A DNA stretch of 49,588 nt, taken from positions 1 to 49,588 of the forward strand of contig NZ_SRYM01000029.1 of assembly GCF_004793765.1 (NCBI RefSeq). The letters are read 5' to 3'. The translations under genes were made by a program, and so were the position numbers. How positions within the stretch are numbered: position 1 is the stretch's first letter; every line of letters starts with the position of its first letter. Under the pieces are notes generated by a model. That model was given only the letters and a program-made list of their open reading frames with translations, did not search any database and had not been told where the DNA came from. This document shows positions 1 through 49,588 of this stretch, piece after piece. Origin of the DNA: Parabacteroides distasonis (GTDB lineage: Bacteria; Bacteroidota; Bacteroidia; Bacteroidales; Tannerellaceae).

Positions 1-169
1 AATTGTTTCTTTTATCCTCGCCCCGGAATCCGTATATCGTAGTCCAAAGTCATACGTCTTTGACGGTATCGATCCGGAAAAATTCCTTTTCCTAATACTT
101 GTACTACTTGTTGAATTATGTAAGTCTCTCAAAGAACTCTCTCTCGCTATCGTTTTGCGAACATGAATA
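1..169 (-). other. Leader of an rRNA operon running off the left edge (16S not in window)
   Basis: Read on the minus strand, this stretch lies downstream of two strong tandem promoters and carries GTTCTTTGA at 137-129. That matches the boxA-type antitermination site usually found ahead of 16S genes in Bacteroidetes. No protein frame is convincing here. The 16S gene itself is not visible, so its identity is inferred from the promoter pair, the boxA-like site and the absence of a coding frame. 16S would be expected just beyond base 1. Confidence 0.65.
129..137 (-). promoter_or_regulatory. boxA-like antitermination site
   Basis: Minus-strand GTTCTTTGA lies about 33 bases downstream of the proximal promoter. 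In known rRNA leaders, boxA RNA is bound by NusB-S10 and prevents premature termination. The match is to a short motif only. Confidence 0.55.
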
Positions 170-202
170 CAAAGATAAGTGCTTTTCTTTCAAACTTCCA
201 AA
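170..202 (-). promoter_or_regulatory. rRNA promoter, proximal
   Basis: The minus strand shows TTTG (202-199), a 21-base spacer and TATCTTTG (177-170). This is a full match to the Bacteroidetes consensus TTTG-N19/21-TAnnTTTG. Confidence 0.75.
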
Positions 203-275
203 TTATCTCGGAACTTTTTTCAAGAAAAATTTGTTTCATTATTTCGGCATCTCCGTTCTCTCTCGAATGCGGGTA

Positions 276-307
276 CAAAAGTAATGCTATAAAACATAAC
301 ATCCAAA
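276..307 (-). promoter_or_regulatory. rRNA promoter, distal
   Basis: The minus strand shows TTTG (307-304), a 20-base spacer and TACTTTTG (283-276). It is a second full-consensus promoter in tandem with the one at 170-202, as is common for rRNA operons. Confidence 0.7.
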
Positions 308-514
308 CTTTTTCGGCATTATTTTTCAAGGTTTTTCTCACGAGGGGGATTTCATACATTAATAATACGCAATATCCATTCTTGGCTCACGTGGCCCACC
401 ACGTGGCCTTATGTATCACCACACACACTTAAAAACAAGTGCTCCACAAGTACATTCGCACGTAATAAAAACGATAAAATGATCTTGGCCCCTCAAGGAA
501 ATCACACAAAAAAC
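308..514. other. Gene-free spacer
   Basis: I see no supportable gene here. The only local structure is a doubled CACGTGGCC around 388-406. Short frames in this stretch look random and lack promoters or ribosome-binding sites. Confidence 0.4.
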
Positions 515-590
515 GGCTTTTAGCTCATGGAATCACGCAAAATGCACTTGGTTTTAATGCTTTCGGATCACGTAAATGTGAGTAAAAGCC
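515..590. repeat. Imperfect inverted repeat
   Basis: GGCTTTTAGCTCAT (515-528) faces ATGTGAGTAAAAGCC (576-590), giving a stem of about 13 pairs with small bulges. The interior repeats ATCACG followed by an A-rich segment. No promoter or gene is attached. The function is unknown. Confidence 0.45.
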
Positions 591-691
591 TATTATATCG
601 CCCCAAAGATTAAAAAGGGCTAAAAGAACAATACCATATAAACAACTGTATATCTATATTTTAAAGCATCAGAAAAATTCCCAGAAAAAAT

Positions 692-830
692 CCAGGGCGA
701 TTATTTACGTGGTTAAAGAAACTTTTAAAAAAAATAATATCATTACATCACTCTATAGACAGAGAGTATACACGTTGTTTACAGAAAAAGTTTTACAAAC
801 CATGTAAATAATCGCCTTAATCGCCCTGAA
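692..830. repeat. MITE-like 140-bp element with long inverted arms
   Basis: GGCGATTATTTACGTGG (696-712) and CCATGTAAATAATCGCC (800-816) are complementary in 16 of 17 positions. Similarity continues inward around AAACTTTT and outward around CAGGGCGATTA. The right arm carries an extra ten bases that duplicate TAATCGCC. The AT-rich interior has no frame and no TAnnTTTG box on either strand. It could be a relic mini-transposon or an RNA hairpin. I see no clear target-site duplication. Confidence 0.5.
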
Positions 831-861
831 CCATCCTCTACCAACTTATCCAGGATACAAA

Positions 862-949
862 AAAGTCAATGGGACACGGCCGTAAAGTCATTGAGAAACC
901 ATCTCTATTCCATTGACTTTACCACCGTTTCCCATTGAGATACTATCGC
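862..949. repeat. 22-nt modular array 1, forming a long hairpin
   Basis: Four 22-base modules lie end to end: 862-883, 884-905, 906-927 and 928-949. Modules 1 and 2 both begin AAAGTCA. Modules 3 and 4 carry inverted cores CCATTGACTTT and CCCATTGA. As RNA, 866-899 pairs with about 906-938 almost continuously. The array ends 26 bases past the stop codon of the nucleotidase gene at 976 and has no U-tract, so it is not a classic terminator. Confidence 0.7.
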
Positions 950-975
950 AAACCAGACACTTCAAGGACGGAAAC

Positions 976-2706
976 TCATTCCCCGAAAAGAAACTTACAA
1001 TCCCGTTCGGCCGCCGGTCTCGTCCAATCCTGCGGGATCATTTGCCATTGGTTTAAAGGTTGTGGGCTAAGTACGCCCTTTTCCTTTATATATTGAATCA
1101 TATAATAACGGAGGTCTTTATCGGTCGAATGAATGATACGACTCTTTAACTCGTCTTGGGGAATACCGGCCCCTTTCGTCAATAACTCACCTCCTCCATT
1201 ACCTCGGTAAGAGTTGAGAGCTACTTTATACGTTTTATTCTCGTCGAAAGGCCTGTTATCCGCCATTTTCAAGATCGTAATCTTCTCACCCTCTGGTTTC
1301 GTTACGTCCACGGTGTAAATGATACCAGCTGCGGAGTCAAAGTTAAAACTGAAGTTGACGAATGAGACATAATTCTCCTGTCCTTTCTTTCTCTCTTTCA
1401 ATAATAAGACATGATCGTCCGGAGATTTCATCCGGTTGGTCCACATAGCGTATGATTCCTCCAAGAAACCTTTGATCTCGGCTCCCGTCAAATTCATCGT
1501 ATAAAGCATATTCTCATATTTGTAAAGACTGAACATATCGCTGATCGTGATATCCCCTTTATCTATTTTTGCGTCAAAGGATAACGGGGCGGCAAAAGAG
1601 ACGTCCGCACCAGTCAACTCCAATTGTAAAGAGTGAATAAAATCAATAAAAGCGGATGGCCCAAAGTAAGCGGGACGGGTCGCGATACTCTCCGTAAAAG
1701 TTCCCACCTTCTCGGAGACAAAATCATTCACCGCTTTGTATTGCGGAGCGAATTTCTCCATAAACTCCTCGCTAGGCTCCAACTTATCCACATCCGTCAA
1801 AACACCCGATACTTGTTTATCCAAAACCTTTCCATGCTCCATCTTTAACACGACATCAACGGAACCGACTACACGCCCATTACTTGCCGGATTTATCAGT
1901 AACACGGAATCTCCCTCGATATTCGCCACCTTACCACAATACCGGCGATGATCATGCCCCATCATAACCACATCGAAGCCCGGAATGCGCTGGGCAACCT
2001 CCATCGACGCATCCTCACGGTACTGGCCAGACATGGTACGAGCCTCGTTTCCCGCATGAAAGATACCTACCACAACATCCGGCTTCTCCTTCTCCTGAAT
2101 GATCTTCATCCATTTACGGGCCGTCTCTTCCATATCGGCGAAATAAAGACCTTGCCACAGAGTCTCCGGCAACCATACAGGAATAGCCGGAGTAATCATC
2201 CCCAGTACAACGATCTTCACACCGTCACGCTCAAATACCTCATAGGGCTTTAAATAGGTCTCCCGGTCGGAGGTACGGATAATATTGGCACCCAAGATTG
2301 GGAAATCACATTGTTTGATCCAACGATCGAAAACGGCATGGCCAGCCTCTACATCATGGTTACCCATATTTCCCGCATTGTACCCCATATAATTCATCAT
2401 GGCGGAAGCTATATGCGTAGAGACCGTATCCATGAAATTATAATAATACGCCGAAGGTTGTCCTTGCAAGATATCGCCATTATCCAATAGCAAAAGGTTA
2501 TCGCCATACGCCCGGCGTTCTTCTTGCACGAACGAATATACCCGTGCCAGACTTCCTCCCCACTCCCGCTGCTCGATAAAATTATACGGGAAGAAGTTTC
2601 CATGGATATCACCGGTTTCCACTAATTTCAACTTTACTTCCTTCGTTGTCGCCGACAGACCGAGAGCGACCAGCAGCAATAAGGCAATTGAATAAACTCG
2701 TCTCAT
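976..2706 (-). CDS. Periplasmic 5'-nucleotidase / 2',3'-cyclic phosphodiesterase family protein (UshA-like)
   Basis: A secreted metallophosphoesterase that should remove phosphate from extracellular nucleotides so nucleosides can be taken up. The first 20 residues form a signal peptide (MRRVYSIALLLLVALGLSAT). The metal-binding motifs of the calcineurin-like domain follow in order: TGDIHG near residue 33, DNGDILQGQ near 75, GNHD near 116, FHAGNE near 216 and GHDHR near 250. The C-terminal half (about 330-540) is the 5'-nucleotidase substrate domain, including RGNGGGE. At 576 residues it has normal family length. It starts 18 bases after the broken rhamnosidase gene on the same strand, so it was probably cotranscribed with it. 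Substrate specificity cannot be read from sequence. Confidence 0.88.
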   Translation of the reverse strand: MRRVYSIALLLLVALGLSATTKEVKLKLVETGDIHGNFFPYNFIEQREWGGSLARVYSFVQEERRAYGDNLLLLDNGDILQGQPSAYYYNFMDTVSTHIASAMMNYMGYNAGNMGNHDVEAGHAVFDRWIKQCDFPILGANIIRTSDRETYLKPYEVFERDGVKIVVLGMITPAIPVWLPETLWQGLYFADMEETARKWMKIIQEKEKPDVVVGIFHAGNEARTMSGQYREDASMEVAQRIPGFDVVMMGHDHRRYCGKVANIEGDSVLLINPASNGRVVGSVDVVLKMEHGKVLDKQVSGVLTDVDKLEPSEEFMEKFAPQYKAVNDFVSEKVGTFTESIATRPAYFGPSAFIDFIHSLQLELTGADVSFAAPLSFDAKIDKGDITISDMFSLYKYENMLYTMNLTGAEIKGFLEESYAMWTNRMKSPDDHVLLLKERKKGQENYVSFVNFSFNFDSAAGIIYTVDVTKPEGEKITILKMADNRPFDENKTYKVALNSYRGNGGGELLTKGAGIPQDELKSRIIHSTDKDLRYYMIQYIKEKGVLSPQPLNQWQMIPQDWTRPAAERDCKFLFGE

Positions 2707-2724
2707 ATCAGGATTTTAGATAGA

Positions 2725-5151
2725 TTAATGACGCGAAGATAACGAAATAACCTGTTCGCCCGGTTTCAACGGGATTTCTTTTCCATTCCAGATAAATATA
2801 CCCGTAGTACCTTCCGGCAAGACCAGACGGGCGGTTCCCTCACCTCTCTCATCCAATTTATAAGCGGCGGTCACGCTTCCAAGCGGATGTGGGATCGTAC
2901 CGGAAACCTCCTTCAGTTTTCCCAAAGACGGAGCGATCCGTATCTTCCTAAATCCGGGAGCATCACTATCTATCCCCAACAAGATCCGGTAAAACTCGAT
3001 ATTCGGACTGGCTCCCCAAGCATGGCAATCCGAACGAGACGGCTCCGGCATCTCAGCCCATGTAGTCAATCCCAATGCCATCTGATCCCGCTATATTTGT
3101 AAGTTATCCAAGAATTGATCCCCTAGGCCGGAGGCTTTTAACGCTTGATTCAAGTAATAACGAAAATAGATCGTGCATTGGATCAAGCTCGTATCCGCTA
3201 AGGTTTGGGTCATCACCTTTACGGCCTCCTCCCCTTTCGTAACCCCAGTTAGAATCGCCAAGGCATTTACATGCTGGGAATAGCCTCGATGATCCTGCGT
3301 ATCGGCGAATAGATTACGGGCAGCGTCCCAATATTTCGGGCGGATCGTCTTACGCATCTCGGTAGCGATCTCCCGATAATGATCTGCCATGGCAGGAAGG
3401 CCGATCGCTTGCTCCATCTCCGCCGCAAACTCCAAGGTCATTATATACATCAAATCCTGGAGCGCCGAGTTTCCCTCTTTCTCCCGTATCGGCTCACCAT
3501 AATCAAAGCCAGCCGCCCAATCCACGAAGAACCAATGAGGAACGTAGGACAAACTATAATCCGGCTTCAACCATTGCTCGTACCACGACAAAACCTGACG
3601 GTAAGCGGGAAGCAAGGTCTTCATGTATGCCTCATCCCCACGGTACATCCAATAATCGTGCCCCATACAAATCCACCAGAGAGAGAACGAGGATATAAAC
3701 TGATGTACGCTAGACGGATATCGGCTCATCGTAATTCCTTCCGCCACCATGGACTGCCGTCCTTGCTCTATGGCATTCTTCACCATATAAGGGTCTGATG
3801 TATTATACATGGAAATCATTGCCTGTATACGTGTATCCCCGAAATATTGCAGTTGCTCGTAATACGGGCAGTCCATATACGTCTCATTGGCGCACAGACG
3901 AGCGGTACGCCAGCCTATCTCAAGCATACGGCCCAGCTCCTCATGCCCCGGAGCGGAGAAAGCGGTCTCGTTACGGAAGGGATAAGCGGAGAAAGTCCCA
4001 TATATATCCTCGATCACCAAAGGCTCGGAAGCTGTCTTCACTTTCAACTCCACATATCTCCATGTACGCCACCACAGGGAGGTGAAAAGACGATTATCTC
4101 CCCCATCAGCCAGTATCTTATCCTCGTACCCGATAAACCGCTTATCCGTCAACTCATCCCGATGCCCCTTGCCATTCAGCGCATACGATTTAGTGGTCGA
4201 TTCTTCTTCTTGCCTATAAAGGGCTTCCGAATAACCGATACGAATCTCGGCCTCCTTTCCCTTGCTGAAGGCCAAGGAGAAATACCCCGTTGTCAGGTAA
4301 TCATTATCCAGAAGCAAGCGGACCTCCGTATTCGCCGGGATTGTCAAGGCTTTTGGCCAGTAAGGAAATCCTTGCGGGCATTCGATCCCTTCCGACCGGC
4401 GGAGCTTGGCCAGACGCTCGATCCGGCTGTCCATCGGAGGTATCGGGCTAGGAACCAGCAACCGTCCCGGGTAATCTCTCGATCCTTTCGTGGCACCCTC
4501 CATGCCCCGTACGGCCTTCTCCCATTTCCTGTCGTCGTAATCCGGTTGTTCCCAGCCCCAAGGATAAGCGGAGGCTTCCAATTCCTCACCCGGGCCGGCC
4601 ACGTAATACCCCAAGACCTGCCATTCGGTCCAAGGAGCGTACGCCTTATTACGCAGGCAGACCCAAGTGGTATCCGTATTTACGATCGCCTCTTGCCCCG
4701 TATTGCCTTGTAAGATAAAGCCAGTCTGATCGTAACTGATCTGGGCGGCAGGTTTCCGCTCGGCATAATTCCAGACGACAGAGGCCAGCGTATTCTTCCC
4801 CTTCCTCAGATAAGGAGCCAGATCCACCGTCTCGAAATTCCAGTTATAGACATCCCCACGGGCCGGGCCCAAGGATACCAATTTCCCGTTTGCATATAAT
4901 TTATAACGGTTATCGGCGGAAACATGGACGATAAACCGGGAAGGAACCACCTCCAGATCGAACGATTTACGAAAATGATAGACCCCATATACATTTGGAG
5001 CCTCACCCGGGTAGGAGATCCAACGGGCTTTCCAACGTCCCTCAAAAAGAGAAGGGTCGATCTTCTCCTGATGATACCCTTTCAGGCTAATCTGGGAAGA
5101 CAGGGAGAAGGCTTGAAACACAAAAAGCAAAAGGAATAAATAGTTTTTCAT
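2725..5151 (-). pseudogene. Alpha-L-rhamnosidase (GH78) interrupted by one in-frame TAG
   Basis: Glycoside hydrolase of family GH78, which cuts terminal rhamnose from plant or bacterial glycans. It has a signal peptide (LFLLLFVFQAFSLSSQ), a beta-sandwich N-terminus, and an (alpha/alpha)6 barrel from about residue 390 with ANETYMDCPYYEQLQY. The frame stops at TAG 3093-3091 after residue 686 (DNLQI). It then continues in the same frame with RDQMALGLTTWAE through the usual C-terminal barrel and beta domain to 2725. Restoring one codon gives about 808 residues, a normal GH78 length. The family often has tryptophan at this position, so TGG to TAG is the simplest event. The cut removes the last barrel helices, so the truncated product is probably inactive. 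A sequencing error is possible. Confidence 0.85.
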
Positions 5152-5186
5152 ACAAACACGGTATTATTTGAGATTAACGATCCGAA

Positions 5187-5216
5187 CAAAGGTACAAAAA
5201 AAGAGAAAGCACCAAA
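5187..5216 (-). promoter_or_regulatory. Promoter of the rhamnosidase-nucleotidase unit
   Basis: Minus strand TACCTTTG (5194-5187) with TTTG (5216-5213) 18 bases upstream. The spacer is slightly shorter than usual. It lies 36 bases ahead of the start codon at 5151. Confidence 0.55.
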
Positions 5217-5272
5217 AGAACTTTTGCCTTTTGACGCTTTCCCTCACAATATACCGGATGCCCGATCCTCCA

Positions 5273-6061
5273 TTAGAAGAATATCTCCGGTTCCCGCCGT
5301 GCGCTAAAATTCTTATGGAGCATCGCCGTGTAAGGAGTATCGAAAGTACGTGCGCCCTCGGGACACTCTTTCACGCAGGCGCAACATTTGATACATAGGT
5401 TCGGGTCGCTATACATACCCTCGTCTGCCAAGGATATCGCATGCGTAGGACATACATCCACGCAATACTCACATTGCGTACATAGATCGTTATCCGTAAC
5501 CGGAGCCTGCGGAGTGGAAGGGCTTTTCACCCGATACGGGAAATTACCTTTCACCTCCAAGGCGGACAAGCATTCCACGCAGGAAACCTTCTCCAACTCC
5601 TCGATAATCTTTTTCCCGAATTCCGTAGCCTGATTAAGATCCGACTCGTCCGGACGCCCCTCGGCAATGGGCATCCCCTTGCGGCTGAAAGAATGTTCGC
5701 CGATAAACGCTCCGGCAGCCACAGGTACGAACCCCTGCTCCGACACTAAATCGCAAAGCTCCTTCAAGGCATCCTCATAATCCCGGTTCCCATACAGTAC
5801 CACGGGGATTACCGGCGCATGGTGGGCGGAGCGGAACATGCGAAAACGTTCCATGGCAGTCTCCGCTACACGGCCACCGTATACAGGAGCGGCTATAATC
5901 GTCAGCTCATCATCAATATGCTCTTCCATATCCGGACACTCGCAAGTGACATCCGACTCGGACATCGAAGTGGCACCCATTCCTTCCGCTATCGCATAAA
6001 CGATCTTGGCGGACGTGTGTGTCGGAGAAAAATAAATTAAATGTATGTTACTATATTTCAT
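5273..6061 (-). CDS. Flavodoxin-like protein with two C-terminal [4Fe-4S] clusters (EFR1 type)
   Basis: A predicted soluble electron carrier of 262 residues. The N-terminus (YFSPTHTSAKIVYAIAEG, about 10-27) resembles the FMN phosphate loop of flavodoxins, and APVYGGRV (about 58-65) fits the second flavin loop. Two ferredoxin motifs follow: CTQCEYCVDVCPTHAI near 196-211 and CIKCCACVKECPEGA near 225-239. This order, flavodoxin fold then 2[4Fe-4S], is the EFR1 family. It starts 5 bases after the thioredoxin-like gene upstream, so the two probably form one transcript. Its redox partners are unknown. IorA encoded nearby lacks its own ferredoxin domain, so a functional link is possible but unproven. 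Confidence 0.85.
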   Translation of the reverse strand: MKYSNIHLIYFSPTHTSAKIVYAIAEGMGATSMSESDVTCECPDMEEHIDDELTIIAAPVYGGRVAETAMERFRMFRSAHHAPVIPVVLYGNRDYEDALKELCDLVSEQGFVPVAAGAFIGEHSFSRKGMPIAEGRPDESDLNQATEFGKKIIEELEKVSCVECLSALEVKGNFPYRVKSPSTPQAPVTDNDLCTQCEYCVDVCPTHAISLADEGMYSDPNLCIKCCACVKECPEGARTFDTPYTAMLHKNFSARREPEIFF

Positions 6062-6066
6062 GATTC

Positions 6067-6576
6067 TTATTTTAACGCACCCTCTATTTTAGTCATTAAC
6101 TCAGCAAATTCCTCATCGGTATAGCCTTTGCTCGTATAAATGATCTTCCCGTCTTTTCCGACCAAATAGCCGCGAGGGATCAAGTTCTTGGCGAAAGCGC
6201 CGAAAATAGCCCGGTCCTTATCGGGATACAAAGGAAAATCGAAGCCTTTTTTCTCGTTATATTTCTGTAGATCGGCATCGGAATGCTCACGCCCGATCAC
6301 CAAGAGAACGAAGTCCTTGTTGTTCTTGTATTTCGGCCAGAGGGTTTGTTGGACAGCGGCCAATTCTTTTTGGCAAGGAGGACACCAAGTGGCGAAAAAA
6401 TTCACGAGGATCACTTTTCCCTTCAACGAAGCGGACTGCAACTTACTCCCGTTGTCGGAAACAATCGTAAATGACGGCATGGTATCACCGACCTTCACGA
6501 GATCGGAGTTATCCTCCTGAGCTTTGCCTACGAAAGCTAATAACGCTAGTAAACTTGTCAATAAACACTTTTTCAT
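6067..6576 (-). CDS. TlpA/ResA-like periplasmic thioredoxin
   Basis: A secreted thiol-disulfide oxidoreductase of 169 residues. The signal peptide is MKKCLLTSLLALLAFVGKAQ. The AhpC/TSA-type thioredoxin fold carries the active site FFATWCPPCQKEL near residues 60-72 and a cis-proline region at NLIPRGYLVG near 132-141. Proteins of this type reduce disulfides in the periplasm or serve in cytochrome maturation and stress defence. The exact substrate is not readable. It is the first gene of a two-gene unit with the flavodoxin/ferredoxin gene. Confidence 0.87.
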   Translation of the reverse strand: MKKCLLTSLLALLAFVGKAQEDNSDLVKVGDTMPSFTIVSDNGSKLQSASLKGKVILVNFFATWCPPCQKELAAVQQTLWPKYKNNKDFVLLVIGREHSDADLQKYNEKKGFDFPLYPDKDRAIFGAFAKNLIPRGYLVGKDGKIIYTSKGYTDEEFAELMTKIEGALK

Positions 6577-6605
6577 AAGGCTAATTCTTGTTTAAGATTC
6601 AGCCA

Positions 6606-6613
6606 CAAAGATA
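6606..6613 (-). promoter_or_regulatory. -7 promoter box of the thioredoxin gene
   Basis: Minus-strand TATCTTTG lies 29 bases upstream of the start codon at 6576. No clear -33 box is seen. Confidence 0.5.
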
Positions 6614-6667
6614 CGTTTATTTTTTCTCATCCTTGAAAAAAGCAGGACAGAGCTTACTATAAATTAA

Positions 6668-6764
6668 AAGCACCGCCACGATCCGTGACAGTGCTTCTAG
6701 AAAATCATAAGCGCTATTTCGGTTTGCGACAGCACTTCTACACTGTCACGGTTTTTGACAATGC
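6668..6764. repeat. Modular array 2 (irregular member)
   Basis: A degenerate 41-base direct repeat starts at AAGC 6668 and again at 6709, each copy containing GACAGTGCTTCTA or GACAGCACTTCTA. An 11-bp perfect inverted pair, CCGTGACAGTG (6683-6693) and CACTGTCACGG (6741-6751), spans it. A third GACAATGC abuts the iorB stop codon. The period is less exact than in the other arrays. Confidence 0.55.
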
Positions 6765-7346
6765 CTACTGAATCCCTCGAGCTAAATCATAGCCCGCTTT
6801 CAATGCCTTTAAGTTCATATTGACAATCTCCTCGCCCTTACGACCGAATATCTGACGGATTCCCGCCTCGATCTTATCGTAATCGATACCTAGGAACGGG
6901 GTAGCTGCCCCCAACATCACGATATTGGCGGCACGGACAGAACCCGCTTCCTTGGCGATCTCCTCCACGTCCAATACGACCTTGTGAGGGAGTTTGTCCA
7001 ACTCGGCGTTCACTTTCTCGATCTCCGGATAGTTCGGGATGTTCACGAACGGACGGGAGTTTGTCACCAGCCAACCCTCTTTTTTCAGGTAAGGCAGATA
7101 ACGCAAGCTCTCCATCGGTTCCAAGGAGATGATCAAATCTGCGTGGCCCTTAGGGATCAAGTCCGAGGCGATCGGCTCATCGGAAAGACGCAGGTTAGAC
7201 TGCACGTCTCCACCCCGCTGACTCATACCGTGTACTTCCGCTTGCTTCATATACAGACCTTCTTTTAAGGCGGCTTCTCCAATAACGGCGGCGATAGAAA
7301 GGATACCCTGTCCTCCTACGCCTGATAGTATAATATCTGTCTTCAT
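6765..7346 (-). CDS. iorB: Indolepyruvate ferredoxin oxidoreductase, beta subunit
   Basis: The small subunit of the enzyme that oxidatively decarboxylates aryl 2-oxoacids, made by transamination of Trp, Phe and Tyr, to aryl-acetyl-CoA while reducing ferredoxin. The 193-residue protein has the gamma-type oxidoreductase fold: DIILSGVGGQGILSIAAVIG at the start, EVHGMSQRGGDVQSNLRL near 40-57, and SLEPMESLRYLPYL near 76-89. The start is the ATG at 7346. It overlaps the iorA stop as ATGA, which implies translational coupling. A longer frame reaching 7388 is only the iorA 3' end read in another frame. Confidence 0.88.
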   Translation of the reverse strand: MKTDIILSGVGGQGILSIAAVIGEAALKEGLYMKQAEVHGMSQRGGDVQSNLRLSDEPIASDLIPKGHADLIISLEPMESLRYLPYLKKEGWLVTNSRPFVNIPNYPEIEKVNAELDKLPHKVVLDVEEIAKEAGSVRAANIVMLGAATPFLGIDYDKIEAGIRQIFGRKGEEIVNMNLKALKAGYDLARGIQ

Positions 7347-8944
7347 TTCTTGCTTGCTTTTTTCTTTCTGGTTAATGTCTGGATACACTCACGGCGGGGG
7401 ATCAATACGGATACGCCCTTGTACTCGATCTCCTCGCGGATGATGGCTTTCATCTCCTCGTAGTTCTTTTTCAAAGGAACCATCACACGGATGTGAGCCG
7501 GGTCCACACCGATACCGGCGCAGATAGACTCCAGACGTCCTGTTCCGGCGGAATCCTGCCCTCCGGTCATGGCCGTCGTCTCATTATCGGAGATAACGAT
7601 AGTGATGTTCGTGTTCTCGTTCACGCAATCCAGCAAACCAGTCATACCGGAATGGGTAAACGTAGAATCGCCGATCACGGAGATAGCAGGGAATACACCC
7701 GCGTCGGAAGCCCCCTTCGCCATCGTGATGGAGGCCCCCATATCGATACAAGAATCGATCGCACGGAAAGGAGGCAAAGCTCCCAAGGTATAACAGCCGA
7801 TATCGCCAAACACCTTAGCCGTACCGTTATACTCGGCGATCACCTCGTTCAAGGCCTCATACATATCCCGGTGTCCACAACCTTGGCACAATGCGGGCGG
7901 ACGTTGCTCAACCACCTCGGGGATCGCGTAATAGCTCTGGATCTCCTTACCCAAGGCTTTGCCTACCGCGTCTGGCGTAAGCTCGCCGTCACGCTGAAGC
8001 GTACCGTCCAAACGGCCATGAACCGTCACTCCCTTCCCCAAGAAACCCTTCAATTGCTCCTCGACAACCGGATATCCCTCTTCCAACACTAAGATCTCCT
8101 TACACTCGCCAACGATCTTCTCCACTTGCTTTCTCGGAAGCGGATACTGGGAGATCTTCAATACGGGATGCTCGAAACCGTCCGGATAATTCTCGGAAAG
8201 ATAATTGAAAGCGATACCCGTCGTGATGATACCCAAGTCTTTATTCGGGGCATCGAAATACTTATTATACGCGGAATTCTCGGAAGCTTCCGTGAAAGCC
8301 TCTTGAGACACCAGCAAACTCTTGAAACGTTTACGAGCCAATGCCGGGAGTAAGATAAAACGTTGACGACCGTCTTCCGGACAACTCATCCGGTTCTCCG
8401 GCTTCAACGGGCTGGTTACGACACCGGCACGAGAATGCGCCATACGGGTCGTTACACGCAGCAAGATAGGATACCCTAATTTCTCGGACAGCTCGAACCC
8501 ATGATATACCATATCATAAGCCTCTTGCTGGCTGGATGGCTCGAACATCGGGATCATGGCGAAATTGCCATAAACACGGTTGTCTTGCTCATTCTGGGAA
8601 GAGTGCATGGATGGGTCGTCGGCCGTAAGGATGATCATACCTCCGTTGATACCGCTCATAGCGGCGTTCATAAAGCAATCGGCGGCTACGTTCAAGCCTA
8701 CATGTTTCATGCAGCAAAGCGCACGTTTACCGGCATAGCACATACCCAAAGCGGCTTCCATGGCGGTTTTCTCATTCGCGCTCCAGCGACAATGGATACC
8801 TCTTTCCTTCGTTACCGGAGAACCTTGGATATATTCCGTGATTTCAGTAGAAGGGGTTCCCGGGTATGCGTACACCCCGGAGATGCCAGCGTCTATAGCG
8901 GCTTGCGCTATGGCCTCGTCCCCCAAAAATAAATGTTTTTCCAT
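7343..8944 (-). CDS. iorA: Indolepyruvate ferredoxin oxidoreductase, alpha subunit (no ferredoxin domain)
   Basis: The thiamine-diphosphate subunit of IOR. The N-terminal pyrimidine-binding domain has GVYAYPGTPSTEITEYI near residues 23-39. The C-terminal TPP/Mg domain has PALCQGCGHRDMYEAL near 349-364, GDIGCYTLGALPP near 380-392, and GDSTFTHSGMTGL near 425-437. Classical IorA is about 600 residues or more and ends in two [4Fe-4S] motifs. This one stops at 533 with a lysine-rich tail (LTRKKKASKK) and no cysteine cluster. The stop is fused to the iorB start, so this is a built-in architecture rather than a frameshift. Electrons must leave through another carrier. The pathway matches amino-acid fermentation. 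Confidence 0.88.
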   Translation of the reverse strand: MEKHLFLGDEAIAQAAIDAGISGVYAYPGTPSTEITEYIQGSPVTKERGIHCRWSANEKTAMEAALGMCYAGKRALCCMKHVGLNVAADCFMNAAMSGINGGMIILTADDPSMHSSQNEQDNRVYGNFAMIPMFEPSSQQEAYDMVYHGFELSEKLGYPILLRVTTRMAHSRAGVVTSPLKPENRMSCPEDGRQRFILLPALARKRFKSLLVSQEAFTEASENSAYNKYFDAPNKDLGIITTGIAFNYLSENYPDGFEHPVLKISQYPLPRKQVEKIVGECKEILVLEEGYPVVEEQLKGFLGKGVTVHGRLDGTLQRDGELTPDAVGKALGKEIQSYYAIPEVVEQRPPALCQGCGHRDMYEALNEVIAEYNGTAKVFGDIGCYTLGALPPFRAIDSCIDMGASITMAKGASDAGVFPAISVIGDSTFTHSGMTGLLDCVNENTNITIVISDNETTAMTGGQDSAGTGRLESICAGIGVDPAHIRVMVPLKKNYEEMKAIIREEIEYKGVSVLIPRRECIQTLTRKKKASKK

Positions 8945-8988
8945 GTGTATCTGTTTTCTTAATATTGACTATTCACACTATTAACGGC

Positions 8989-8996
8989 CAAAGGTA
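8989..8996 (-). promoter_or_regulatory. -7 promoter box of iorAB
   Basis: Minus-strand TACCTTTG lies 44 bases upstream of the iorA start. No good -33 box is visible. Confidence 0.5.
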
Positions 8997-9059
8997 ATGA
9001 AAAATGTTCAATTTAGAATGAATAACGCAATGCGCATGTAGATTCAGTAATGAACATAC

Positions 9060-9130
9060 ATCACTGCAACCCGCCTTGCAGCATCACTGCACAGGCGTTG
9101 CAGAACTACTGCAAGGCGGGTTGCAGTGAT
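9060..9130. repeat. 22-23-nt modular array 3 (three hairpin units)
   Basis: ACTGCA recurs at 9063, 9086 and 9108. On the leftward RNA each unit is a small hairpin of the form CTGCA-N6/8-TGCAG. The outer units 9060-9081 and 9109-9130 are perfect reverse complements over 22 bases, so one long stem is an alternative fold. The array ends 23 bases past the mltG stop codon and also lies in the iorA upstream region. There is no U-tract. Confidence 0.7.
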
Positions 9131-9153
9131 AACGATTCAACAAGAGAGATCCA

Positions 9154-10203
9154 TTACCGGATCCGGCGCCGATTCAACTCTGCCCGATAGCGGTTGGCAT
9201 TGCGGTTATGCTCCGCCAAGGTCACGGCGAAATTATGCCGTCCCGAGAAATCCTCCTTAGCGCACATGTACAAATATTTATGTTTCGTATGGTTCAATAC
9301 GCTATTCAATCCCTTGATCGTAGGGATCCGCAGAGGACCGGGAGGCAGGCCCGCATACTTATAGGTATTATAAGGAGAATCTACTTCCAAATGCTCAAAT
9401 AAGATACGTCGCAAAGAAAAATCCCCCACCGCGAACTTCACGGTAGGGTCTGCCTGTAAAGGAATACCGGCATGAAGGCGGTTGATATAAAGGCCCGCCA
9501 CGATCGGATATTCGTCCGATGCCGCCGTCTCTTCTTCCACGATAGAAGCCAGAATAGACACCTCGATCGGTCTAAGCCCGATCTCCTCAGCCTTTTTCGA
9601 TCGTTCCGGTGTCCAGAAAGCGTCGTATTCACGTTTCATACGACGTATAAATTTATCTGCGGATATATTCCAATAAATCTCATAGGTATTCGGAATGAAG
9701 AGGGCATGGATCGTTTCCGGGGTAAAACCTAAAGAGTCGCAATACACGGAATCACTCAATAAACGCAGGAGCTCTTCCTTCCCGAACATCAATTGATCAC
9801 TTATACGCTCCGCCAGATCCTCCTTGAGACGGATATTATTAAAAGTAACACGGGTCGCTACCTGATGCCCTCTCCGCAAGTCGTTCAATAAGGTTAAATT
9901 ACTCATGCCGGGCTTCACGGCGTATCGACCGGTACGCATAGACGCAGGATATTTCAGCAATCCACTCAATTGCTTAAAGCTACCGATACGGAGACAGTTC
10001 GCCGAATCCCCCAACTGCCGGCAAAGATCATCAAAATCCCTCTTATCATTTATATAGACATAAACCGGCTTATCCGGCTTAAAATTCGGAGCCCAAGCCA
10101 AACGGTACGCCCAAAAGCCTCCACCACCTATCAAAACAACGAGAATCGCTATCAAGGCGATGGTTATCGAACGCTTCGATAAAATTTGTTTGTTCAAATC
10201 CAT
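9154..10203 (-). CDS. mltG: Endolytic transglycosylase MltG (YceG family)
   Basis: A membrane-anchored lytic transglycosylase that cuts nascent peptidoglycan and limits glycan strand length. One N-terminal membrane helix (ITIALIAILVVLIGGGGFWA, about 13-32) is followed by a LysM-like region and the YceG catalytic domain. The catalytic glutamate motif SILASIVEEETAASDEYPI lies near 212-230, with NRLHAGIPLQADPTV after it. At 349 residues it is a normal family member. The start is the ATG at 10203. The frame extends upstream to a GTG at 10338, but that extension would overlap the promoter and has no ribosome-binding site. Confidence 0.9.
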   Translation of the reverse strand: MDLNKQILSKRSITIALIAILVVLIGGGGFWAYRLAWAPNFKPDKPVYVYINDKRDFDDLCRQLGDSANCLRIGSFKQLSGLLKYPASMRTGRYAVKPGMSNLTLLNDLRRGHQVATRVTFNNIRLKEDLAERISDQLMFGKEELLRLLSDSVYCDSLGFTPETIHALFIPNTYEIYWNISADKFIRRMKREYDAFWTPERSKKAEEIGLRPIEVSILASIVEEETAASDEYPIVAGLYINRLHAGIPLQADPTVKFAVGDFSLRRILFEHLEVDSPYNTYKYAGLPPGPLRIPTIKGLNSVLNHTKHKYLYMCAKEDFSGRHNFAVTLAEHNRNANRYRAELNRRRIR

Positions 10204-10233
10204 GAATAATCTATTGAATATCAGAATAAGGCA

Positions 10234-10241
10234 CAAAAGTA
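10234..10241 (-). promoter_or_regulatory. -7 promoter box of mltG
   Basis: Minus-strand TACTTTTG lies 30 bases upstream of the chosen mltG start. It supports the ATG at 10203 rather than the upstream GTG. Confidence 0.5.
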
Positions 10242-10274
10242 GTATCTTTTTTCGAAAAAAATGATGTGCAAAGC

Positions 10275-10306
10275 CTTGTTTATTTAAAATTATAGTTATA
10301 CCTTTG
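10275..10306 (+). promoter_or_regulatory. Promoter of tRNA-Ser
   Basis: CTTG (10275-10278), a 20-base spacer and TACCTTTG (10299-10306). It lies 36 bases upstream of the tRNA and fires divergently from mltG. Confidence 0.65.
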
Positions 10307-10342
10307 CATCGCAATTCTAAGGAAGAAGCACAGAACACACAA

Positions 10343-10429
10343 GGAAGTGTGGGTGAGTGGCTGAAACCACCAGTTTGCTAAACTGACGTACTCGTTAGGG
10401 TACCGGGGGTTCGAATCCCCCCGCTTCCG
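10343..10429 (+). tRNA. tRNA-Ser(GCT)
   Basis: 87 bases, with the long variable arm typical of serine tRNAs. The acceptor stem is GGAAGTG with CGCTTCC and discriminator G. The anticodon loop TTGCTAA gives anticodon GCT, which reads AGC and AGT. The T arm is GGGGGTTCGAATCCCCC. CCA is not encoded. Confidence 0.93.
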
Positions 10430-10436
10430 CAAAGAG

Positions 10437-10467
10437 CCAACTAATAAATTTATTAGTTGGTTTTTTT
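10437..10467 (+). terminator. Intrinsic terminator of tRNA-Ser
   Basis: A perfect 24-base palindrome (10437-10460; arms CCAACTAATAAA and TTTATTAGTTGG) is followed by seven T. Confidence 0.85.
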
Positions 10468-10499
10468 GTTTTTTAAGCCAACCGAATTAAAGTGTTTCA

Positions 10500-10507
10500 T
10501 ATATTTG
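10500..10507 (+). promoter_or_regulatory. -7 promoter box of the recombinase-like gene
   Basis: TATATTTG lies 62 bases upstream of the start codon. AAAGGAG lies further from the ATG than an ideal Shine-Dalgarno site. Confidence 0.4.
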
Positions 10508-10569
10508 TCATATTTGAACTTATCGTAAGTCGATCTGTTATTAAAAGGAGATAATTAAATATATACATT

Positions 10570-11187
10570 ATGACAATTGCTTTTATCCGAACATATAACA
10601 ATAAGCAAAACTCCGAGGTCCAAGAAGCTGTGATCCGGGAATTTGCCGAATCACAGAAGATAGAGATCGGGAAGTGGGCTAAAGAGGTGGGAAATAGTCC
10701 TCGCGCGAACCGCAGACTGGAAAGTATTGTCAAATCTTTAAGTCCCGGGGATGAGATACTTGTGTCCGATATATCTCGTGTGAGCCGTAAGATGATCGAG
10801 ATCATCCATATCATTTTGCTTTGTATCGAACGAAAAGTAACGCTTCGTAGCGTAAGCGACGGATATGTGTTCGAAGATAATATCGACAGTAAGACTTTGG
10901 CCTTTACCTTCGGTCTGGTCTCTGAGATCGAGCGAAAGCTGGTCTCTATCCGTACAAAGGAAGCCCTTGCCTTGATCAGAAGTAAAGGTGTGGTGCTGGG
11001 CCGTCCGAAAGGTAGCCAACAAATGGGACGCTTGGAGCCTTATAAGGAACAAATCGAGAAAGATTTGAAAGACCCGAGCTTGACTTACGCCCAGATAGCG
11101 GAAAAATACAATGTATCACTAAGTAGCTTTAAACGCTTCCTGAAAGAGTATCTTCCCGATAAGAAAAAGAAGAAGACTAAAAAATAA
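10570..11187 (+). CDS. Serine-recombinase/invertase-like protein without the catalytic serine
   Basis: A 205-residue protein with the layout of small serine recombinases: an N-terminal resolvase fold (1-140), GRPKG near 141-145, and a C-terminal helix-turn-helix (TYAQIAEKYNVSLSSFKRFL). In Gin and Hin the N-terminus reads YVRVST with the nucleophile at Ser9 or Ser10. Here the aligned segment is FIRTYNNKQ, so position 9 is tyrosine. Other family residues remain: R7, DISRVSR near 65-71, and EIERKLVSIRTKEAL near 119-133. It therefore should bind DNA, but strand exchange by the usual chemistry looks impossible. It stands alone after tRNA-Ser, with no inverted-repeat switch next to it. A regulatory or domesticated role is an inference. 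Confidence 0.75.
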   Translation: MTIAFIRTYNNKQNSEVQEAVIREFAESQKIEIGKWAKEVGNSPRANRRLESIVKSLSPGDEILVSDISRVSRKMIEIIHIILLCIERKVTLRSVSDGYVFEDNIDSKTLAFTFGLVSEIERKLVSIRTKEALALIRSKGVVLGRPKGSQQMGRLEPYKEQIEKDLKDPSLTYAQIAEKYNVSLSSFKRFLKEYLPDKKKKKTKK

Positions 11188-11190
11188 GAA

Positions 11191-11252
11191 AAGCTCCTTT
11201 CACCTCTGCTAAGTATATTAGCATTCAGTAGTGAAAGGAGCTTGTTTTTTTA
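11191..11252. terminator. Bidirectional terminator
   Basis: AAGCTCCTTTCAC (11191-11203) pairs perfectly with GTGAAAGGAGCTT (11231-11243), and an inner stem TGCTAA/TTAGCA lies within. T-runs follow on the plus strand (from 11245) and, read leftward, on the minus strand. It separates the convergent recombinase-like gene and the synthetase gene. Confidence 0.85.
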
Positions 11253-13310
11253 TTTCTCTATACGGATACGGGCGTCTACAGCGAACAAGCCTCTATCCGT
11301 AGCCACCAACGGATTTATATCCATTTCCTTTATCTCGCTGGCAAAACGCAATAAGGTAGAGAGGCGAACGATAATGTCCGCATATTGTTGCTCGTCGATA
11401 CCCTTTTGCCCACGTGTACCTTTAATGATCGGATACCCTCTCAAGGAACGAATCATGGAATAAGTCTCATCGTATGACAACGGAGCCAAACCATAAGACA
11501 CATCTTTCAATACCTCCACAAAGATTCCACCCAATCCGCAAAGCACTACATGGCCGAAACGATCCTCATATTTGGCACCCAAGAATAATTCCTGTCCTTT
11601 CAACATCGGTTGTACCATGATGCCCGTAACACCCGGCAGACGCATCATACGTTCATACTCGAACAATAAATGCTCTTCTCCACGGATATTCAAGGCCACA
11701 CCACCGATATCGCTCTTATGCACAGGCCCCACGACCTTGGCTACCACCGGATATTTCACCTTCTTGGCAAAAGCCAGCAACGCATCCCTATCATCCGAAG
11801 CATATTCCTCCACTAACGGGATATTAGCGGCACGCAACAATGTACGCACTTCCTCCGGATTTAAATAACCGCTACCCGGCAACCGGTCTATGATACGACG
11901 AACTTCCGGTACATCCACGCCATATAGCTGGATATCCGTGCTCATCGGTTTCGGCGTATTGATCACCCGTGAAAGGGCGGTACCCAATGTCACCTCGTCC
12001 GAGAAGTTCACATGGCCTTTCTTGACAAAGCTCTTCACCTCCGGTCCGGCCGTCACGATAGACGGTAATATCGGGAAGATCGGCTTCTTGCACTCTTCCA
12101 TCTTTTTATGAAGTACCTCGTAGGTATCATAAAGTTTTACCAAACCGGGACTACCGAAGATGACCATCATCAAATCCACATTATCAAAACGATTCTCACA
12201 GAAATCGATGGCTGTAGCCAGATGTTCCGGTGTCCCCGTACCGATAATATCAATCGGATTACCGACAGCGGCACCCGGATACAGCTTGGATTTCAACTCA
12301 TCAGCGATAGGGCCTTCCAAACTAGGAACATTCAAACGCCCCTTGGATAAAGCGTCCGCCAGCATTACCGCAGGCCCTCCGGCATGTGTCACGATCGCAC
12401 AATTCTTCCCTTTCACGTCTTTCAAGGTAAAGATACTCGCCACGGTAGTCAATTCCTCACGGCTAAAACAACGCACGATACCCGCCTTACGGAACAAAGC
12501 CTCCACGGCAGAGTCCGAACTAGCGATAGCGCCCGTATGCGAAGAGGCAGCTCGCTTTCCCGACTCCGTACTTCCCGCCTTGATAGCGGCGATCTTGCAT
12601 CCCTTACGTATCAAGGAAGACGCATGATACAACAATTTATCCGGTTGCTTGATTTGCTCGATATACAACATCTTGATCTTGGAGTCCAATACCGGATCAA
12701 AGTTCCGATCCATATATTCAAGAATATCCTCTACTCCATTCTGCTTGGAGTTTCCAACCGACCAAACAGAAGAGAAACGCAGCCCTTTTGTCAGCGCCGA
12801 CTCGATAATGAACAAGGCCGTACCGCCGGAGCTAGAGATGAAATCCACGCCATCGGGATGGAATTCCGGTATCGGTTGCGTAAACACGCCATGATAATTC
12901 ATATTCATCAACCCGATACAGTTCGGACCGATCAAGGAAGCTCCCGCCTCATTCACGACATCCAGCATCTGTTGTTCCAAGATACCGCCCTCGTGTGTCT
13001 CCTCGCCGAAGCCAGCCGAGATCACGATAAAAGCTTTTACCCCCTTTTGCCGGGCCAGCACTTCCATCACCTCGGGGCACGATTTACTCGGAATCGAGAT
13101 GATCGCCAACTCCGTCTCCGGGATATCATGTACAGAAGGATAAGACTTGACGCCTTGCACGTCTGTCTCCTTGGCGTTTACCACACATAATTCTCCTTTA
13201 TATTTTCCATCCAACAGGTTTCGCACGATACGACCGCCCGGTTTATGTACGCTGTTGGAACCTCCCACCACTACGATGCTTTGAGGATTAATCAATTCTC
13301 GGTTAATCAT
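11250..13310 (-). CDS. ADP-forming acetate/acyl-CoA synthetase (fused alpha-beta)
   Basis: NDP-forming acyl-CoA synthetase, which converts acyl-CoA, ADP and phosphate to acid, CoA and ATP, an energy-conserving last step of fermentation. It has 686 residues in one chain. The CoA-binding Rossmann domain is at the start (SIVVVGGSNSVHKPGGRIVRN... near 12-32). The phosphohistidine loop is SSHTGAIASSDSAVEALF near 256-273. The C-terminal ATP-grasp domain (about 465-686) includes YPVVAKVVGPVHKSDIGGVA. It begins 22 bases after hypB on the same strand, so it may be read from the hyp transcript. Aryl-acetyl-CoA from IorAB is one plausible substrate. Acetyl-CoA or propionyl-CoA are others. Confidence 0.85.
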   Translation of the reverse strand: MINRELINPQSIVVVGGSNSVHKPGGRIVRNLLDGKYKGELCVVNAKETDVQGVKSYPSVHDIPETELAIISIPSKSCPEVMEVLARQKGVKAFIVISAGFGEETHEGGILEQQMLDVVNEAGASLIGPNCIGLMNMNYHGVFTQPIPEFHPDGVDFISSSGGTALFIIESALTKGLRFSSVWSVGNSKQNGVEDILEYMDRNFDPVLDSKIKMLYIEQIKQPDKLLYHASSLIRKGCKIAAIKAGSTESGKRAASSHTGAIASSDSAVEALFRKAGIVRCFSREELTTVASIFTLKDVKGKNCAIVTHAGGPAVMLADALSKGRLNVPSLEGPIADELKSKLYPGAAVGNPIDIIGTGTPEHLATAIDFCENRFDNVDLMMVIFGSPGLVKLYDTYEVLHKKMEECKKPIFPILPSIVTAGPEVKSFVKKGHVNFSDEVTLGTALSRVINTPKPMSTDIQLYGVDVPEVRRIIDRLPGSGYLNPEEVRTLLRAANIPLVEEYASDDRDALLAFAKKVKYPVVAKVVGPVHKSDIGGVALNIRGEEHLLFEYERMMRLPGVTGIMVQPMLKGQELFLGAKYEDRFGHVVLCGLGGIFVEVLKDVSYGLAPLSYDETYSMIRSLRGYPIIKGTRGQKGIDEQQYADIIVRLSTLLRFASEIKEMDINPLVATDRGLFAVDARIRIEK

Positions 13311-13332
13311 AATATTTTGTTTAGTTCGTTAT

Positions 13333-14037
13333 TTATTTACACTTTGCACTCTCTGTCTGCAACCAGTCACACCATGCATCCATCCCATCTCCTTTCGTGG
13401 CGGATACCTCAAATATCTGAAGATGGTGATTTACCTTCAAGGCGTTTTCCCGAAGCACTTCCACTTTTGTATTCAGATAAGGAGCCAGATCAATCTTGTT
13501 GATTACGCAGATATCTGCCTCCTGAAAGATATGTGGGTATTTCAACGGTTTATCATCCCCCTCCGTCGTACTCACGATAACGACTTTCTTGGACTCTCCG
13601 AGATCGAACATAGCCGGACAGACCAAATTACCGACATTCTCTATAAAAAGGATCGCTCCCTCCTTCGGATTCAGATGCTTAACGGCATGATTGACCATGT
13701 CGGCTTCCAAATGACAGCCGGAACCGGTATTTACCTGAAACACGGGAATCTCCAACGCCGCTATACGGTCGGCATCGTTTGAGGTTTGTTGATCGCCCTC
13801 TATCACATAGATCGGTTGCTTCGCTTTCAAACGGCAGATCGTCTCTTCCAGCAAGGTTGTCTTACCAGATCCGGGTGAACTCATCAAGTTCAGGCAGAAC
13901 AGGTTCTTAGCCTCGAAATATCCCCGGTTTCGCTCCGCCAATAAGTTGTTACGTTGAAGTATATCTTGTTCCAGATTAATTACGATCCCTTCATCAGGAT
14001 GGTGATGATGCTCTCCGCATCCGCAAGTTCCGCACAT
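13333..14037 (-). CDS. hypB: Hydrogenase/urease nickel incorporation GTPase HypB
   Basis: GTPase that delivers nickel to the [NiFe] hydrogenase large subunit together with HypA. The N-terminus MCGTCGCGEHHHHPDEG holds a CxxCxC metal site and a four-histidine run. The P-loop SSPGSGKTTLLEE is near residues 53-65, a metal-binding GSGCHLEADM near 100-109, and the guanine-specificity motif NKIDLAPY near 166-173. At 234 residues it is a normal HypB. It sits 29 bases after hypA and 22 bases before the acyl-CoA synthetase gene. Confidence 0.95.
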   Translation of the reverse strand: MCGTCGCGEHHHHPDEGIVINLEQDILQRNNLLAERNRGYFEAKNLFCLNLMSSPGSGKTTLLEETICRLKAKQPIYVIEGDQQTSNDADRIAALEIPVFQVNTGSGCHLEADMVNHAVKHLNPKEGAILFIENVGNLVCPAMFDLGESKKVVIVSTTEGDDKPLKYPHIFQEADICVINKIDLAPYLNTKVEVLRENALKVNHHLQIFEVSATKGDGMDAWCDWLQTESAKCK

Positions 14038-14066
14038 AGTATTTAAGTTTTTATTTCATTAATATA

Positions 14067-14414
14067 TCATTCCTTTTTAACAACAATCGACTTCACCCGA
14101 AGTTCCTTCCCTTTAAGGATTTTAACTAAATAGGAACCACAATGGGGACAAGGGGAAAACAAGGCGTTCATTGGGAAAATGGTCTCACAGTCGCTACACT
14201 GTCCTTCCCCCTCAATATAATGACGGATAATCCGGGCCTTTTCCAGCTTGCTACCTTTTATGGCGCTATCCAATGCGAACGCTAAGGTTTGGATCTCTAC
14301 GCCGGACAAATGTCCTATCTCTAACTCCAACTCTTCGACCACCGAGGCTCCCCGGTTATCCGCTTGTTCCTCGACCAGCTCCACGATGCTACGGGCTATG
14401 GACAACTCATGCAT
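14067..14414 (-). CDS. hypA: Hydrogenase maturation nickel chaperone HypA
   Basis: Small nickel and zinc protein of 115 residues working with HypB. The N-terminal MHELS supplies the nickel ligands, including His2. The zinc site is made of two CxxC pairs: CSDC near 74-77 and CPHC near 89-92. Length and motif spacing are standard. It starts 12 bases after hypF and belongs to the leftward hyp arm. Confidence 0.95.
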   Translation of the reverse strand: MHELSIARSIVELVEEQADNRGASVVEELELEIGHLSGVEIQTLAFALDSAIKGSKLEKARIIRHYIEGEGQCSDCETIFPMNALFSPCPHCGSYLVKILKGKELRVKSIVVKKE

Positions 14415-14426
14415 ATCTGATCTCTT

Positions 14427-16709
14427 TTAAAAGGAAGTCACCGAGGCGATCGTTAATTGCCCCACGGCTATCCCCCCATCGTTACAAGGTATACGAGACG
14501 GAATATAGACGGGGACGCCAGCCATGATGAACAGTCTCCTCATCGACTCCGTCAATAATTTATTCTGGAAACATCCTCCCGAGATAACCACTTGTGTCGC
14601 TTTCGTCCGTTTAATCAACAAGCGGGCTTTCTGCACAAACAAGGAAGCCAATGTCGTATGGAAACGGGCGGATATCAAGCTCACTGGAACCTCGTTCGTC
14701 TTATCATGCAATAATGCCTCAAACAAAGAATAAAAAGAGATTTCCTCTCCCTCAGCCGAGACGGGATACGCATAAGCGTTCCTCTCTCCCATCGCCGCCT
14801 GCTCCAATAAGACCGGAGCCTCCGCTTGGAGGCTGGAAACATCGCAAATCCCCAATAAAGAAGCTACCGCATCAAACAGCCGACCAGCGCTGGATGTATA
14901 GGGTGTATTCACACCTTTCTCCATCATTCGTTCAAGCATAGCGATCCTTTCCATACCTATGCGTTCCACGAAATCGGCCGGATAAGGAATACCCAACGGT
15001 TCGTCCTTGAAATAATGCCACAAATAGGCGACAACCATTCGCCATGGCTCCTCAGCCGCCTTGTCGCCTCCAGGTAACGGGACATACTCAAAATGGGAAA
15101 GGCGACGGTATTTCGCCCGGTCACAAAGAAAGAACTCGCCTCCCCAAACCTTACCATCATCACCCAAACCTGTCCCATCCATCACGATAGCGAGAACCGG
15201 CTCATTCAATCCATGCTCCAACATACAAGCAGCGGCATGAGCATGATGATGTTGTACCTTTAATAAAGGTAAGGAAAGAGATTTCGAGATACGTTCCGCC
15301 TCTTGGCTGGAAAGATAATCCGGATGCAGATCACAAACCAATCGCTGGGGATTGAAACGAAACAAATGACGAAACCGCTCCATAGATTCCGTATAGAACC
15401 GGAAAGTCTCCCAGTTCTTTAAGTCGCCAATATATTGACTTTGCAGGATCGTCTCTCCTTTTCCCAAAGCGAACGTGTTCACTTTCTCCGCACCGAAAGC
15501 CATGATCCCCTCCACATTTGTATCCGTGAAAAAGGGTTCCGGCACATAGCCCCGGGAACGACGGATCAAGCAAGGTTGTCCTCCGCAGACCTGCAATACA
15601 GAATCATCTACCCGGTTATGGATCGGGCGATTATGATGCAAGAGGATCGCTACCTTTCCCGCTAATTGCGCCTCCGCATCCTCCGGGGTGATCGCTATCG
15701 GCAAATCGCTTAGATTCCCGCTAGTCATTACCAACGCAGGTACCCCTGTACAAGCAAACCAATCGTAATGAATCGGCATATAAGACAACATACATCCTAG
15801 CGTATGCATGCCCGGATTGATTCCAGAAGCTAACCGGCTCCGTTGCCTCAGCAACACGATCGGACGGCGCCAAGAAACTAAGCATCGCTCCTCCATCGGC
15901 TCCGTTGCCGTATAGACTTGCAAATGTTCCAAATCACGGAACATAACAGCGAATGGTTTGGTATCCCGCCGCTTTATCTCTCGCAGACGGGCAACCGCTC
16001 TCTCGTTCGAGGCATCACAAATCAAATGATAGCCTCCGATTCCTTTAGCTGCAATAACCTCTCCACCAAGCAATAAGCGAGAGGTTAGTTTCAATAAGGT
16101 CTCATAATCGATATAAGTCTCCTCGTTATAAGTCGCATAATAAGTCGGGCCACAATGATTGCAAGCGACCGGTTGGGCATGGAAACGGCGATCGATAACA
16201 TTCGTATATTCTTTCTCACAATCGGGACACATAAGGAAACCGCCCATCGTTGTCTGCGAACGGTCGTAAGGAAGGTCCCGGATAATAGAGAAACGAGGGC
16301 CACAATGCGTACAATTAACAAAAGGATATCCGATTCGATGGGGTTGAGTAGTCCGGTCTCGCATACAATCCGCACAAACAGCGATATCCGGGGAGACCTG
16401 CGTGACCTCATCCGATTCCGAATGGCTGGGCGTAATCGTAAAATCGTCAAAATCATCTTCATCCATTTCCGTATATGTATAGGAGATCCGATGGATATAA
16501 GCGACACGAGGATGCTCGGTCCGTATACGACTTATCAGCAAATCCCGTTCATCCGGAGTGGCGACAATCAAGATACGCACTCCATTATTCATATTTTCCA
16601 CGCAACCTTTCATCCCCAGATCTTTAGCGATCCGGTAGATAAAAGGACGAAAACCAACCCCTTGAACCAAGCCTTGAACAATCAACGCATATACTTTATT
16701 TTTCGCCAT
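14427..16709 (-). CDS. hypF: Carbamoyltransferase HypF
   Basis: Makes the cyanide ligands of the [NiFe] active site from carbamoyl phosphate, passing the carbamoyl group to HypE. Domains in order: acylphosphatase-like (GLVQGVGFRPFIYRIAKDL near 12-30), two zinc-finger pairs (CADCMRD, CTHCGPR, CPDCEKEY, CNHCGPTY, about 108-190), YrdC-like (AAKGIGGYHLICDA near 217-230), and a Kae1-like C-terminus (VQHHHAHAAACMLEHG near 478-493, GGCFQNKLL near the end). The start is the ATG at 16709. The frame runs back to a TTG at 16736, but AcyP alignment supports the ATG. About 760 residues is normal. Confidence 0.95.
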   Translation of the reverse strand: MAKNKVYALIVQGLVQGVGFRPFIYRIAKDLGMKGCVENMNNGVRILIVATPDERDLLISRIRTEHPRVAYIHRISYTYTEMDEDDFDDFTITPSHSESDEVTQVSPDIAVCADCMRDRTTQPHRIGYPFVNCTHCGPRFSIIRDLPYDRSQTTMGGFLMCPDCEKEYTNVIDRRFHAQPVACNHCGPTYYATYNEETYIDYETLLKLTSRLLLGGEVIAAKGIGGYHLICDASNERAVARLREIKRRDTKPFAVMFRDLEHLQVYTATEPMEERCLVSWRRPIVLLRQRSRLASGINPGMHTLGCMLSYMPIHYDWFACTGVPALVMTSGNLSDLPIAITPEDAEAQLAGKVAILLHHNRPIHNRVDDSVLQVCGGQPCLIRRSRGYVPEPFFTDTNVEGIMAFGAEKVNTFALGKGETILQSQYIGDLKNWETFRFYTESMERFRHLFRFNPQRLVCDLHPDYLSSQEAERISKSLSLPLLKVQHHHAHAAACMLEHGLNEPVLAIVMDGTGLGDDGKVWGGEFFLCDRAKYRRLSHFEYVPLPGGDKAAEEPWRMVVAYLWHYFKDEPLGIPYPADFVERIGMERIAMLERMMEKGVNTPYTSSAGRLFDAVASLLGICDVSSLQAEAPVLLEQAAMGERNAYAYPVSAEGEEISFYSLFEALLHDKTNEVPVSLISARFHTTLASLFVQKARLLIKRTKATQVVISGGCFQNKLLTESMRRLFIMAGVPVYIPSRIPCNDGGIAVGQLTIASVTSF

Positions 16710-16713
16710 AGCA

Positions 16714-16721
16714 CAAATATA
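16714..16721 (-). promoter_or_regulatory. -7 promoter box abutting hypF
   Basis: Minus-strand TATATTTG ends only four bases before the hypF ATG, so a transcript from it would have almost no leader. No -33 box is seen. It may be fortuitous. Confidence 0.3.
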
Positions 16722-16835
16722 GGAATAAATGTCCAATCAGGTACGAATCGACTATCGTATTTGCCAAAGAGATATTATCTGTCATCTTATAAATAATATT
16801 TTTCAATTTTACCTTTCCCTCTTAAACATATTAAG

Positions 16836-16843
16836 TACCTTTG
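16836..16843 (+). promoter_or_regulatory. -7 promoter box of the hypC-hydrogenase operon
   Basis: TACCTTTG lies 25 bases upstream of hypC in the divergent hypF-hypC spacer. No clear -33 box is present, which could mean that an activator is needed. Confidence 0.55.
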
Positions 16844-16868
16844 AAGTTATTAAATAAATTAAAACGAT

Positions 16869-17102
16869 ATGTGTTTAGCGGTACCTGGAAAGATTATCTC
16901 AATCGATCGAAGGATCCCCGAAATGACCATGGCTAAAGTTGATTTCGGAGGCATCCTAAAAAATATATGTATTGAATGGGTGGATGTGAAAGAGGGGGAT
17001 TATATCCTCGCTCACGCAGGAATCGCTATATCTGTTGTAGATGAGAAAGAAGCGGAGGAAACACTGAAAGACCTAAAAGAATTACAAAAGTGCGTTTCGT
17101 AG
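16869..17102 (+). CDS. hypC: Hydrogenase assembly chaperone HypC
   Basis: A 77-residue chaperone that carries the iron with its ligands from HypD to the hydrogenase large subunit. It shows the diagnostic MCLAVPGK start, where Cys2 is the iron and partner ligand, and the beta-barrel pattern through DYILAHAGIAISVVDEKEAEE. It is the first gene of the rightward arm and overlaps the hypD start by 13 bases. Confidence 0.95.
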   Translation: MCLAVPGKIISIDRRIPEMTMAKVDFGGILKNICIEWVDVKEGDYILAHAGIAISVVDEKEAEETLKDLKELQKCVS

Positions 17103-18169
17103 ACGAATATAGAAGTAACGAGAAGGTACAAACTCTTCTGGAGGCCATCCGCAAAAAGGTGACACGGCCTTGGTATATCATGGAGATTTGTGGCGGACAA
17201 ACACATGCTATCGCCCGTTATCGGCTGGAAGAGATGCTGCCTTCGAATCTTCACCTGCTCCATGGGCCAGGTTGCCCAGTCTGTGTAACACCGGTCGAGA
17301 CAATCGACTACGCCTTGAAGTTGGCGACACAGCCGAATGTGATCTTAGCCTCTTTCGGGGATATGATGCGAGTTCCGGGAAGTAAGGAGGATTTATTGAG
17401 CGTAAAAGCGAAAGGAGCGGATATCCATATGCTATATACACCCTTAGATGCCCTATCACTGGCCGAGAAGAACCCGAATAAAGAAATCGTATTCTTCGCA
17501 ATTGGTTTTGAGACGACCGCACCTGTCCACCTCATAGCTTTGAAAGAAGCCATACGCCGAGGGCTCCCAAACTTTTCCATCTTGACTTCCTTATTCACAG
17601 TACCGCCCGCTATCGAGGCTATCTTATCCAATCAGGAAAGTAAAGTAGACGGTTTCCTAACAGCCGGACATGTCTGCGCCGTGACAGGCAACAAGACCTA
17701 TCACCGATTAGCCGCCCACTATAAAATACCGATGGTCGTCACCGGATTCGAGCCGGTAGATCTATTATATGGCATTTATCGCTGTGTCTCCCAGTTGGAA
17801 GCCGGAAGTTATGAGGTAGAGAACGCTTACAAACGGGCCGTTCCCGAGCAAGGGAACGCCGCCGCCCGTCAACTTATGGATGAGATGTTGGAACCTTGCG
17901 ACCAAGACTGGCGGGGTATCGGAATCATCCCCTCCAGCGGGCTTCAACTTCGAGCCGAATATAAAAGATATTCCTCCCGAATGAGATTTCAATTGCGTCC
18001 GGAAGAAAACCGGATCGTATCCGAATGTCTCGCAGGACTGATTATGAGAGGTTTGAAACACCCCTCGGACTGTCCCCATTTCGGGAAGGCTTGCCATCCC
18101 ACCCATCCGCTAGGAGCCCCGATGGTCTCCTCGGAAGGGGTTTGTTCCGCTTATTATAGATATAAATAG
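17090..18169 (+). CDS. hypD: Hydrogenase maturation protein HypD
   Basis: Scaffold on which Fe(CN)2CO is built. Motifs in order: MEICGGQTHAIARY near residue 27, LLHGPGCPVCVTP near 54-66, FAIGFETTAP near 137, FLTAGHVCAVTG near 187, and a C-terminal four-cysteine iron-sulfur site across SECLAG, SDCPHFGKAC and SEGVCSAYYRY. The 359-residue length is standard. The start is a GTG at 17090 inside hypC. The overlap suggests translational coupling, fitting the HypC-HypD complex. Confidence 0.95.
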   Translation: MRFVDEYRSNEKVQTLLEAIRKKVTRPWYIMEICGGQTHAIARYRLEEMLPSNLHLLHGPGCPVCVTPVETIDYALKLATQPNVILASFGDMMRVPGSKEDLLSVKAKGADIHMLYTPLDALSLAEKNPNKEIVFFAIGFETTAPVHLIALKEAIRRGLPNFSILTSLFTVPPAIEAILSNQESKVDGFLTAGHVCAVTGNKTYHRLAAHYKIPMVVTGFEPVDLLYGIYRCVSQLEAGSYEVENAYKRAVPEQGNAAARQLMDEMLEPCDQDWRGIGIIPSSGLQLRAEYKRYSSRMRFQLRPEENRIVSECLAGLIMRGLKHPSDCPHFGKACHPTHPLGAPMVSSEGVCSAYYRYK

Positions 18170-18175
18170 AAAGAT

Positions 18176-19225
18176 ATGGATATACACTTGAATTGCCCGA
18201 TTCCTTTTACCGACTCAGATCGTGTGTTACTAGCGCACGGAGGGGGAGGACGCATGACACACCAACTGATCAGCCAAGTATTCTATCCGGCTTTCCGGAA
18301 TCCTTTACTGGAACAGGATCATGACGGATGCGTGTTTCCTATCGAAGAAGGGCAACTAGCCTACTCTACCGACTCCTTCGTGGTAGACCCGATCTTTTTC
18401 CCCGGAGGAGATATCGGTGATCTGGCGATCAACGGAACCGTTAACGATCTAGCTTGTTGCGGTGCCCGTCCTTTGTTCCTGACCGTTGGGTTTATACTGG
18501 AAGAGGGCTTGCCACTAGCAGATATTCAGCGTATCGTACAATCCATGAAACGTGCGGCGGAGCGTGCAGGCGTACAGATCGTAGCCGGAGACACCAAAGT
18601 GGTGGAACGGGGTAAATGCGATAAATTGTTTATCAACACCAGCGGAATCGGGATCGTCCCGCCGGGCATACGAATTGCCCCTGACCAAGCCACTCCCGGC
18701 GATGTCGTCATTTGTAGCGGCCCGATTGGCCTACATGGTATCACGATCCTTTCCGCACGGGAAAGCTTGGGATTCGAGACGGATCTAAAAAGTGATACCA
18801 CTTCGCTAAACATTATGATTTCTGAGCTGTTACATACTATAGGAGAGGTACATGTCTTACGTGACCCTACCCGAGGTGGCATAAGCGGAACCCTCAACGA
18901 GATCGCCCAAGATGCCGGCGTAGATATCCTGCTGGACGAAGACGCCCTGCCTATTCCGGAAGCGGTACGTGCCGCATCCGAGATGCTAGGATTAGACCCG
19001 CTCTATATAGCGAATGAAGGATTAGTACTTGTGATCCTGCCGGAAAGCCATGCGGAACAAGCGTTACCCCTTATGAGAGGTTTCGAGGAGGGCAGGCAAG
19101 CGACCGTCATCGGTCGTATCGCCAAGCAAAGCGGAGAGCAAGCCCGGGTCAAAATGAAGACATTATACGGTAACTACCGGATCATCGATATGCTAAGCGG
19201 GGAACAACTCCCCCGTATTTGTTAG
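18176..19225 (+). CDS. hypE: Hydrogenase maturation protein HypE
   Basis: Dehydrates the carbamoyl group received from HypF to a thiocyanate on its C-terminal cysteine. The chain ends in PRIC, so the essential Cys349 is intact. The PurM-like ATP-binding regions are visible: LAHGGGGRMTHQLI near 19-32, STDSFVVDPIFFPGGDIG near 64-81, and DPTRGGISGTLNEIAQ near 232-247. It begins six bases after hypD. Confidence 0.95.
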   Translation: MDIHLNCPIPFTDSDRVLLAHGGGGRMTHQLISQVFYPAFRNPLLEQDHDGCVFPIEEGQLAYSTDSFVVDPIFFPGGDIGDLAINGTVNDLACCGARPLFLTVGFILEEGLPLADIQRIVQSMKRAAERAGVQIVAGDTKVVERGKCDKLFINTSGIGIVPPGIRIAPDQATPGDVVICSGPIGLHGITILSARESLGFETDLKSDTTSLNIMISELLHTIGEVHVLRDPTRGGISGTLNEIAQDAGVDILLDEDALPIPEAVRAASEMLGLDPLYIANEGLVLVILPESHAEQALPLMRGFEEGRQATVIGRIAKQSGEQARVKMKTLYGNYRIIDMLSGEQLPRIC

Positions 19226-19244
19226 AATACTTAATTGCAGAGAT

Positions 19245-20342
19245 ATGGAAAATAAAAGACCGTCCGTTTACGAAGAGTGCCGTCAGAAAGGCATTTCCCG
19301 CCGGGACTTCCTGAAGTTCTGTACCACCATGGCCGCCCTTATGGGATTGGAGGCTTCGGGAGTGGCACAGGTAGTAAATGCCTTAGAGACGAAACCCCGC
19401 CTTCCGATCATCTGGCTACACCTACAGGAATGTACCTGTTGTACCGAATCGTTTATCCGCGCCGCCCACCCAATCGTGGCAACCTTGTTGTTAGACAAGA
19501 TTTCCCTAGATTATACCGAGACACTAATGGCCGCCGCCGGTGAACAGGCCGAGACCGCCAAGGAAGAGACCATGAAAAAGTATTACGGCAATTATCTACT
19601 GATGATCGAGGGATCGTTACCTACAAAAGACGAGGCTTATTGTTGCGTAGGCGGCAAGAGTGCCTTGCAGATCACCGAAGAGGCCGCCGCAGGAGCTAAA
19701 GCGATCATCGCTTGGGGCAACTGCGCTTCCGCCGGTTGCGTGCAAGCGGCGAACCCGAATCCTACCGGCGCTAAAGGTATCCATAAAGTCATCAAAGGTA
19801 AACCTATTATTAATGTACAAGGCTGTCCTCCGATCGCCGACGTGATGGCGGGTGTCATTATCTATATGTTGACCTTCGATCGTATGCCACAATTGGATGG
19901 ATTGGGTCGTCCGAAGATGTTCTACTCACGCCGGGTACATGATACGTGCTACCGCCGTGCGAATTTCGACGCCGGTTTGTTCGTGGAGAGCTTCGACGAT
20001 GAGAACGCCAAGCATGGCTACTGCCTGTATAAAGTGGGATGCAAAGGTCCAAGCACCTATAACTCGTGCGGTATCATCAAATGGAACGAGGGCACCAGTT
20101 ACCCGATCCAAAGCGGTCACCCCTGTTTGGGTTGCAGCGAGGAGAATTTCTGGGATAACAGCCCGTTCTATAAACGTATGCCCGATATACACGGATTCGG
20201 TATCGAGGCCACGGCGGATCAGATCGGTCTGGCTCTTGGAGCCGCTACCGCCGCCGGTATCGCCGTACATGCCGTAGCGACTAACATACGGAAAAAAGAG
20301 CTTATCGACAATGATGAGCCGGAAAGTAAATCTACGATCTAA
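19245..20342 (+). CDS. hyaA: Group 1 [NiFe] hydrogenase small subunit with six-Cys proximal cluster site
   Basis: Electron-transfer subunit exported with the large subunit through Tat. The twin-arginine signal SRRDFLKF lies at residues 18-25. Proximal cluster ligands are C63, C65, C66 (ECTCCTES), C160, C165 (GNCASAGC) and C194. C65 and C165 match C19 and C120 of E. coli Hyd-1, where these extra cysteines make the [4Fe-3S] cluster of oxygen-tolerant enzymes. Medial and distal cluster ligands follow in VHDTCYRR, YCLYKVGCKGP, and GHPCLGCSE. A C-terminal membrane helix (LALGAATAAGIAVHAVAT, about 328-345) anchors it. The 365-residue length matches the family. The gene starts 19 bases after hypE. 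Confidence 0.93.
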   Translation: MENKRPSVYEECRQKGISRRDFLKFCTTMAALMGLEASGVAQVVNALETKPRLPIIWLHLQECTCCTESFIRAAHPIVATLLLDKISLDYTETLMAAAGEQAETAKEETMKKYYGNYLLMIEGSLPTKDEAYCCVGGKSALQITEEAAAGAKAIIAWGNCASAGCVQAANPNPTGAKGIHKVIKGKPIINVQGCPPIADVMAGVIIYMLTFDRMPQLDGLGRPKMFYSRRVHDTCYRRANFDAGLFVESFDDENAKHGYCLYKVGCKGPSTYNSCGIIKWNEGTSYPIQSGHPCLGCSEENFWDNSPFYKRMPDIHGFGIEATADQIGLALGAATAAGIAVHAVATNIRKKELIDNDEPESKSTI

Positions 20343-20357
20343 TAAAACACTACTATC

Positions 20358-22079
20358 ATGTCAGAAAGAATTGTCATAGACCCCATTACCCGTATAGAAG
20401 GCCACCTGCGAGTAGAGGCTGAAATAGAAGGTGGCACTATCAAGAACGCTTATAGCTCGGGTACCATGGTGCGGGGCATCGAGAATATCGTAAAAGATCG
20501 GGATCCCCGGGATGTATGGGCTTTCGTAGGCCGTGTTTGCGGCGTATGTACTTCCATCCACTCGCTTGCCTCGGTACGGGCGGTCGAGAACGCACGGGGT
20601 ATCGTGATCCCTCCCAACGCCAGTATGGTTCGTAATATCATGCAAGCCGTATTGTACATGCATGACCATACGGTGCATTTCTATCAATTGCATGCATTGG
20701 ATTGGGTAGATGTGGTATCCGCCTTAAAAGCCGATCCGAAAGCCGCCGCTTTACTTGCCCAGCAACTTTCTCCATGGGCAAAGAATACCGAGGGGTATTT
20801 CACCTCCACTCAAGAACGACTAAAGAAGTTCGTTGCCAGCGGGCAGCTTGGTATATTCGCCAATGGGTATTGGGGACATCCGGACTATAAACTTACGCCG
20901 GAACAGAACCTTATCGCTACCGTCCATTATCTGGACGCATTGGAATGGCAGAAAGAGGTCGTCAAGGTACACGCTGTGTTCGGGGGCAAGAATCCGCATC
21001 CAAACTATATCGTAGGCGGTATGCCTTGCAGCATCGACTTAAATGAGGCAAACTCGATCAACGCCGAACGACTCGCTTTGGTAAAGCAGAAACTAGAGGA
21101 GGCGAAAACATTCATCGATCAAGTTTATATCCCTGATTTATTAATGATCGCCAACGTCTACAAAGACAAATGGAGTAAGATAGGCGGAGGAGTACGCAAT
21201 TATTTGTCTTACGGAGACTATCCGATGTTCGATCTCGGGGAAGTGGAAAGTTATAAGATTCCCAGAGGAATCATTTTGGATCGCGACCTAAGCAAAATAC
21301 ATCCCGTAGACGCTAACTCCCCGGAGGAAATCAAAGAGTATATCTACCATTCATGGTACAAATACACACAAGGAGACCAAACTGGTTTACACCCCTATGA
21401 GGGAGAAACCCATTTGAAATACACCGGCCCTCGTCCCCCCTATAAGTTGCTGGACGTAGAGGATAAATATAGTTGGATCAAGACACCACGTTGGAAACAG
21501 GAGCCAATGGAAGTGGGTCCGTTAGCTCGTTTGATCGTAGCTTACGCCGCCGGGAAGGAACCACAAAAGAGCATCATAGACGAGACTTTACGTCAGCTAG
21601 ACTTACCGGTAGATGCTTTATTCTCTACCCTAGGACGTACCGCCGCTCGCGGATTGGAATGTAAAATGGCAGCGGACTGGGCTCTTGAGTTTTTCAATCA
21701 ACTGATCAAAAACCTCGAGAACGGGGATTCCCGGATGGCAAACAGCGCCGAATGGGAACGGGAGAACTGGCCCGATCATGAACAAGGCGTAGGATTGGCC
21801 GAAGCTCCCCGTGGAGCGTTAGCCCATTTCATCGTAATCGACAAGAACCGGGTAAAGAACTACCAAATGGTAGTACCTACTACCTGGAACGCTTCACCGA
21901 GGGATGAGAACGGCGTATTATCCGCCTATGAATCCGCTTTGATCGGCACACCGATATACGACCCGAAGCAACCCCTAGAGATCCTTCGGACGATCCACTC
22001 TTTCGATCCTTGCCTAGCATGTGCCGTGCATCTGTATGACGAGGAAGGAAAATATGTACACCAAGTTGATACATTCTAA
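20358..22079 (+). CDS. hyaB: Group 1 [NiFe] hydrogenase large subunit
   Basis: Catalytic subunit that splits H2 in the periplasm. Active-site cysteine pairs are RVCGVCTSIH (C61, C64) and DPCLACAVH (C552, C555), both complete. The chain continues 15 residues past His558, the usual cleavage point, so it needs the maturation protease encoded two genes downstream. At 573 residues it is normal. It is 15 bases downstream of the small subunit and 14 bases upstream of the cytochrome b gene. Confidence 0.95.
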   Translation: MSERIVIDPITRIEGHLRVEAEIEGGTIKNAYSSGTMVRGIENIVKDRDPRDVWAFVGRVCGVCTSIHSLASVRAVENARGIVIPPNASMVRNIMQAVLYMHDHTVHFYQLHALDWVDVVSALKADPKAAALLAQQLSPWAKNTEGYFTSTQERLKKFVASGQLGIFANGYWGHPDYKLTPEQNLIATVHYLDALEWQKEVVKVHAVFGGKNPHPNYIVGGMPCSIDLNEANSINAERLALVKQKLEEAKTFIDQVYIPDLLMIANVYKDKWSKIGGGVRNYLSYGDYPMFDLGEVESYKIPRGIILDRDLSKIHPVDANSPEEIKEYIYHSWYKYTQGDQTGLHPYEGETHLKYTGPRPPYKLLDVEDKYSWIKTPRWKQEPMEVGPLARLIVAYAAGKEPQKSIIDETLRQLDLPVDALFSTLGRTAARGLECKMAADWALEFFNQLIKNLENGDSRMANSAEWERENWPDHEQGVGLAEAPRGALAHFIVIDKNRVKNYQMVVPTTWNASPRDENGVLSAYESALIGTPIYDPKQPLEILRTIHSFDPCLACAVHLYDEEGKYVHQVDTF

Positions 22080-22093
22080 AAAACAATAAAGTC

Positions 22094-22831
22094 ATGAAGA
22101 GTCGTAAGAAACGTTTAAGAGAAGTGTATGTATGGGAATTGCCCGTACGTATCTATCATTGGGTAAATGCGCTCTGTATCGTCATACTCTGCGTGACTGG
22201 CTTTATCATCGCCGATCCTCCGGCTATCATGTCCGCATCGGAGGCTTATTTCAGCTATTGGTTCGGCGTGGTCCGATTTATCCATTTCGTAACGGCGTTC
22301 GTGTTCTTCTTCAATTTCGTATTCCGGCTTTATTGGGGATTCGTCGGGAATCGTTATGCCAGATGGAATAACTTCATCCCGTTAAAGAAATCCCAATGGA
22401 AAGAGGTGTTGGAGGTGATCAAGGTAGATATCTTGATGATTAAGAACAAACCGGTAGACAGTATCGGGCATAATACCTTGGCTAGCTTAATTTATTTCGG
22501 TACTTTTTGGGCATTCTTGTTACAGTGTATCACTGGATTCGGCCTATACGCCAAGATGAGCCAGTCTTTCTTTCCGCAATTATTCGCATGGACCATCCCA
22601 TTGATGGGCGGGGATTTGATGGCTCGACAGATTCATCATTTCCTGATGTGGTTCTTCATCCTTTTCGCTATTGTTCATATTTATCTAGTATTTTACCATG
22701 ATTATATCGAGCAACGCGGCGAAACCTCCTCCATCATCGGTGGCTGGAAGTTTATCGAGGAAGACATAGCGGACAAGGAAGAAGTAACCGAGACTGCCGA
22801 GACTATCACTAAGATCGCTAAAAAAGGATGA
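22094..22831 (+). CDS. hyaC: Hydrogenase cytochrome b subunit
   Basis: Membrane diheme cytochrome that takes electrons from the small subunit to quinone. Four membrane helices are visible, around residues 20-41, 63-85, 133-155 and 185-210. Candidate heme histidines lie in RIYHWVNA, VRFIHFVTA, and RQIHHFLMW with a further IVHIY. The 245 residues and the place in the operon match HyaC. A quinone link ties H2 oxidation to the respiratory membrane; fumarate is the likely acceptor in this lineage, though no fumarate reductase is in the window. The stop overlaps the next start as ATGA. Confidence 0.92.
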   Translation: MKSRKKRLREVYVWELPVRIYHWVNALCIVILCVTGFIIADPPAIMSASEAYFSYWFGVVRFIHFVTAFVFFFNFVFRLYWGFVGNRYARWNNFIPLKKSQWKEVLEVIKVDILMIKNKPVDSIGHNTLASLIYFGTFWAFLLQCITGFGLYAKMSQSFFPQLFAWTIPLMGGDLMARQIHHFLMWFFILFAIVHIYLVFYHDYIEQRGETSSIIGGWKFIEEDIADKEEVTETAETITKIAKKG

Positions 22832-23307
22832 AAGTGGAGAAGGAAACATTAGTATTAGGAGTAGGCAATTTATTGCTGAAAGACGAAGGTGTAGGCATAC
22901 ACGTTATCAAGGATTTAGAAAACGAGAAGCTCCCGGCTCACGTCCATTTGATGGACGGGGGCACGGGAGGGCTTCATTTATTAAGTTGGCTGCAAGGATA
23001 TGACCGTATCATCATGATCGACGCCACGCTGGATAATAACCCTCCGGGCACCGTCCGTCTGATCCAACCTCGTTACGCCACCGACTTTCCCCCGCTCATG
23101 AGCGCCCACGAGATCGGTCTAAAAGATATGATCGACGCCATGATCCTGACCGACGATCTCCCGGAGACCCACCTGATCGTCATCTCTGCCCTTCATATCA
23201 ACGAGGTCGGAATGGATCTGACACCCGAAGTAAAGGCGGCGGTTCCGGAAGTGATCCGGATGATACAAGAGATTATTTCAATACGTAATAGAGCATACCG
23301 GCAATAG
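22828..23307 (+). CDS. hyaD: Hydrogenase maturation protease (HyaD/HybD family)
   Basis: Endopeptidase that trims the C-terminus of the large subunit after nickel insertion. The fold signature VLGVGNLLLKDEGVGIHVI is at residues 8-26. The expected metal ligands are Glu in LKDEGVG, Asp in IMIDATL, and His in SAHEIGLKD. The 159-residue length is normal. It is translationally coupled to hyaC by a 4-base overlap. The last 35 bases overlap the 3' end of the convergent glpF gene. Confidence 0.93.
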   Translation: MKVEKETLVLGVGNLLLKDEGVGIHVIKDLENEKLPAHVHLMDGGTGGLHLLSWLQGYDRIIMIDATLDNNPPGTVRLIQPRYATDFPPLMSAHEIGLKDMIDAMILTDDLPETHLIVISALHINEVGMDLTPEVKAAVPEVIRMIQEIISIRNRAYRQ

Positions 23308-24010
23308 CCGCTCCTGCTATCGGTCCTAGAACGGGCACCCAAGCATATTCCCAATGGCTGCTGCCTTTTCCCTTGATCGGCAATATAAAGTGTATAAACC
23401 GGGGAGCTAAATCACGGGCGGGGTTAATCGCATAGCCGGTAGTTCCACCTAAGGAAAGGCCGATTACCCAAACTGTAAACGCTACAGGAATGGCACCTAC
23501 CGAACCTAAACCGATCGGCAAGGTACTATTACTATCATAAGCAAGCTCACCATCTGTTATAAAAAACACCACGAACATCAAGGCGAACGTACCGACAGCC
23601 TCTCCTAAGAAATTAATCGGATAATCCTTGATAGCCGGTGACGTGCAGAAAACGCCTAATTCCGCATCCGGATCATCCGTAGCGTCGAAGTGATCCTTAT
23701 AAACCAGCCAAACCAATAAAGCGCCCAAGGCGGCACCTATCATTTGCCCGACGATATAAGTACATACATCACACCAAGGGAAAGTCCCTCCGATCGCCAA
23801 TCCGATCGATACCGCCGGATTCAAATGTGCGCCACTATAAGGACCGGCTACCACGACACCGATAAATACGCCTAAAGCCCAAGCGGTCGTTATCGCTATC
23901 CAGCCCGCTCCATTACCTTTTGTTTTCGACAAACAGACATTCGCCACCACGCCTCCTCCCATCAGGATAAGAAGCATCGTACCCAACAATTCAGCTAAAA
24001 AAGGAGTCAT
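23273..24010 (-). CDS. glpF: Glycerol facilitator (MIP family)
   Basis: A six-helix channel that lets glycerol enter by diffusion. Both half-helix motifs are present: SGAHLNPAVS near residues 59-68 and GYAINPARDLAPR near 192-204. The Asp after the second NPAR is typical of glyceroporins rather than water channels. The 245 residues are close to usual. It is the last gene of the glp unit, separated from glpK by a 22-23-nt modular array. Its end overlaps hyaD by 35 bases on the other strand. Confidence 0.92.
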   Translation of the reverse strand: MTPFLAELLGTMLLILMGGGVVANVCLSKTKGNGAGWIAITTAWALGVFIGVVVAGPYSGAHLNPAVSIGLAIGGTFPWCDVCTYIVGQMIGAALGALLVWLVYKDHFDATDDPDAELGVFCTSPAIKDYPINFLGEAVGTFALMFVVFFITDGELAYDSNSTLPIGLGSVGAIPVAFTVWVIGLSLGGTTGYAINPARDLAPRFIHFILPIKGKGSSHWEYAWVPVLGPIAGAAIAGMLYYVLK

Positions 24011-24062
24011 ACTTTAATAATTTAGTTCTCAATGTTTTACTTCAGTATTAGATAATCAGTTC

Positions 24063-24144
24063 TTACAATGCCCATTATAAGCACCCTTGATTGCCCATTA
24101 TAAGGAGCTTACGATGGGCATTGTTACATGCTTAGAATGGGCAT
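24063..24144. repeat. 23-nt modular array 4
   Basis: TGCCCATTATAAG occurs at 24069 and 24092, exactly 23 bases apart. The inverted core ATGGGCA occurs at 24114 and 24137, again 23 apart. The pattern is two direct modules then two inverted ones. It lies 10 bases past the glpK stop codon, between glpK and glpF. No U-tract is present. Confidence 0.7.
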
Positions 24145-24154
24145 CAGCAGATTC

Positions 24155-25654
24155 TCACTCCGCCCAGTTCGATGAACGGCCCACCGCCTTATGCCAACCG
24201 GTCAGCAAACGGATCGATTCAGCCTCCCGCATACACGGGGTAAATACCTTATCCATCGACCATTGCTCTTTCAGTTCATCAATATCTTTCCAGTAGCCGA
24301 TCGCCAAGCCTGCCAAATAAGCGGCTCCCAAGGCAGTCGTCTCCAATACATTCGGACGTACGACCGGACAACGGCAGATATCGGACTGGAATTGCATCAA
24401 GAAGTTATTAGCGATAGCGCCGCCATCTACCCGGATTTCTTTCGGCTTGGCGTGAATATCGTTTTCCATGGCCATCAATACATCATATACTTGATAACAA
24501 ATACCCTCCAAAGCCGCACGGGTTAAATGAGCCGCCGTAGTTCCGCGGGTAATCCCAATAATAGCGCCACGTGCGTATTGATCCCAATACGGCGCACCCA
24601 AACCCGTCAACGCCGGCACAAAATAAACGCCCCCATTATCACTGACGGATTTCGCCATTTGCTCCGTAATCGAGGCATTCGGAATCAAGCCGATCCCATC
24701 CCTCAACCATTGGACGACGGCACCTCCCACAAAGACACTCCCTTCCAAGGCATAGGTTGTCTGATCCCCCAGTTTCCATGCGATCGTTGTCAATAGGTTA
24801 TTCTGGGAAAGAACTGGTTCCTTGCCGGTATTCAAGATCATAAAGCAACCCGTTCCGTAGGTTGTCTTGAGCATACCATCCTCTACGCAGAGCTGGCCGA
24901 ACAGAGCCGCCTGTTGATCGCCGGCCATACCGGATACCGGAATGCCTTTCTTAAAAACAGGGGTTGATGTCTCGCAGTAAACCTCACTACAACCTTTCAC
25001 CTGCGGTAACATCGAGGTGGGTATCGTAAACAAATCCAATAACTCTTGGTCCCATTGCAAAGTACGGATATTGAAAAGCATGGTACGGGAAGCGTTCGTC
25101 ACATCCGTGATGAATTGAGCGCCCCGAGTCAACTTCCAAACCAACCAAGTATCTACCGTACCGAAGCACAGTTCTCCCCGCTCCGCACGCTCCCGGATAC
25201 CCTTTACGTTATCTAATATCCATTTTATTTTCGTGGCGGAGAAATAGGCGTCGATCACCAATCCGGTCTTCTGCTGGATACGTTCCGCCCAACCTTGCGA
25301 TTTAAGCTCCTCGCAATAATCCGCCGTACGGCGATCTTGCCATACGATCGCGTTGTATACGGGAAAACCGGTCTCCCGGTCCCAGATGATGGTAGTCTCC
25401 CGCTGGTTAGCGATTCCGATACAGGCGATATGGCTATCCGTGACATCTGCTTTCGCCATCGCCTCCTTAATGACTGATGATTGGGTGTACCAAATCTCAT
25501 TCGGGTCGTGCTCTACCCAGCCCGGTTTCGGGAAATACTGTTGAAATGGCTTCTGAGCCAACGTTATAATAGTTCCTTGATGATTAAACAGGATAGCCCG
25601 GGAGCTAGTGGTTCCCTGATCGATCGCCAGCACATATTTATTTCGAAAATTCAT
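24155..25654 (-). CDS. glpK: Glycerol kinase
   Basis: Phosphorylates glycerol to sn-glycerol 3-phosphate. It is a 499-residue FGGY-family kinase. N-terminal [14 protein letters not shown] is near residues 11-24, the substrate region is [13 protein letters not shown] near 83-95, [13 protein letters not shown] is near 265-277, and [18 protein letters not shown] is near 409-426. Length and motifs are complete. It lies 32 bases after the dehydrogenase gene on the same strand. Confidence 0.95.
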
Positions 25655-25686
25655 ATCCTTCTCTATTAGTATCGTTTATCAATTTG

Positions 25687-27252
25687 TCAATTCAGTATAT
25701 AACTCGAGGCAACCTCATTAAACGCCTTTATCTGAGCAGAGATCCAAGCCTCGTCCTTCCCCCATTCCGCAGCCAGAATCCCCGCTACTTTAGGAGCCAT
25801 CGCCATCGCCGCCCGTGCGTCTAAAAATAAGATACGCAAACGGCGGGCCAATACATCCTCCAAAGTACGAGGCATCTCATTACGAACCAGCCAAGTTACC
25901 TCTCCTACCGTATAGGCATAGCCCGGATGCAACTTCTCCGCCATGACGGGGGAAGAGGCCACTAAGTTACGGATTTCGTCGGCATCCGTACCATATACGT
26001 ATAAAGGATCGGAGAAATCCGGATTCTTCCGGCTACCATGGATTTGGTAACGCTCGGTAATACAATCTTTTGCAGGAACATGCATGTAACGTACAGCTAG
26101 GTCTAAGGTGTCTTGGGCCATTTTCCGATAGGTTGTCCATTTACCACCGATAATAGTGATCAAACCGGATTTCTCCCGGATCAATTTATGGCTACGTGAT
26201 ATCTCTTTTGTCTTTTTACCTTCGCTACGGGGAGCGGCGAGCGGACGAAGCCCCGCAAACACGGATAAGACATCGCTTCGCTTGGGTGGCCGGGTCAAAT
26301 AGTTAGCGGCCGTATCGAGTATAAATTGAATTTCTTTCTCTAGGGCTACCGGTTCTTTTTCCGGCGACTCCATCAAGGTATCCGTTGTCCCTACCACGAC
26401 TTTGCCATGCCAAGGCACGGCGAATAACACACGTCCATCCGATGTCTTAGGAATCATAATGGCGCAATCACTTTGCAAGAAAGAGGAATCCAATACCAAA
26501 TGGACTCCTTGGCTAGGACGAACGGTCGGGCGTTTACCCGGCTCGTCCATTTGCAAGATCTCATCAGCGAAGACACCGGTAGCGTTGATCACGCAACGGG
26601 ATTTTACTTGATAAACCGTACCAGTCTCCTCATCTCGAACCGTAGCACCAGATACTTTATGGTCGCCGTCTTTCAGAAGCCCTATGACTTTCGCATAGTT
26701 CAAGATACAAGCACCAGCATCAATAGAGCTGCGGACCATATTAATCGCAAGGCGGGAATCATCGAACTGGCCGTCATGATAAAGCACCCCGGCGGTCATC
26801 CCTTTCGAGCGAAGCATCGGAATGGTACGGAGCACTCGTTTCGGACCGATACAAACCGAACGTCCCAAACCTAGCTTTCCGGCCATCATATCATATAGGA
26901 TCAGGCCTATCGTATAAAACGGACCTTCCCACCAACGATAACAAGGGATCAAGAAGGTTTGATCTTTTACCAAATGGGGAGCGTTCTGACGTAGCAGACC
27001 TCGTTCCCGCAAGGCTTCTAGCACCAAGGAGACATCTCCTTGCGCCAAATAACGGACACCGCCATGAACCAACTTCGTACTACGGCTGGAAGTCCCTTTC
27101 GTGAAATCCAATCGCTCGAATAAAGCTACCTTATATCCTCTTGTCGAAGCGTCCAAAGCGATACCTATACCGGTAGCCCCTCCCCCGATCACAAGAAAAT
27201 CAAAGACTTCAGACGGGTCTTCCAACTGAGAAATCATTTTACAACGGTCCAT
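25687..27252 (-). CDS. glpD: FAD-dependent glycerol-3-phosphate dehydrogenase
   Basis: Oxidises glycerol 3-phosphate to dihydroxyacetone phosphate and feeds electrons to the membrane quinone pool. The FAD motif FLVIGGGATGIGIALDASTRG lies near residues 18-38, and the family signature SSRSTKLVHGGVRYL near 55-69. The C-terminal alpha domain runs from about 395. The 521-residue length suits the aerobic-type GlpD or GlpA catalytic unit; no GlpB or GlpC partner is nearby. A strong GGAGGAGCT site precedes the ATG at 27252. It is the first gene of the glp operon. Confidence 0.93.
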   Translation of the reverse strand: MDRCKMISQLEDPSEVFDFLVIGGGATGIGIALDASTRGYKVALFERLDFTKGTSSRSTKLVHGGVRYLAQGDVSLVLEALRERGLLRQNAPHLVKDQTFLIPCYRWWEGPFYTIGLILYDMMAGKLGLGRSVCIGPKRVLRTIPMLRSKGMTAGVLYHDGQFDDSRLAINMVRSSIDAGACILNYAKVIGLLKDGDHKVSGATVRDEETGTVYQVKSRCVINATGVFADEILQMDEPGKRPTVRPSQGVHLVLDSSFLQSDCAIMIPKTSDGRVLFAVPWHGKVVVGTTDTLMESPEKEPVALEKEIQFILDTAANYLTRPPKRSDVLSVFAGLRPLAAPRSEGKKTKEISRSHKLIREKSGLITIIGGKWTTYRKMAQDTLDLAVRYMHVPAKDCITERYQIHGSRKNPDFSDPLYVYGTDADEIRNLVASSPVMAEKLHPGYAYTVGEVTWLVRNEMPRTLEDVLARRLRILFLDARAAMAMAPKVAGILAAEWGKDEAWISAQIKAFNEVASSYILN

Positions 27253-27280
27253 AGCTCCTCCTTTTTAAGATTAACAGTCA

Positions 27281-27312
27281 CAAATCTAACCATTAATTCT
27301 TAGTATAACAAA
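27281..27312 (-). promoter_or_regulatory. Promoter of the glpD-glpK-glpF operon
   Basis: Minus strand TTTG (27312-27309), a 20-base spacer and TAGATTTG (27288-27281). It is a full-consensus promoter 28 bases ahead of glpD. Confidence 0.75.
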
Positions 27313-27367
27313 GGATTTGGGAAAAAGGATCAGTAGTGCTTTCTATTTTCCACAAAGACAGCAGCAG

Positions 27368-27455
27368 TTTCTATTGGAAGAAACTATAGTTTCATAGATA
27401 TGAAACTATAGTTTTGCTATAGGAAAACAAAAGTTTTCCTTATGGGAAATTAAAA
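27368..27455. repeat. 22-nt modular array 5 (exact period)
   Basis: Four modules of exactly 22 bases lie at 27368-27389, 27390-27411, 27412-27433 and 27434-27455. Each begins TTT and has A-rich or AG endings, and modules 1 and 2 share GAAACTATAG. On the leftward RNA each module can form its own short hairpin, for example GTTTCAT with ATGAAAC around a 4-base loop. The array ends 23 bases past the stop of the PBP gene. Confidence 0.75.
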
Positions 27456-27478
27456 AAACTATAACAATCTGATTATTG

Positions 27479-29824
27479 TCACTCAAACATCTTATCGATA
27501 CCTCCTGTATCCGGTGGAGTCGTAGGGCTATCTTCCTCCCCTCCTTCGCTACATGGGTTCGCATATTTCTCGGGGATCTCGAAGCTCTCATCTTCCGAGT
27601 AGCCTAACGTTTTATCTTTATAAACCTTTTGCATATAAAGGGCGTAAATCGGTAACGCCATACTCGCTCCCTGTCCTTCCGCCAAGCGGTCGAAATGGAT
27701 GGAACGATCCTCGCCTCCTACCCAGCATCCGGAAACCAAGCTTGGCGTAAATCCCATAAACCAACCATCAGAGTTATTCTGGGTCGTGCCAGTCTTGCCA
27801 CCCATCTCCGCCTTAATCCCATAGCGGAAACGTACACGCCCTCCGGTACCGCCGTCGATCACGCTTTTCAACATATGTAACATCTTATAAGAAGCATCTT
27901 CCGTCAGCACCTCACTCATCTGTGGGGTAAAGTTCGCAATTGTATTTCCATATGAATCTTCTATACGGGTCACGAATAAAGGTTCTACCCGGATGCCCTT
28001 GTTGGCAAATACAGTATAGGCTCCGACCATCTCACCCACCGATACATCCGGAGTACCCAGACAGACCGAGATAACCGGATCGATATGATTCTTCAAGCCG
28101 AAAGAATGAAGCAAACGAACAAACGTATAAGGTGAGAGCTGGCTCATCAGATAAGCTGTTACCCAGTTATCCGAGTTCTGTAATCCCCATTTAATCGTAA
28201 CCATCTCGCCAATCCGTTTAGCGCTGGCGTTACGAGGAATCCACAAACGTCCGTTCTCATCCATCAACTGCTGCTGCACATGTAGCATCTGGTCGCAAGG
28301 ACTGATCCCCTCGATCATCGCCAACGAATAAAGGAACGGTTTCATGGTTGAACCAATCTGACGGCGACCGCCATTCACCATATCATATTGGAAGTCATTA
28401 TAATCAATACCACCTACATATGCCTTGACCTGTCCGGTGCGAGGGTCCATCGACATAAACGCCGTACGCAAGAAACTCTTATGATAACGAATCGAATCCA
28501 AGGGAGACATGACCGTATCAATCGGACCATCCCAACTAAACACACGCATATCAACAGCCTTCTCAAACTCCTTTCGCATATCGGCCTCAGCCATTCCACT
28601 CTTTTTCATCGCCCGGTAACGATCTGTCTGGTGCATCGCACGCATTAGCATCGTGTCTACCTGGCCGACACTTACGTCTTTTGAGAACGGAGCATAACTA
28701 CGTCCCTTCTTTTCCCGGAAGAAAGCCGGTTGAAGATCTTTACTCATATGTTCACGGACAGCGTCTTCCGCATATTTCTGCATACGGGAATCGATACTCG
28801 TATAGATTTTCAGGCCATCCGTATAAAGATTATAGAATTCTCCATCGGCCTTTTTATTTTTGTTACACCATCCATATAACGGATTCGTAACCCAAGATAA
28901 CGAGTCCTCACTGAATTTCTGGGATTGCCAAGAGGCGTAATTTTTACGCTCCGGTTTCTTCGCAGTCATTGCCAGACGAAGATATTCACGGAAGTAAGGA
29001 GCCAAACCGTCTTTATGGTCCATACGGGTAAAATGTACGACCAAGGGTAAAGCCTTCAACGAATCACATTCCGCCTTGGTTATGTACCCAGCCTTTTCCA
29101 TCTGTTCCAAAACCGTATTACGACGACCGACGGTACGCTTGTTATGGCGAACCGGATTGAAATAAGAAGGGTTCTTGCACATGCCTACCAACGTGGCGGC
29201 TTCCTCGATCTTTAAGGTTTTAGGGGTCTTCCCGAAATACACACGAGACGCAGATTGGATTCCCACGGCATTGTACAAGAAGTCAAACTTATTCAGATAC
29301 ATATTTATAATCTCTTCCTTCGTATAATAACGTTCCAATTGAACAGCGATCACCCATTCGATCGGTTTCTGGAAGAGACGTTCCATTACATTATCGGCAC
29401 TCGGCGAGAATAATTGCTTCGCCAATTGTTGGGTAATGGTACTACCGCCACCACCGCTTTTTTGCATCAAGATACCCCGCTTCACGATGGCACGAAACAA
29501 ACCCTGCGCATCGATACCGCTATGTTCGGCAAACCGGATATCCTCGGTAGCGATCAAGGCTTTCACCAAATCCGGCGAAAGATCCTCGTAGTTCACGTAA
29601 ATACGATTGTCCTTGCTATGTGCATAGGCTCCCAGCGCCTTTCCGTCTGAGGAGATAACTAGGGAAGCATATTTATCAATCGGGTTCTCCAATTGTTCCA
29701 CCGGAGGCATATAACCAATTGAACCATTCGCTATCGCCATAAACACCATTACCACCGCCCCTAATATAGCGAGGTATACTATCCAACAAGAAATAAGGAT
29801 ACCTTTTGTAATCTTTGATGCCAT
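27479..29824 (-). CDS. Class A penicillin-binding protein (PBP1A-like)
   Basis: Bifunctional peptidoglycan synthase with one N-terminal membrane helix (GILISCWIVYLAILGAVVMV). The glycosyltransferase domain shows EDIRFAEHSGIDAQGLFRA near 93-111, GGGSTITQQLAKQLF near 126-140, and EEIINMYLNKFDFLYNAVGI near 170-189. The transpeptidase domain shows SxxK in IGSTMKPFLYSL near 485-496, SDN in QNSDNWVTAY, and GGKTGTTQNNSDGWF near the C-terminus. The ATG at 29824 is preferred; the frame extends to a GTG at 29839 without support. The tail is acidic, proline-rich and probably flexible. About 781 residues is a typical length. Confidence 0.93.
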   Translation of the reverse strand: MASKITKGILISCWIVYLAILGAVVMVFMAIANGSIGYMPPVEQLENPIDKYASLVISSDGKALGAYAHSKDNRIYVNYEDLSPDLVKALIATEDIRFAEHSGIDAQGLFRAIVKRGILMQKSGGGGSTITQQLAKQLFSPSADNVMERLFQKPIEWVIAVQLERYYTKEEIINMYLNKFDFLYNAVGIQSASRVYFGKTPKTLKIEEAATLVGMCKNPSYFNPVRHNKRTVGRRNTVLEQMEKAGYITKAECDSLKALPLVVHFTRMDHKDGLAPYFREYLRLAMTAKKPERKNYASWQSQKFSEDSLSWVTNPLYGWCNKNKKADGEFYNLYTDGLKIYTSIDSRMQKYAEDAVREHMSKDLQPAFFREKKGRSYAPFSKDVSVGQVDTMLMRAMHQTDRYRAMKKSGMAEADMRKEFEKAVDMRVFSWDGPIDTVMSPLDSIRYHKSFLRTAFMSMDPRTGQVKAYVGGIDYNDFQYDMVNGGRRQIGSTMKPFLYSLAMIEGISPCDQMLHVQQQLMDENGRLWIPRNASAKRIGEMVTIKWGLQNSDNWVTAYLMSQLSPYTFVRLLHSFGLKNHIDPVISVCLGTPDVSVGEMVGAYTVFANKGIRVEPLFVTRIEDSYGNTIANFTPQMSEVLTEDASYKMLHMLKSVIDGGTGGRVRFRYGIKAEMGGKTGTTQNNSDGWFMGFTPSLVSGCWVGGEDRSIHFDRLAEGQGASMALPIYALYMQKVYKDKTLGYSEDESFEIPEKYANPCSEGGEEDSPTTPPDTGGIDKMFE

Positions 29825-29888
29825 CTTTTTATATTTCACGGTATAGATAAGAGACTCATCCTATCCACAACGACCTAATTTAAGATCA

Positions 29889-29919
29889 CAAAAATAGAGG
29901 AAAATACGATCTTATGCAA
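29889..29919 (-). promoter_or_regulatory. Promoter of the PBP gene
   Basis: Minus strand TTG (29919-29917), a 20-base spacer and TATTTTTG (29896-29889), overlapping the 3' end of the exporter gene. Confidence 0.6.
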
Positions 29920-30967
29920 GTTGAGGCACATATTTCGCCAACAAATAACCACCAGCGAGTAACCAAACATATAAAATAGTGGCCAAAACAAAGGGCTTAA
30001 CGCCAGCTTTCTTAAATTTCTCGATACTAGTCTCCGTACCAAGAGCAGTCATGGCCATTGTCAGCATGAACGTATCTACCTGATTGATCCCATCCACAAC
30101 CGCATGAGGAAGCAAGTCGAGCGAATTGAAACCAATCACGGCCAAGAAACCAAACGCAAACCAAGGAATAGTGATCTTTCCACGAGAAGGGGCTACGCCT
30201 CCACCATCCCTCCCCCCGTTAGTCACAGACTTCACGGCGATTCGAGCCAACATGAAACTCATGACCACTAGCACAGGAGCTAACATCATCACACGAATCA
30301 TTTTCACGATAATAGCCGCATCCGAAATTTCCTTTCCCATAGCGTTACCGGCTCCTACCACATGAGCTACCTCATGCAAAGTCGCACCCGTATAAAGTCC
30401 CATTTGCTCCGGGTCTAAATCAAGAATACCCGCACGGTACATCACCGGATAAATAAACATAGAAAGCGTACCGAAAATCACGACTGTCGATACGGCAACC
30501 GCCGTCTTATGAGCCTCACACTTCACGACCGGTTCAGCGCCCAATACTGCGGCAGCCCCGCAAATAGCACTACCCGTGGCGGTCAGTAAAGCAAGGTCTT
30601 TATCCATTTTCATCAATCGCCCCACCCAAACACCGATCAAGATGGTAAGCACTACGATCACCATATCGATCAGGACTGCCGGAAGGCCGATCGCAATCAC
30701 GCTCTGGAAGGTCAGCTTAAACCCATATAGAACGATACCCGCACGAAGTACTTGCTTAGTACAAAACAGGATACCTGGAACCCATGTCTCCGGCAAATGG
30801 TTTCTCAGGCTGTTGGCGTACAACATACCTAAAATAACACCGACAATCAACGGGCTGAATGACAATTGCTTAATAAATTGAAACTCCGCTATATAGAATG
30901 CGGAACAAGAAAAAAGGGCTATCAGCAAGACACCATGTAATACGTTACCTCGTTTTTCACTAAACAT
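29912..30967 (-). CDS. YeiH-family putative sulfate/anion exporter (UPF0324)
   Basis: Integral membrane protein of 351 residues with about ten hydrophobic segments. Family signatures are FSPLIVGVILGMLYAN near 36-51, RAGIVLYGFKLTFQSV near 73-88, ATGSAICGAAAVLGAEPV near 130-147, and TGATLHEVAHVVGAGNAMG near 193-211. In other bacteria YeiH is paired with a LysR-type regulator and linked to sulfur or sulfite handling. The same pairing occurs here. The transported substrate is not proven for the family. Confidence 0.87.
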   Translation of the reverse strand: MFSEKRGNVLHGVLLIALFSCSAFYIAEFQFIKQLSFSPLIVGVILGMLYANSLRNHLPETWVPGILFCTKQVLRAGIVLYGFKLTFQSVIAIGLPAVLIDMVIVVLTILIGVWVGRLMKMDKDLALLTATGSAICGAAAVLGAEPVVKCEAHKTAVAVSTVVIFGTLSMFIYPVMYRAGILDLDPEQMGLYTGATLHEVAHVVGAGNAMGKEISDAAIIVKMIRVMMLAPVLVVMSFMLARIAVKSVTNGGRDGGGVAPSRGKITIPWFAFGFLAVIGFNSLDLLPHAVVDGINQVDTFMLTMAMTALGTETSIEKFKKAGVKPFVLATILYVWLLAGGYLLAKYVPQLA

Positions 30968-31014
30968 AATTATTGATTTTTTTAGTATAACATATCATTA
31001 TTTGATTTCGTTCG

Positions 31015-31022
31015 CAAAAGTA
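31015..31022 (-). promoter_or_regulatory. -7 promoter box of the YeiH-type gene
   Basis: Minus-strand TACTTTTG lies 47 bases upstream of the start codon, in the spacer after the lysR gene. No -33 box is visible. Confidence 0.45.
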
Positions 31023-31076
31023 CATATTTTCATCCGATCCCTTACTTCATAAGTTTTTATAGCAAATAACCTAAAG

Positions 31077-31964
31077 TTATTGCCAATGTTGACTGGCAAA
31101 ACGCATGAAACTCTCTTCCATACCGCTGTTTTGTCCCTGCGGCTCCACAAAGGAGAAAGTCCGTTCAGCCTTAAATCCCTCAATATCTATCACTTTCAAA
31201 CGCCCATCCATCAGCTCACGTGTCACCGCCCGAATAGAAAGAATTCCCAATGCATCGGAATTTTCCAAGAATAATTTGATACTCTCCGTACTACCTAGCT
31301 GCAATAATACGTTCAATTGCGACAGTTTGATCTGGTGTTTTACTAAAGTCCCCTCCAAGACCTCAAGCGTACCGGAACCGTTTTCACGAAGTACTACGGG
31401 CAAAGCACAAAGTTGTTCCAACGTCAGTTCGTCATAAGCAGCCAACTTAGACCCTACATGAGTGACAACCACTAACTCATCCTTCATAAAAGGTATATAA
31501 TGCATCGTATTTTGACGGGTAGTCCCTTCCACCAATCCTAACGTTATTTTTCCATCTCGCAAAGCCAACTCTATATCCCGGCTATTCCCATTCAATACGG
31601 ATACATGTATATCCGGAAACATCTTAATGAATAAAGCAAGCACGGGAGGAAGAACATATTGGGATATTGTCGTACTGGCACCTAAATGTAAATCCCCTAG
31701 AAAATTATTTGTCAGCAGATTCATCTCGAAATCCAATTGACGATACGAAGCCAACAGGGAATGGGTATGCGAAAACAACAACTCGCCTGCACGAGTTAAA
31801 CGGATCTGGCTACCTGTTCGTTCAAAGAGAGGCGTCTTATATTGAACCTCTAACTCATGGATATGCTTACTAATAGCGGGTTGACTAATGAACAACTCCC
31901 GGGACGCTTTCGTGAAACTTAAGTTACAAGCTACGCTATGAAATACTTTTAATCGAAAATCCAT
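31077..31964 (-). CDS. LysR-family transcriptional regulator
   Basis: A 295-residue DNA-binding regulator. The winged helix-turn-helix is at residues 1-60 (SFTKASRELFISQPAISKHI near 17-36) and the periplasmic-binding-like effector domain spans about 90-290. It lies 109 bases upstream of the YeiH-type exporter on the same strand, and family members of this kind (YeiE or CysB-like) often control that exporter. Its ligand is unknown. It is divergent from the lipoprotein gene at 32046, so the spacer could hold its operator. Confidence 0.9.
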   Translation of the reverse strand: MDFRLKVFHSVACNLSFTKASRELFISQPAISKHIHELEVQYKTPLFERTGSQIRLTRAGELLFSHTHSLLASYRQLDFEMNLLTNNFLGDLHLGASTTISQYVLPPVLALFIKMFPDIHVSVLNGNSRDIELALRDGKITLGLVEGTTRQNTMHYIPFMKDELVVVTHVGSKLAAYDELTLEQLCALPVVLRENGSGTLEVLEGTLVKHQIKLSQLNVLLQLGSTESIKLFLENSDALGILSIRAVTRELMDGRLKVIDIEGFKAERTFSFVEPQGQNSGMEESFMRFASQHWQ

Positions 31965-31994
31965 GATATTCTATCTTTTGCCGTTTTAATTTAA

Positions 31995-32002
31995 CAAAGA
32001 TA
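31995..32002 (-). promoter_or_regulatory. -7 promoter box of lysR
   Basis: Minus-strand TATCTTTG lies 30 bases ahead of the lysR ATG. It is back-to-back with the plus-strand box at 32015-32022. Confidence 0.5.
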
Positions 32003-32014
32003 AAAATAATACTG

Positions 32015-32022
32015 TATATTTG
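32015..32022 (+). promoter_or_regulatory. -7 promoter box of the thioredoxin-fold lipoprotein gene
   Basis: TATATTTG lies 23 bases ahead of the ATG at 32046. It nearly touches the divergent lysR box, so one regulator could affect both. Confidence 0.5.
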
Positions 32023-32045
32023 TGGATTGAAACATAAATATATGA

Positions 32046-32975
32046 ATGAATATGAAATATCTATATGTTTTATTGTTGACGTTGACCGTCAATGCATGCA
32101 GTGGTCAACACAATCAAAAAACGGAAGAATCCAATGTAGCGCCACCCACCTTTGAAATGGTCTCAGTCCCCACCCTAATCACAGACCCGGTGGAAAGGGC
32201 CGAATATTTAGTGAAACATTATTGGGATAAATTCGACTTCAAGGATACGACCTATATCCATGAACCTCAAGTGACCGAGCAGGCATTATCCAACTATATA
32301 GATTTGATGAACTATGTCTCGCCTGCGGCTATGTCTTCTTCCGTAAAAGCGATGATGAAACAAACAGAACAAGACAGTGCCATGTTTCAGTACTTTTCCG
32401 AGATGATGGAGAAATATCTATACGACCCGAACTCTCCTCTAAGAAATGAGGAAATGTATATAGCGGTCTTAGAATACATTACCGAATCCTCGTCATTAAG
32501 CGATGTGGAAAAAATACGTCCCGCCCATTTGCTAGAGCTCTCATTAAAAAACAGAATCGGGACGCCCGCTGCCGATTTCACATACACATTAGCAAACGGA
32601 CAAACCGAGAAATTATACAATATAAAAGCGGATTATCTATTATTATTTTTCAATAATCCGGATTGCCATACTTGTCAAGAAATAACTAGACAAATGGAAT
32701 CGTCCTTCTTGATCAATGAATTTTCAAACAACAACAAACTAAAGATTTTAGCCGTTTATCCGGACGAGGATCTGAACGCATGGAAAAAACACATTTCCGT
32801 CATGCCTAAAGATTGGATCAACTCATACGACAAAAGTGTTTCGCTTAAAAACAACGAGATCTACGACTTAAAAGCGATACCCACATTATACCTATTGAAC
32901 AAAGAGAAGAAAGTATTGTTGAAAGACGCTACTTTTCAACAAATCGAAAATTATTTATCACAAACAACTAACTAA
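32046..32975 (+). CDS. Thioredoxin-fold lipoprotein with N-terminal DUF5106-like region
   Basis: A secreted protein of 309 residues. The signal sequence ends in VNAC, a plausible lipobox, so it is probably lipid-anchored. The region from about 45 to 160 (VERAEYLVKHYWDKFDF and after) resembles DUF5106 found in Bacteroidales. A thioredoxin-like domain follows (about 180-305), with FNNPDCHTCQEITRQM in place of the CxxC active site. The pair is therefore CHTC. The role may be thiol exchange in the periplasm. The start may instead be the ATG two codons later. It lies 8 bases before the M48 protease gene, suggesting one operon. Confidence 0.75.
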   Translation: MNMKYLYVLLLTLTVNACSGQHNQKTEESNVAPPTFEMVSVPTLITDPVERAEYLVKHYWDKFDFKDTTYIHEPQVTEQALSNYIDLMNYVSPAAMSSSVKAMMKQTEQDSAMFQYFSEMMEKYLYDPNSPLRNEEMYIAVLEYITESSSLSDVEKIRPAHLLELSLKNRIGTPAADFTYTLANGQTEKLYNIKADYLLLFFNNPDCHTCQEITRQMESSFLINEFSNNNKLKILAVYPDEDLNAWKKHISVMPKDWINSYDKSVSLKNNEIYDLKAIPTLYLLNKEKKVLLKDATFQQIENYLSQTTN

Positions 32976-32983
32976 TTTAAAAC

Positions 32984-33778
32984 ATGAAAAAAATCTTATT
33001 GTCCTTGGCTTTCTTAGCAGGAGCGAGCCTAACGGTTTCCGCCCAATTCAAGATTGGCGGCAAGACCATTAATACAAAAAAAGTGATTAATGCCGCAGCA
33101 GATGTAGCGCATGCCGCTACTCTTTCCGACGAGGATGTAGCCAAAATGGCAAAAGAGTACATCGAATGGATGGACACTCATAACGAGGTAGCTGGTCCGG
33201 ATACGGAAATGGGACAACGCTTGGAACGCTTGACCGCTAATGTGAAGAAAGTTTCCGGCCTAGACTTGAATTTTAAAGTGTATAATGTAGTAGATGTAAA
33301 CGCTTTCGCCTGTGGAGATGGAAGTGTACGCGTATGTGGCGGATTAATGAAAATCATGGACGATGACGAGGTATTCGCTGTTATCGGTCATGAGATCGGA
33401 CACGTCGTTCATTCTGACTCTAAAGACGCCATGAAAAACGCTTACTTGACCTCCGCCGCTAAAAATGCCGCCGGAGCCGTAAATGGAACCGTATCCAAAC
33501 TTACCGACTCTCAATTGGGAGACATGGCACAGGCCTTGGCTGGCGCTCAATATTCCCAAAAACAAGAGTATGAGGCGGATGAATTCGGATTCCAATTTTG
33601 TATAGATAACGGACGAGATCCGTACGGAATGTCTAACTCATTAAATAAGTTGTTACAATTGAGTGAGTCGGAAGCTAAATCGTCTAAGTTTATGCAGATG
33701 TTCTCAAGCCATCCCGAGACTCAAAAACGTGTCGATCGGGTAAAAGAAAAGGCCGATGAGTACATGAAAAGCAAGTAA
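32984..33778 (+). CDS. Secreted M48-family metalloprotease
   Basis: A zinc peptidase of 264 residues with signal peptide MKKILLSLAFLAGASLTVSA. The metal site is VIGHEIGHVVHSDS near residues 129-142, with the third ligand in YEADEFGFQFCIDNG near 190-204. NVVDVNAFACGDGSVRVCGGLM precedes it, as in M48 (LoiP/BepA-like) proteases. These proteases usually act in outer-membrane protein quality control. It lacks the TPR domain of BepA and so is closer to LoiP-like forms. Confidence 0.9.
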   Translation: MKKILLSLAFLAGASLTVSAQFKIGGKTINTKKVINAAADVAHAATLSDEDVAKMAKEYIEWMDTHNEVAGPDTEMGQRLERLTANVKKVSGLDLNFKVYNVVDVNAFACGDGSVRVCGGLMKIMDDDEVFAVIGHEIGHVVHSDSKDAMKNAYLTSAAKNAAGAVNGTVSKLTDSQLGDMAQALAGAQYSQKQEYEADEFGFQFCIDNGRDPYGMSNSLNKLLQLSESEAKSSKFMQMFSSHPETQKRVDRVKEKADEYMKSK

Positions 33779-33879
33779 TAACAGTTAACCGCCCTTTAGC
33801 AGGCCGGACTATTATTAAAATAATGCTAACGTATCAAGGATTTGTACCACGAAATCATGCTGTACAACATAAAACACTA

Positions 33880-33887
33880 TATATTTG
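33880..33887 (+). promoter_or_regulatory. -7 promoter box of the small RNA candidate
   Basis: TATATTTG lies about seven bases before the likely RNA start near 33894. No -33 box is clear. Confidence 0.5.
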
Positions 33888-33893
33888 CACTGT

Positions 33894-33962
33894 GTTTTTC
33901 ATGGTATTAGATTTAAGGTTAGTAATGAAGATTGGTCATCCGTGACGGATGACCATTTTTTT
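33894..33962 (+). ncRNA. Small RNA candidate with its own terminator
   Basis: A short unit of about 70 bases is defined by a TAnnTTTG box on the left and a strong intrinsic terminator on the right. The terminator stem TGGTCATCCG (33933-33942) pairs with CGGATGACCA (33946-33955), followed by seven T. The 5' half (TTCATGGTATTAGATTTAAG, 33898-33917) resembles leader RNAs I associate from memory with Bacteroidales; this is unverified. No reading frame of useful length is inside. It could be a free small RNA or the leader left behind by a lost gene, since a kinase relic follows. Confidence 0.55.
33933..33962 (+). terminator. Intrinsic terminator
   Basis: A ten-pair stem with loop TGA, followed by seven T at 33956-33962. 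Confidence 0.85.
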
Positions 33963-34046
33963 GCTTTGATAATCAAAAAAAAAACTTCTACCTTTACAAA
34001 AGATCTATCTATTAAGAATCATGACACACACATAAATATTGAATAA

Positions 34047-34259
34047 GACAAAACGGCATGTATATATACCGGCATTGGTATCAAAGAAGAAAAGCAAGAC
34101 GGCGTTTTCAATCGTTTCACGAAACTGGATGAATTCGCCAAAGGTACCGGTTAGGGACTATCCATTTGCAAAGTGATAGCCGAACGTTTCGATGGGTATA
34201 TCGCCATAGGGCCCGAAGTGGGAAAAGGAAGCCGTTTTTCCATATATCCTTCCCCTTAA
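34047..34259 (+). pseudogene. Relic of a sensor histidine kinase ATPase domain
   Basis: The frame from 34047 to the TAA at 34257-34259 reads through a TAG at 34152-34154. Before the stop it gives YTGIGIKEEKQDGVFNRFTK, then LDEFAKGTG. After the stop it gives GLSICKVIAERFDGYIAIG, then PEVGKGSRFSIYPSP. These are the G1 box, F box and G2 box (GTGxGLSI) of a HATPase_c domain, with the leucine of the G2 box replaced by the stop and the G1 aspartate by tyrosine. Only the last 70 or so residues of a kinase remain, with no upstream sensor, dimerisation domain or start. It must be non-functional. Confidence 0.85.
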
Positions 34260-34318
34260 CCCCAAACACACTGAAAGTGATTAATCGCATTTATTCTCGA
34301 TAATCCCGAAAATAATAT

Positions 34319-34326
34319 TACTTTTG
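34319..34326 (+). promoter_or_regulatory. -7 promoter box of the DUF151-nucleoside transporter operon
   Basis: TACTTTTG lies 30 bases upstream of the GTG start at 34357. Confidence 0.5.
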
Positions 34327-34356
34327 CTTTCGTATACAATTTAAAATTTCAGTTCT

Positions 34357-34992
34357 GTGAGTACAAGAATAAAATTAAGAGTCCAAGGATTAACGAACAG
34401 CCAAACTCAGTCTGGGGCCTATGCGTTAGTTTTGGCTGAAGAAAATGGTCCACGGCGAATTCCAATCATCGTTGGAACCGCTGAAGCACAGTCTATAGCG
34501 ATCGCTTTGGAACATATCGTACCTCCTCGTCCATTAACACACGACTTATTCGCCTCTTTCGCACAAGCGTTCAACGTCATTCTAAAGGAAGTATATATCT
34601 ACAAATTCGAGGATGGTGTATTTTACTCTGAATTAGAGTTTAGCGACGGAGAGCGCTCGATAAAGCTGGATTCTCGCACTTCCGACGCCATAGCCATAGC
34701 GCTCCGGATAAATTGCGACATATTTATCTCAGACGAGATCATCAATGATTGCGGTGTCATACTAGACCTCTTATCCCTCCCGACAGACGAATCAGAAGAG
34801 GACGAGGCTTTATTAGAATTAGAACCGGATGAGATCAAAGACGAAGCCCAGTTAAAGAAATGGTTAAGCCTATTGGATACTCAAGAAATAAAGGAACGAT
34901 TGGAAGACGCTATAGCGGACGAGAATTACGAATATGCGAAAATGTATAAAGACGAGTTGCGCCGTCGAGAAGAAGAGGAGAGCACAAACTGA
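34357..34992 (+). CDS. Bifunctional nuclease family (DUF151) protein with UVR motif
   Basis: A 211-residue protein. The DUF151 domain covers about 1-135 (ALVLAEENGPRRIPIIVGTAEAQ... and RTSDAIAIALR). Plant and mycobacterial relatives were reported as bifunctional nucleases; the activity in Bacteroidetes is not established as far as I know. The acidic linker is followed by a UvrB/UvrC-like helical hairpin (RLEDAIADENYEYAKMYKDE, about 183-202). The start is a GTG. The stop overlaps the next start by one base (TGATG), giving tight coupling with the transporter. Confidence 0.85.
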   Translation: MSTRIKLRVQGLTNSQTQSGAYALVLAEENGPRRIPIIVGTAEAQSIAIALEHIVPPRPLTHDLFASFAQAFNVILKEVYIYKFEDGVFYSELEFSDGERSIKLDSRTSDAIAIALRINCDIFISDEIINDCGVILDLLSLPTDESEEDEALLELEPDEIKDEAQLKKWLSLLDTQEIKERLEDAIADENYEYAKMYKDELRRREEEESTN

Positions 34993-36308
34993 TGATTGGA
35001 GAACAAGGAGGATTCGGACTGGTCTCATTTTTAAGAGGTCTGCTTGGGATCATTACGATTCTAGGTATCGCTTATGCGATGAGTTATGACCGTAAACGGA
35101 TCGATTGGAAGTTAGTAGGCGGTGGTTTGTTCATGCAGATCGTATTCGCTTTGGCGGTTTTATATGTGCCGTTCGTCGGAAACCTATTGGAAGGATGCGG
35201 TAAGATATTTGTCAAGTTGATGGACTTCACGGATGCCGGTCTTACTTTCTTACTAGGTACGTACGCCTCTAAAGCAGCTGGATTCAGTTTTTTGCTTCAT
35301 TCATTACCTATCGTTATATTCTTCTCCGCCTTGGTCTCCATGTTTTACCATTGGGGGATTATCCAGAAAGTAGTCAGTGCCTTTGCATGGGTATTGCGTA
35401 AATTCATGAATATATCCGGATCGGAGGGATTAGTGGCTGCTGGTAATATTTTTATGGGGATGACAGAATCTCCGGTGTTGATCAAGAATTACCTGCCGAT
35501 GATGAATCGTTCGGAGATATTTCTAGTCATGGTATCCGGAATGGGAACGATCGCCGGTTCGGTAATGGGTACTTACATCGGTATGTTGGGAGGAACAGAC
35601 CCAGCGGCAAAGGTCTTATTCGCCACTCATTTGCTCTCGGCTTCCGTGATGGCGGTACCGGGATCAATCGTTTTAGCGAAGATGCTTTGTCCGCAGACGG
35701 AAGAAGCTACAGATCATGTAGCTGTTTCCGGCAAGGAAAAAGAGAACTCGAATATTTTAGATGCCATCTCATCAGGTACGGTTACCGGCGTAAAGTTAAT
35801 GACGAATATCGCCGCAATGCTATTGGTATTCATATCCCTTGTAGCGTTAGCGAATTATATTACGGAAGACGTGATAGGACGTTACACTGGATTGAACGAC
35901 TGGATAGTGGAGACCACCGATGGCAAAGCAAGAGGCTTGACCTTCCAATTCATACTAGGTGTAATAGCGTCTCCTTTCATGTGGCTGATCGGGATTCCTA
36001 GTCAAGATATCATGTTGGCAGGTTCGCTATTAGGACAAAAGACCATATTGAATGAATTTGTCGCTTATTTCCAGCTACAACAATGGAAAGATGCGGGATT
36101 ATTCATGTATGAGAAATCGATCTTGATGTCTACTTATATCCTTTGTGGATTCGCTAATATCTCGTCTATCGGTATCTTATTAGGCGGATTGGGTGTATTA
36201 GCCCCGGAAAAACGAGGATTAATTTCACGTATCGGCGTACTGGCCATGATCGGCGGAGCCTTGGTCTCTGTACTATCGGCTACTATAATTGGAATGATCC
36301 TTGGGTAA
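34992..36308 (+). CDS. Concentrative nucleoside transporter (CNT/NupC family)
   Basis: A cation-coupled nucleoside importer of 438 residues. The N-terminal helices precede GLFMQIVFALAVLYVPFVGN. The central core has LHSLPIVIFFSALVSMFYHWG near 98-118, GNIFMGMTESPVLIKNYL near 152-169, and MVSGMGTIAGSVMGTYIGML near 180-199. The C-terminal half has CGFANISSIGILLGGLG near 388-404. This is the CNT pattern. Together with the secreted 5'-nucleotidase elsewhere in the window it could serve nucleoside salvage; the two genes are not linked. Confidence 0.92.
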   Translation: MIGEQGGFGLVSFLRGLLGIITILGIAYAMSYDRKRIDWKLVGGGLFMQIVFALAVLYVPFVGNLLEGCGKIFVKLMDFTDAGLTFLLGTYASKAAGFSFLLHSLPIVIFFSALVSMFYHWGIIQKVVSAFAWVLRKFMNISGSEGLVAAGNIFMGMTESPVLIKNYLPMMNRSEIFLVMVSGMGTIAGSVMGTYIGMLGGTDPAAKVLFATHLLSASVMAVPGSIVLAKMLCPQTEEATDHVAVSGKEKENSNILDAISSGTVTGVKLMTNIAAMLLVFISLVALANYITEDVIGRYTGLNDWIVETTDGKARGLTFQFILGVIASPFMWLIGIPSQDIMLAGSLLGQKTILNEFVAYFQLQQWKDAGLFMYEKSILMSTYILCGFANISSIGILLGGLGVLAPEKRGLISRIGVLAMIGGALVSVLSATIIGMILG

Positions 36309-36325
36309 TTGAGAATTAAATTATT

Positions 36326-37024
36326 ATGCAGATTTTTTACACACCAGATATTGCGGTAAACCCGGAATTACCGGAAGAAGAAGCAGGACATTGTATACGG
36401 GTACTTCGTCTAGGCGAAGGCGATGAGATATTATTGACGGATGGACAAGGCTCTTTTTATAAAGCGGCTATTAGCCGGGCACATCCCAAACACTGTGAGG
36501 TGACCCTCTTAGAGAGTTGGAAACAACCCGACCTATGGAACTTCAATCTCCATATAGCCGTAGCTCCTACTAAAAGCATGGACCGGATGGAATGGTTCGT
36601 GGAAAAAGCGACGGAGATAGGGATCAATGCGATCACCTGTCTGAATTGTCGTTTCTCCGAGCGTAAAGAGATCAAGCCGGTTCGATTGGAGAAGATATTG
36701 ATCAGCGCCATGAAGCAATCCCAGAAAGCGACTTTGCCAGTGTTAGAAGGAATGACGGAGTTCAAGAAGTTTGTCGCCACTCCTTTTGACGGACGTAAGT
36801 TTATCGCCCATTGCGAGGAAGGCGAGAAACCGCTATTGAAACATACGTATCAGCCGGGAGAGAATGCCTTAATCCTCATCGGACCGGAAGGTGATTTTAG
36901 CCCGGAAGAAATCAAACTGGCTCAAGAGAATGGTTTCGAGCCGATCTCTTTAGGAGAAAGCCGGCTACGTACGGAAACGGCCGCACTAGTCGCTTGCCAA
37001 ACGATCCATGTGTTAAATCAATAG
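36326..37024 (+). CDS. rsmE: 16S rRNA m3U1498 methyltransferase RsmE
   Basis: SPOUT-class methyltransferase of 232 residues. An N-terminal PUA-like domain covers about 1-70. The knotted catalytic domain carries ALILIGPEGDFSPEEIKLA near 178-196 and SLGESRLRTETAALVACQ near 207-224, the SAM-binding trefoil knot. It follows the transporter by 17 bases, so it is probably in the same operon. Confidence 0.93.
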   Translation: MQIFYTPDIAVNPELPEEEAGHCIRVLRLGEGDEILLTDGQGSFYKAAISRAHPKHCEVTLLESWKQPDLWNFNLHIAVAPTKSMDRMEWFVEKATEIGINAITCLNCRFSERKEIKPVRLEKILISAMKQSQKATLPVLEGMTEFKKFVATPFDGRKFIAHCEEGEKPLLKHTYQPGENALILIGPEGDFSPEEIKLAQENGFEPISLGESRLRTETAALVACQTIHVLNQ

Positions 37025-37083
37025 AATAATCCTATTTCCATTAAAAACACATTAATCCTTATATGGGTTATTAAGCAAATCGT

Positions 37084-37091
37084 TACATTTG
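37084..37091 (+). promoter_or_regulatory. -7 promoter box of the DUF1080 gene
   Basis: TACATTTG lies 43 bases ahead of the ATG at 37135. No -33 box is clear. Confidence 0.45.
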
Positions 37092-37134
37092 TAATGATAT
37101 TAACAAATCTAATCTAATAACAATTTTAAGTAAC

Positions 37135-37872
37135 ATGAAAAATTTGTTCAAATCATTCTTGATTCTTTCAGCCATAGCTATGGCTATCCCCTGTATCGCT
37201 CAAACTCCGAATACATTGACTAAAAAGGAGAAAAAAGCTGGCTGGGAATTATTATTCAACGGAAAAGACTTCTCAGGATGGCGTCAATGTAACGGAACCG
37301 CTATGCCTGCGAACTGGGTTATAGAAGACAATGCAATGAAAGTATTTACCGGCGAAGGCAAGAAACCGGGACAAGGCGCTAATGGCGATATCCTTTACCA
37401 GAACAAAAAGTTCAAAAACTTCGAGCTTTCGGTAGACTGGAAAGCCAGCAAGATGGGAAACTCCGGTATCTTCTATTATGTACGCGAGGTACCCGGTAAA
37501 CCTATTTATTATGCGGCTCCCGAAGTACAGGTGCTAGATAACGTGGACGCAACCGACAACAAATTAGCAAACCACCTAGCAGGTTCTCTATATGACATGC
37601 TTCCCGCAGATCCGAAAACAGTTAATCCTGCCGGCGAGTGGAATACGATCGTAATCCGTGTAAAAGATGGAAAAGTAACGCATACTCAAAATGGCAAAAA
37701 AGTAGTTGAGTACACTTTATGGAGCAAAGAGTGGGATGATCTGGTAGCTAACAGTAAATTCAAGAACTTCCCGGGTTTTACCGAAGGTATCTCTAAAGAA
37801 GGTTATATAGGTCTGCAAGATCATGGCTATCCTATATGGTTCCGTAATATCAAGATCCGTGAACTAAAATAG
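37135..37872 (+). CDS. Secreted DUF1080 (3-keto-disaccharide hydrolase-like) protein
   Basis: A 245-residue exported protein. The signal peptide covers about 1-22 (FLILSAIAMAIPCIAQ). The rest is one concanavalin-like DUF1080 domain: GWELLFNGKDFSGWR near 36-50, KNFELSVDWKASKMGNSGIF near 94-113, and GYIGLQDHGYPIWFRNIKIR near 223-242. Some family members hydrolyse 3-keto-glycosides and others are uncharacterised. No partner sugar oxidoreductase is nearby, so the substrate is open. Confidence 0.85.
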   Translation: MKNLFKSFLILSAIAMAIPCIAQTPNTLTKKEKKAGWELLFNGKDFSGWRQCNGTAMPANWVIEDNAMKVFTGEGKKPGQGANGDILYQNKKFKNFELSVDWKASKMGNSGIFYYVREVPGKPIYYAAPEVQVLDNVDATDNKLANHLAGSLYDMLPADPKTVNPAGEWNTIVIRVKDGKVTHTQNGKKVVEYTLWSKEWDDLVANSKFKNFPGFTEGISKEGYIGLQDHGYPIWFRNIKIRELK

Positions 37873-37897
37873 TTCTTCGAATCTATCGTATATAAAT

Positions 37898-37934
37898 AAA
37901 AAGCCCGGGATTCTGATAAATCACCGGGCCTTTT
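37898..37934. terminator. Bidirectional terminator between DUF1080 gene and guaA paralogue
   Basis: GCCCGG (37903-37908) pairs with CCGGGC (37924-37929) and the stem extends through A/T pairs with one mismatch. Read leftward, a T-rich run follows; read rightward there are four T. It serves both convergent genes. Confidence 0.75.
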
Positions 37935-37960
37935 CATATCTGTTTAAAAAGTAAGCCCAA

Positions 37961-39268
37961 TTACTCCCACTCAATTGTCGCATTCGGTTTCGGAGACATA
38001 TCGTAGCATACACGGTTCACGTTCTTCACCTCTTTCAAGATACGATCCGTAATCTTCATCAAGATTGGCCAATCAACCGGTTCGATCGTAGCGGTCATGG
38101 CATCTACCGTATTGACGGCACGGATAATCACGGGCCATTCGAAAGAACGGGCGTTATCACGTACGCCAACCGACTTAAAGTCGGGTACTACCGTAAAGTA
38201 TTGCCATACCTTTTTATCCAATCCGGCGTTCTTGAACTCCTCCCGTAAGATCGCATCCGACTCACGTACCGCTTCCAGTCTATCACGAGTGATAGCGCCC
38301 AAGCAACGTACGCCCAAACCCGGTCCGGGGAACGGCTGACGATAAACCATGTCATAAGGCAAACCTAACTCTACGCCACAAGCACGAACCTCGTCCTTGA
38401 ATAATTGACGCAAAGGCTCAACCAACTCAAATTGCAAATCTTCCGGCAGACCGCCTACGTTATGATGGGATTTCACCATCTTAGCCGTCTTCGTTCCGCT
38501 CTCCACGATATCCGGATAGATCGTTCCTTGAGCCAAGAAATCGATTCCATCTAATTTGCGAGCTTCTTCCTCAAATACACGGATAAACTCACCACCGATA
38601 ATCTTACGCTTTTGCTCCGGATCTTCCACGTCGGCCAGCTTGTTCAAGAAACGATCGGTAGCGTCTACATACACCAAATTGGCGTTCAACTGGTTCTTGA
38701 AGACCTCAACGACATCCTCAGACTCGCCCTTACGCATCAAGCCATGGTTAACATGTACGCAAACCAATTTATCGCCGATCGCTTTCAAAAGCAAAGCGGC
38801 TACTACAGAGCTATCAACACCTCCAGACAAGGCCAGCAGAACTTTCTTATCCCCTACCTGACGCTTTACCAATTCAATCTGGTCATTGACAAAATTCGTC
38901 ATATTCCAGTTTGCCTCAGCCTTGCAAGTATCGAACACGAAAGACTTGACAGCGCCCTTGATCGCCTCGACATCATCCGTAAACTCCGGCAATTTAACCT
39001 CGCACAACGCCTTATCGTGACCTGCGGCCATTACAGGAGTGCCCATCTCGTAAATACCCGGATTCACGTCGATAGCTACACCGTCGATAACATTGTTTGG
39101 GCCACCATTGATAATGATACCTTTCACGTTTGGCAAGGCTTTTAATTCCTCAACCGTGATGTCATGCGGATAAATCTCACTATAAACGCCTAACGCACGA
39201 ATAGCACGAGCCAACACCGTATTCTCATGACTACCTAAATCCAAGATAACAATCATATCTTGCTTCAT
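37961..39268 (-). CDS. GMP synthase paralogue with degenerate glutaminase domain
   Basis: A 435-residue relative of GuaA. The ATP-pyrophosphatase half is intact: [18 protein letters not shown] near 144-161, VKSHHNVGG near 263-271, [14 protein letters not shown] near 310-323, and the conserved C-terminal ATIEWE. The N-terminal amidotransferase is cut to about 110 residues. Where normal GuaA has the nucleophile in GICYG, this has VMAAGHDKAL, and the His-Glu part of the triad is missing altogether. It cannot release ammonia from glutamine by itself. It could use free ammonia, or ammonia made by the complete GuaA encoded just upstream, or have a new role. The spacer between the two is 51 bases, same strand. 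Confidence 0.85.
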   Translation of the reverse strand: MKQDMIVILDLGSHENTVLARAIRALGVYSEIYPHDITVEELKALPNVKGIIINGGPNNVIDGVAIDVNPGIYEMGTPVMAAGHDKALCEVKLPEFTDDVEAIKGAVKSFVFDTCKAEANWNMTNFVNDQIELVKRQVGDKKVLLALSGGVDSSVVAALLLKAIGDKLVCVHVNHGLMRKGESEDVVEVFKNQLNANLVYVDATDRFLNKLADVEDPEQKRKIIGGEFIRVFEEEARKLDGIDFLAQGTIYPDIVESGTKTAKMVKSHHNVGGLPEDLQFELVEPLRQLFKDEVRACGVELGLPYDMVYRQPFPGPGLGVRCLGAITRDRLEAVRESDAILREEFKNAGLDKKVWQYFTVVPDFKSVGVRDNARSFEWPVIIRAVNTVDAMTATIEPVDWPILMKITDRILKEVKNVNRVCYDMSPKPNATIEWE

Positions 39269-39319
39269 GTGACTTTTAAATTTTATTGATTTTACACTTT
39301 GTTATACCTAAGACAAATG

Positions 39320-40840
39320 TCACTCCCACTCGATGGTTGCAGGCGGCTTCGAGCTGATGTCGTACACGACTCTATTTACGCCTTTCACCTTATTGATAAT
39401 CTCGTTGGAAACTTTGGCGAGGAACTCGTACGGAAGCTGCGCCCAATCGGCGGTCATAGCGTCCGTGGAAGTTACCGCACGTAAAGCTACCGTATTCTCA
39501 TAGGTACGCTCATCGCCCATTACACCTACGGATTGAATCGGAAGTAAGATTACCCCAGCTTGCCAAATCTTATCGTAAAGTCCCCACTCACGCATCAATG
39601 ACATATAGATATCGTCAGCGTCTTGCAGGATACGTACCTTTTCCGGCGTGATATCACCCAAGATACGGATACCCAATCCCGGTCCCGGGAACGGATGGCG
39701 CTTGATCAAATGCGGTTGCATACCCAACTCCATACCGACACGGCGAACCTCATCCTTGAAAAGAAGACGAAGCGGCTCGACGAGTTTCAAGTTCATCGTA
39801 TCCGGAAGTCCGCCCACATTATGATGGCTCTTGATAACCGTACCTGTGATAGAAAGCGACTCGATCACATCCGGATAAATCGTACCTTGCCCCAGCCACT
39901 TGATATCTTTCAGCTTATGCGCCTCCTCATCGAAGACATCGATAAATCCTTTGCCGATGATCTTACGTTTCTTCTCCGGTTCCGTAACGCCCGCTAGTTC
40001 TTTATAGAACTTATCTTTCGCGTTTACGCCGATCACGTTCAATCCTAAATGCTCATAATCCCTCATTACGTTCTCGAACTCATTCTTGCGCAGCAAACCA
40101 TGATCCACGAAAATGCAAGTCAAGTTCTTACCGATCGCCTTATTCAGCAATACGGCCGTAACAGATGAATCCACACCGCCGGAAAGAGCCAAGATCACCT
40201 TGTCATCTCCCAATTGCTCCTTCAACTCAGCTACGGTAGATTCGATAAAGGAAGCCGGTGTCCAATCCTTGGCGCATCCGCAAATATTCAAGAAGTTATC
40301 CAGCAACTTCGTACCGTCTGTCGAATGGAATACTTCCGGATGAAACTGAACGCCCCACGTTTGCTCACCTTCCACATGGTAAGCGGCAGCCTTCACGTCG
40401 TCCGTGCTGGCGATCACCTTGAAATTATCCGGCAATACGGTAATCGTATCTCCATGAGACATCCATATCTGCGAACCCACATGGATCCCTTTCAGTAATT
40501 CATCCTCACCATCAATGTGCGACAAATTAGCACGTCCATACTCACGTGAATTAGCTGGTTCCACATTACCTCCGGATGTATAAGCTAGAAACTGCGCTCC
40601 ATAACAAATACCTAAGACGGGATACTTCCCCCGTATCTCGGTCAAATCAGCCTTAAAGGCATTCTCGTCGTATACGGAATAAGGACTTCCGGAAAGGATC
40701 ACACCTTTCACGTCGGTAGCGTCATGCGGGAATTTGTTATAAGGAACGATCTCACAATACATATTCAACTCTCTGACCCTACGGCCGATAAGCTGGGTTG
40801 TTTGCGAGCCGAAATCAAGAATAATAAGTTTCTCGTGCAT
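39320..40840 (-). CDS. guaA: GMP synthase (glutamine-hydrolysing)
   Basis: Converts XMP to GMP. It has 506 residues with both halves complete. The glutaminase domain has [17 protein letters not shown] near 74-90 (Cys nucleophile) and [10 protein letters not shown] near 163-172 (His and Glu). The synthetase domain has [16 protein letters not shown] near 218-233, [11 protein letters not shown] near 332-342, and [12 protein letters not shown] near 378-389. The tail is ATIEWE. It is the first gene of a pair with the degenerate paralogue. Confidence 0.95.
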
Positions 40841-40868
40841 GCAATTATGATTATTTAATTGAGTGGCG

Positions 40869-40876
40869 CAAAGGTA
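40869..40876 (-). promoter_or_regulatory. -7 promoter box of guaA
   Basis: Minus-strand TACCTTTG lies 28 bases ahead of the guaA ATG. Confidence 0.5.
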
Positions 40877-40986
40877 GTAATAAATTCGGGAAGCATAAAC
40901 ACACTGGGCAAATATTCTTCCTTATCACGATACTTTTAAAAGATCTTCCCTTGTCCTATTACGCCTTTCCTCCTGAGACATTCATT

Positions 40987-41074
40987 ATCCACCATCCGTT
41001 GCATGATCGTCCACCAACTGTTGCATGATCATGCAACGGATGGTGGACGATCATGCAACAGCCATTAGAAGATG
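40987..41074. repeat. 22-nt modular array 6 with long stem
   Basis: Four 22-base modules lie at 40987-41008, 41009-41030, 41031-41052 and 41053-41074. Modules 1 and 2 share TCCACCA and GTTGCATGATC; modules 3 and 4 begin with the inverted core ATGCAAC. Positions 40998-41026 pair with 41031-41059 in 27 of 29 places around the loop GATC. Unlike the other arrays it is not right after a protein gene: it lies between guaA and the tRNA-Cys terminator. Confidence 0.75.
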
Positions 41075-41181
41075 AATTCCTCAAGAGGAAAACCACAAAT
41101 CCCCCTAAGGATCCGGCCAAGGGAAGCCATGAAAACAGCGAACCGCCCGACAACCCGGCGAGAGTTACGGACGGACAAAAC

Positions 41182-41225
41182 AAAAAAAGCCTCGGAGCGT
41201 TCATTACAAACAACTTCGAGGCTTT
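41182..41225 (-). terminator. Intrinsic terminator of the tRNA-Cys pair
   Basis: Minus-strand stem AAAGCCTCGAAG (41225-41214) with CTCCGAGGCTTT (41197-41186), followed by a T-run at 41188-41182. Confidence 0.8.
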
Positions 41226-41231
41226 CCTCCG

Positions 41232-41303
41232 AGGTTCCTGGCGGATTCGAACCGCCGTACATGGTTTTGCAGACCACTGACTAAGCCACTCATCCAAGGA
41301 ACC
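41232..41303 (-). tRNA. tRNA-Cys(GCA), promoter-distal copy
   Basis: 72 bases. Acceptor GGTTCCT/AGGAACC, discriminator U as expected for cysteine tRNAs, anticodon loop CTGCAAA giving GCA, T arm GGCGGTTCGAATCCGCC. CCA is not encoded. It differs from its neighbour at one base pair of the anticodon stem. Confidence 0.93.
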
Positions 41304-41362
41304 GAATCAATCAAAAATAAAAGTAATTTTCAATTCTCAATACTGAATTTTCAATTACCAAG

Positions 41363-41434
41363 AGGTTCCTGGCGGATTCGAACCGCCGTACACGGTTTTG
41401 CAGACCGCTGACTAAGCCACTCATCCAAGGAACC
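41363..41434 (-). tRNA. tRNA-Cys(GCA), promoter-proximal copy
   Basis: 72 bases with the same acceptor, loops and T arm as the copy at 41232-41303. The two are separated by 59 bases and end at one shared terminator, so they are probably one transcript. Confidence 0.93.
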
Positions 41435-41474
41435 ATAATTTCAACACAAAACAACTGCTTTCGTTTTGCGAGTG

Positions 41475-41506
41475 CAAAGAAAGAGAATAATATTGGAATT
41501 ACCAAA
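41475..41506 (-). promoter_or_regulatory. Promoter of the tRNA-Cys pair
   Basis: Minus strand TTTG (41506-41503), a 20-base spacer and TTTCTTTG (41482-41475). The -7 box has one mismatch (TT for TA). Confidence 0.5.
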
Positions 41507-41564
41507 CTTTTCCTTTCTTTTTTATTTTTCCCTCCGAATATTATAGAAGTAGAGAAAATGAGCT

Positions 41565-41572
41565 TACCTTTG
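41565..41572 (+). promoter_or_regulatory. -7 promoter box of rfbC-rfbB
   Basis: TACCTTTG lies 27 bases ahead of the rfbC ATG. No -33 box is clear. Confidence 0.5.
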
Positions 41573-41599
41573 CCTATCAAATAGATAAATAACGAAAAA

Positions 41600-42157
41600 A
41601 TGACTTATACAGAAACTGTAATACCGGGCGTATGGATCATTGAGCCAAAGGTATTGAAAGATGCGCGCGGATACTTTATGGAAGCTTTTAAGCAAGCGGA
41701 ATTCGAGGAGCATATCGGAAAAATCCAGTTCGTGCAAGACAACGAATCTTGCTCCTCTAAAGGCGTACTACGAGGATTACACTATCAGCTAGCGCCCTAT
41801 TCTCAATCTAAATTAGTCAGGGTGATCAAAGGACGGGTATTGGATGTAGCCGTAGACGTACGTGAAGGCTCGCCCACATTCGGCAAATATGTAGCTGTAG
41901 AGTTATCGGACGAGAATAAACGCCAGTTATTTATTCCACAGGGATTCGCCCACGGATTCCATGTATTAAGTGACGAGGCTATCTTTACCTATAAAGTAGA
42001 TAATCCATATGCTCCGACGCATGAACGGGGAATCCGCTATGACGATCCCACGGTCCATGTAGATTGGGGCATCACGGATCCGGAATCGATCAACCTATCC
42101 GAGAAAGACACCAAAGCTCCATCGCTGAAAGACGCTGAGCTTAATTTCAAATACTAA
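41600..42157 (+). CDS. rfbC: dTDP-4-dehydrorhamnose 3,5-epimerase
   Basis: Third enzyme of dTDP-L-rhamnose synthesis, a cupin of 185 residues. Family motifs: GVWIIEPKVLKDARGYFMEAF at residues 10-30, SSKGVLRGLHYQL with the catalytic His near 52-64, and FIPQGFAHGFHVLSDEA near 117-133. It is followed 13 bases later by rfbB. The pathway's first and last genes (rfbA, rfbD) are not in the window. Confidence 0.94.
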   Translation: MTYTETVIPGVWIIEPKVLKDARGYFMEAFKQAEFEEHIGKIQFVQDNESCSSKGVLRGLHYQLAPYSQSKLVRVIKGRVLDVAVDVREGSPTFGKYVAVELSDENKRQLFIPQGFAHGFHVLSDEAIFTYKVDNPYAPTHERGIRYDDPTVHVDWGITDPESINLSEKDTKAPSLKDAELNFKY

Positions 42158-42170
42158 ACACTGTACAGAT

Positions 42171-43310
42171 ATGAAAACTTACCTAGTTACCGGCGCCGCC
42201 GGTTTTATCGGTGCCAATTTCATCAAACACATGCTGGCGAAATATGACGATATCAAGATCGTTGTCCTAGACTTGCTGACTTACGCAGGTAATTTAGGCA
42301 CCATCGCCGAGGATATCGATGGAGTACGTTGCGAGTTCGTGAAAGGCGATATTTGCGACCGTGCCTTGGCCGACCAGCTATTCGAGAAATACAACTTCGA
42401 TTATGTCGTGAACTTCGCCGCTGAAAGTCATGTGGACCGAAGCATCGAAAATCCCCAGCTATTCCTGCAAACCAACATCCTTGGTACACAAAACCTATTG
42501 GACGCCGCACGAAAAGCATGGGTTACCGGTAAGGCCGAGACAGGTTATCCGGTATGGCGTGAAGGTGTACGTTTCCATCAAGTCTCTACCGATGAGGTCT
42601 ATGGAAGCCTTGGTGCCGAAGGGTATTTCCACGAGACCACGCCTTTAGATCCCCGTAGCCCGTACAGCGCCTCCAAGACAAGCGCAGACTTATTCGTAAA
42701 GGCTTACCACGAGACGTATAAGATGCCGGTATCTATTACCCGTTGTTCCAACAACTACGGACCTTACCATTTCCCGGAAAAATTGATTCCCTTAATCATA
42801 AAGAACATATTGGAAGGTAAATCCCTACCTGTATATGGTGACGGCACAAACGTACGCGACTGGTTATATGTAGAGGATCATTGCAAGGCGATCGACGCCG
42901 TAATCCACCACGGGCGTGTGGGAGAGGTTTACAACGTAGGCGGTCATAACGAGAAGCAGAACATCGAGATCGTGAAACTCACGATCCGGACGATCCATCA
43001 ACTAATGACCGAACAACCGGAATATCGCCAAGTATTAAAGAAAAAAGAGATCGGTGCCGATGGAGAAATCTCTATCGACTGGATCAACGACAACTTGATT
43101 ACATTCGTGAAAGACCGTCTGGGCCATGACCAACGATACGCCATCGACCCGACGAAGATTACCAACGAATTAGGCTGGACACCGGAGACCTGCTTCGAGG
43201 TCGGTATCGTAAAAACCATCCGTTGGTATCTTGAGAACCAAAAATGGGTAGAAGATATCACCGGTGGAGATTACATGAAATATTACGAGCAAATGTATGG
43301 ATCACGTTGA
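42171..43310 (+). CDS. rfbB: dTDP-glucose 4,6-dehydratase
   Basis: Second enzyme of dTDP-L-rhamnose synthesis, a short-chain dehydrogenase of 379 residues. NAD-binding VTGAAGFIGANFIKH is near residues 6-20, the catalytic acid/base region VSTDEVYGSLG near 138-148, and YSASKTSADLFVKAYHETY near 169-187 gives the YxxxK pair. The 3' end overlaps the convergent AsmA-family gene by nine bases. Confidence 0.94.
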   Translation: MKTYLVTGAAGFIGANFIKHMLAKYDDIKIVVLDLLTYAGNLGTIAEDIDGVRCEFVKGDICDRALADQLFEKYNFDYVVNFAAESHVDRSIENPQLFLQTNILGTQNLLDAARKAWVTGKAETGYPVWREGVRFHQVSTDEVYGSLGAEGYFHETTPLDPRSPYSASKTSADLFVKAYHETYKMPVSITRCSNNYGPYHFPEKLIPLIIKNILEGKSLPVYGDGTNVRDWLYVEDHCKAIDAVIHHGRVGEVYNVGGHNEKQNIEIVKLTIRTIHQLMTEQPEYRQVLKKKEIGADGEISIDWINDNLITFVKDRLGHDQRYAIDPTKITNELGWTPETCFEVGIVKTIRWYLENQKWVEDITGGDYMKYYEQMYGSR

Positions 43311-46300
43311 TTCCTCAACGTGACCATGTGTATGTGGATGAATCTCAGAGAGGCTGTTTCCTAATTCGGGAGCGGCCTCTCTTATTTGTTTCCGGATCGT
43401 CTCGCGTATCTCCTCACGCACATTCCTGCGGGTACTATCCAGTTCCGCTTGCTTGGCAGGTTTCAAGAAATCTTTATATTTACATTTCACGATCTTGAAC
43501 TTGAAATCATCCAGATTCCCTTTTATATCGATACCCAGCTTAAACGGCACCGGCGATTTTAAAACCGAGAGATGGTAATCGAACGTCATATCCAAATTAT
43601 GCGTTCCTCCTACGGCTACTTTATACCGGTCCATCTCCACCAAGAATGGGAATACCTCGATCTTGTTATCATGGATCGCTAAATCTACCGCTATACTATC
43701 AATCATATTCCGTTTTTTATTCTTGAACATCAGCGTCTTCGATATCTCGGTAAATGTCTCACCATCCAGCAACACCATATTCTTTCCGCTCAGGTAGCAA
43801 GAGGCATTTACAGACGGCAGCAACACGGACATCGTAGAATCCGCCTTGCAAGTCGCCGTCATCTGGCAATCTACCATGCCTTCGAACGAACGAAGCATAG
43901 GTACCAATGTATCGATATCCGGGAATAAACTGATTAACCGTTCCACTAAAATATCATTTAAGGACAACTCAAATCCCATAGTCGCCTCTTGATCTGTTTT
44001 GGTCGTATAAACCATCGTCAGATCTCCGGAGCCGATATTCGAGCTCATACATAAATCGCTCAGATTGATACTTTGATCCCGGATTACAACCTCACCTTTC
44101 ACATCCTCCAACTTCAGATCCTTAAAATCTATTTTTTTAGCATTTGTATGAAGCGTCAGATCCAAGAATTTCGGAACGACAAATAGTTGAGAGATCGAAT
44201 CCGTAGCGACACTATCCACGGTATTCGCTAATAGATGATCCGTCTCCAGTACGGAGATACTGTCTTCCGAGAAGGCCCCAACCGAATTGGATGCCAATTG
44301 ATCAGAAAACTGCAAACCTTTACTTATAGCCAGCATCAACTGGTTACAATCGATCAGATCGGATTCCAACTCGAAATTCGCTTTCAGCTTTCCTCCCCGT
44401 AGCATGGCTCGCCGGATGTCATTAAGCTCTCCGCTCAAAGTAAGATCGCTTTTTCCTAAATGCAGGCGAGCACCACTCAACGTCATATTGTTCGTATTGA
44501 ACGTCACGCTTGTCTCATCAATATGCATAGGAATAGGGAATAAGCGGCTAAAGCCCCTCAATTGCTTAAACCTCACTTGTCCCCGAGCCTCCCATTGACG
44601 CAAGATGCTGTTTGAGGAAGCCACTGAATCCACTTGCGACCGCTGTCTATTCGCCCTTCGGGTGGTCTGCGTACGCCTATGCAATGTATCACCGGCGGCG
44701 ATACGGCGCTCACGTTGTTGACGGATCGCTTGTCGATAAGGTAACGCTTCCAGAGAGAACTGGCTTTCTGTCAGAATCATACCCGTCCGTAAAGGGATAA
44801 GAATATATTTTAAGGTATCCACCGAGATCGTAGCTCCCGCCATAGGGATCCGCTTATCCGTAGAAGAAGCCTTGATGCCCCCTTTCAACACGGTCTTACC
44901 GGCCACCATCCAAGTAGAATCCGGCAACTTAGTACGTAAATGATCAAATTCCAACCCTGCGGTCATAGGAATAACAGCCGTTGTATCAATAACCGGCGTC
45001 GTATTGGCTACCATCTTCAATCCACCGATATTCGTACTGATCTCATCCTTATACTTTATATTCAAGGTATCCACCGACAGATTAGCACTCAACAATCCTT
45101 TCGCATTCAGATATTTACTTTCATTTTCAGTAGAACCTACGAACAGATTCGCCCCGGCGATATACATATCCACGCCTAACGGCTTACTAAACGCTTTGAA
45201 ACGATCAACCGTCAAATTACCAAATGACTTGACTTTTCCAAAGCGACTATTCACGATATCATCCACCTTAAACACCGTAGATAAATCAGCCATCATGGTA
45301 CCCTCCAGCAACAGCGTGTCGGGATTCAAGAACTCTTTAGCCAAACGGGTAAAATCAACCCTCCCTTTCATCTCCGCCCGAATCGCAGGGTTCCTCCAGA
45401 TATCCCTAACCTCTCCACTCATGGTCAACGAGGTATTCAACCCGATCAATGCCAACTCCTCCAAAGAGACATAGGAAGAATCCGGGTAAGCACCATTCAA
45501 ATGCAAATCCACGTCCATGCGCAAGGTATCAATCCCCTGCTCTATACCTTTTATATGATAAGAACCATCCTCTATCTTGCAGCACAAATTCACGGTAGGA
45601 ACGATACTATCTCCTAATTCTCCACGGATATCCCCATCTAAAATAATACGTCCCTCAGCAAGTGTTTTATCCCGATCCTTAAAATATTCATCTGGAATAA
45701 AATGTAAGAGATCATTCATGTCGGAAATCTTCAACCCGAAAGTCATATCGATCCGTGACGGATTATCCTCGGTAGCCGGCACCATAAAGCCATCCGCCGT
45801 AAAAGGCAGGTTATTCACCAGCAACTCCGCATCCCTCAACCCAATCCGGCGAAGTCCGTCAGCCAACAACAAACGTCCCTTGAAGCGTAACGCTAACTTA
45901 TTCGCCAAAGAATAAGACGGGCTACGGAATACGATCGAGGAAGAACCGGTCTCCACATCCAATTTATTTCCTCGTTGGGTCAAAAGACCGTCTATATGTA
46001 AAAAGAAACCATCGATGGCCGTATATAAATCCTGCTGGCGGTCATTATAGACAAAGTGTCCATTCGTAATATGCACTTGCTGTAAATCTATTTTAGGCAA
46101 TAGAGACGACGATGATTCGTCTACCGAATCCATCTCACTTTGATAAATCTCCCAATTCGCCTTTCCCTCCTCGTTCACATAACCATAAAAACAGATACTA
46201 TCCATGATAATCTGAGGAATCGTCACTTTCCCGCTAAACAAATAATCCGTAGGGTTAAATACGACGATCGCTTTTTTGAAAGACAACAAAGAATCCGAAG

Positions 46301-46595
46301 GAATCATCAAATCCTCCTGATGTTCCATAGAATCCTCAGCCTGATATGAGATCAAACGCCCATTTGTCAACTTCACTCCCAGATAAGGATACGTCTCGAA
46401 ATAAGTCAACTCCACCCGCTCACATTCCAGGTGCGCCTCTATGAATTCGTTTGTTTTCTCTACGACCAAAGGTGTCAGCTTTTCCGGGGGTAAGACCGCC
46501 CATTTCAGTATACCAACCCCGATCAAGGGAAATATGAAAAAGATCCCGACCAACGCAGACACAACAACCAGCAATATCTTTCTTATTCGTACCAT
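43302..46595 (-). CDS. AsmA-family envelope protein
   Basis: A very large protein of about 1097 residues. A single N-terminal membrane helix (ILLVVVSALVGIFFIFPLIG) is followed by a long beta-rich periplasmic region. The AsmA N-terminal pattern is seen near 50-80 (LECERVELTYFETYPYLGVKL) and the AsmA-like C-terminus near 830-1050. AsmA relatives are bridge-like proteins thought to carry lipids between the two membranes or affect outer-membrane assembly. The last residues are His-rich (HPHTHGHVEEST). The ATG at 46595 has AAGGA seven bases upstream; an ATG two codons earlier (46601) sits directly on that site and is less likely. Confidence 0.85.
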   Translation of the reverse strand: MVRIRKILLVVVSALVGIFFIFPLIGVGILKWAVLPPEKLTPLVVEKTNEFIEAHLECERVELTYFETYPYLGVKLTNGRLISYQAEDSMEHQEDLMIPSDSLLSFKKAIVVFNPTDYLFSGKVTIPQIIMDSICFYGYVNEEGKANWEIYQSEMDSVDESSSSLLPKIDLQQVHITNGHFVYNDRQQDLYTAIDGFFLHIDGLLTQRGNKLDVETGSSSIVFRSPSYSLANKLALRFKGRLLLADGLRRIGLRDAELLVNNLPFTADGFMVPATEDNPSRIDMTFGLKISDMNDLLHFIPDEYFKDRDKTLAEGRIILDGDIRGELGDSIVPTVNLCCKIEDGSYHIKGIEQGIDTLRMDVDLHLNGAYPDSSYVSLEELALIGLNTSLTMSGEVRDIWRNPAIRAEMKGRVDFTRLAKEFLNPDTLLLEGTMMADLSTVFKVDDIVNSRFGKVKSFGNLTVDRFKAFSKPLGVDMYIAGANLFVGSTENESKYLNAKGLLSANLSVDTLNIKYKDEISTNIGGLKMVANTTPVIDTTAVIPMTAGLEFDHLRTKLPDSTWMVAGKTVLKGGIKASSTDKRIPMAGATISVDTLKYILIPLRTGMILTESQFSLEALPYRQAIRQQRERRIAAGDTLHRRTQTTRRANRQRSQVDSVASSNSILRQWEARGQVRFKQLRGFSRLFPIPMHIDETSVTFNTNNMTLSGARLHLGKSDLTLSGELNDIRRAMLRGGKLKANFELESDLIDCNQLMLAISKGLQFSDQLASNSVGAFSEDSISVLETDHLLANTVDSVATDSISQLFVVPKFLDLTLHTNAKKIDFKDLKLEDVKGEVVIRDQSINLSDLCMSSNIGSGDLTMVYTTKTDQEATMGFELSLNDILVERLISLFPDIDTLVPMLRSFEGMVDCQMTATCKADSTMSVLLPSVNASCYLSGKNMVLLDGETFTEISKTLMFKNKKRNMIDSIAVDLAIHDNKIEVFPFLVEMDRYKVAVGGTHNLDMTFDYHLSVLKSPVPFKLGIDIKGNLDDFKFKIVKCKYKDFLKPAKQAELDSTRRNVREEIRETIRKQIREAAPELGNSLSEIHPHTHGHVEEST
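43303..43322. terminator. Palindrome over the convergent stop codons (possible weak terminator)
   Basis: CACGTTGA (43303-43310) and TCAACGTG (43315-43322) are perfectly inverted around TTCC. The palindrome contains the rfbB stop and lies in the last codons of the opposite gene. No T-run follows on either strand, so an intrinsic terminator is doubtful. Confidence 0.35.
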
Positions 46596-46643
46596 ACTCA
46601 TTCCTTCATCTTATCACAAACAACACTAATTAAATTGTATGAG

Positions 46644-46651
46644 CAAAAATA
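46644..46651 (-). promoter_or_regulatory. -7 promoter box of the AsmA-family gene
   Basis: Minus-strand TATTTTTG lies about 48 bases ahead of the start codon. Confidence 0.45.
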
Positions 46652-46683
46652 CGAAATACTATCTCAAAGACAACGCTTATCTC

Positions 46684-46719
46684 ATAAAAAAAGGCCTCTC
46701 GTAATGAGAGACCTTCTTT
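46684..46719 (-). terminator. Intrinsic terminator at the end of the glycan locus
   Basis: AAGGCCTCTC (46690-46699) pairs with GAGAGACCTT (46705-46714) with one mismatch. Read leftward a six-T run follows. It lies 27 bases past the stop of the 4,6-dehydratase gene. A CTTTTT on the plus side is weaker. Confidence 0.8.
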
Positions 46720-46745
46720 TTACATCTTATTTATTTTCCTACAAT

Positions 46746-48659
46746 TTATTTATCCAGAACCTCGTATTTAGAATGCTGGCTCTTGAACTCGGGAACGATC
46801 TCCTTCATCCGCTTCACGATCTGCATATCCCCCTCCACGGCACAAGCATGTACCAAGGCATCAATCCGCAGATTGGCGTCAGCATAGTCATACGCACGGA
46901 CTTGGGCGATCTTGATCTTCGGATGAAAAGTAGGCTTAGAGGTCTCCTCCTCATTGAGTACCTCCTCATACAACTTCTCCCCGTCTCGCAATCCCGTGAA
47001 TTGGATCTCGATTCCCTTCACGCCGCTCAGGCGGATCATACGCTCAGCCAGATCCACGATCCGTACAGGTTTACCCATATCGAACACGAAGATCTCTCCC
47101 CCATTACCCATCGTACCGGCCTCTAGGACTAGCTTACAAGCCTCCGGTATCAGCATGAAGAAACGAATGATATCCTTGTGCGTCACCGTAACAGGACCGC
47201 CCCGCTTGATCTGCTCCTTGAATAACGGGATCACGGAACCGTTCGATCCCAGCACATTACCGAAACGAGTCGTCACGAATTGCGTGCGACCGCTCACCTT
47301 CCCATCCTTGATGGCTTGATCCAAACTCTGCACGTAGATCTCGCAAATACGTTTCGAACAGCCCATCACGTTCGTGGGATTCACCGCCTTGTCGGTCGAT
47401 ACCATCACGAACTTCCTCGTGCCGTACTTCACCGCCAAGTCTGCGATCACCCGGGTACCGTCCACGTTATTGCGGACACTCTCCTCCGGATTATCCTCCA
47501 TCATAGGCACATGCTTGTAAGCCGCGGCATGAAACACATAATCCGGACGATGCTCCTCGAACAATTCCTCCATGCGTTCACGTACACAAATATCGCTCAC
47601 AACCGTATAGGATTCTATATTCGACCACTGACGAGCCATCATCAAGCGGACATCGTGCAAGGGAGTCTCCGCCTGATCTATCAAGACCATACGTTCCGGG
47701 GCGAACTGGGCTACCTGCCGCACGATCTCGCTACCGATACTCCCGGCGGCTCCTGTTATCAGAATCCGCTTACCGGTAAGCTGCTTCCTCACAGCCTCCA
47801 AGTCTATCTCGATCTTATCACGGGGCAGTAAATCCTCTATATTCACCTCCCTCAGCTGGGTATGGCTCAAGTCGCTCTTCCCGTCCCACTCTTGGGCGGC
47901 AGGAGTCATATAGATCTTTATATTCGCCTTGATCAGCCTGTCCACCATCTCCTGATTATTCCGGATCGCCTCAACCTTTAAGGGAGATACCAACAAAACA
48001 TCGGCTTGCAGCCTTCTCATCACACCAATCAAATCCTCGTTATTTGGATAAACCTTGACTCCCATTAAATACCGATTCCCAATCTCAGCCATGTCCGAGA
48101 TAAATCCAGCCAGCACAAACCGAGCCGGATCCTGATTCTGGATACTCTTCGCCAAACTCACCCCACCTTGCTTCACGCCATAGATAAACGCACGCTCAGC
48201 CTTAGCCACACGAAAAGTACTTACATAAAAATATTTCACGAACACACGCATCATCCACATCAAGCTCATAGCCAACAATGCGGAGAGGATCAGATCCCGT
48301 TTACGGATATACACCAAATAAGGAGAAAAGTCCGTCAACGCCTGAAACACGACCACGCAAATCAAGCCAAACAAGACGGCGAATCCCACCTTTTGCAAGT
48401 CCACGAAAGAGGAATAACGTATAATCCCCGAATAGGTATGGAATAGGCGAAAGCCTACCAGATAAGGAATCAGGCATACCAACAGCGTGACCAATAGATG
48501 TCCTAAGATATCCAAAGTCGACAACACACCATTATTCAAGGTATACACCAATAAGCCGGAAAATAAGATCAAGCAGCAATCCAGCAAGATAATACCCCAA
48601 TAGGGTAAGGATTTCTTGGAAAAGTACCAGGTAGATAGTCGAGAAAAAGGATCCCTCAT
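46746..48659 (-). CDS. Membrane nucleotide-sugar 4,6-dehydratase (PglF/CapD/WbpM family)
   Basis: A 637-residue enzyme that starts modified-sugar synthesis from a UDP-sugar, probably UDP-GlcNAc. Four membrane helices cover about residues 18-120. A first nucleotide-binding-like domain follows (about 140-270). The catalytic SDR domain has RILITGAAGSIGSEIVRQV near 291-309, VFHAAAYKHVPMMEDNP near 367-383, and MVSTDKAVNPTNVMGCSKR near 409-427. Two-domain forms with membrane helices are typical of PglF and WbpM. It closes a unit with the phosphoglycosyl transferase and aminotransferase genes. Confidence 0.9.
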   Translation of the reverse strand: MRDPFSRLSTWYFSKKSLPYWGIILLDCCLILFSGLLVYTLNNGVLSTLDILGHLLVTLLVCLIPYLVGFRLFHTYSGIIRYSSFVDLQKVGFAVLFGLICVVVFQALTDFSPYLVYIRKRDLILSALLAMSLMWMMRVFVKYFYVSTFRVAKAERAFIYGVKQGGVSLAKSIQNQDPARFVLAGFISDMAEIGNRYLMGVKVYPNNEDLIGVMRRLQADVLLVSPLKVEAIRNNQEMVDRLIKANIKIYMTPAAQEWDGKSDLSHTQLREVNIEDLLPRDKIEIDLEAVRKQLTGKRILITGAAGSIGSEIVRQVAQFAPERMVLIDQAETPLHDVRLMMARQWSNIESYTVVSDICVRERMEELFEEHRPDYVFHAAAYKHVPMMEDNPEESVRNNVDGTRVIADLAVKYGTRKFVMVSTDKAVNPTNVMGCSKRICEIYVQSLDQAIKDGKVSGRTQFVTTRFGNVLGSNGSVIPLFKEQIKRGGPVTVTHKDIIRFFMLIPEACKLVLEAGTMGNGGEIFVFDMGKPVRIVDLAERMIRLSGVKGIEIQFTGLRDGEKLYEEVLNEEETSKPTFHPKIKIAQVRAYDYADANLRIDALVHACAVEGDMQIVKRMKEIVPEFKSQHSKYEVLDK

Positions 48660-48716
48660 ATCAATTCTTGTTTATGTAGTTACACGAATAATCTATAGAA
48701 TAAAAGCTCTTTTGGG

Positions 48717-49307
48717 CTATTTCGATACAATAGCTCTAAATGTTTGAAATATCAATCTTATATCGAAAGTAAAGGAATGTCTGGCAACATATTCCAGATT
48801 AATACGCAATTTATCTGGCATTATTACTTCAACATAATACTTATCTGGATCATTAACCCGTTCAAGAAGTTCATTCTCATTTCGATACCGAATAGAAGCC
48901 AAATCAGTAATGCCCGGCCTAACATCCAACACATGCATTTGTTCTTCCGTATACATATCAACATACTTACGAACTTCTGGACGAGGACCAACCAAACTCA
49001 TATCCCCTTTAAACACATTAATCAATTGAGGAAATTCATCCAATTTGTATTTACGGATATAATAGCCGGACCGAGTAATCCGAGGATCATGTCCACCTAC
49101 AGTAATAAGTCCTTTCTTATCTGAACCCACACGCATGCTACGGAATTTAAATAGCTGAAAATCCATATTATTACGCCCCACACGAACTTGTTTATAAAAG
49201 ACTGGACCGATAGAATCACACTTAATCCAAATTGTCAAAATGACAAATAGAGGACTAAGCAAGATAAGCCCTATCCCGCTCGCTACAATATCAAATATAC
49301 GTTTCAA
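48717..49307 (-). CDS. Monotopic phosphoglycosyl transferase (PglC-like)
   Basis: Transfers a sugar-1-phosphate from a UDP-sugar to undecaprenyl phosphate, the first membrane step of glycan assembly. At 196 residues it is the small single-domain form. The N-terminal re-entrant helix holds the Ser-Pro break (LILLSPLFVILTIW near 14-27). The catalytic Asp-Glu is in KYKLDEFPQLINV near 90-102 and GPRPEVRKY follows near 112-120. It starts 15 bases after the aminotransferase gene on the same strand. Confidence 0.92.
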   Translation of the reverse strand: MKRIFDIVASGIGLILLSPLFVILTIWIKCDSIGPVFYKQVRVGRNNMDFQLFKFRSMRVGSDKKGLITVGGHDPRITRSGYYIRKYKLDEFPQLINVFKGDMSLVGPRPEVRKYVDMYTEEQMHVLDVRPGITDLASIRYRNENELLERVNDPDKYYVEVIMPDKLRINLEYVARHSFTFDIRLIFQTFRAIVSK

Positions 49308-49322
49308 ATCGTTTGGATTATT

Positions 49323-49588
49323 TTATTGGGAAATAATATCAACAAAATTAGAAATCACATACTCCACATCCTCATCCGTAAGACTGGTGTGTAAAGGTAA
49401 AGTAATCTCATTATGGTATTGGTTATAAGCATTCGGATAATCTGCGATATCAAAGCCTAAATTTTTATAGGCTGTCATCATCGGTAAAGGTTTATAATGT
49501 ACGTTACAAGCGATCCCACGTTCAGCCATCCGTTCTATCACAGCATTTCGATATTCCACATCCTCACCAAGCAAACGTACAAGATACA
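49323..49588 (-). CDS. DegT/DnrJ/EryC1/StrS sugar aminotransferase, C-terminal part
   Basis: Only the last 87 or so residues lie in the window; the 5' end is beyond the right edge. The visible part (RGIACNVHYKPLPMMTAYK, then NAYNQYHNEITLPLHTSLTD and a short tail) is the C-terminal domain of PLP-dependent sugar aminotransferases. The phrase VHYKPL and the ITLPLHTSL strand are typical of the PglE/PseC group. With the PglC-like and PglF-like genes next to it, the likely task is adding the 4-amino group of a UDP-bacillosamine-type sugar. The catalytic lysine is not in view. Confidence 0.85.
   Translation of the reverse strand, partial: YLVRLLGEDVEYRNAVIERMAERGIACNVHYKPLPMMTAYKNLGFDIADYPNAYNQYHNEITLPLHTSLTDEDVEYVISNFVDIISQ

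Follow-up and report, generated by a model that had tools for sequence, protein, structure and literature searches.

Intergenic arrays and neighbouring genes in the window

The window, a 49,588-nt stretch of the Parabacteroides distasonis genome (contig NZ_SRYM01000029.1; genome G000), contains six gene-free spots that the original prediction had described as sharing modules of 22 or 23 bases (Table 1). Five passed their own shuffle tests, with direct self-matches at offsets of 21–23 bases beating 300 of 300 shuffles at 862, 9060, 24063, 27368, and 40987. The spot at 6668–6764 proved to be a hairpin only: its direct repeats were not significant (matched or exceeded by 177 of 300 shuffles), and its inverted score was 11 (0/300). 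For the 862 array, scores were 8.5 for direct (0/300) and 18 for inverted repeats (0/300). The predicted location of five spots no more than 30 bases past the stop codon of a leftward gene also held, while the sixth (40987) is situated between the start of guaA and two leftward tRNA genes. No tRNAs were found next to the other copies of this F1 element on L003, L004, L006, L008, L039, L047, and L050.

Table 1. Array spots in the window and the genes beside them
Feature	Position	Strand	Remarks
22-nt array, AAAGTCAATGG... modules	862..949	.	26 nt past stop of the nucleotidase-family gene
5'-nucleotidase/phosphoesterase-family gene	976..2706	-	Upstream of 862 array; matches below curated cut-offs
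Imperfect hairpin region without 22–23-nt period	6668..6764	.	Directly after iorB
iorB, indolepyruvate oxidoreductase subunit beta	6765..7388	-	
F3-family array, CTGCAA-CCCGCC-TTGCAG-CATCA bricks, 6+6+6+5=23	9060..9130	.	23 nt past mltG stop
MltG endolytic transglycosylase gene	9154..10338	-	3' slot with F3 array
F2-family array, CTTACGAT-GCCC-ATCGTAAG-NNN bricks, 8+4+8+3=23, order DDII	24063..24144	.	10 nt past glpK stop
GlpK glycerol kinase gene	24155..25654	-	3' slot with F2 array
22-nt array, GAAAC-TATA-GTTTC + 8	27368..27455	.	23 nt past stop of PBP1A-family gene
PBP1A-family gene	27479..29839	-	3' slot with 27368 array; TIGR02074 452.9 bits, below cut-off 508.75
guaA (GMP synthase)	39320..40840	-	Start ~140 nt from F1 element
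F1-family element, 98 nt, four 22-nt bricks (ATGCAAC-AGCC-GTTGCAT-GATC type), ATTCAT...ATGAAT ends	40980..41077 (spot 40987–41074)	.	Between guaA and two tRNA genes
Two tRNA genes (41232–41303, 41363–41434)	41232..41434	-	Upstream of F1 element on minus strand

A 22–23-base period in intergenic DNA

A period scan of intergenic DNA against shuffled controls confirmed that the excess at 22–23 bases extends genome-wide. In a 440-kb sample of G000 (193 intergenic regions, 66.8 kb), self-matches peaked at 21–23 bases (54 vs 2.6 shuffled), comprising 34 at offset 22 (1.6 per shuffle) and 10 each at 21 and 23, with echoes at offsets 44 (12 self-matches) and 66 (8). After period-7 arrays, low-complexity runs, and gaps longer than 900 nt were taken out, 32 arrays remained vs 1.0 per shuffle, and seven control period windows yielded 0–2. 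Coding sequence (353.5 kb) gave no clear peak, with 7 matches at 21–23 bases and 3–5 in five other windows, and the same array scan detected 0 arrays in 13.3 kb of E. coli K-12 intergenic DNA. Outside Bacteroidales, 38.9 kb of intergenic DNA from other orders within the class gave 5 weak matches vs 1.3 shuffled, and 40.7 kb from other classes gave 2 vs 1.6. Because matches in these other orders and classes were few or weak, the arrays are not phylum-wide in our sample, and on the best reading the families occur in Bacteroidales and are densest in Parabacteroides.

Brick geometry, dispersal, and turnover

The architecture initially proposed, namely a 22–23-base period of direct and inverted modules with sequences unrelated between families, was upheld. 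Each module (brick) is an imperfect palindrome plus a spacer, together 22–23 nt long, with arm, loop, and spacer lengths that vary by family. In F2, which was sampled best (from four genomes), a 23-bp lattice with cells flipped in place accounts for 153 of 159 spacings, and 46 of 54 arrays have four cells. Since palindromes of 22–23 bp stand head-to-tail or inverted, a symmetry axis falls at each 11 bp. Axes recur at this interval in G000, where dyad spacings of 11, 22, 33, 44, and 55 were observed 25, 17, 15, 13, and 7 times (1, 2, 1, 0, and 0 times when shuffled), those of 11 to 44 each being drawn from 9–12 different gaps. One brick would correspond to two helical turns. Outside G000 the dyad spacing is less clean, with additional peaks at 18 and 41 in other Parabacteroides and at 16 and 28, besides 22, in Bacteroides; in E. 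coli a spacing of 22 occurs 3 times vs 0.

Four spots (862, 9060, 24063, and 40987) were searched against their own genome, counting distinct places at E ≤0.001. Three belong to dispersed families, with 16 (9060), 23 (24063), and 9 (40987) other places, contrary to the earlier view that the sequences are not dispersed copies; the 862 array returned one weak partial relative, and the 27368 array was a singleton among the arrays sampled. The suggestion that arrays are generated locally fails on this dispersal and also because modules from the same array resemble each other no more closely than modules from separate arrays do. For four-cell F2 arrays, module likeness within vs between arrays (same/different index) was 0.690 vs 0.701/0.696 in G000, 0.691 vs 0.736/0.693 in G020, and 0.659 vs 0.665/0.648 in G004, and a locally grown minisatellite was rejected for want of a within-array excess in these genomes. 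Duplication of a single brick does occur (L308). The F2 family is patchy, being present in 6 of 38 genus genomes (E 1e-6), and genes flanking F2 matched a G000/G004 F2 flank at 2 of 13 loci in G020 and 0 of 5 in G036. Mobilisation by a RAYT, as in REP systems, was ruled out for the P. distasonis genome (99.99% complete), which gave 0 matches to Y1/RAYT (PF01797) in a search that was positive in 5 of 14 control genomes. No clean target-site duplications were recognised by eye at empty slots.

Equivalent slots in related genomes differ in content. The array at the mltG 3' end is absent in G004 and G017 and replaced by a different hairpin in G023, with arrays of other sequence in G011 and G014 and, by eye, in G001, G020, and G032. 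The F2 array after glpK is likewise absent in G004 and G017, and alignment with G023 suggests a likely segment inversion at this one locus (gain 30.5; one of 18 controls larger, at 41.5, and none reaching the score of the real pair). The 27368 array keeps its position in G004 and G023 with changed modules and is degenerate in G017 (no self-match scored), the slot at 6668–6764 holds other sequence in G004, G017, and L111, and the F1 element is common to G004. Gain and loss of bricks was also seen between close genomes.

Substitution was assessed in alignable pairs, those too diverged to align being missing from the comparison. Across nine spanning G000/G004 pairs of F2 arrays, 23 of 784 array sites differ (2.9%) vs 446 of 4,912 neighbouring third codon positions (9.1%), and four of the nine arrays show 0 differences where third codon positions differ by 5–11%. 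When 19 comparisons were pooled (including G023, with overlapping spans), divergence was 5.0% for arrays, 7.2% for other intergenic sequence, and 12.1% for third codon positions. Some arrays changed faster than third codon positions (L311, 9/85; window position 27377, 10/41).

Placement at gene ends and relation to terminators

The predicted bias to 3' ends was borne out by position relative to genes: in tandem gaps, 34 of 41 arrays (seven groups pooled) lie closer to the upstream gene's 3' end. F2 loci were taken from 20 of 23 other places in G000, 16 in G004, 13 of 14 in G020, and 5 in G036, with 5 one-sided loci dropped. Among the 49 with genes on both sides, 25 lie between convergent genes, 1 lies between divergent genes, and 23 are tandem, 19 of these no more than 86 nt past the stop of the upstream gene; since some loci of G000 and G004 are orthologous, these counts are not all independent. 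With all families combined, there is no avoidance of divergent gaps (7 vs 8.9 expected in G000; 5 vs 2.6 in Tannerellaceae), and a clear enrichment in convergent gaps is confined to G000 (13 vs 4.0 expected). F1 occupies divergent regions at 7 of 9 two-sided loci, two of the seven being on 0.8-kb stretches with gene fragments only. Its neighbours include guaA, an ATP-grasp PurT-like gene, thyA, cobD/cbiB, argR, an MgsA-type ATPase gene, and an IF-2B/MtnA-like gene. A role for F1 as regulon operators was rejected, the neighbouring genes sharing no more than a weak nucleotide theme.

In convergent gaps of Parabacteroides (deduplicated), arrays replace the usual signals. A separate U-tract terminator was found in 5 of 32 gaps with an array vs 30 of 63 without (Fisher 0.003), and a separate strong stem in 3 of 32 vs 34 of 63 (Fisher 1.6e-5); room-matched resampling, for which 29 of the 32 array gaps were matchable, was never as low in 2,000 draws. 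When every 3' end in G000 was considered, separate terminators lying outside the array showed no significant deficit (4/35 vs 28/124, p = 0.23), and terminator-like calls inside or beside the array were commoner at array-bearing ends (16/35 vs 28/124). The PBP1A 3' slot was read in 30 of 38 genus genomes: arrays occupy it in G000, G004, and G023 (degenerate in G017), and among the other 26 genomes 15 carry one strong hairpin by eye, most with a T run and five also with a 21–22-base self-match. The proposed role at transcript ends is supported in spirit, since in convergent gaps arrays stand where separate terminators and stems would otherwise be found.

U-tract terminators were rejected for lack of T enrichment after 58 arrays; the absence of a U-tract noted originally holds when the arrays are averaged (3.22 T per 10 nt vs a background of 3.06). 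At least six T follow 9 of the 58 arrays vs 5.1 expected, and some arrays hold a hairpin and then T's. Most families place a stable hairpin soon past a stop codon. The 58 arrays have a fold z of about −5 on both strands, with the sense strand more stable in 39. Mismatches in stems on the presumed sense strand showed no clear RNA wobble excess (G.T 50 vs A.C 45), and F1 folds were matched in stability by 67 of 300 (plus) and 60 of 300 (minus) module permutations in a test run without L041 (a false coding match of the parse) and the three-cell array L247. Neither the neutral wobble count nor the permutation test, which was not significant, supported RNA covariation, and it was set aside.

Interpretation and rival explanations

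We put at roughly one half the probability that the spots are REP-like, non-coding, mobile brick arrays of many sequence-unrelated families that serve as 3'-end termination structures. The unit usually consists of four imperfect palindromes of 22–23 bp, head-to-tail or inverted; such units arrive at new 3' ends by a conjectural route, in a genome where the Y1/RAYT transposase is absent, and change as single bricks are gained or lost and, probably, as segments invert. They may be retained because their arms can pair in RNA. A transcript entering from either side would then meet a hairpin cluster or one long hairpin, which could replace an ordinary terminator or 3'-end hairpin with no need for a U-tract, and transcription would end at the array.

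A different reading, which we consider possible and yet clearly less probable, places the function in DNA: an oligomeric protein (a nucleoid protein, a topoisomerase, or a dedicated factor) would sit on dyads one or two turns apart and insulate genes or absorb supercoils. A comparable supercoil role has been proposed for gyrase on E. coli BIMEs. The G000 dyad ladder from 11 to 55, palindromy that is equal on both strands and free of wobble bias, strict 23-bp cells regardless of orientation, and the divergent regions occupied by F1 all fit such a site. However, many unrelated families would demand either one sequence-blind reader or many readers, and the substitution of arrays for terminator-like stems points to RNA; the search for candidate proteins covered Y1/RAYT. 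A related and speculative proposal, to which we would give about the same modest odds, is that Bacteroidales recognise a code of geometry and not of sequence, in which palindromes with one axis per 11 bp (four 22–23-bp cells) denote a gene boundary via RNA polymerase and a partner or a sequence-blind DNA-binding protein, unrelated families having come to share one lattice through convergence or recruitment.

Selfish elements without function, MITE- or REP-like units tolerated at 3' ends and in convergent gaps because inserting there does no harm, would be in keeping with the patchiness of F2, with brick gain and loss between close genomes and the probable inversion, and with the BrickBuilt precedent as far as the available text describes it. 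We regard this as improbable: such elements predict neither terminator replacement nor the orthologous arrays that are identical despite codon divergence, and the REP-type transposase is absent. Protection of mRNA 3' ends, with arrays transcribed through, 3'-5' exonucleases blocked, and termination further on, accords with stable folds at 3' ends and was part of the original prediction. This RNA-level role is so far unsupported, as sense stems show no wobble bias and array-bearing convergent gaps mostly have no separate terminators, and we judge it the least probable of these readings.

Returning to termination structures, brick arrays may be an overlooked means by which Parabacteroides and related gut bacteria end or insulate their genes. 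To our knowledge, gene ends are thinly mapped in Bacteroidales, dominant gut bacteria. If arrays are terminators or insulators, some hundreds of genes per genome would be concerned (a projection from the 32 cleaned arrays found in roughly one tenth of this genome), and operon annotation, the design of genetic tools, and the idea that REP-like elements are no more than parasites would all change. The fixed 22–23-bp geometry across unrelated sequences also raises the question of what measures brick length.

Comparison with known systems

Hairpin-cluster intrinsic terminators are described, in the available parts of the source, as clusters just past stop codons that have been suggested to terminate transcripts while depending less on a U-tract (PMC8355165). 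The arrays resemble them in being hairpin clusters in that position and differ in having repeated brick families and a fixed period, neither of which is described there; the string "bacteroid" has 0 occurrences in the main text of that paper.

REP/BIME elements comprise the GTAG and CGTC superfamilies (PMC3733652) and are linked to TnpA-REP (PMC6006769). As far as these sources were available, the arrays share with them small palindromes in dispersed families, found after genes and in convergent gaps in both orientations; most families are dispersed extragenic palindromes past genes, and the placement of F1 is the exception. Unlike REP/BIME, the arrays follow a fixed 22–23-bp lattice, which the same parts of these sources do not describe, occur in a genome with no RAYT/Y1 transposase, and carry no constant tag: among the F2 and F1 cells scanned, GTAG/CTAC occurs in 3 of 213 and 6 of 36, and CGTC/GACG in 1 of 213 and 4 of 36, respectively.

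The original statement that no element of this type had been described needs revision, since the BrickBuilt MITE of Porphyromonas gingivalis, also of the order Bacteroidales, comes close; no 22–23-bp lattice outside P. gingivalis was found in the portions of the literature available. According to the accessible text (PMC4596501), BrickBuilt is one family with a unique leader and tail, IS5-like terminal inverted repeats, and 1 to 22.8 direct repeats. Such terminal repeats (GAGACCTTTGCA type, ≤2 mismatches, within 300 nt) were found at 0 of 54 F2 and 0 of 9 F1 arrays (1.2 and 0.4 when shuffled). In contrast to BrickBuilt as described there, our arrays have bricks flipped in place, four-brick units, and many unrelated families. 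The same text reports intergenic tandem bricks of 23 nt without spacers at 19 loci in one genome, with predicted long stem-loops and strain-variable brick number, and F2 arrays are similarly intergenic tandem 23-nt bricks without a spacer, other families having bricks of 22.

A recurrent 22-23-base period in intergenic DNA

Six gene-free spots in the window had been noted as sharing a 22-23-base module period, and this held for five of them: compared with 300 dinucleotide shuffles of each spot, direct repeats of 21-23 bases were significant at five of six spots and inverted repeats at all six, whereas 6668-6764 showed no periodicity and is an inverted repeat only. The predicted excess over shuffled controls was also evident in a 440-kb sample of the own genome (G000; the window plus 20 stretches from three contigs), where direct self-matches clustered at offsets of 21-23 and multiples thereof. 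With period-7 arrays and low complexity taken out, this sample held 32 intergenic arrays versus 1.0 per shuffle and 0-2 in each of seven control period windows. Coding sequence lacked a clear 21-23 peak (7 versus 3-5 in other windows), and no arrays were found in 13.3 kb of Escherichia coli K-12 intergenic DNA. The samples surveyed for arrays covered parts of genomes, and genes were called with a simple purpose-written hexamer caller, which missed, for example, iorB in the window.

Arrays also exceeded shuffled sequence in named Parabacteroides (16 vs 0), a further Parabacteroides sample (13 vs 0.3), Tannerellaceae (7 vs 1.0), other Bacteroidales (2 vs 0) and, more weakly, Bacteroides (13 vs 1.3, with 1-3 in each control window there). 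Beyond the order Bacteroidales there was little excess: other orders gave 5 weak matches where shuffling gave 1.3, and other classes gave 2 where it gave 1.6.

Features located in the window and in other fetched stretches (L numbers)
Feature	Location	Strand	Remarks
Array, family F1	window 40987-41074		
Array, family F2	window 24063-24144		3' of glpK
Array, family F3	window 9060-9130		3' of mltG
Array	window 27368-27455		3' of PBP1A-family gene
Array	window 862-949		
Inverted repeat	window 6668-6764		
AT-rich hairpin	window 27450-27478	-	Short, directly 3' of PBP1A stop codon (by eye); followed by T run in G000, G004; palindrome with altered arms kept in G017
FopS-family sRNA (RF04319)	window 33892-33965	+	72.3 bits
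Gene-junction hairpins of a second class	L032 1626-1677; L045 10707-10798; L040 677-751; window 41325-41356; other Bacteroidales loci		Built of 7-mers (AATTGAG/AATTGAA, GATTTAT, CTTAACT), period 7 and 21; left out of array counts
CRISPR array	L037 12600-13160 (own genome, contig C89)		Repeat ATCTACAATAGTAGAAATTATACAAGGCTTATAGCC, which we take to resemble Cas12a-type repeats
Inverted-repeat element	L036 979-1073		95 nt, GTAGAGACGGGGCGTGCCCCGTCTC ends, between genes, MITE-like appearance
Long direct arrays, Tannerella MAGs	L142 2520; L146 3302, 8874		21- to 23-nt units; far more copies than the usual four-brick Parabacteroides units

Brick anatomy and lattice

Read by eye, the palindromic bricks of the three families have parts of unlike length and always total 22-23: ATGCAAC-AGCC-GTTGCAT-GATC in F1 (7+4+7+4), CTTACGAT-GCCC-ATCGTAAG-NNN in F2 (8+4+8+3) and CTGCAA-CCCGCC-TTGCAG-CATCA in F3 (6+6+6+5). 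In four genomes, F2 core-to-core spacing was 23 between cells of like orientation, 17 from direct to inverted and 29 from inverted to direct, a rule obeyed by 153 of 159 spacings (the remainder being four whole-cell skips and two misfits); F2 cells therefore occupy a 23-bp lattice on which a cell can be inverted without leaving its position. Four cores were present in 46 of 54 F2 arrays, and four 22-nt cells in nine of 11 F1 arrays parsed with spacings of 21-23 only, alongside one three-cell array and one false coding match.

Dyad centres in G000 intergenic DNA were spaced 11, 22, 33, 44 and 55 apart in 25, 17, 15, 13 and 7 cases (1, 2, 1, 0 and 0 when shuffled), with minor peaks at 16, 28 and 34; the spacings 11 to 44 each drew on 9-12 different gaps. 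This 11-bp ladder is secure for G000 and only partly seen elsewhere, given the additional peaks in other Parabacteroides (22 and 11, also 41 and 18) and Bacteroides (22, then 16 and 28). A-form RNA makes a full turn in close to 11 bp, as does negatively supercoiled DNA in the cell.

Dispersal and turnover of array families

The original prediction viewed the arrays as locally generated and not as dispersed copies of one repeat. Both views fail for the 40987, 24063 and 9060 arrays, which have 9, 23 and 16 other distinct places in the own genome; modules of four-cell F2 arrays, moreover, are no more alike within than between arrays. Grouped by sequence, the sampled arrays gave 21 clusters, of which 16 had a single member (34 entries, the 40987 array being present twice). 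The distribution of F2 across the genus is patchy: at E 1e-6 there were 23, 22, 15, 10, 17 and 7 matches in G000, G004, G017, G023, G020 and G036, respectively. Because matches on both strands are counted, the number of distinct places is lower. The remaining 32 of the 38 genomes gave no match at this threshold. In G020, the cell order DIII (D, direct; I, inverted; read on either strand) is common to nine of 13 F2 arrays, and bricks of the same index resemble each other somewhat more (0.736 vs 0.693); this fits copying of whole units.

Orthologous slots vary in content. At mltG, the slot is occupied by F3 in G000. G023 has a different hairpin there, G011 and G014 (by eye also G001, G020 and G032) have arrays that differ in sequence, and G004 and G017 have no array. 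At glpK, F2 is present in G000 and G023 and missing from G004 and G017; when 65 nt of the G000 copy are flipped, its alignment score against G023 rises from 80 to 110.5, exceeding all 18 controls (maximum 92.5), one of which gained more from a lower start. Between G000 and G004, four of nine aligned F2 arrays are identical and two F2 loci differ by exactly one 23-nt brick, while the PBP1A slot bricks AACAAAAGTT/AACTTTTGTT of G004 are AACTATAGTT/AACTATAGTT in G000, with complementarity kept.

Placement and possible function at gene 3' ends

As anticipated, placement was biased to 3' ends, 34 of 41 tandem-gap arrays being closer to that of the upstream gene. Enrichment in convergent gaps was clear in G000 only (13 arrays vs 4.0 expected by length; Bacteroides, 3 vs 1.7; named Parabacteroides, 0 vs 1.0), and G000 divergent gaps held 7 (three of them F1) vs 8.9 expected. 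F2 loci were convergent in 25, tandem in 23 and divergent in 1 (n = 49), and F3 loci in 3, 4 and 2 (n = 9). F1 is the exception, being divergent in seven of nine two-sided loci, mostly 100-180 nt upstream of the start codon (copies on short fetched stretches were judged from gene fragments). The families therefore differ in habit. F1 copies in the window, L003, L004, L005 and L047 lie upstream of genes with TAnnTTTG-like promoter boxes near the start codon (TACCTTTG, TAAGTTTG, TATATTTG, TACATTTG).

Convergent gaps with an array had a separate ordinary terminator in 5/32 and a separate stem in 3/32, versus 30/63 and 34/63 without one, an exclusion that persists after room matching. At the PBP1A slot, G000, G004 and G023 carry arrays, and species outside this clade have one strong hairpin in 15/26 (by eye). 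Together, these patterns make a 3'-end role likely. Across all G000 3' ends, separate terminators outside the array were not significantly rarer with an array (4/35 vs 28/124). Termination by hairpin clusters appears as an idea in the available text of PMC8355165, and the Bacteroides thetaiotaomicron atlas, in its accessible sections, relies in part on a fall in read coverage to locate termination sites (PMC10994844).

A purely RNA-based view is opposed by several observations: stem mismatches had no wobble bias, F1 pairing was not beyond that expected from family composition, arrays had no U-tract excess (in line with the original prediction), and F1 is placed upstream of genes. It is possible that the arrays are read at the DNA level.

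Relation to known repeat systems

Placement and palindromy are common to the arrays and REP families, but the lattice is not part of REP as described in the available portions of two accounts, which also report that the TnpA-REP of subclass 2.6, from Bacteroidetes, has atypical structures (PMC3733652, PMC6006769). The phylum therefore does have REP-type systems. RepRanger, in the excerpted text, lists three Bacteroidota genomes (PMC12306157). We found no REP-type transposase in the own genome and no constant REP tag in F1 or F2 bricks. To our knowledge, judged by name, none of RepRanger's three Bacteroidota genomes is from Bacteroidales. The nearest known system is BrickBuilt; a search around the F1 and F2 arrays did not recover its terminal repeats. 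The likeness lies in the bricks: in the available part of its description, BrickBuilt comprises intergenic 23-nt bricks with stem-loops at 19 loci, and its authors mention earlier Porphyromonas gingivalis W83 tandem repeats of 22, 23 and 41 nt (PMC4596501).
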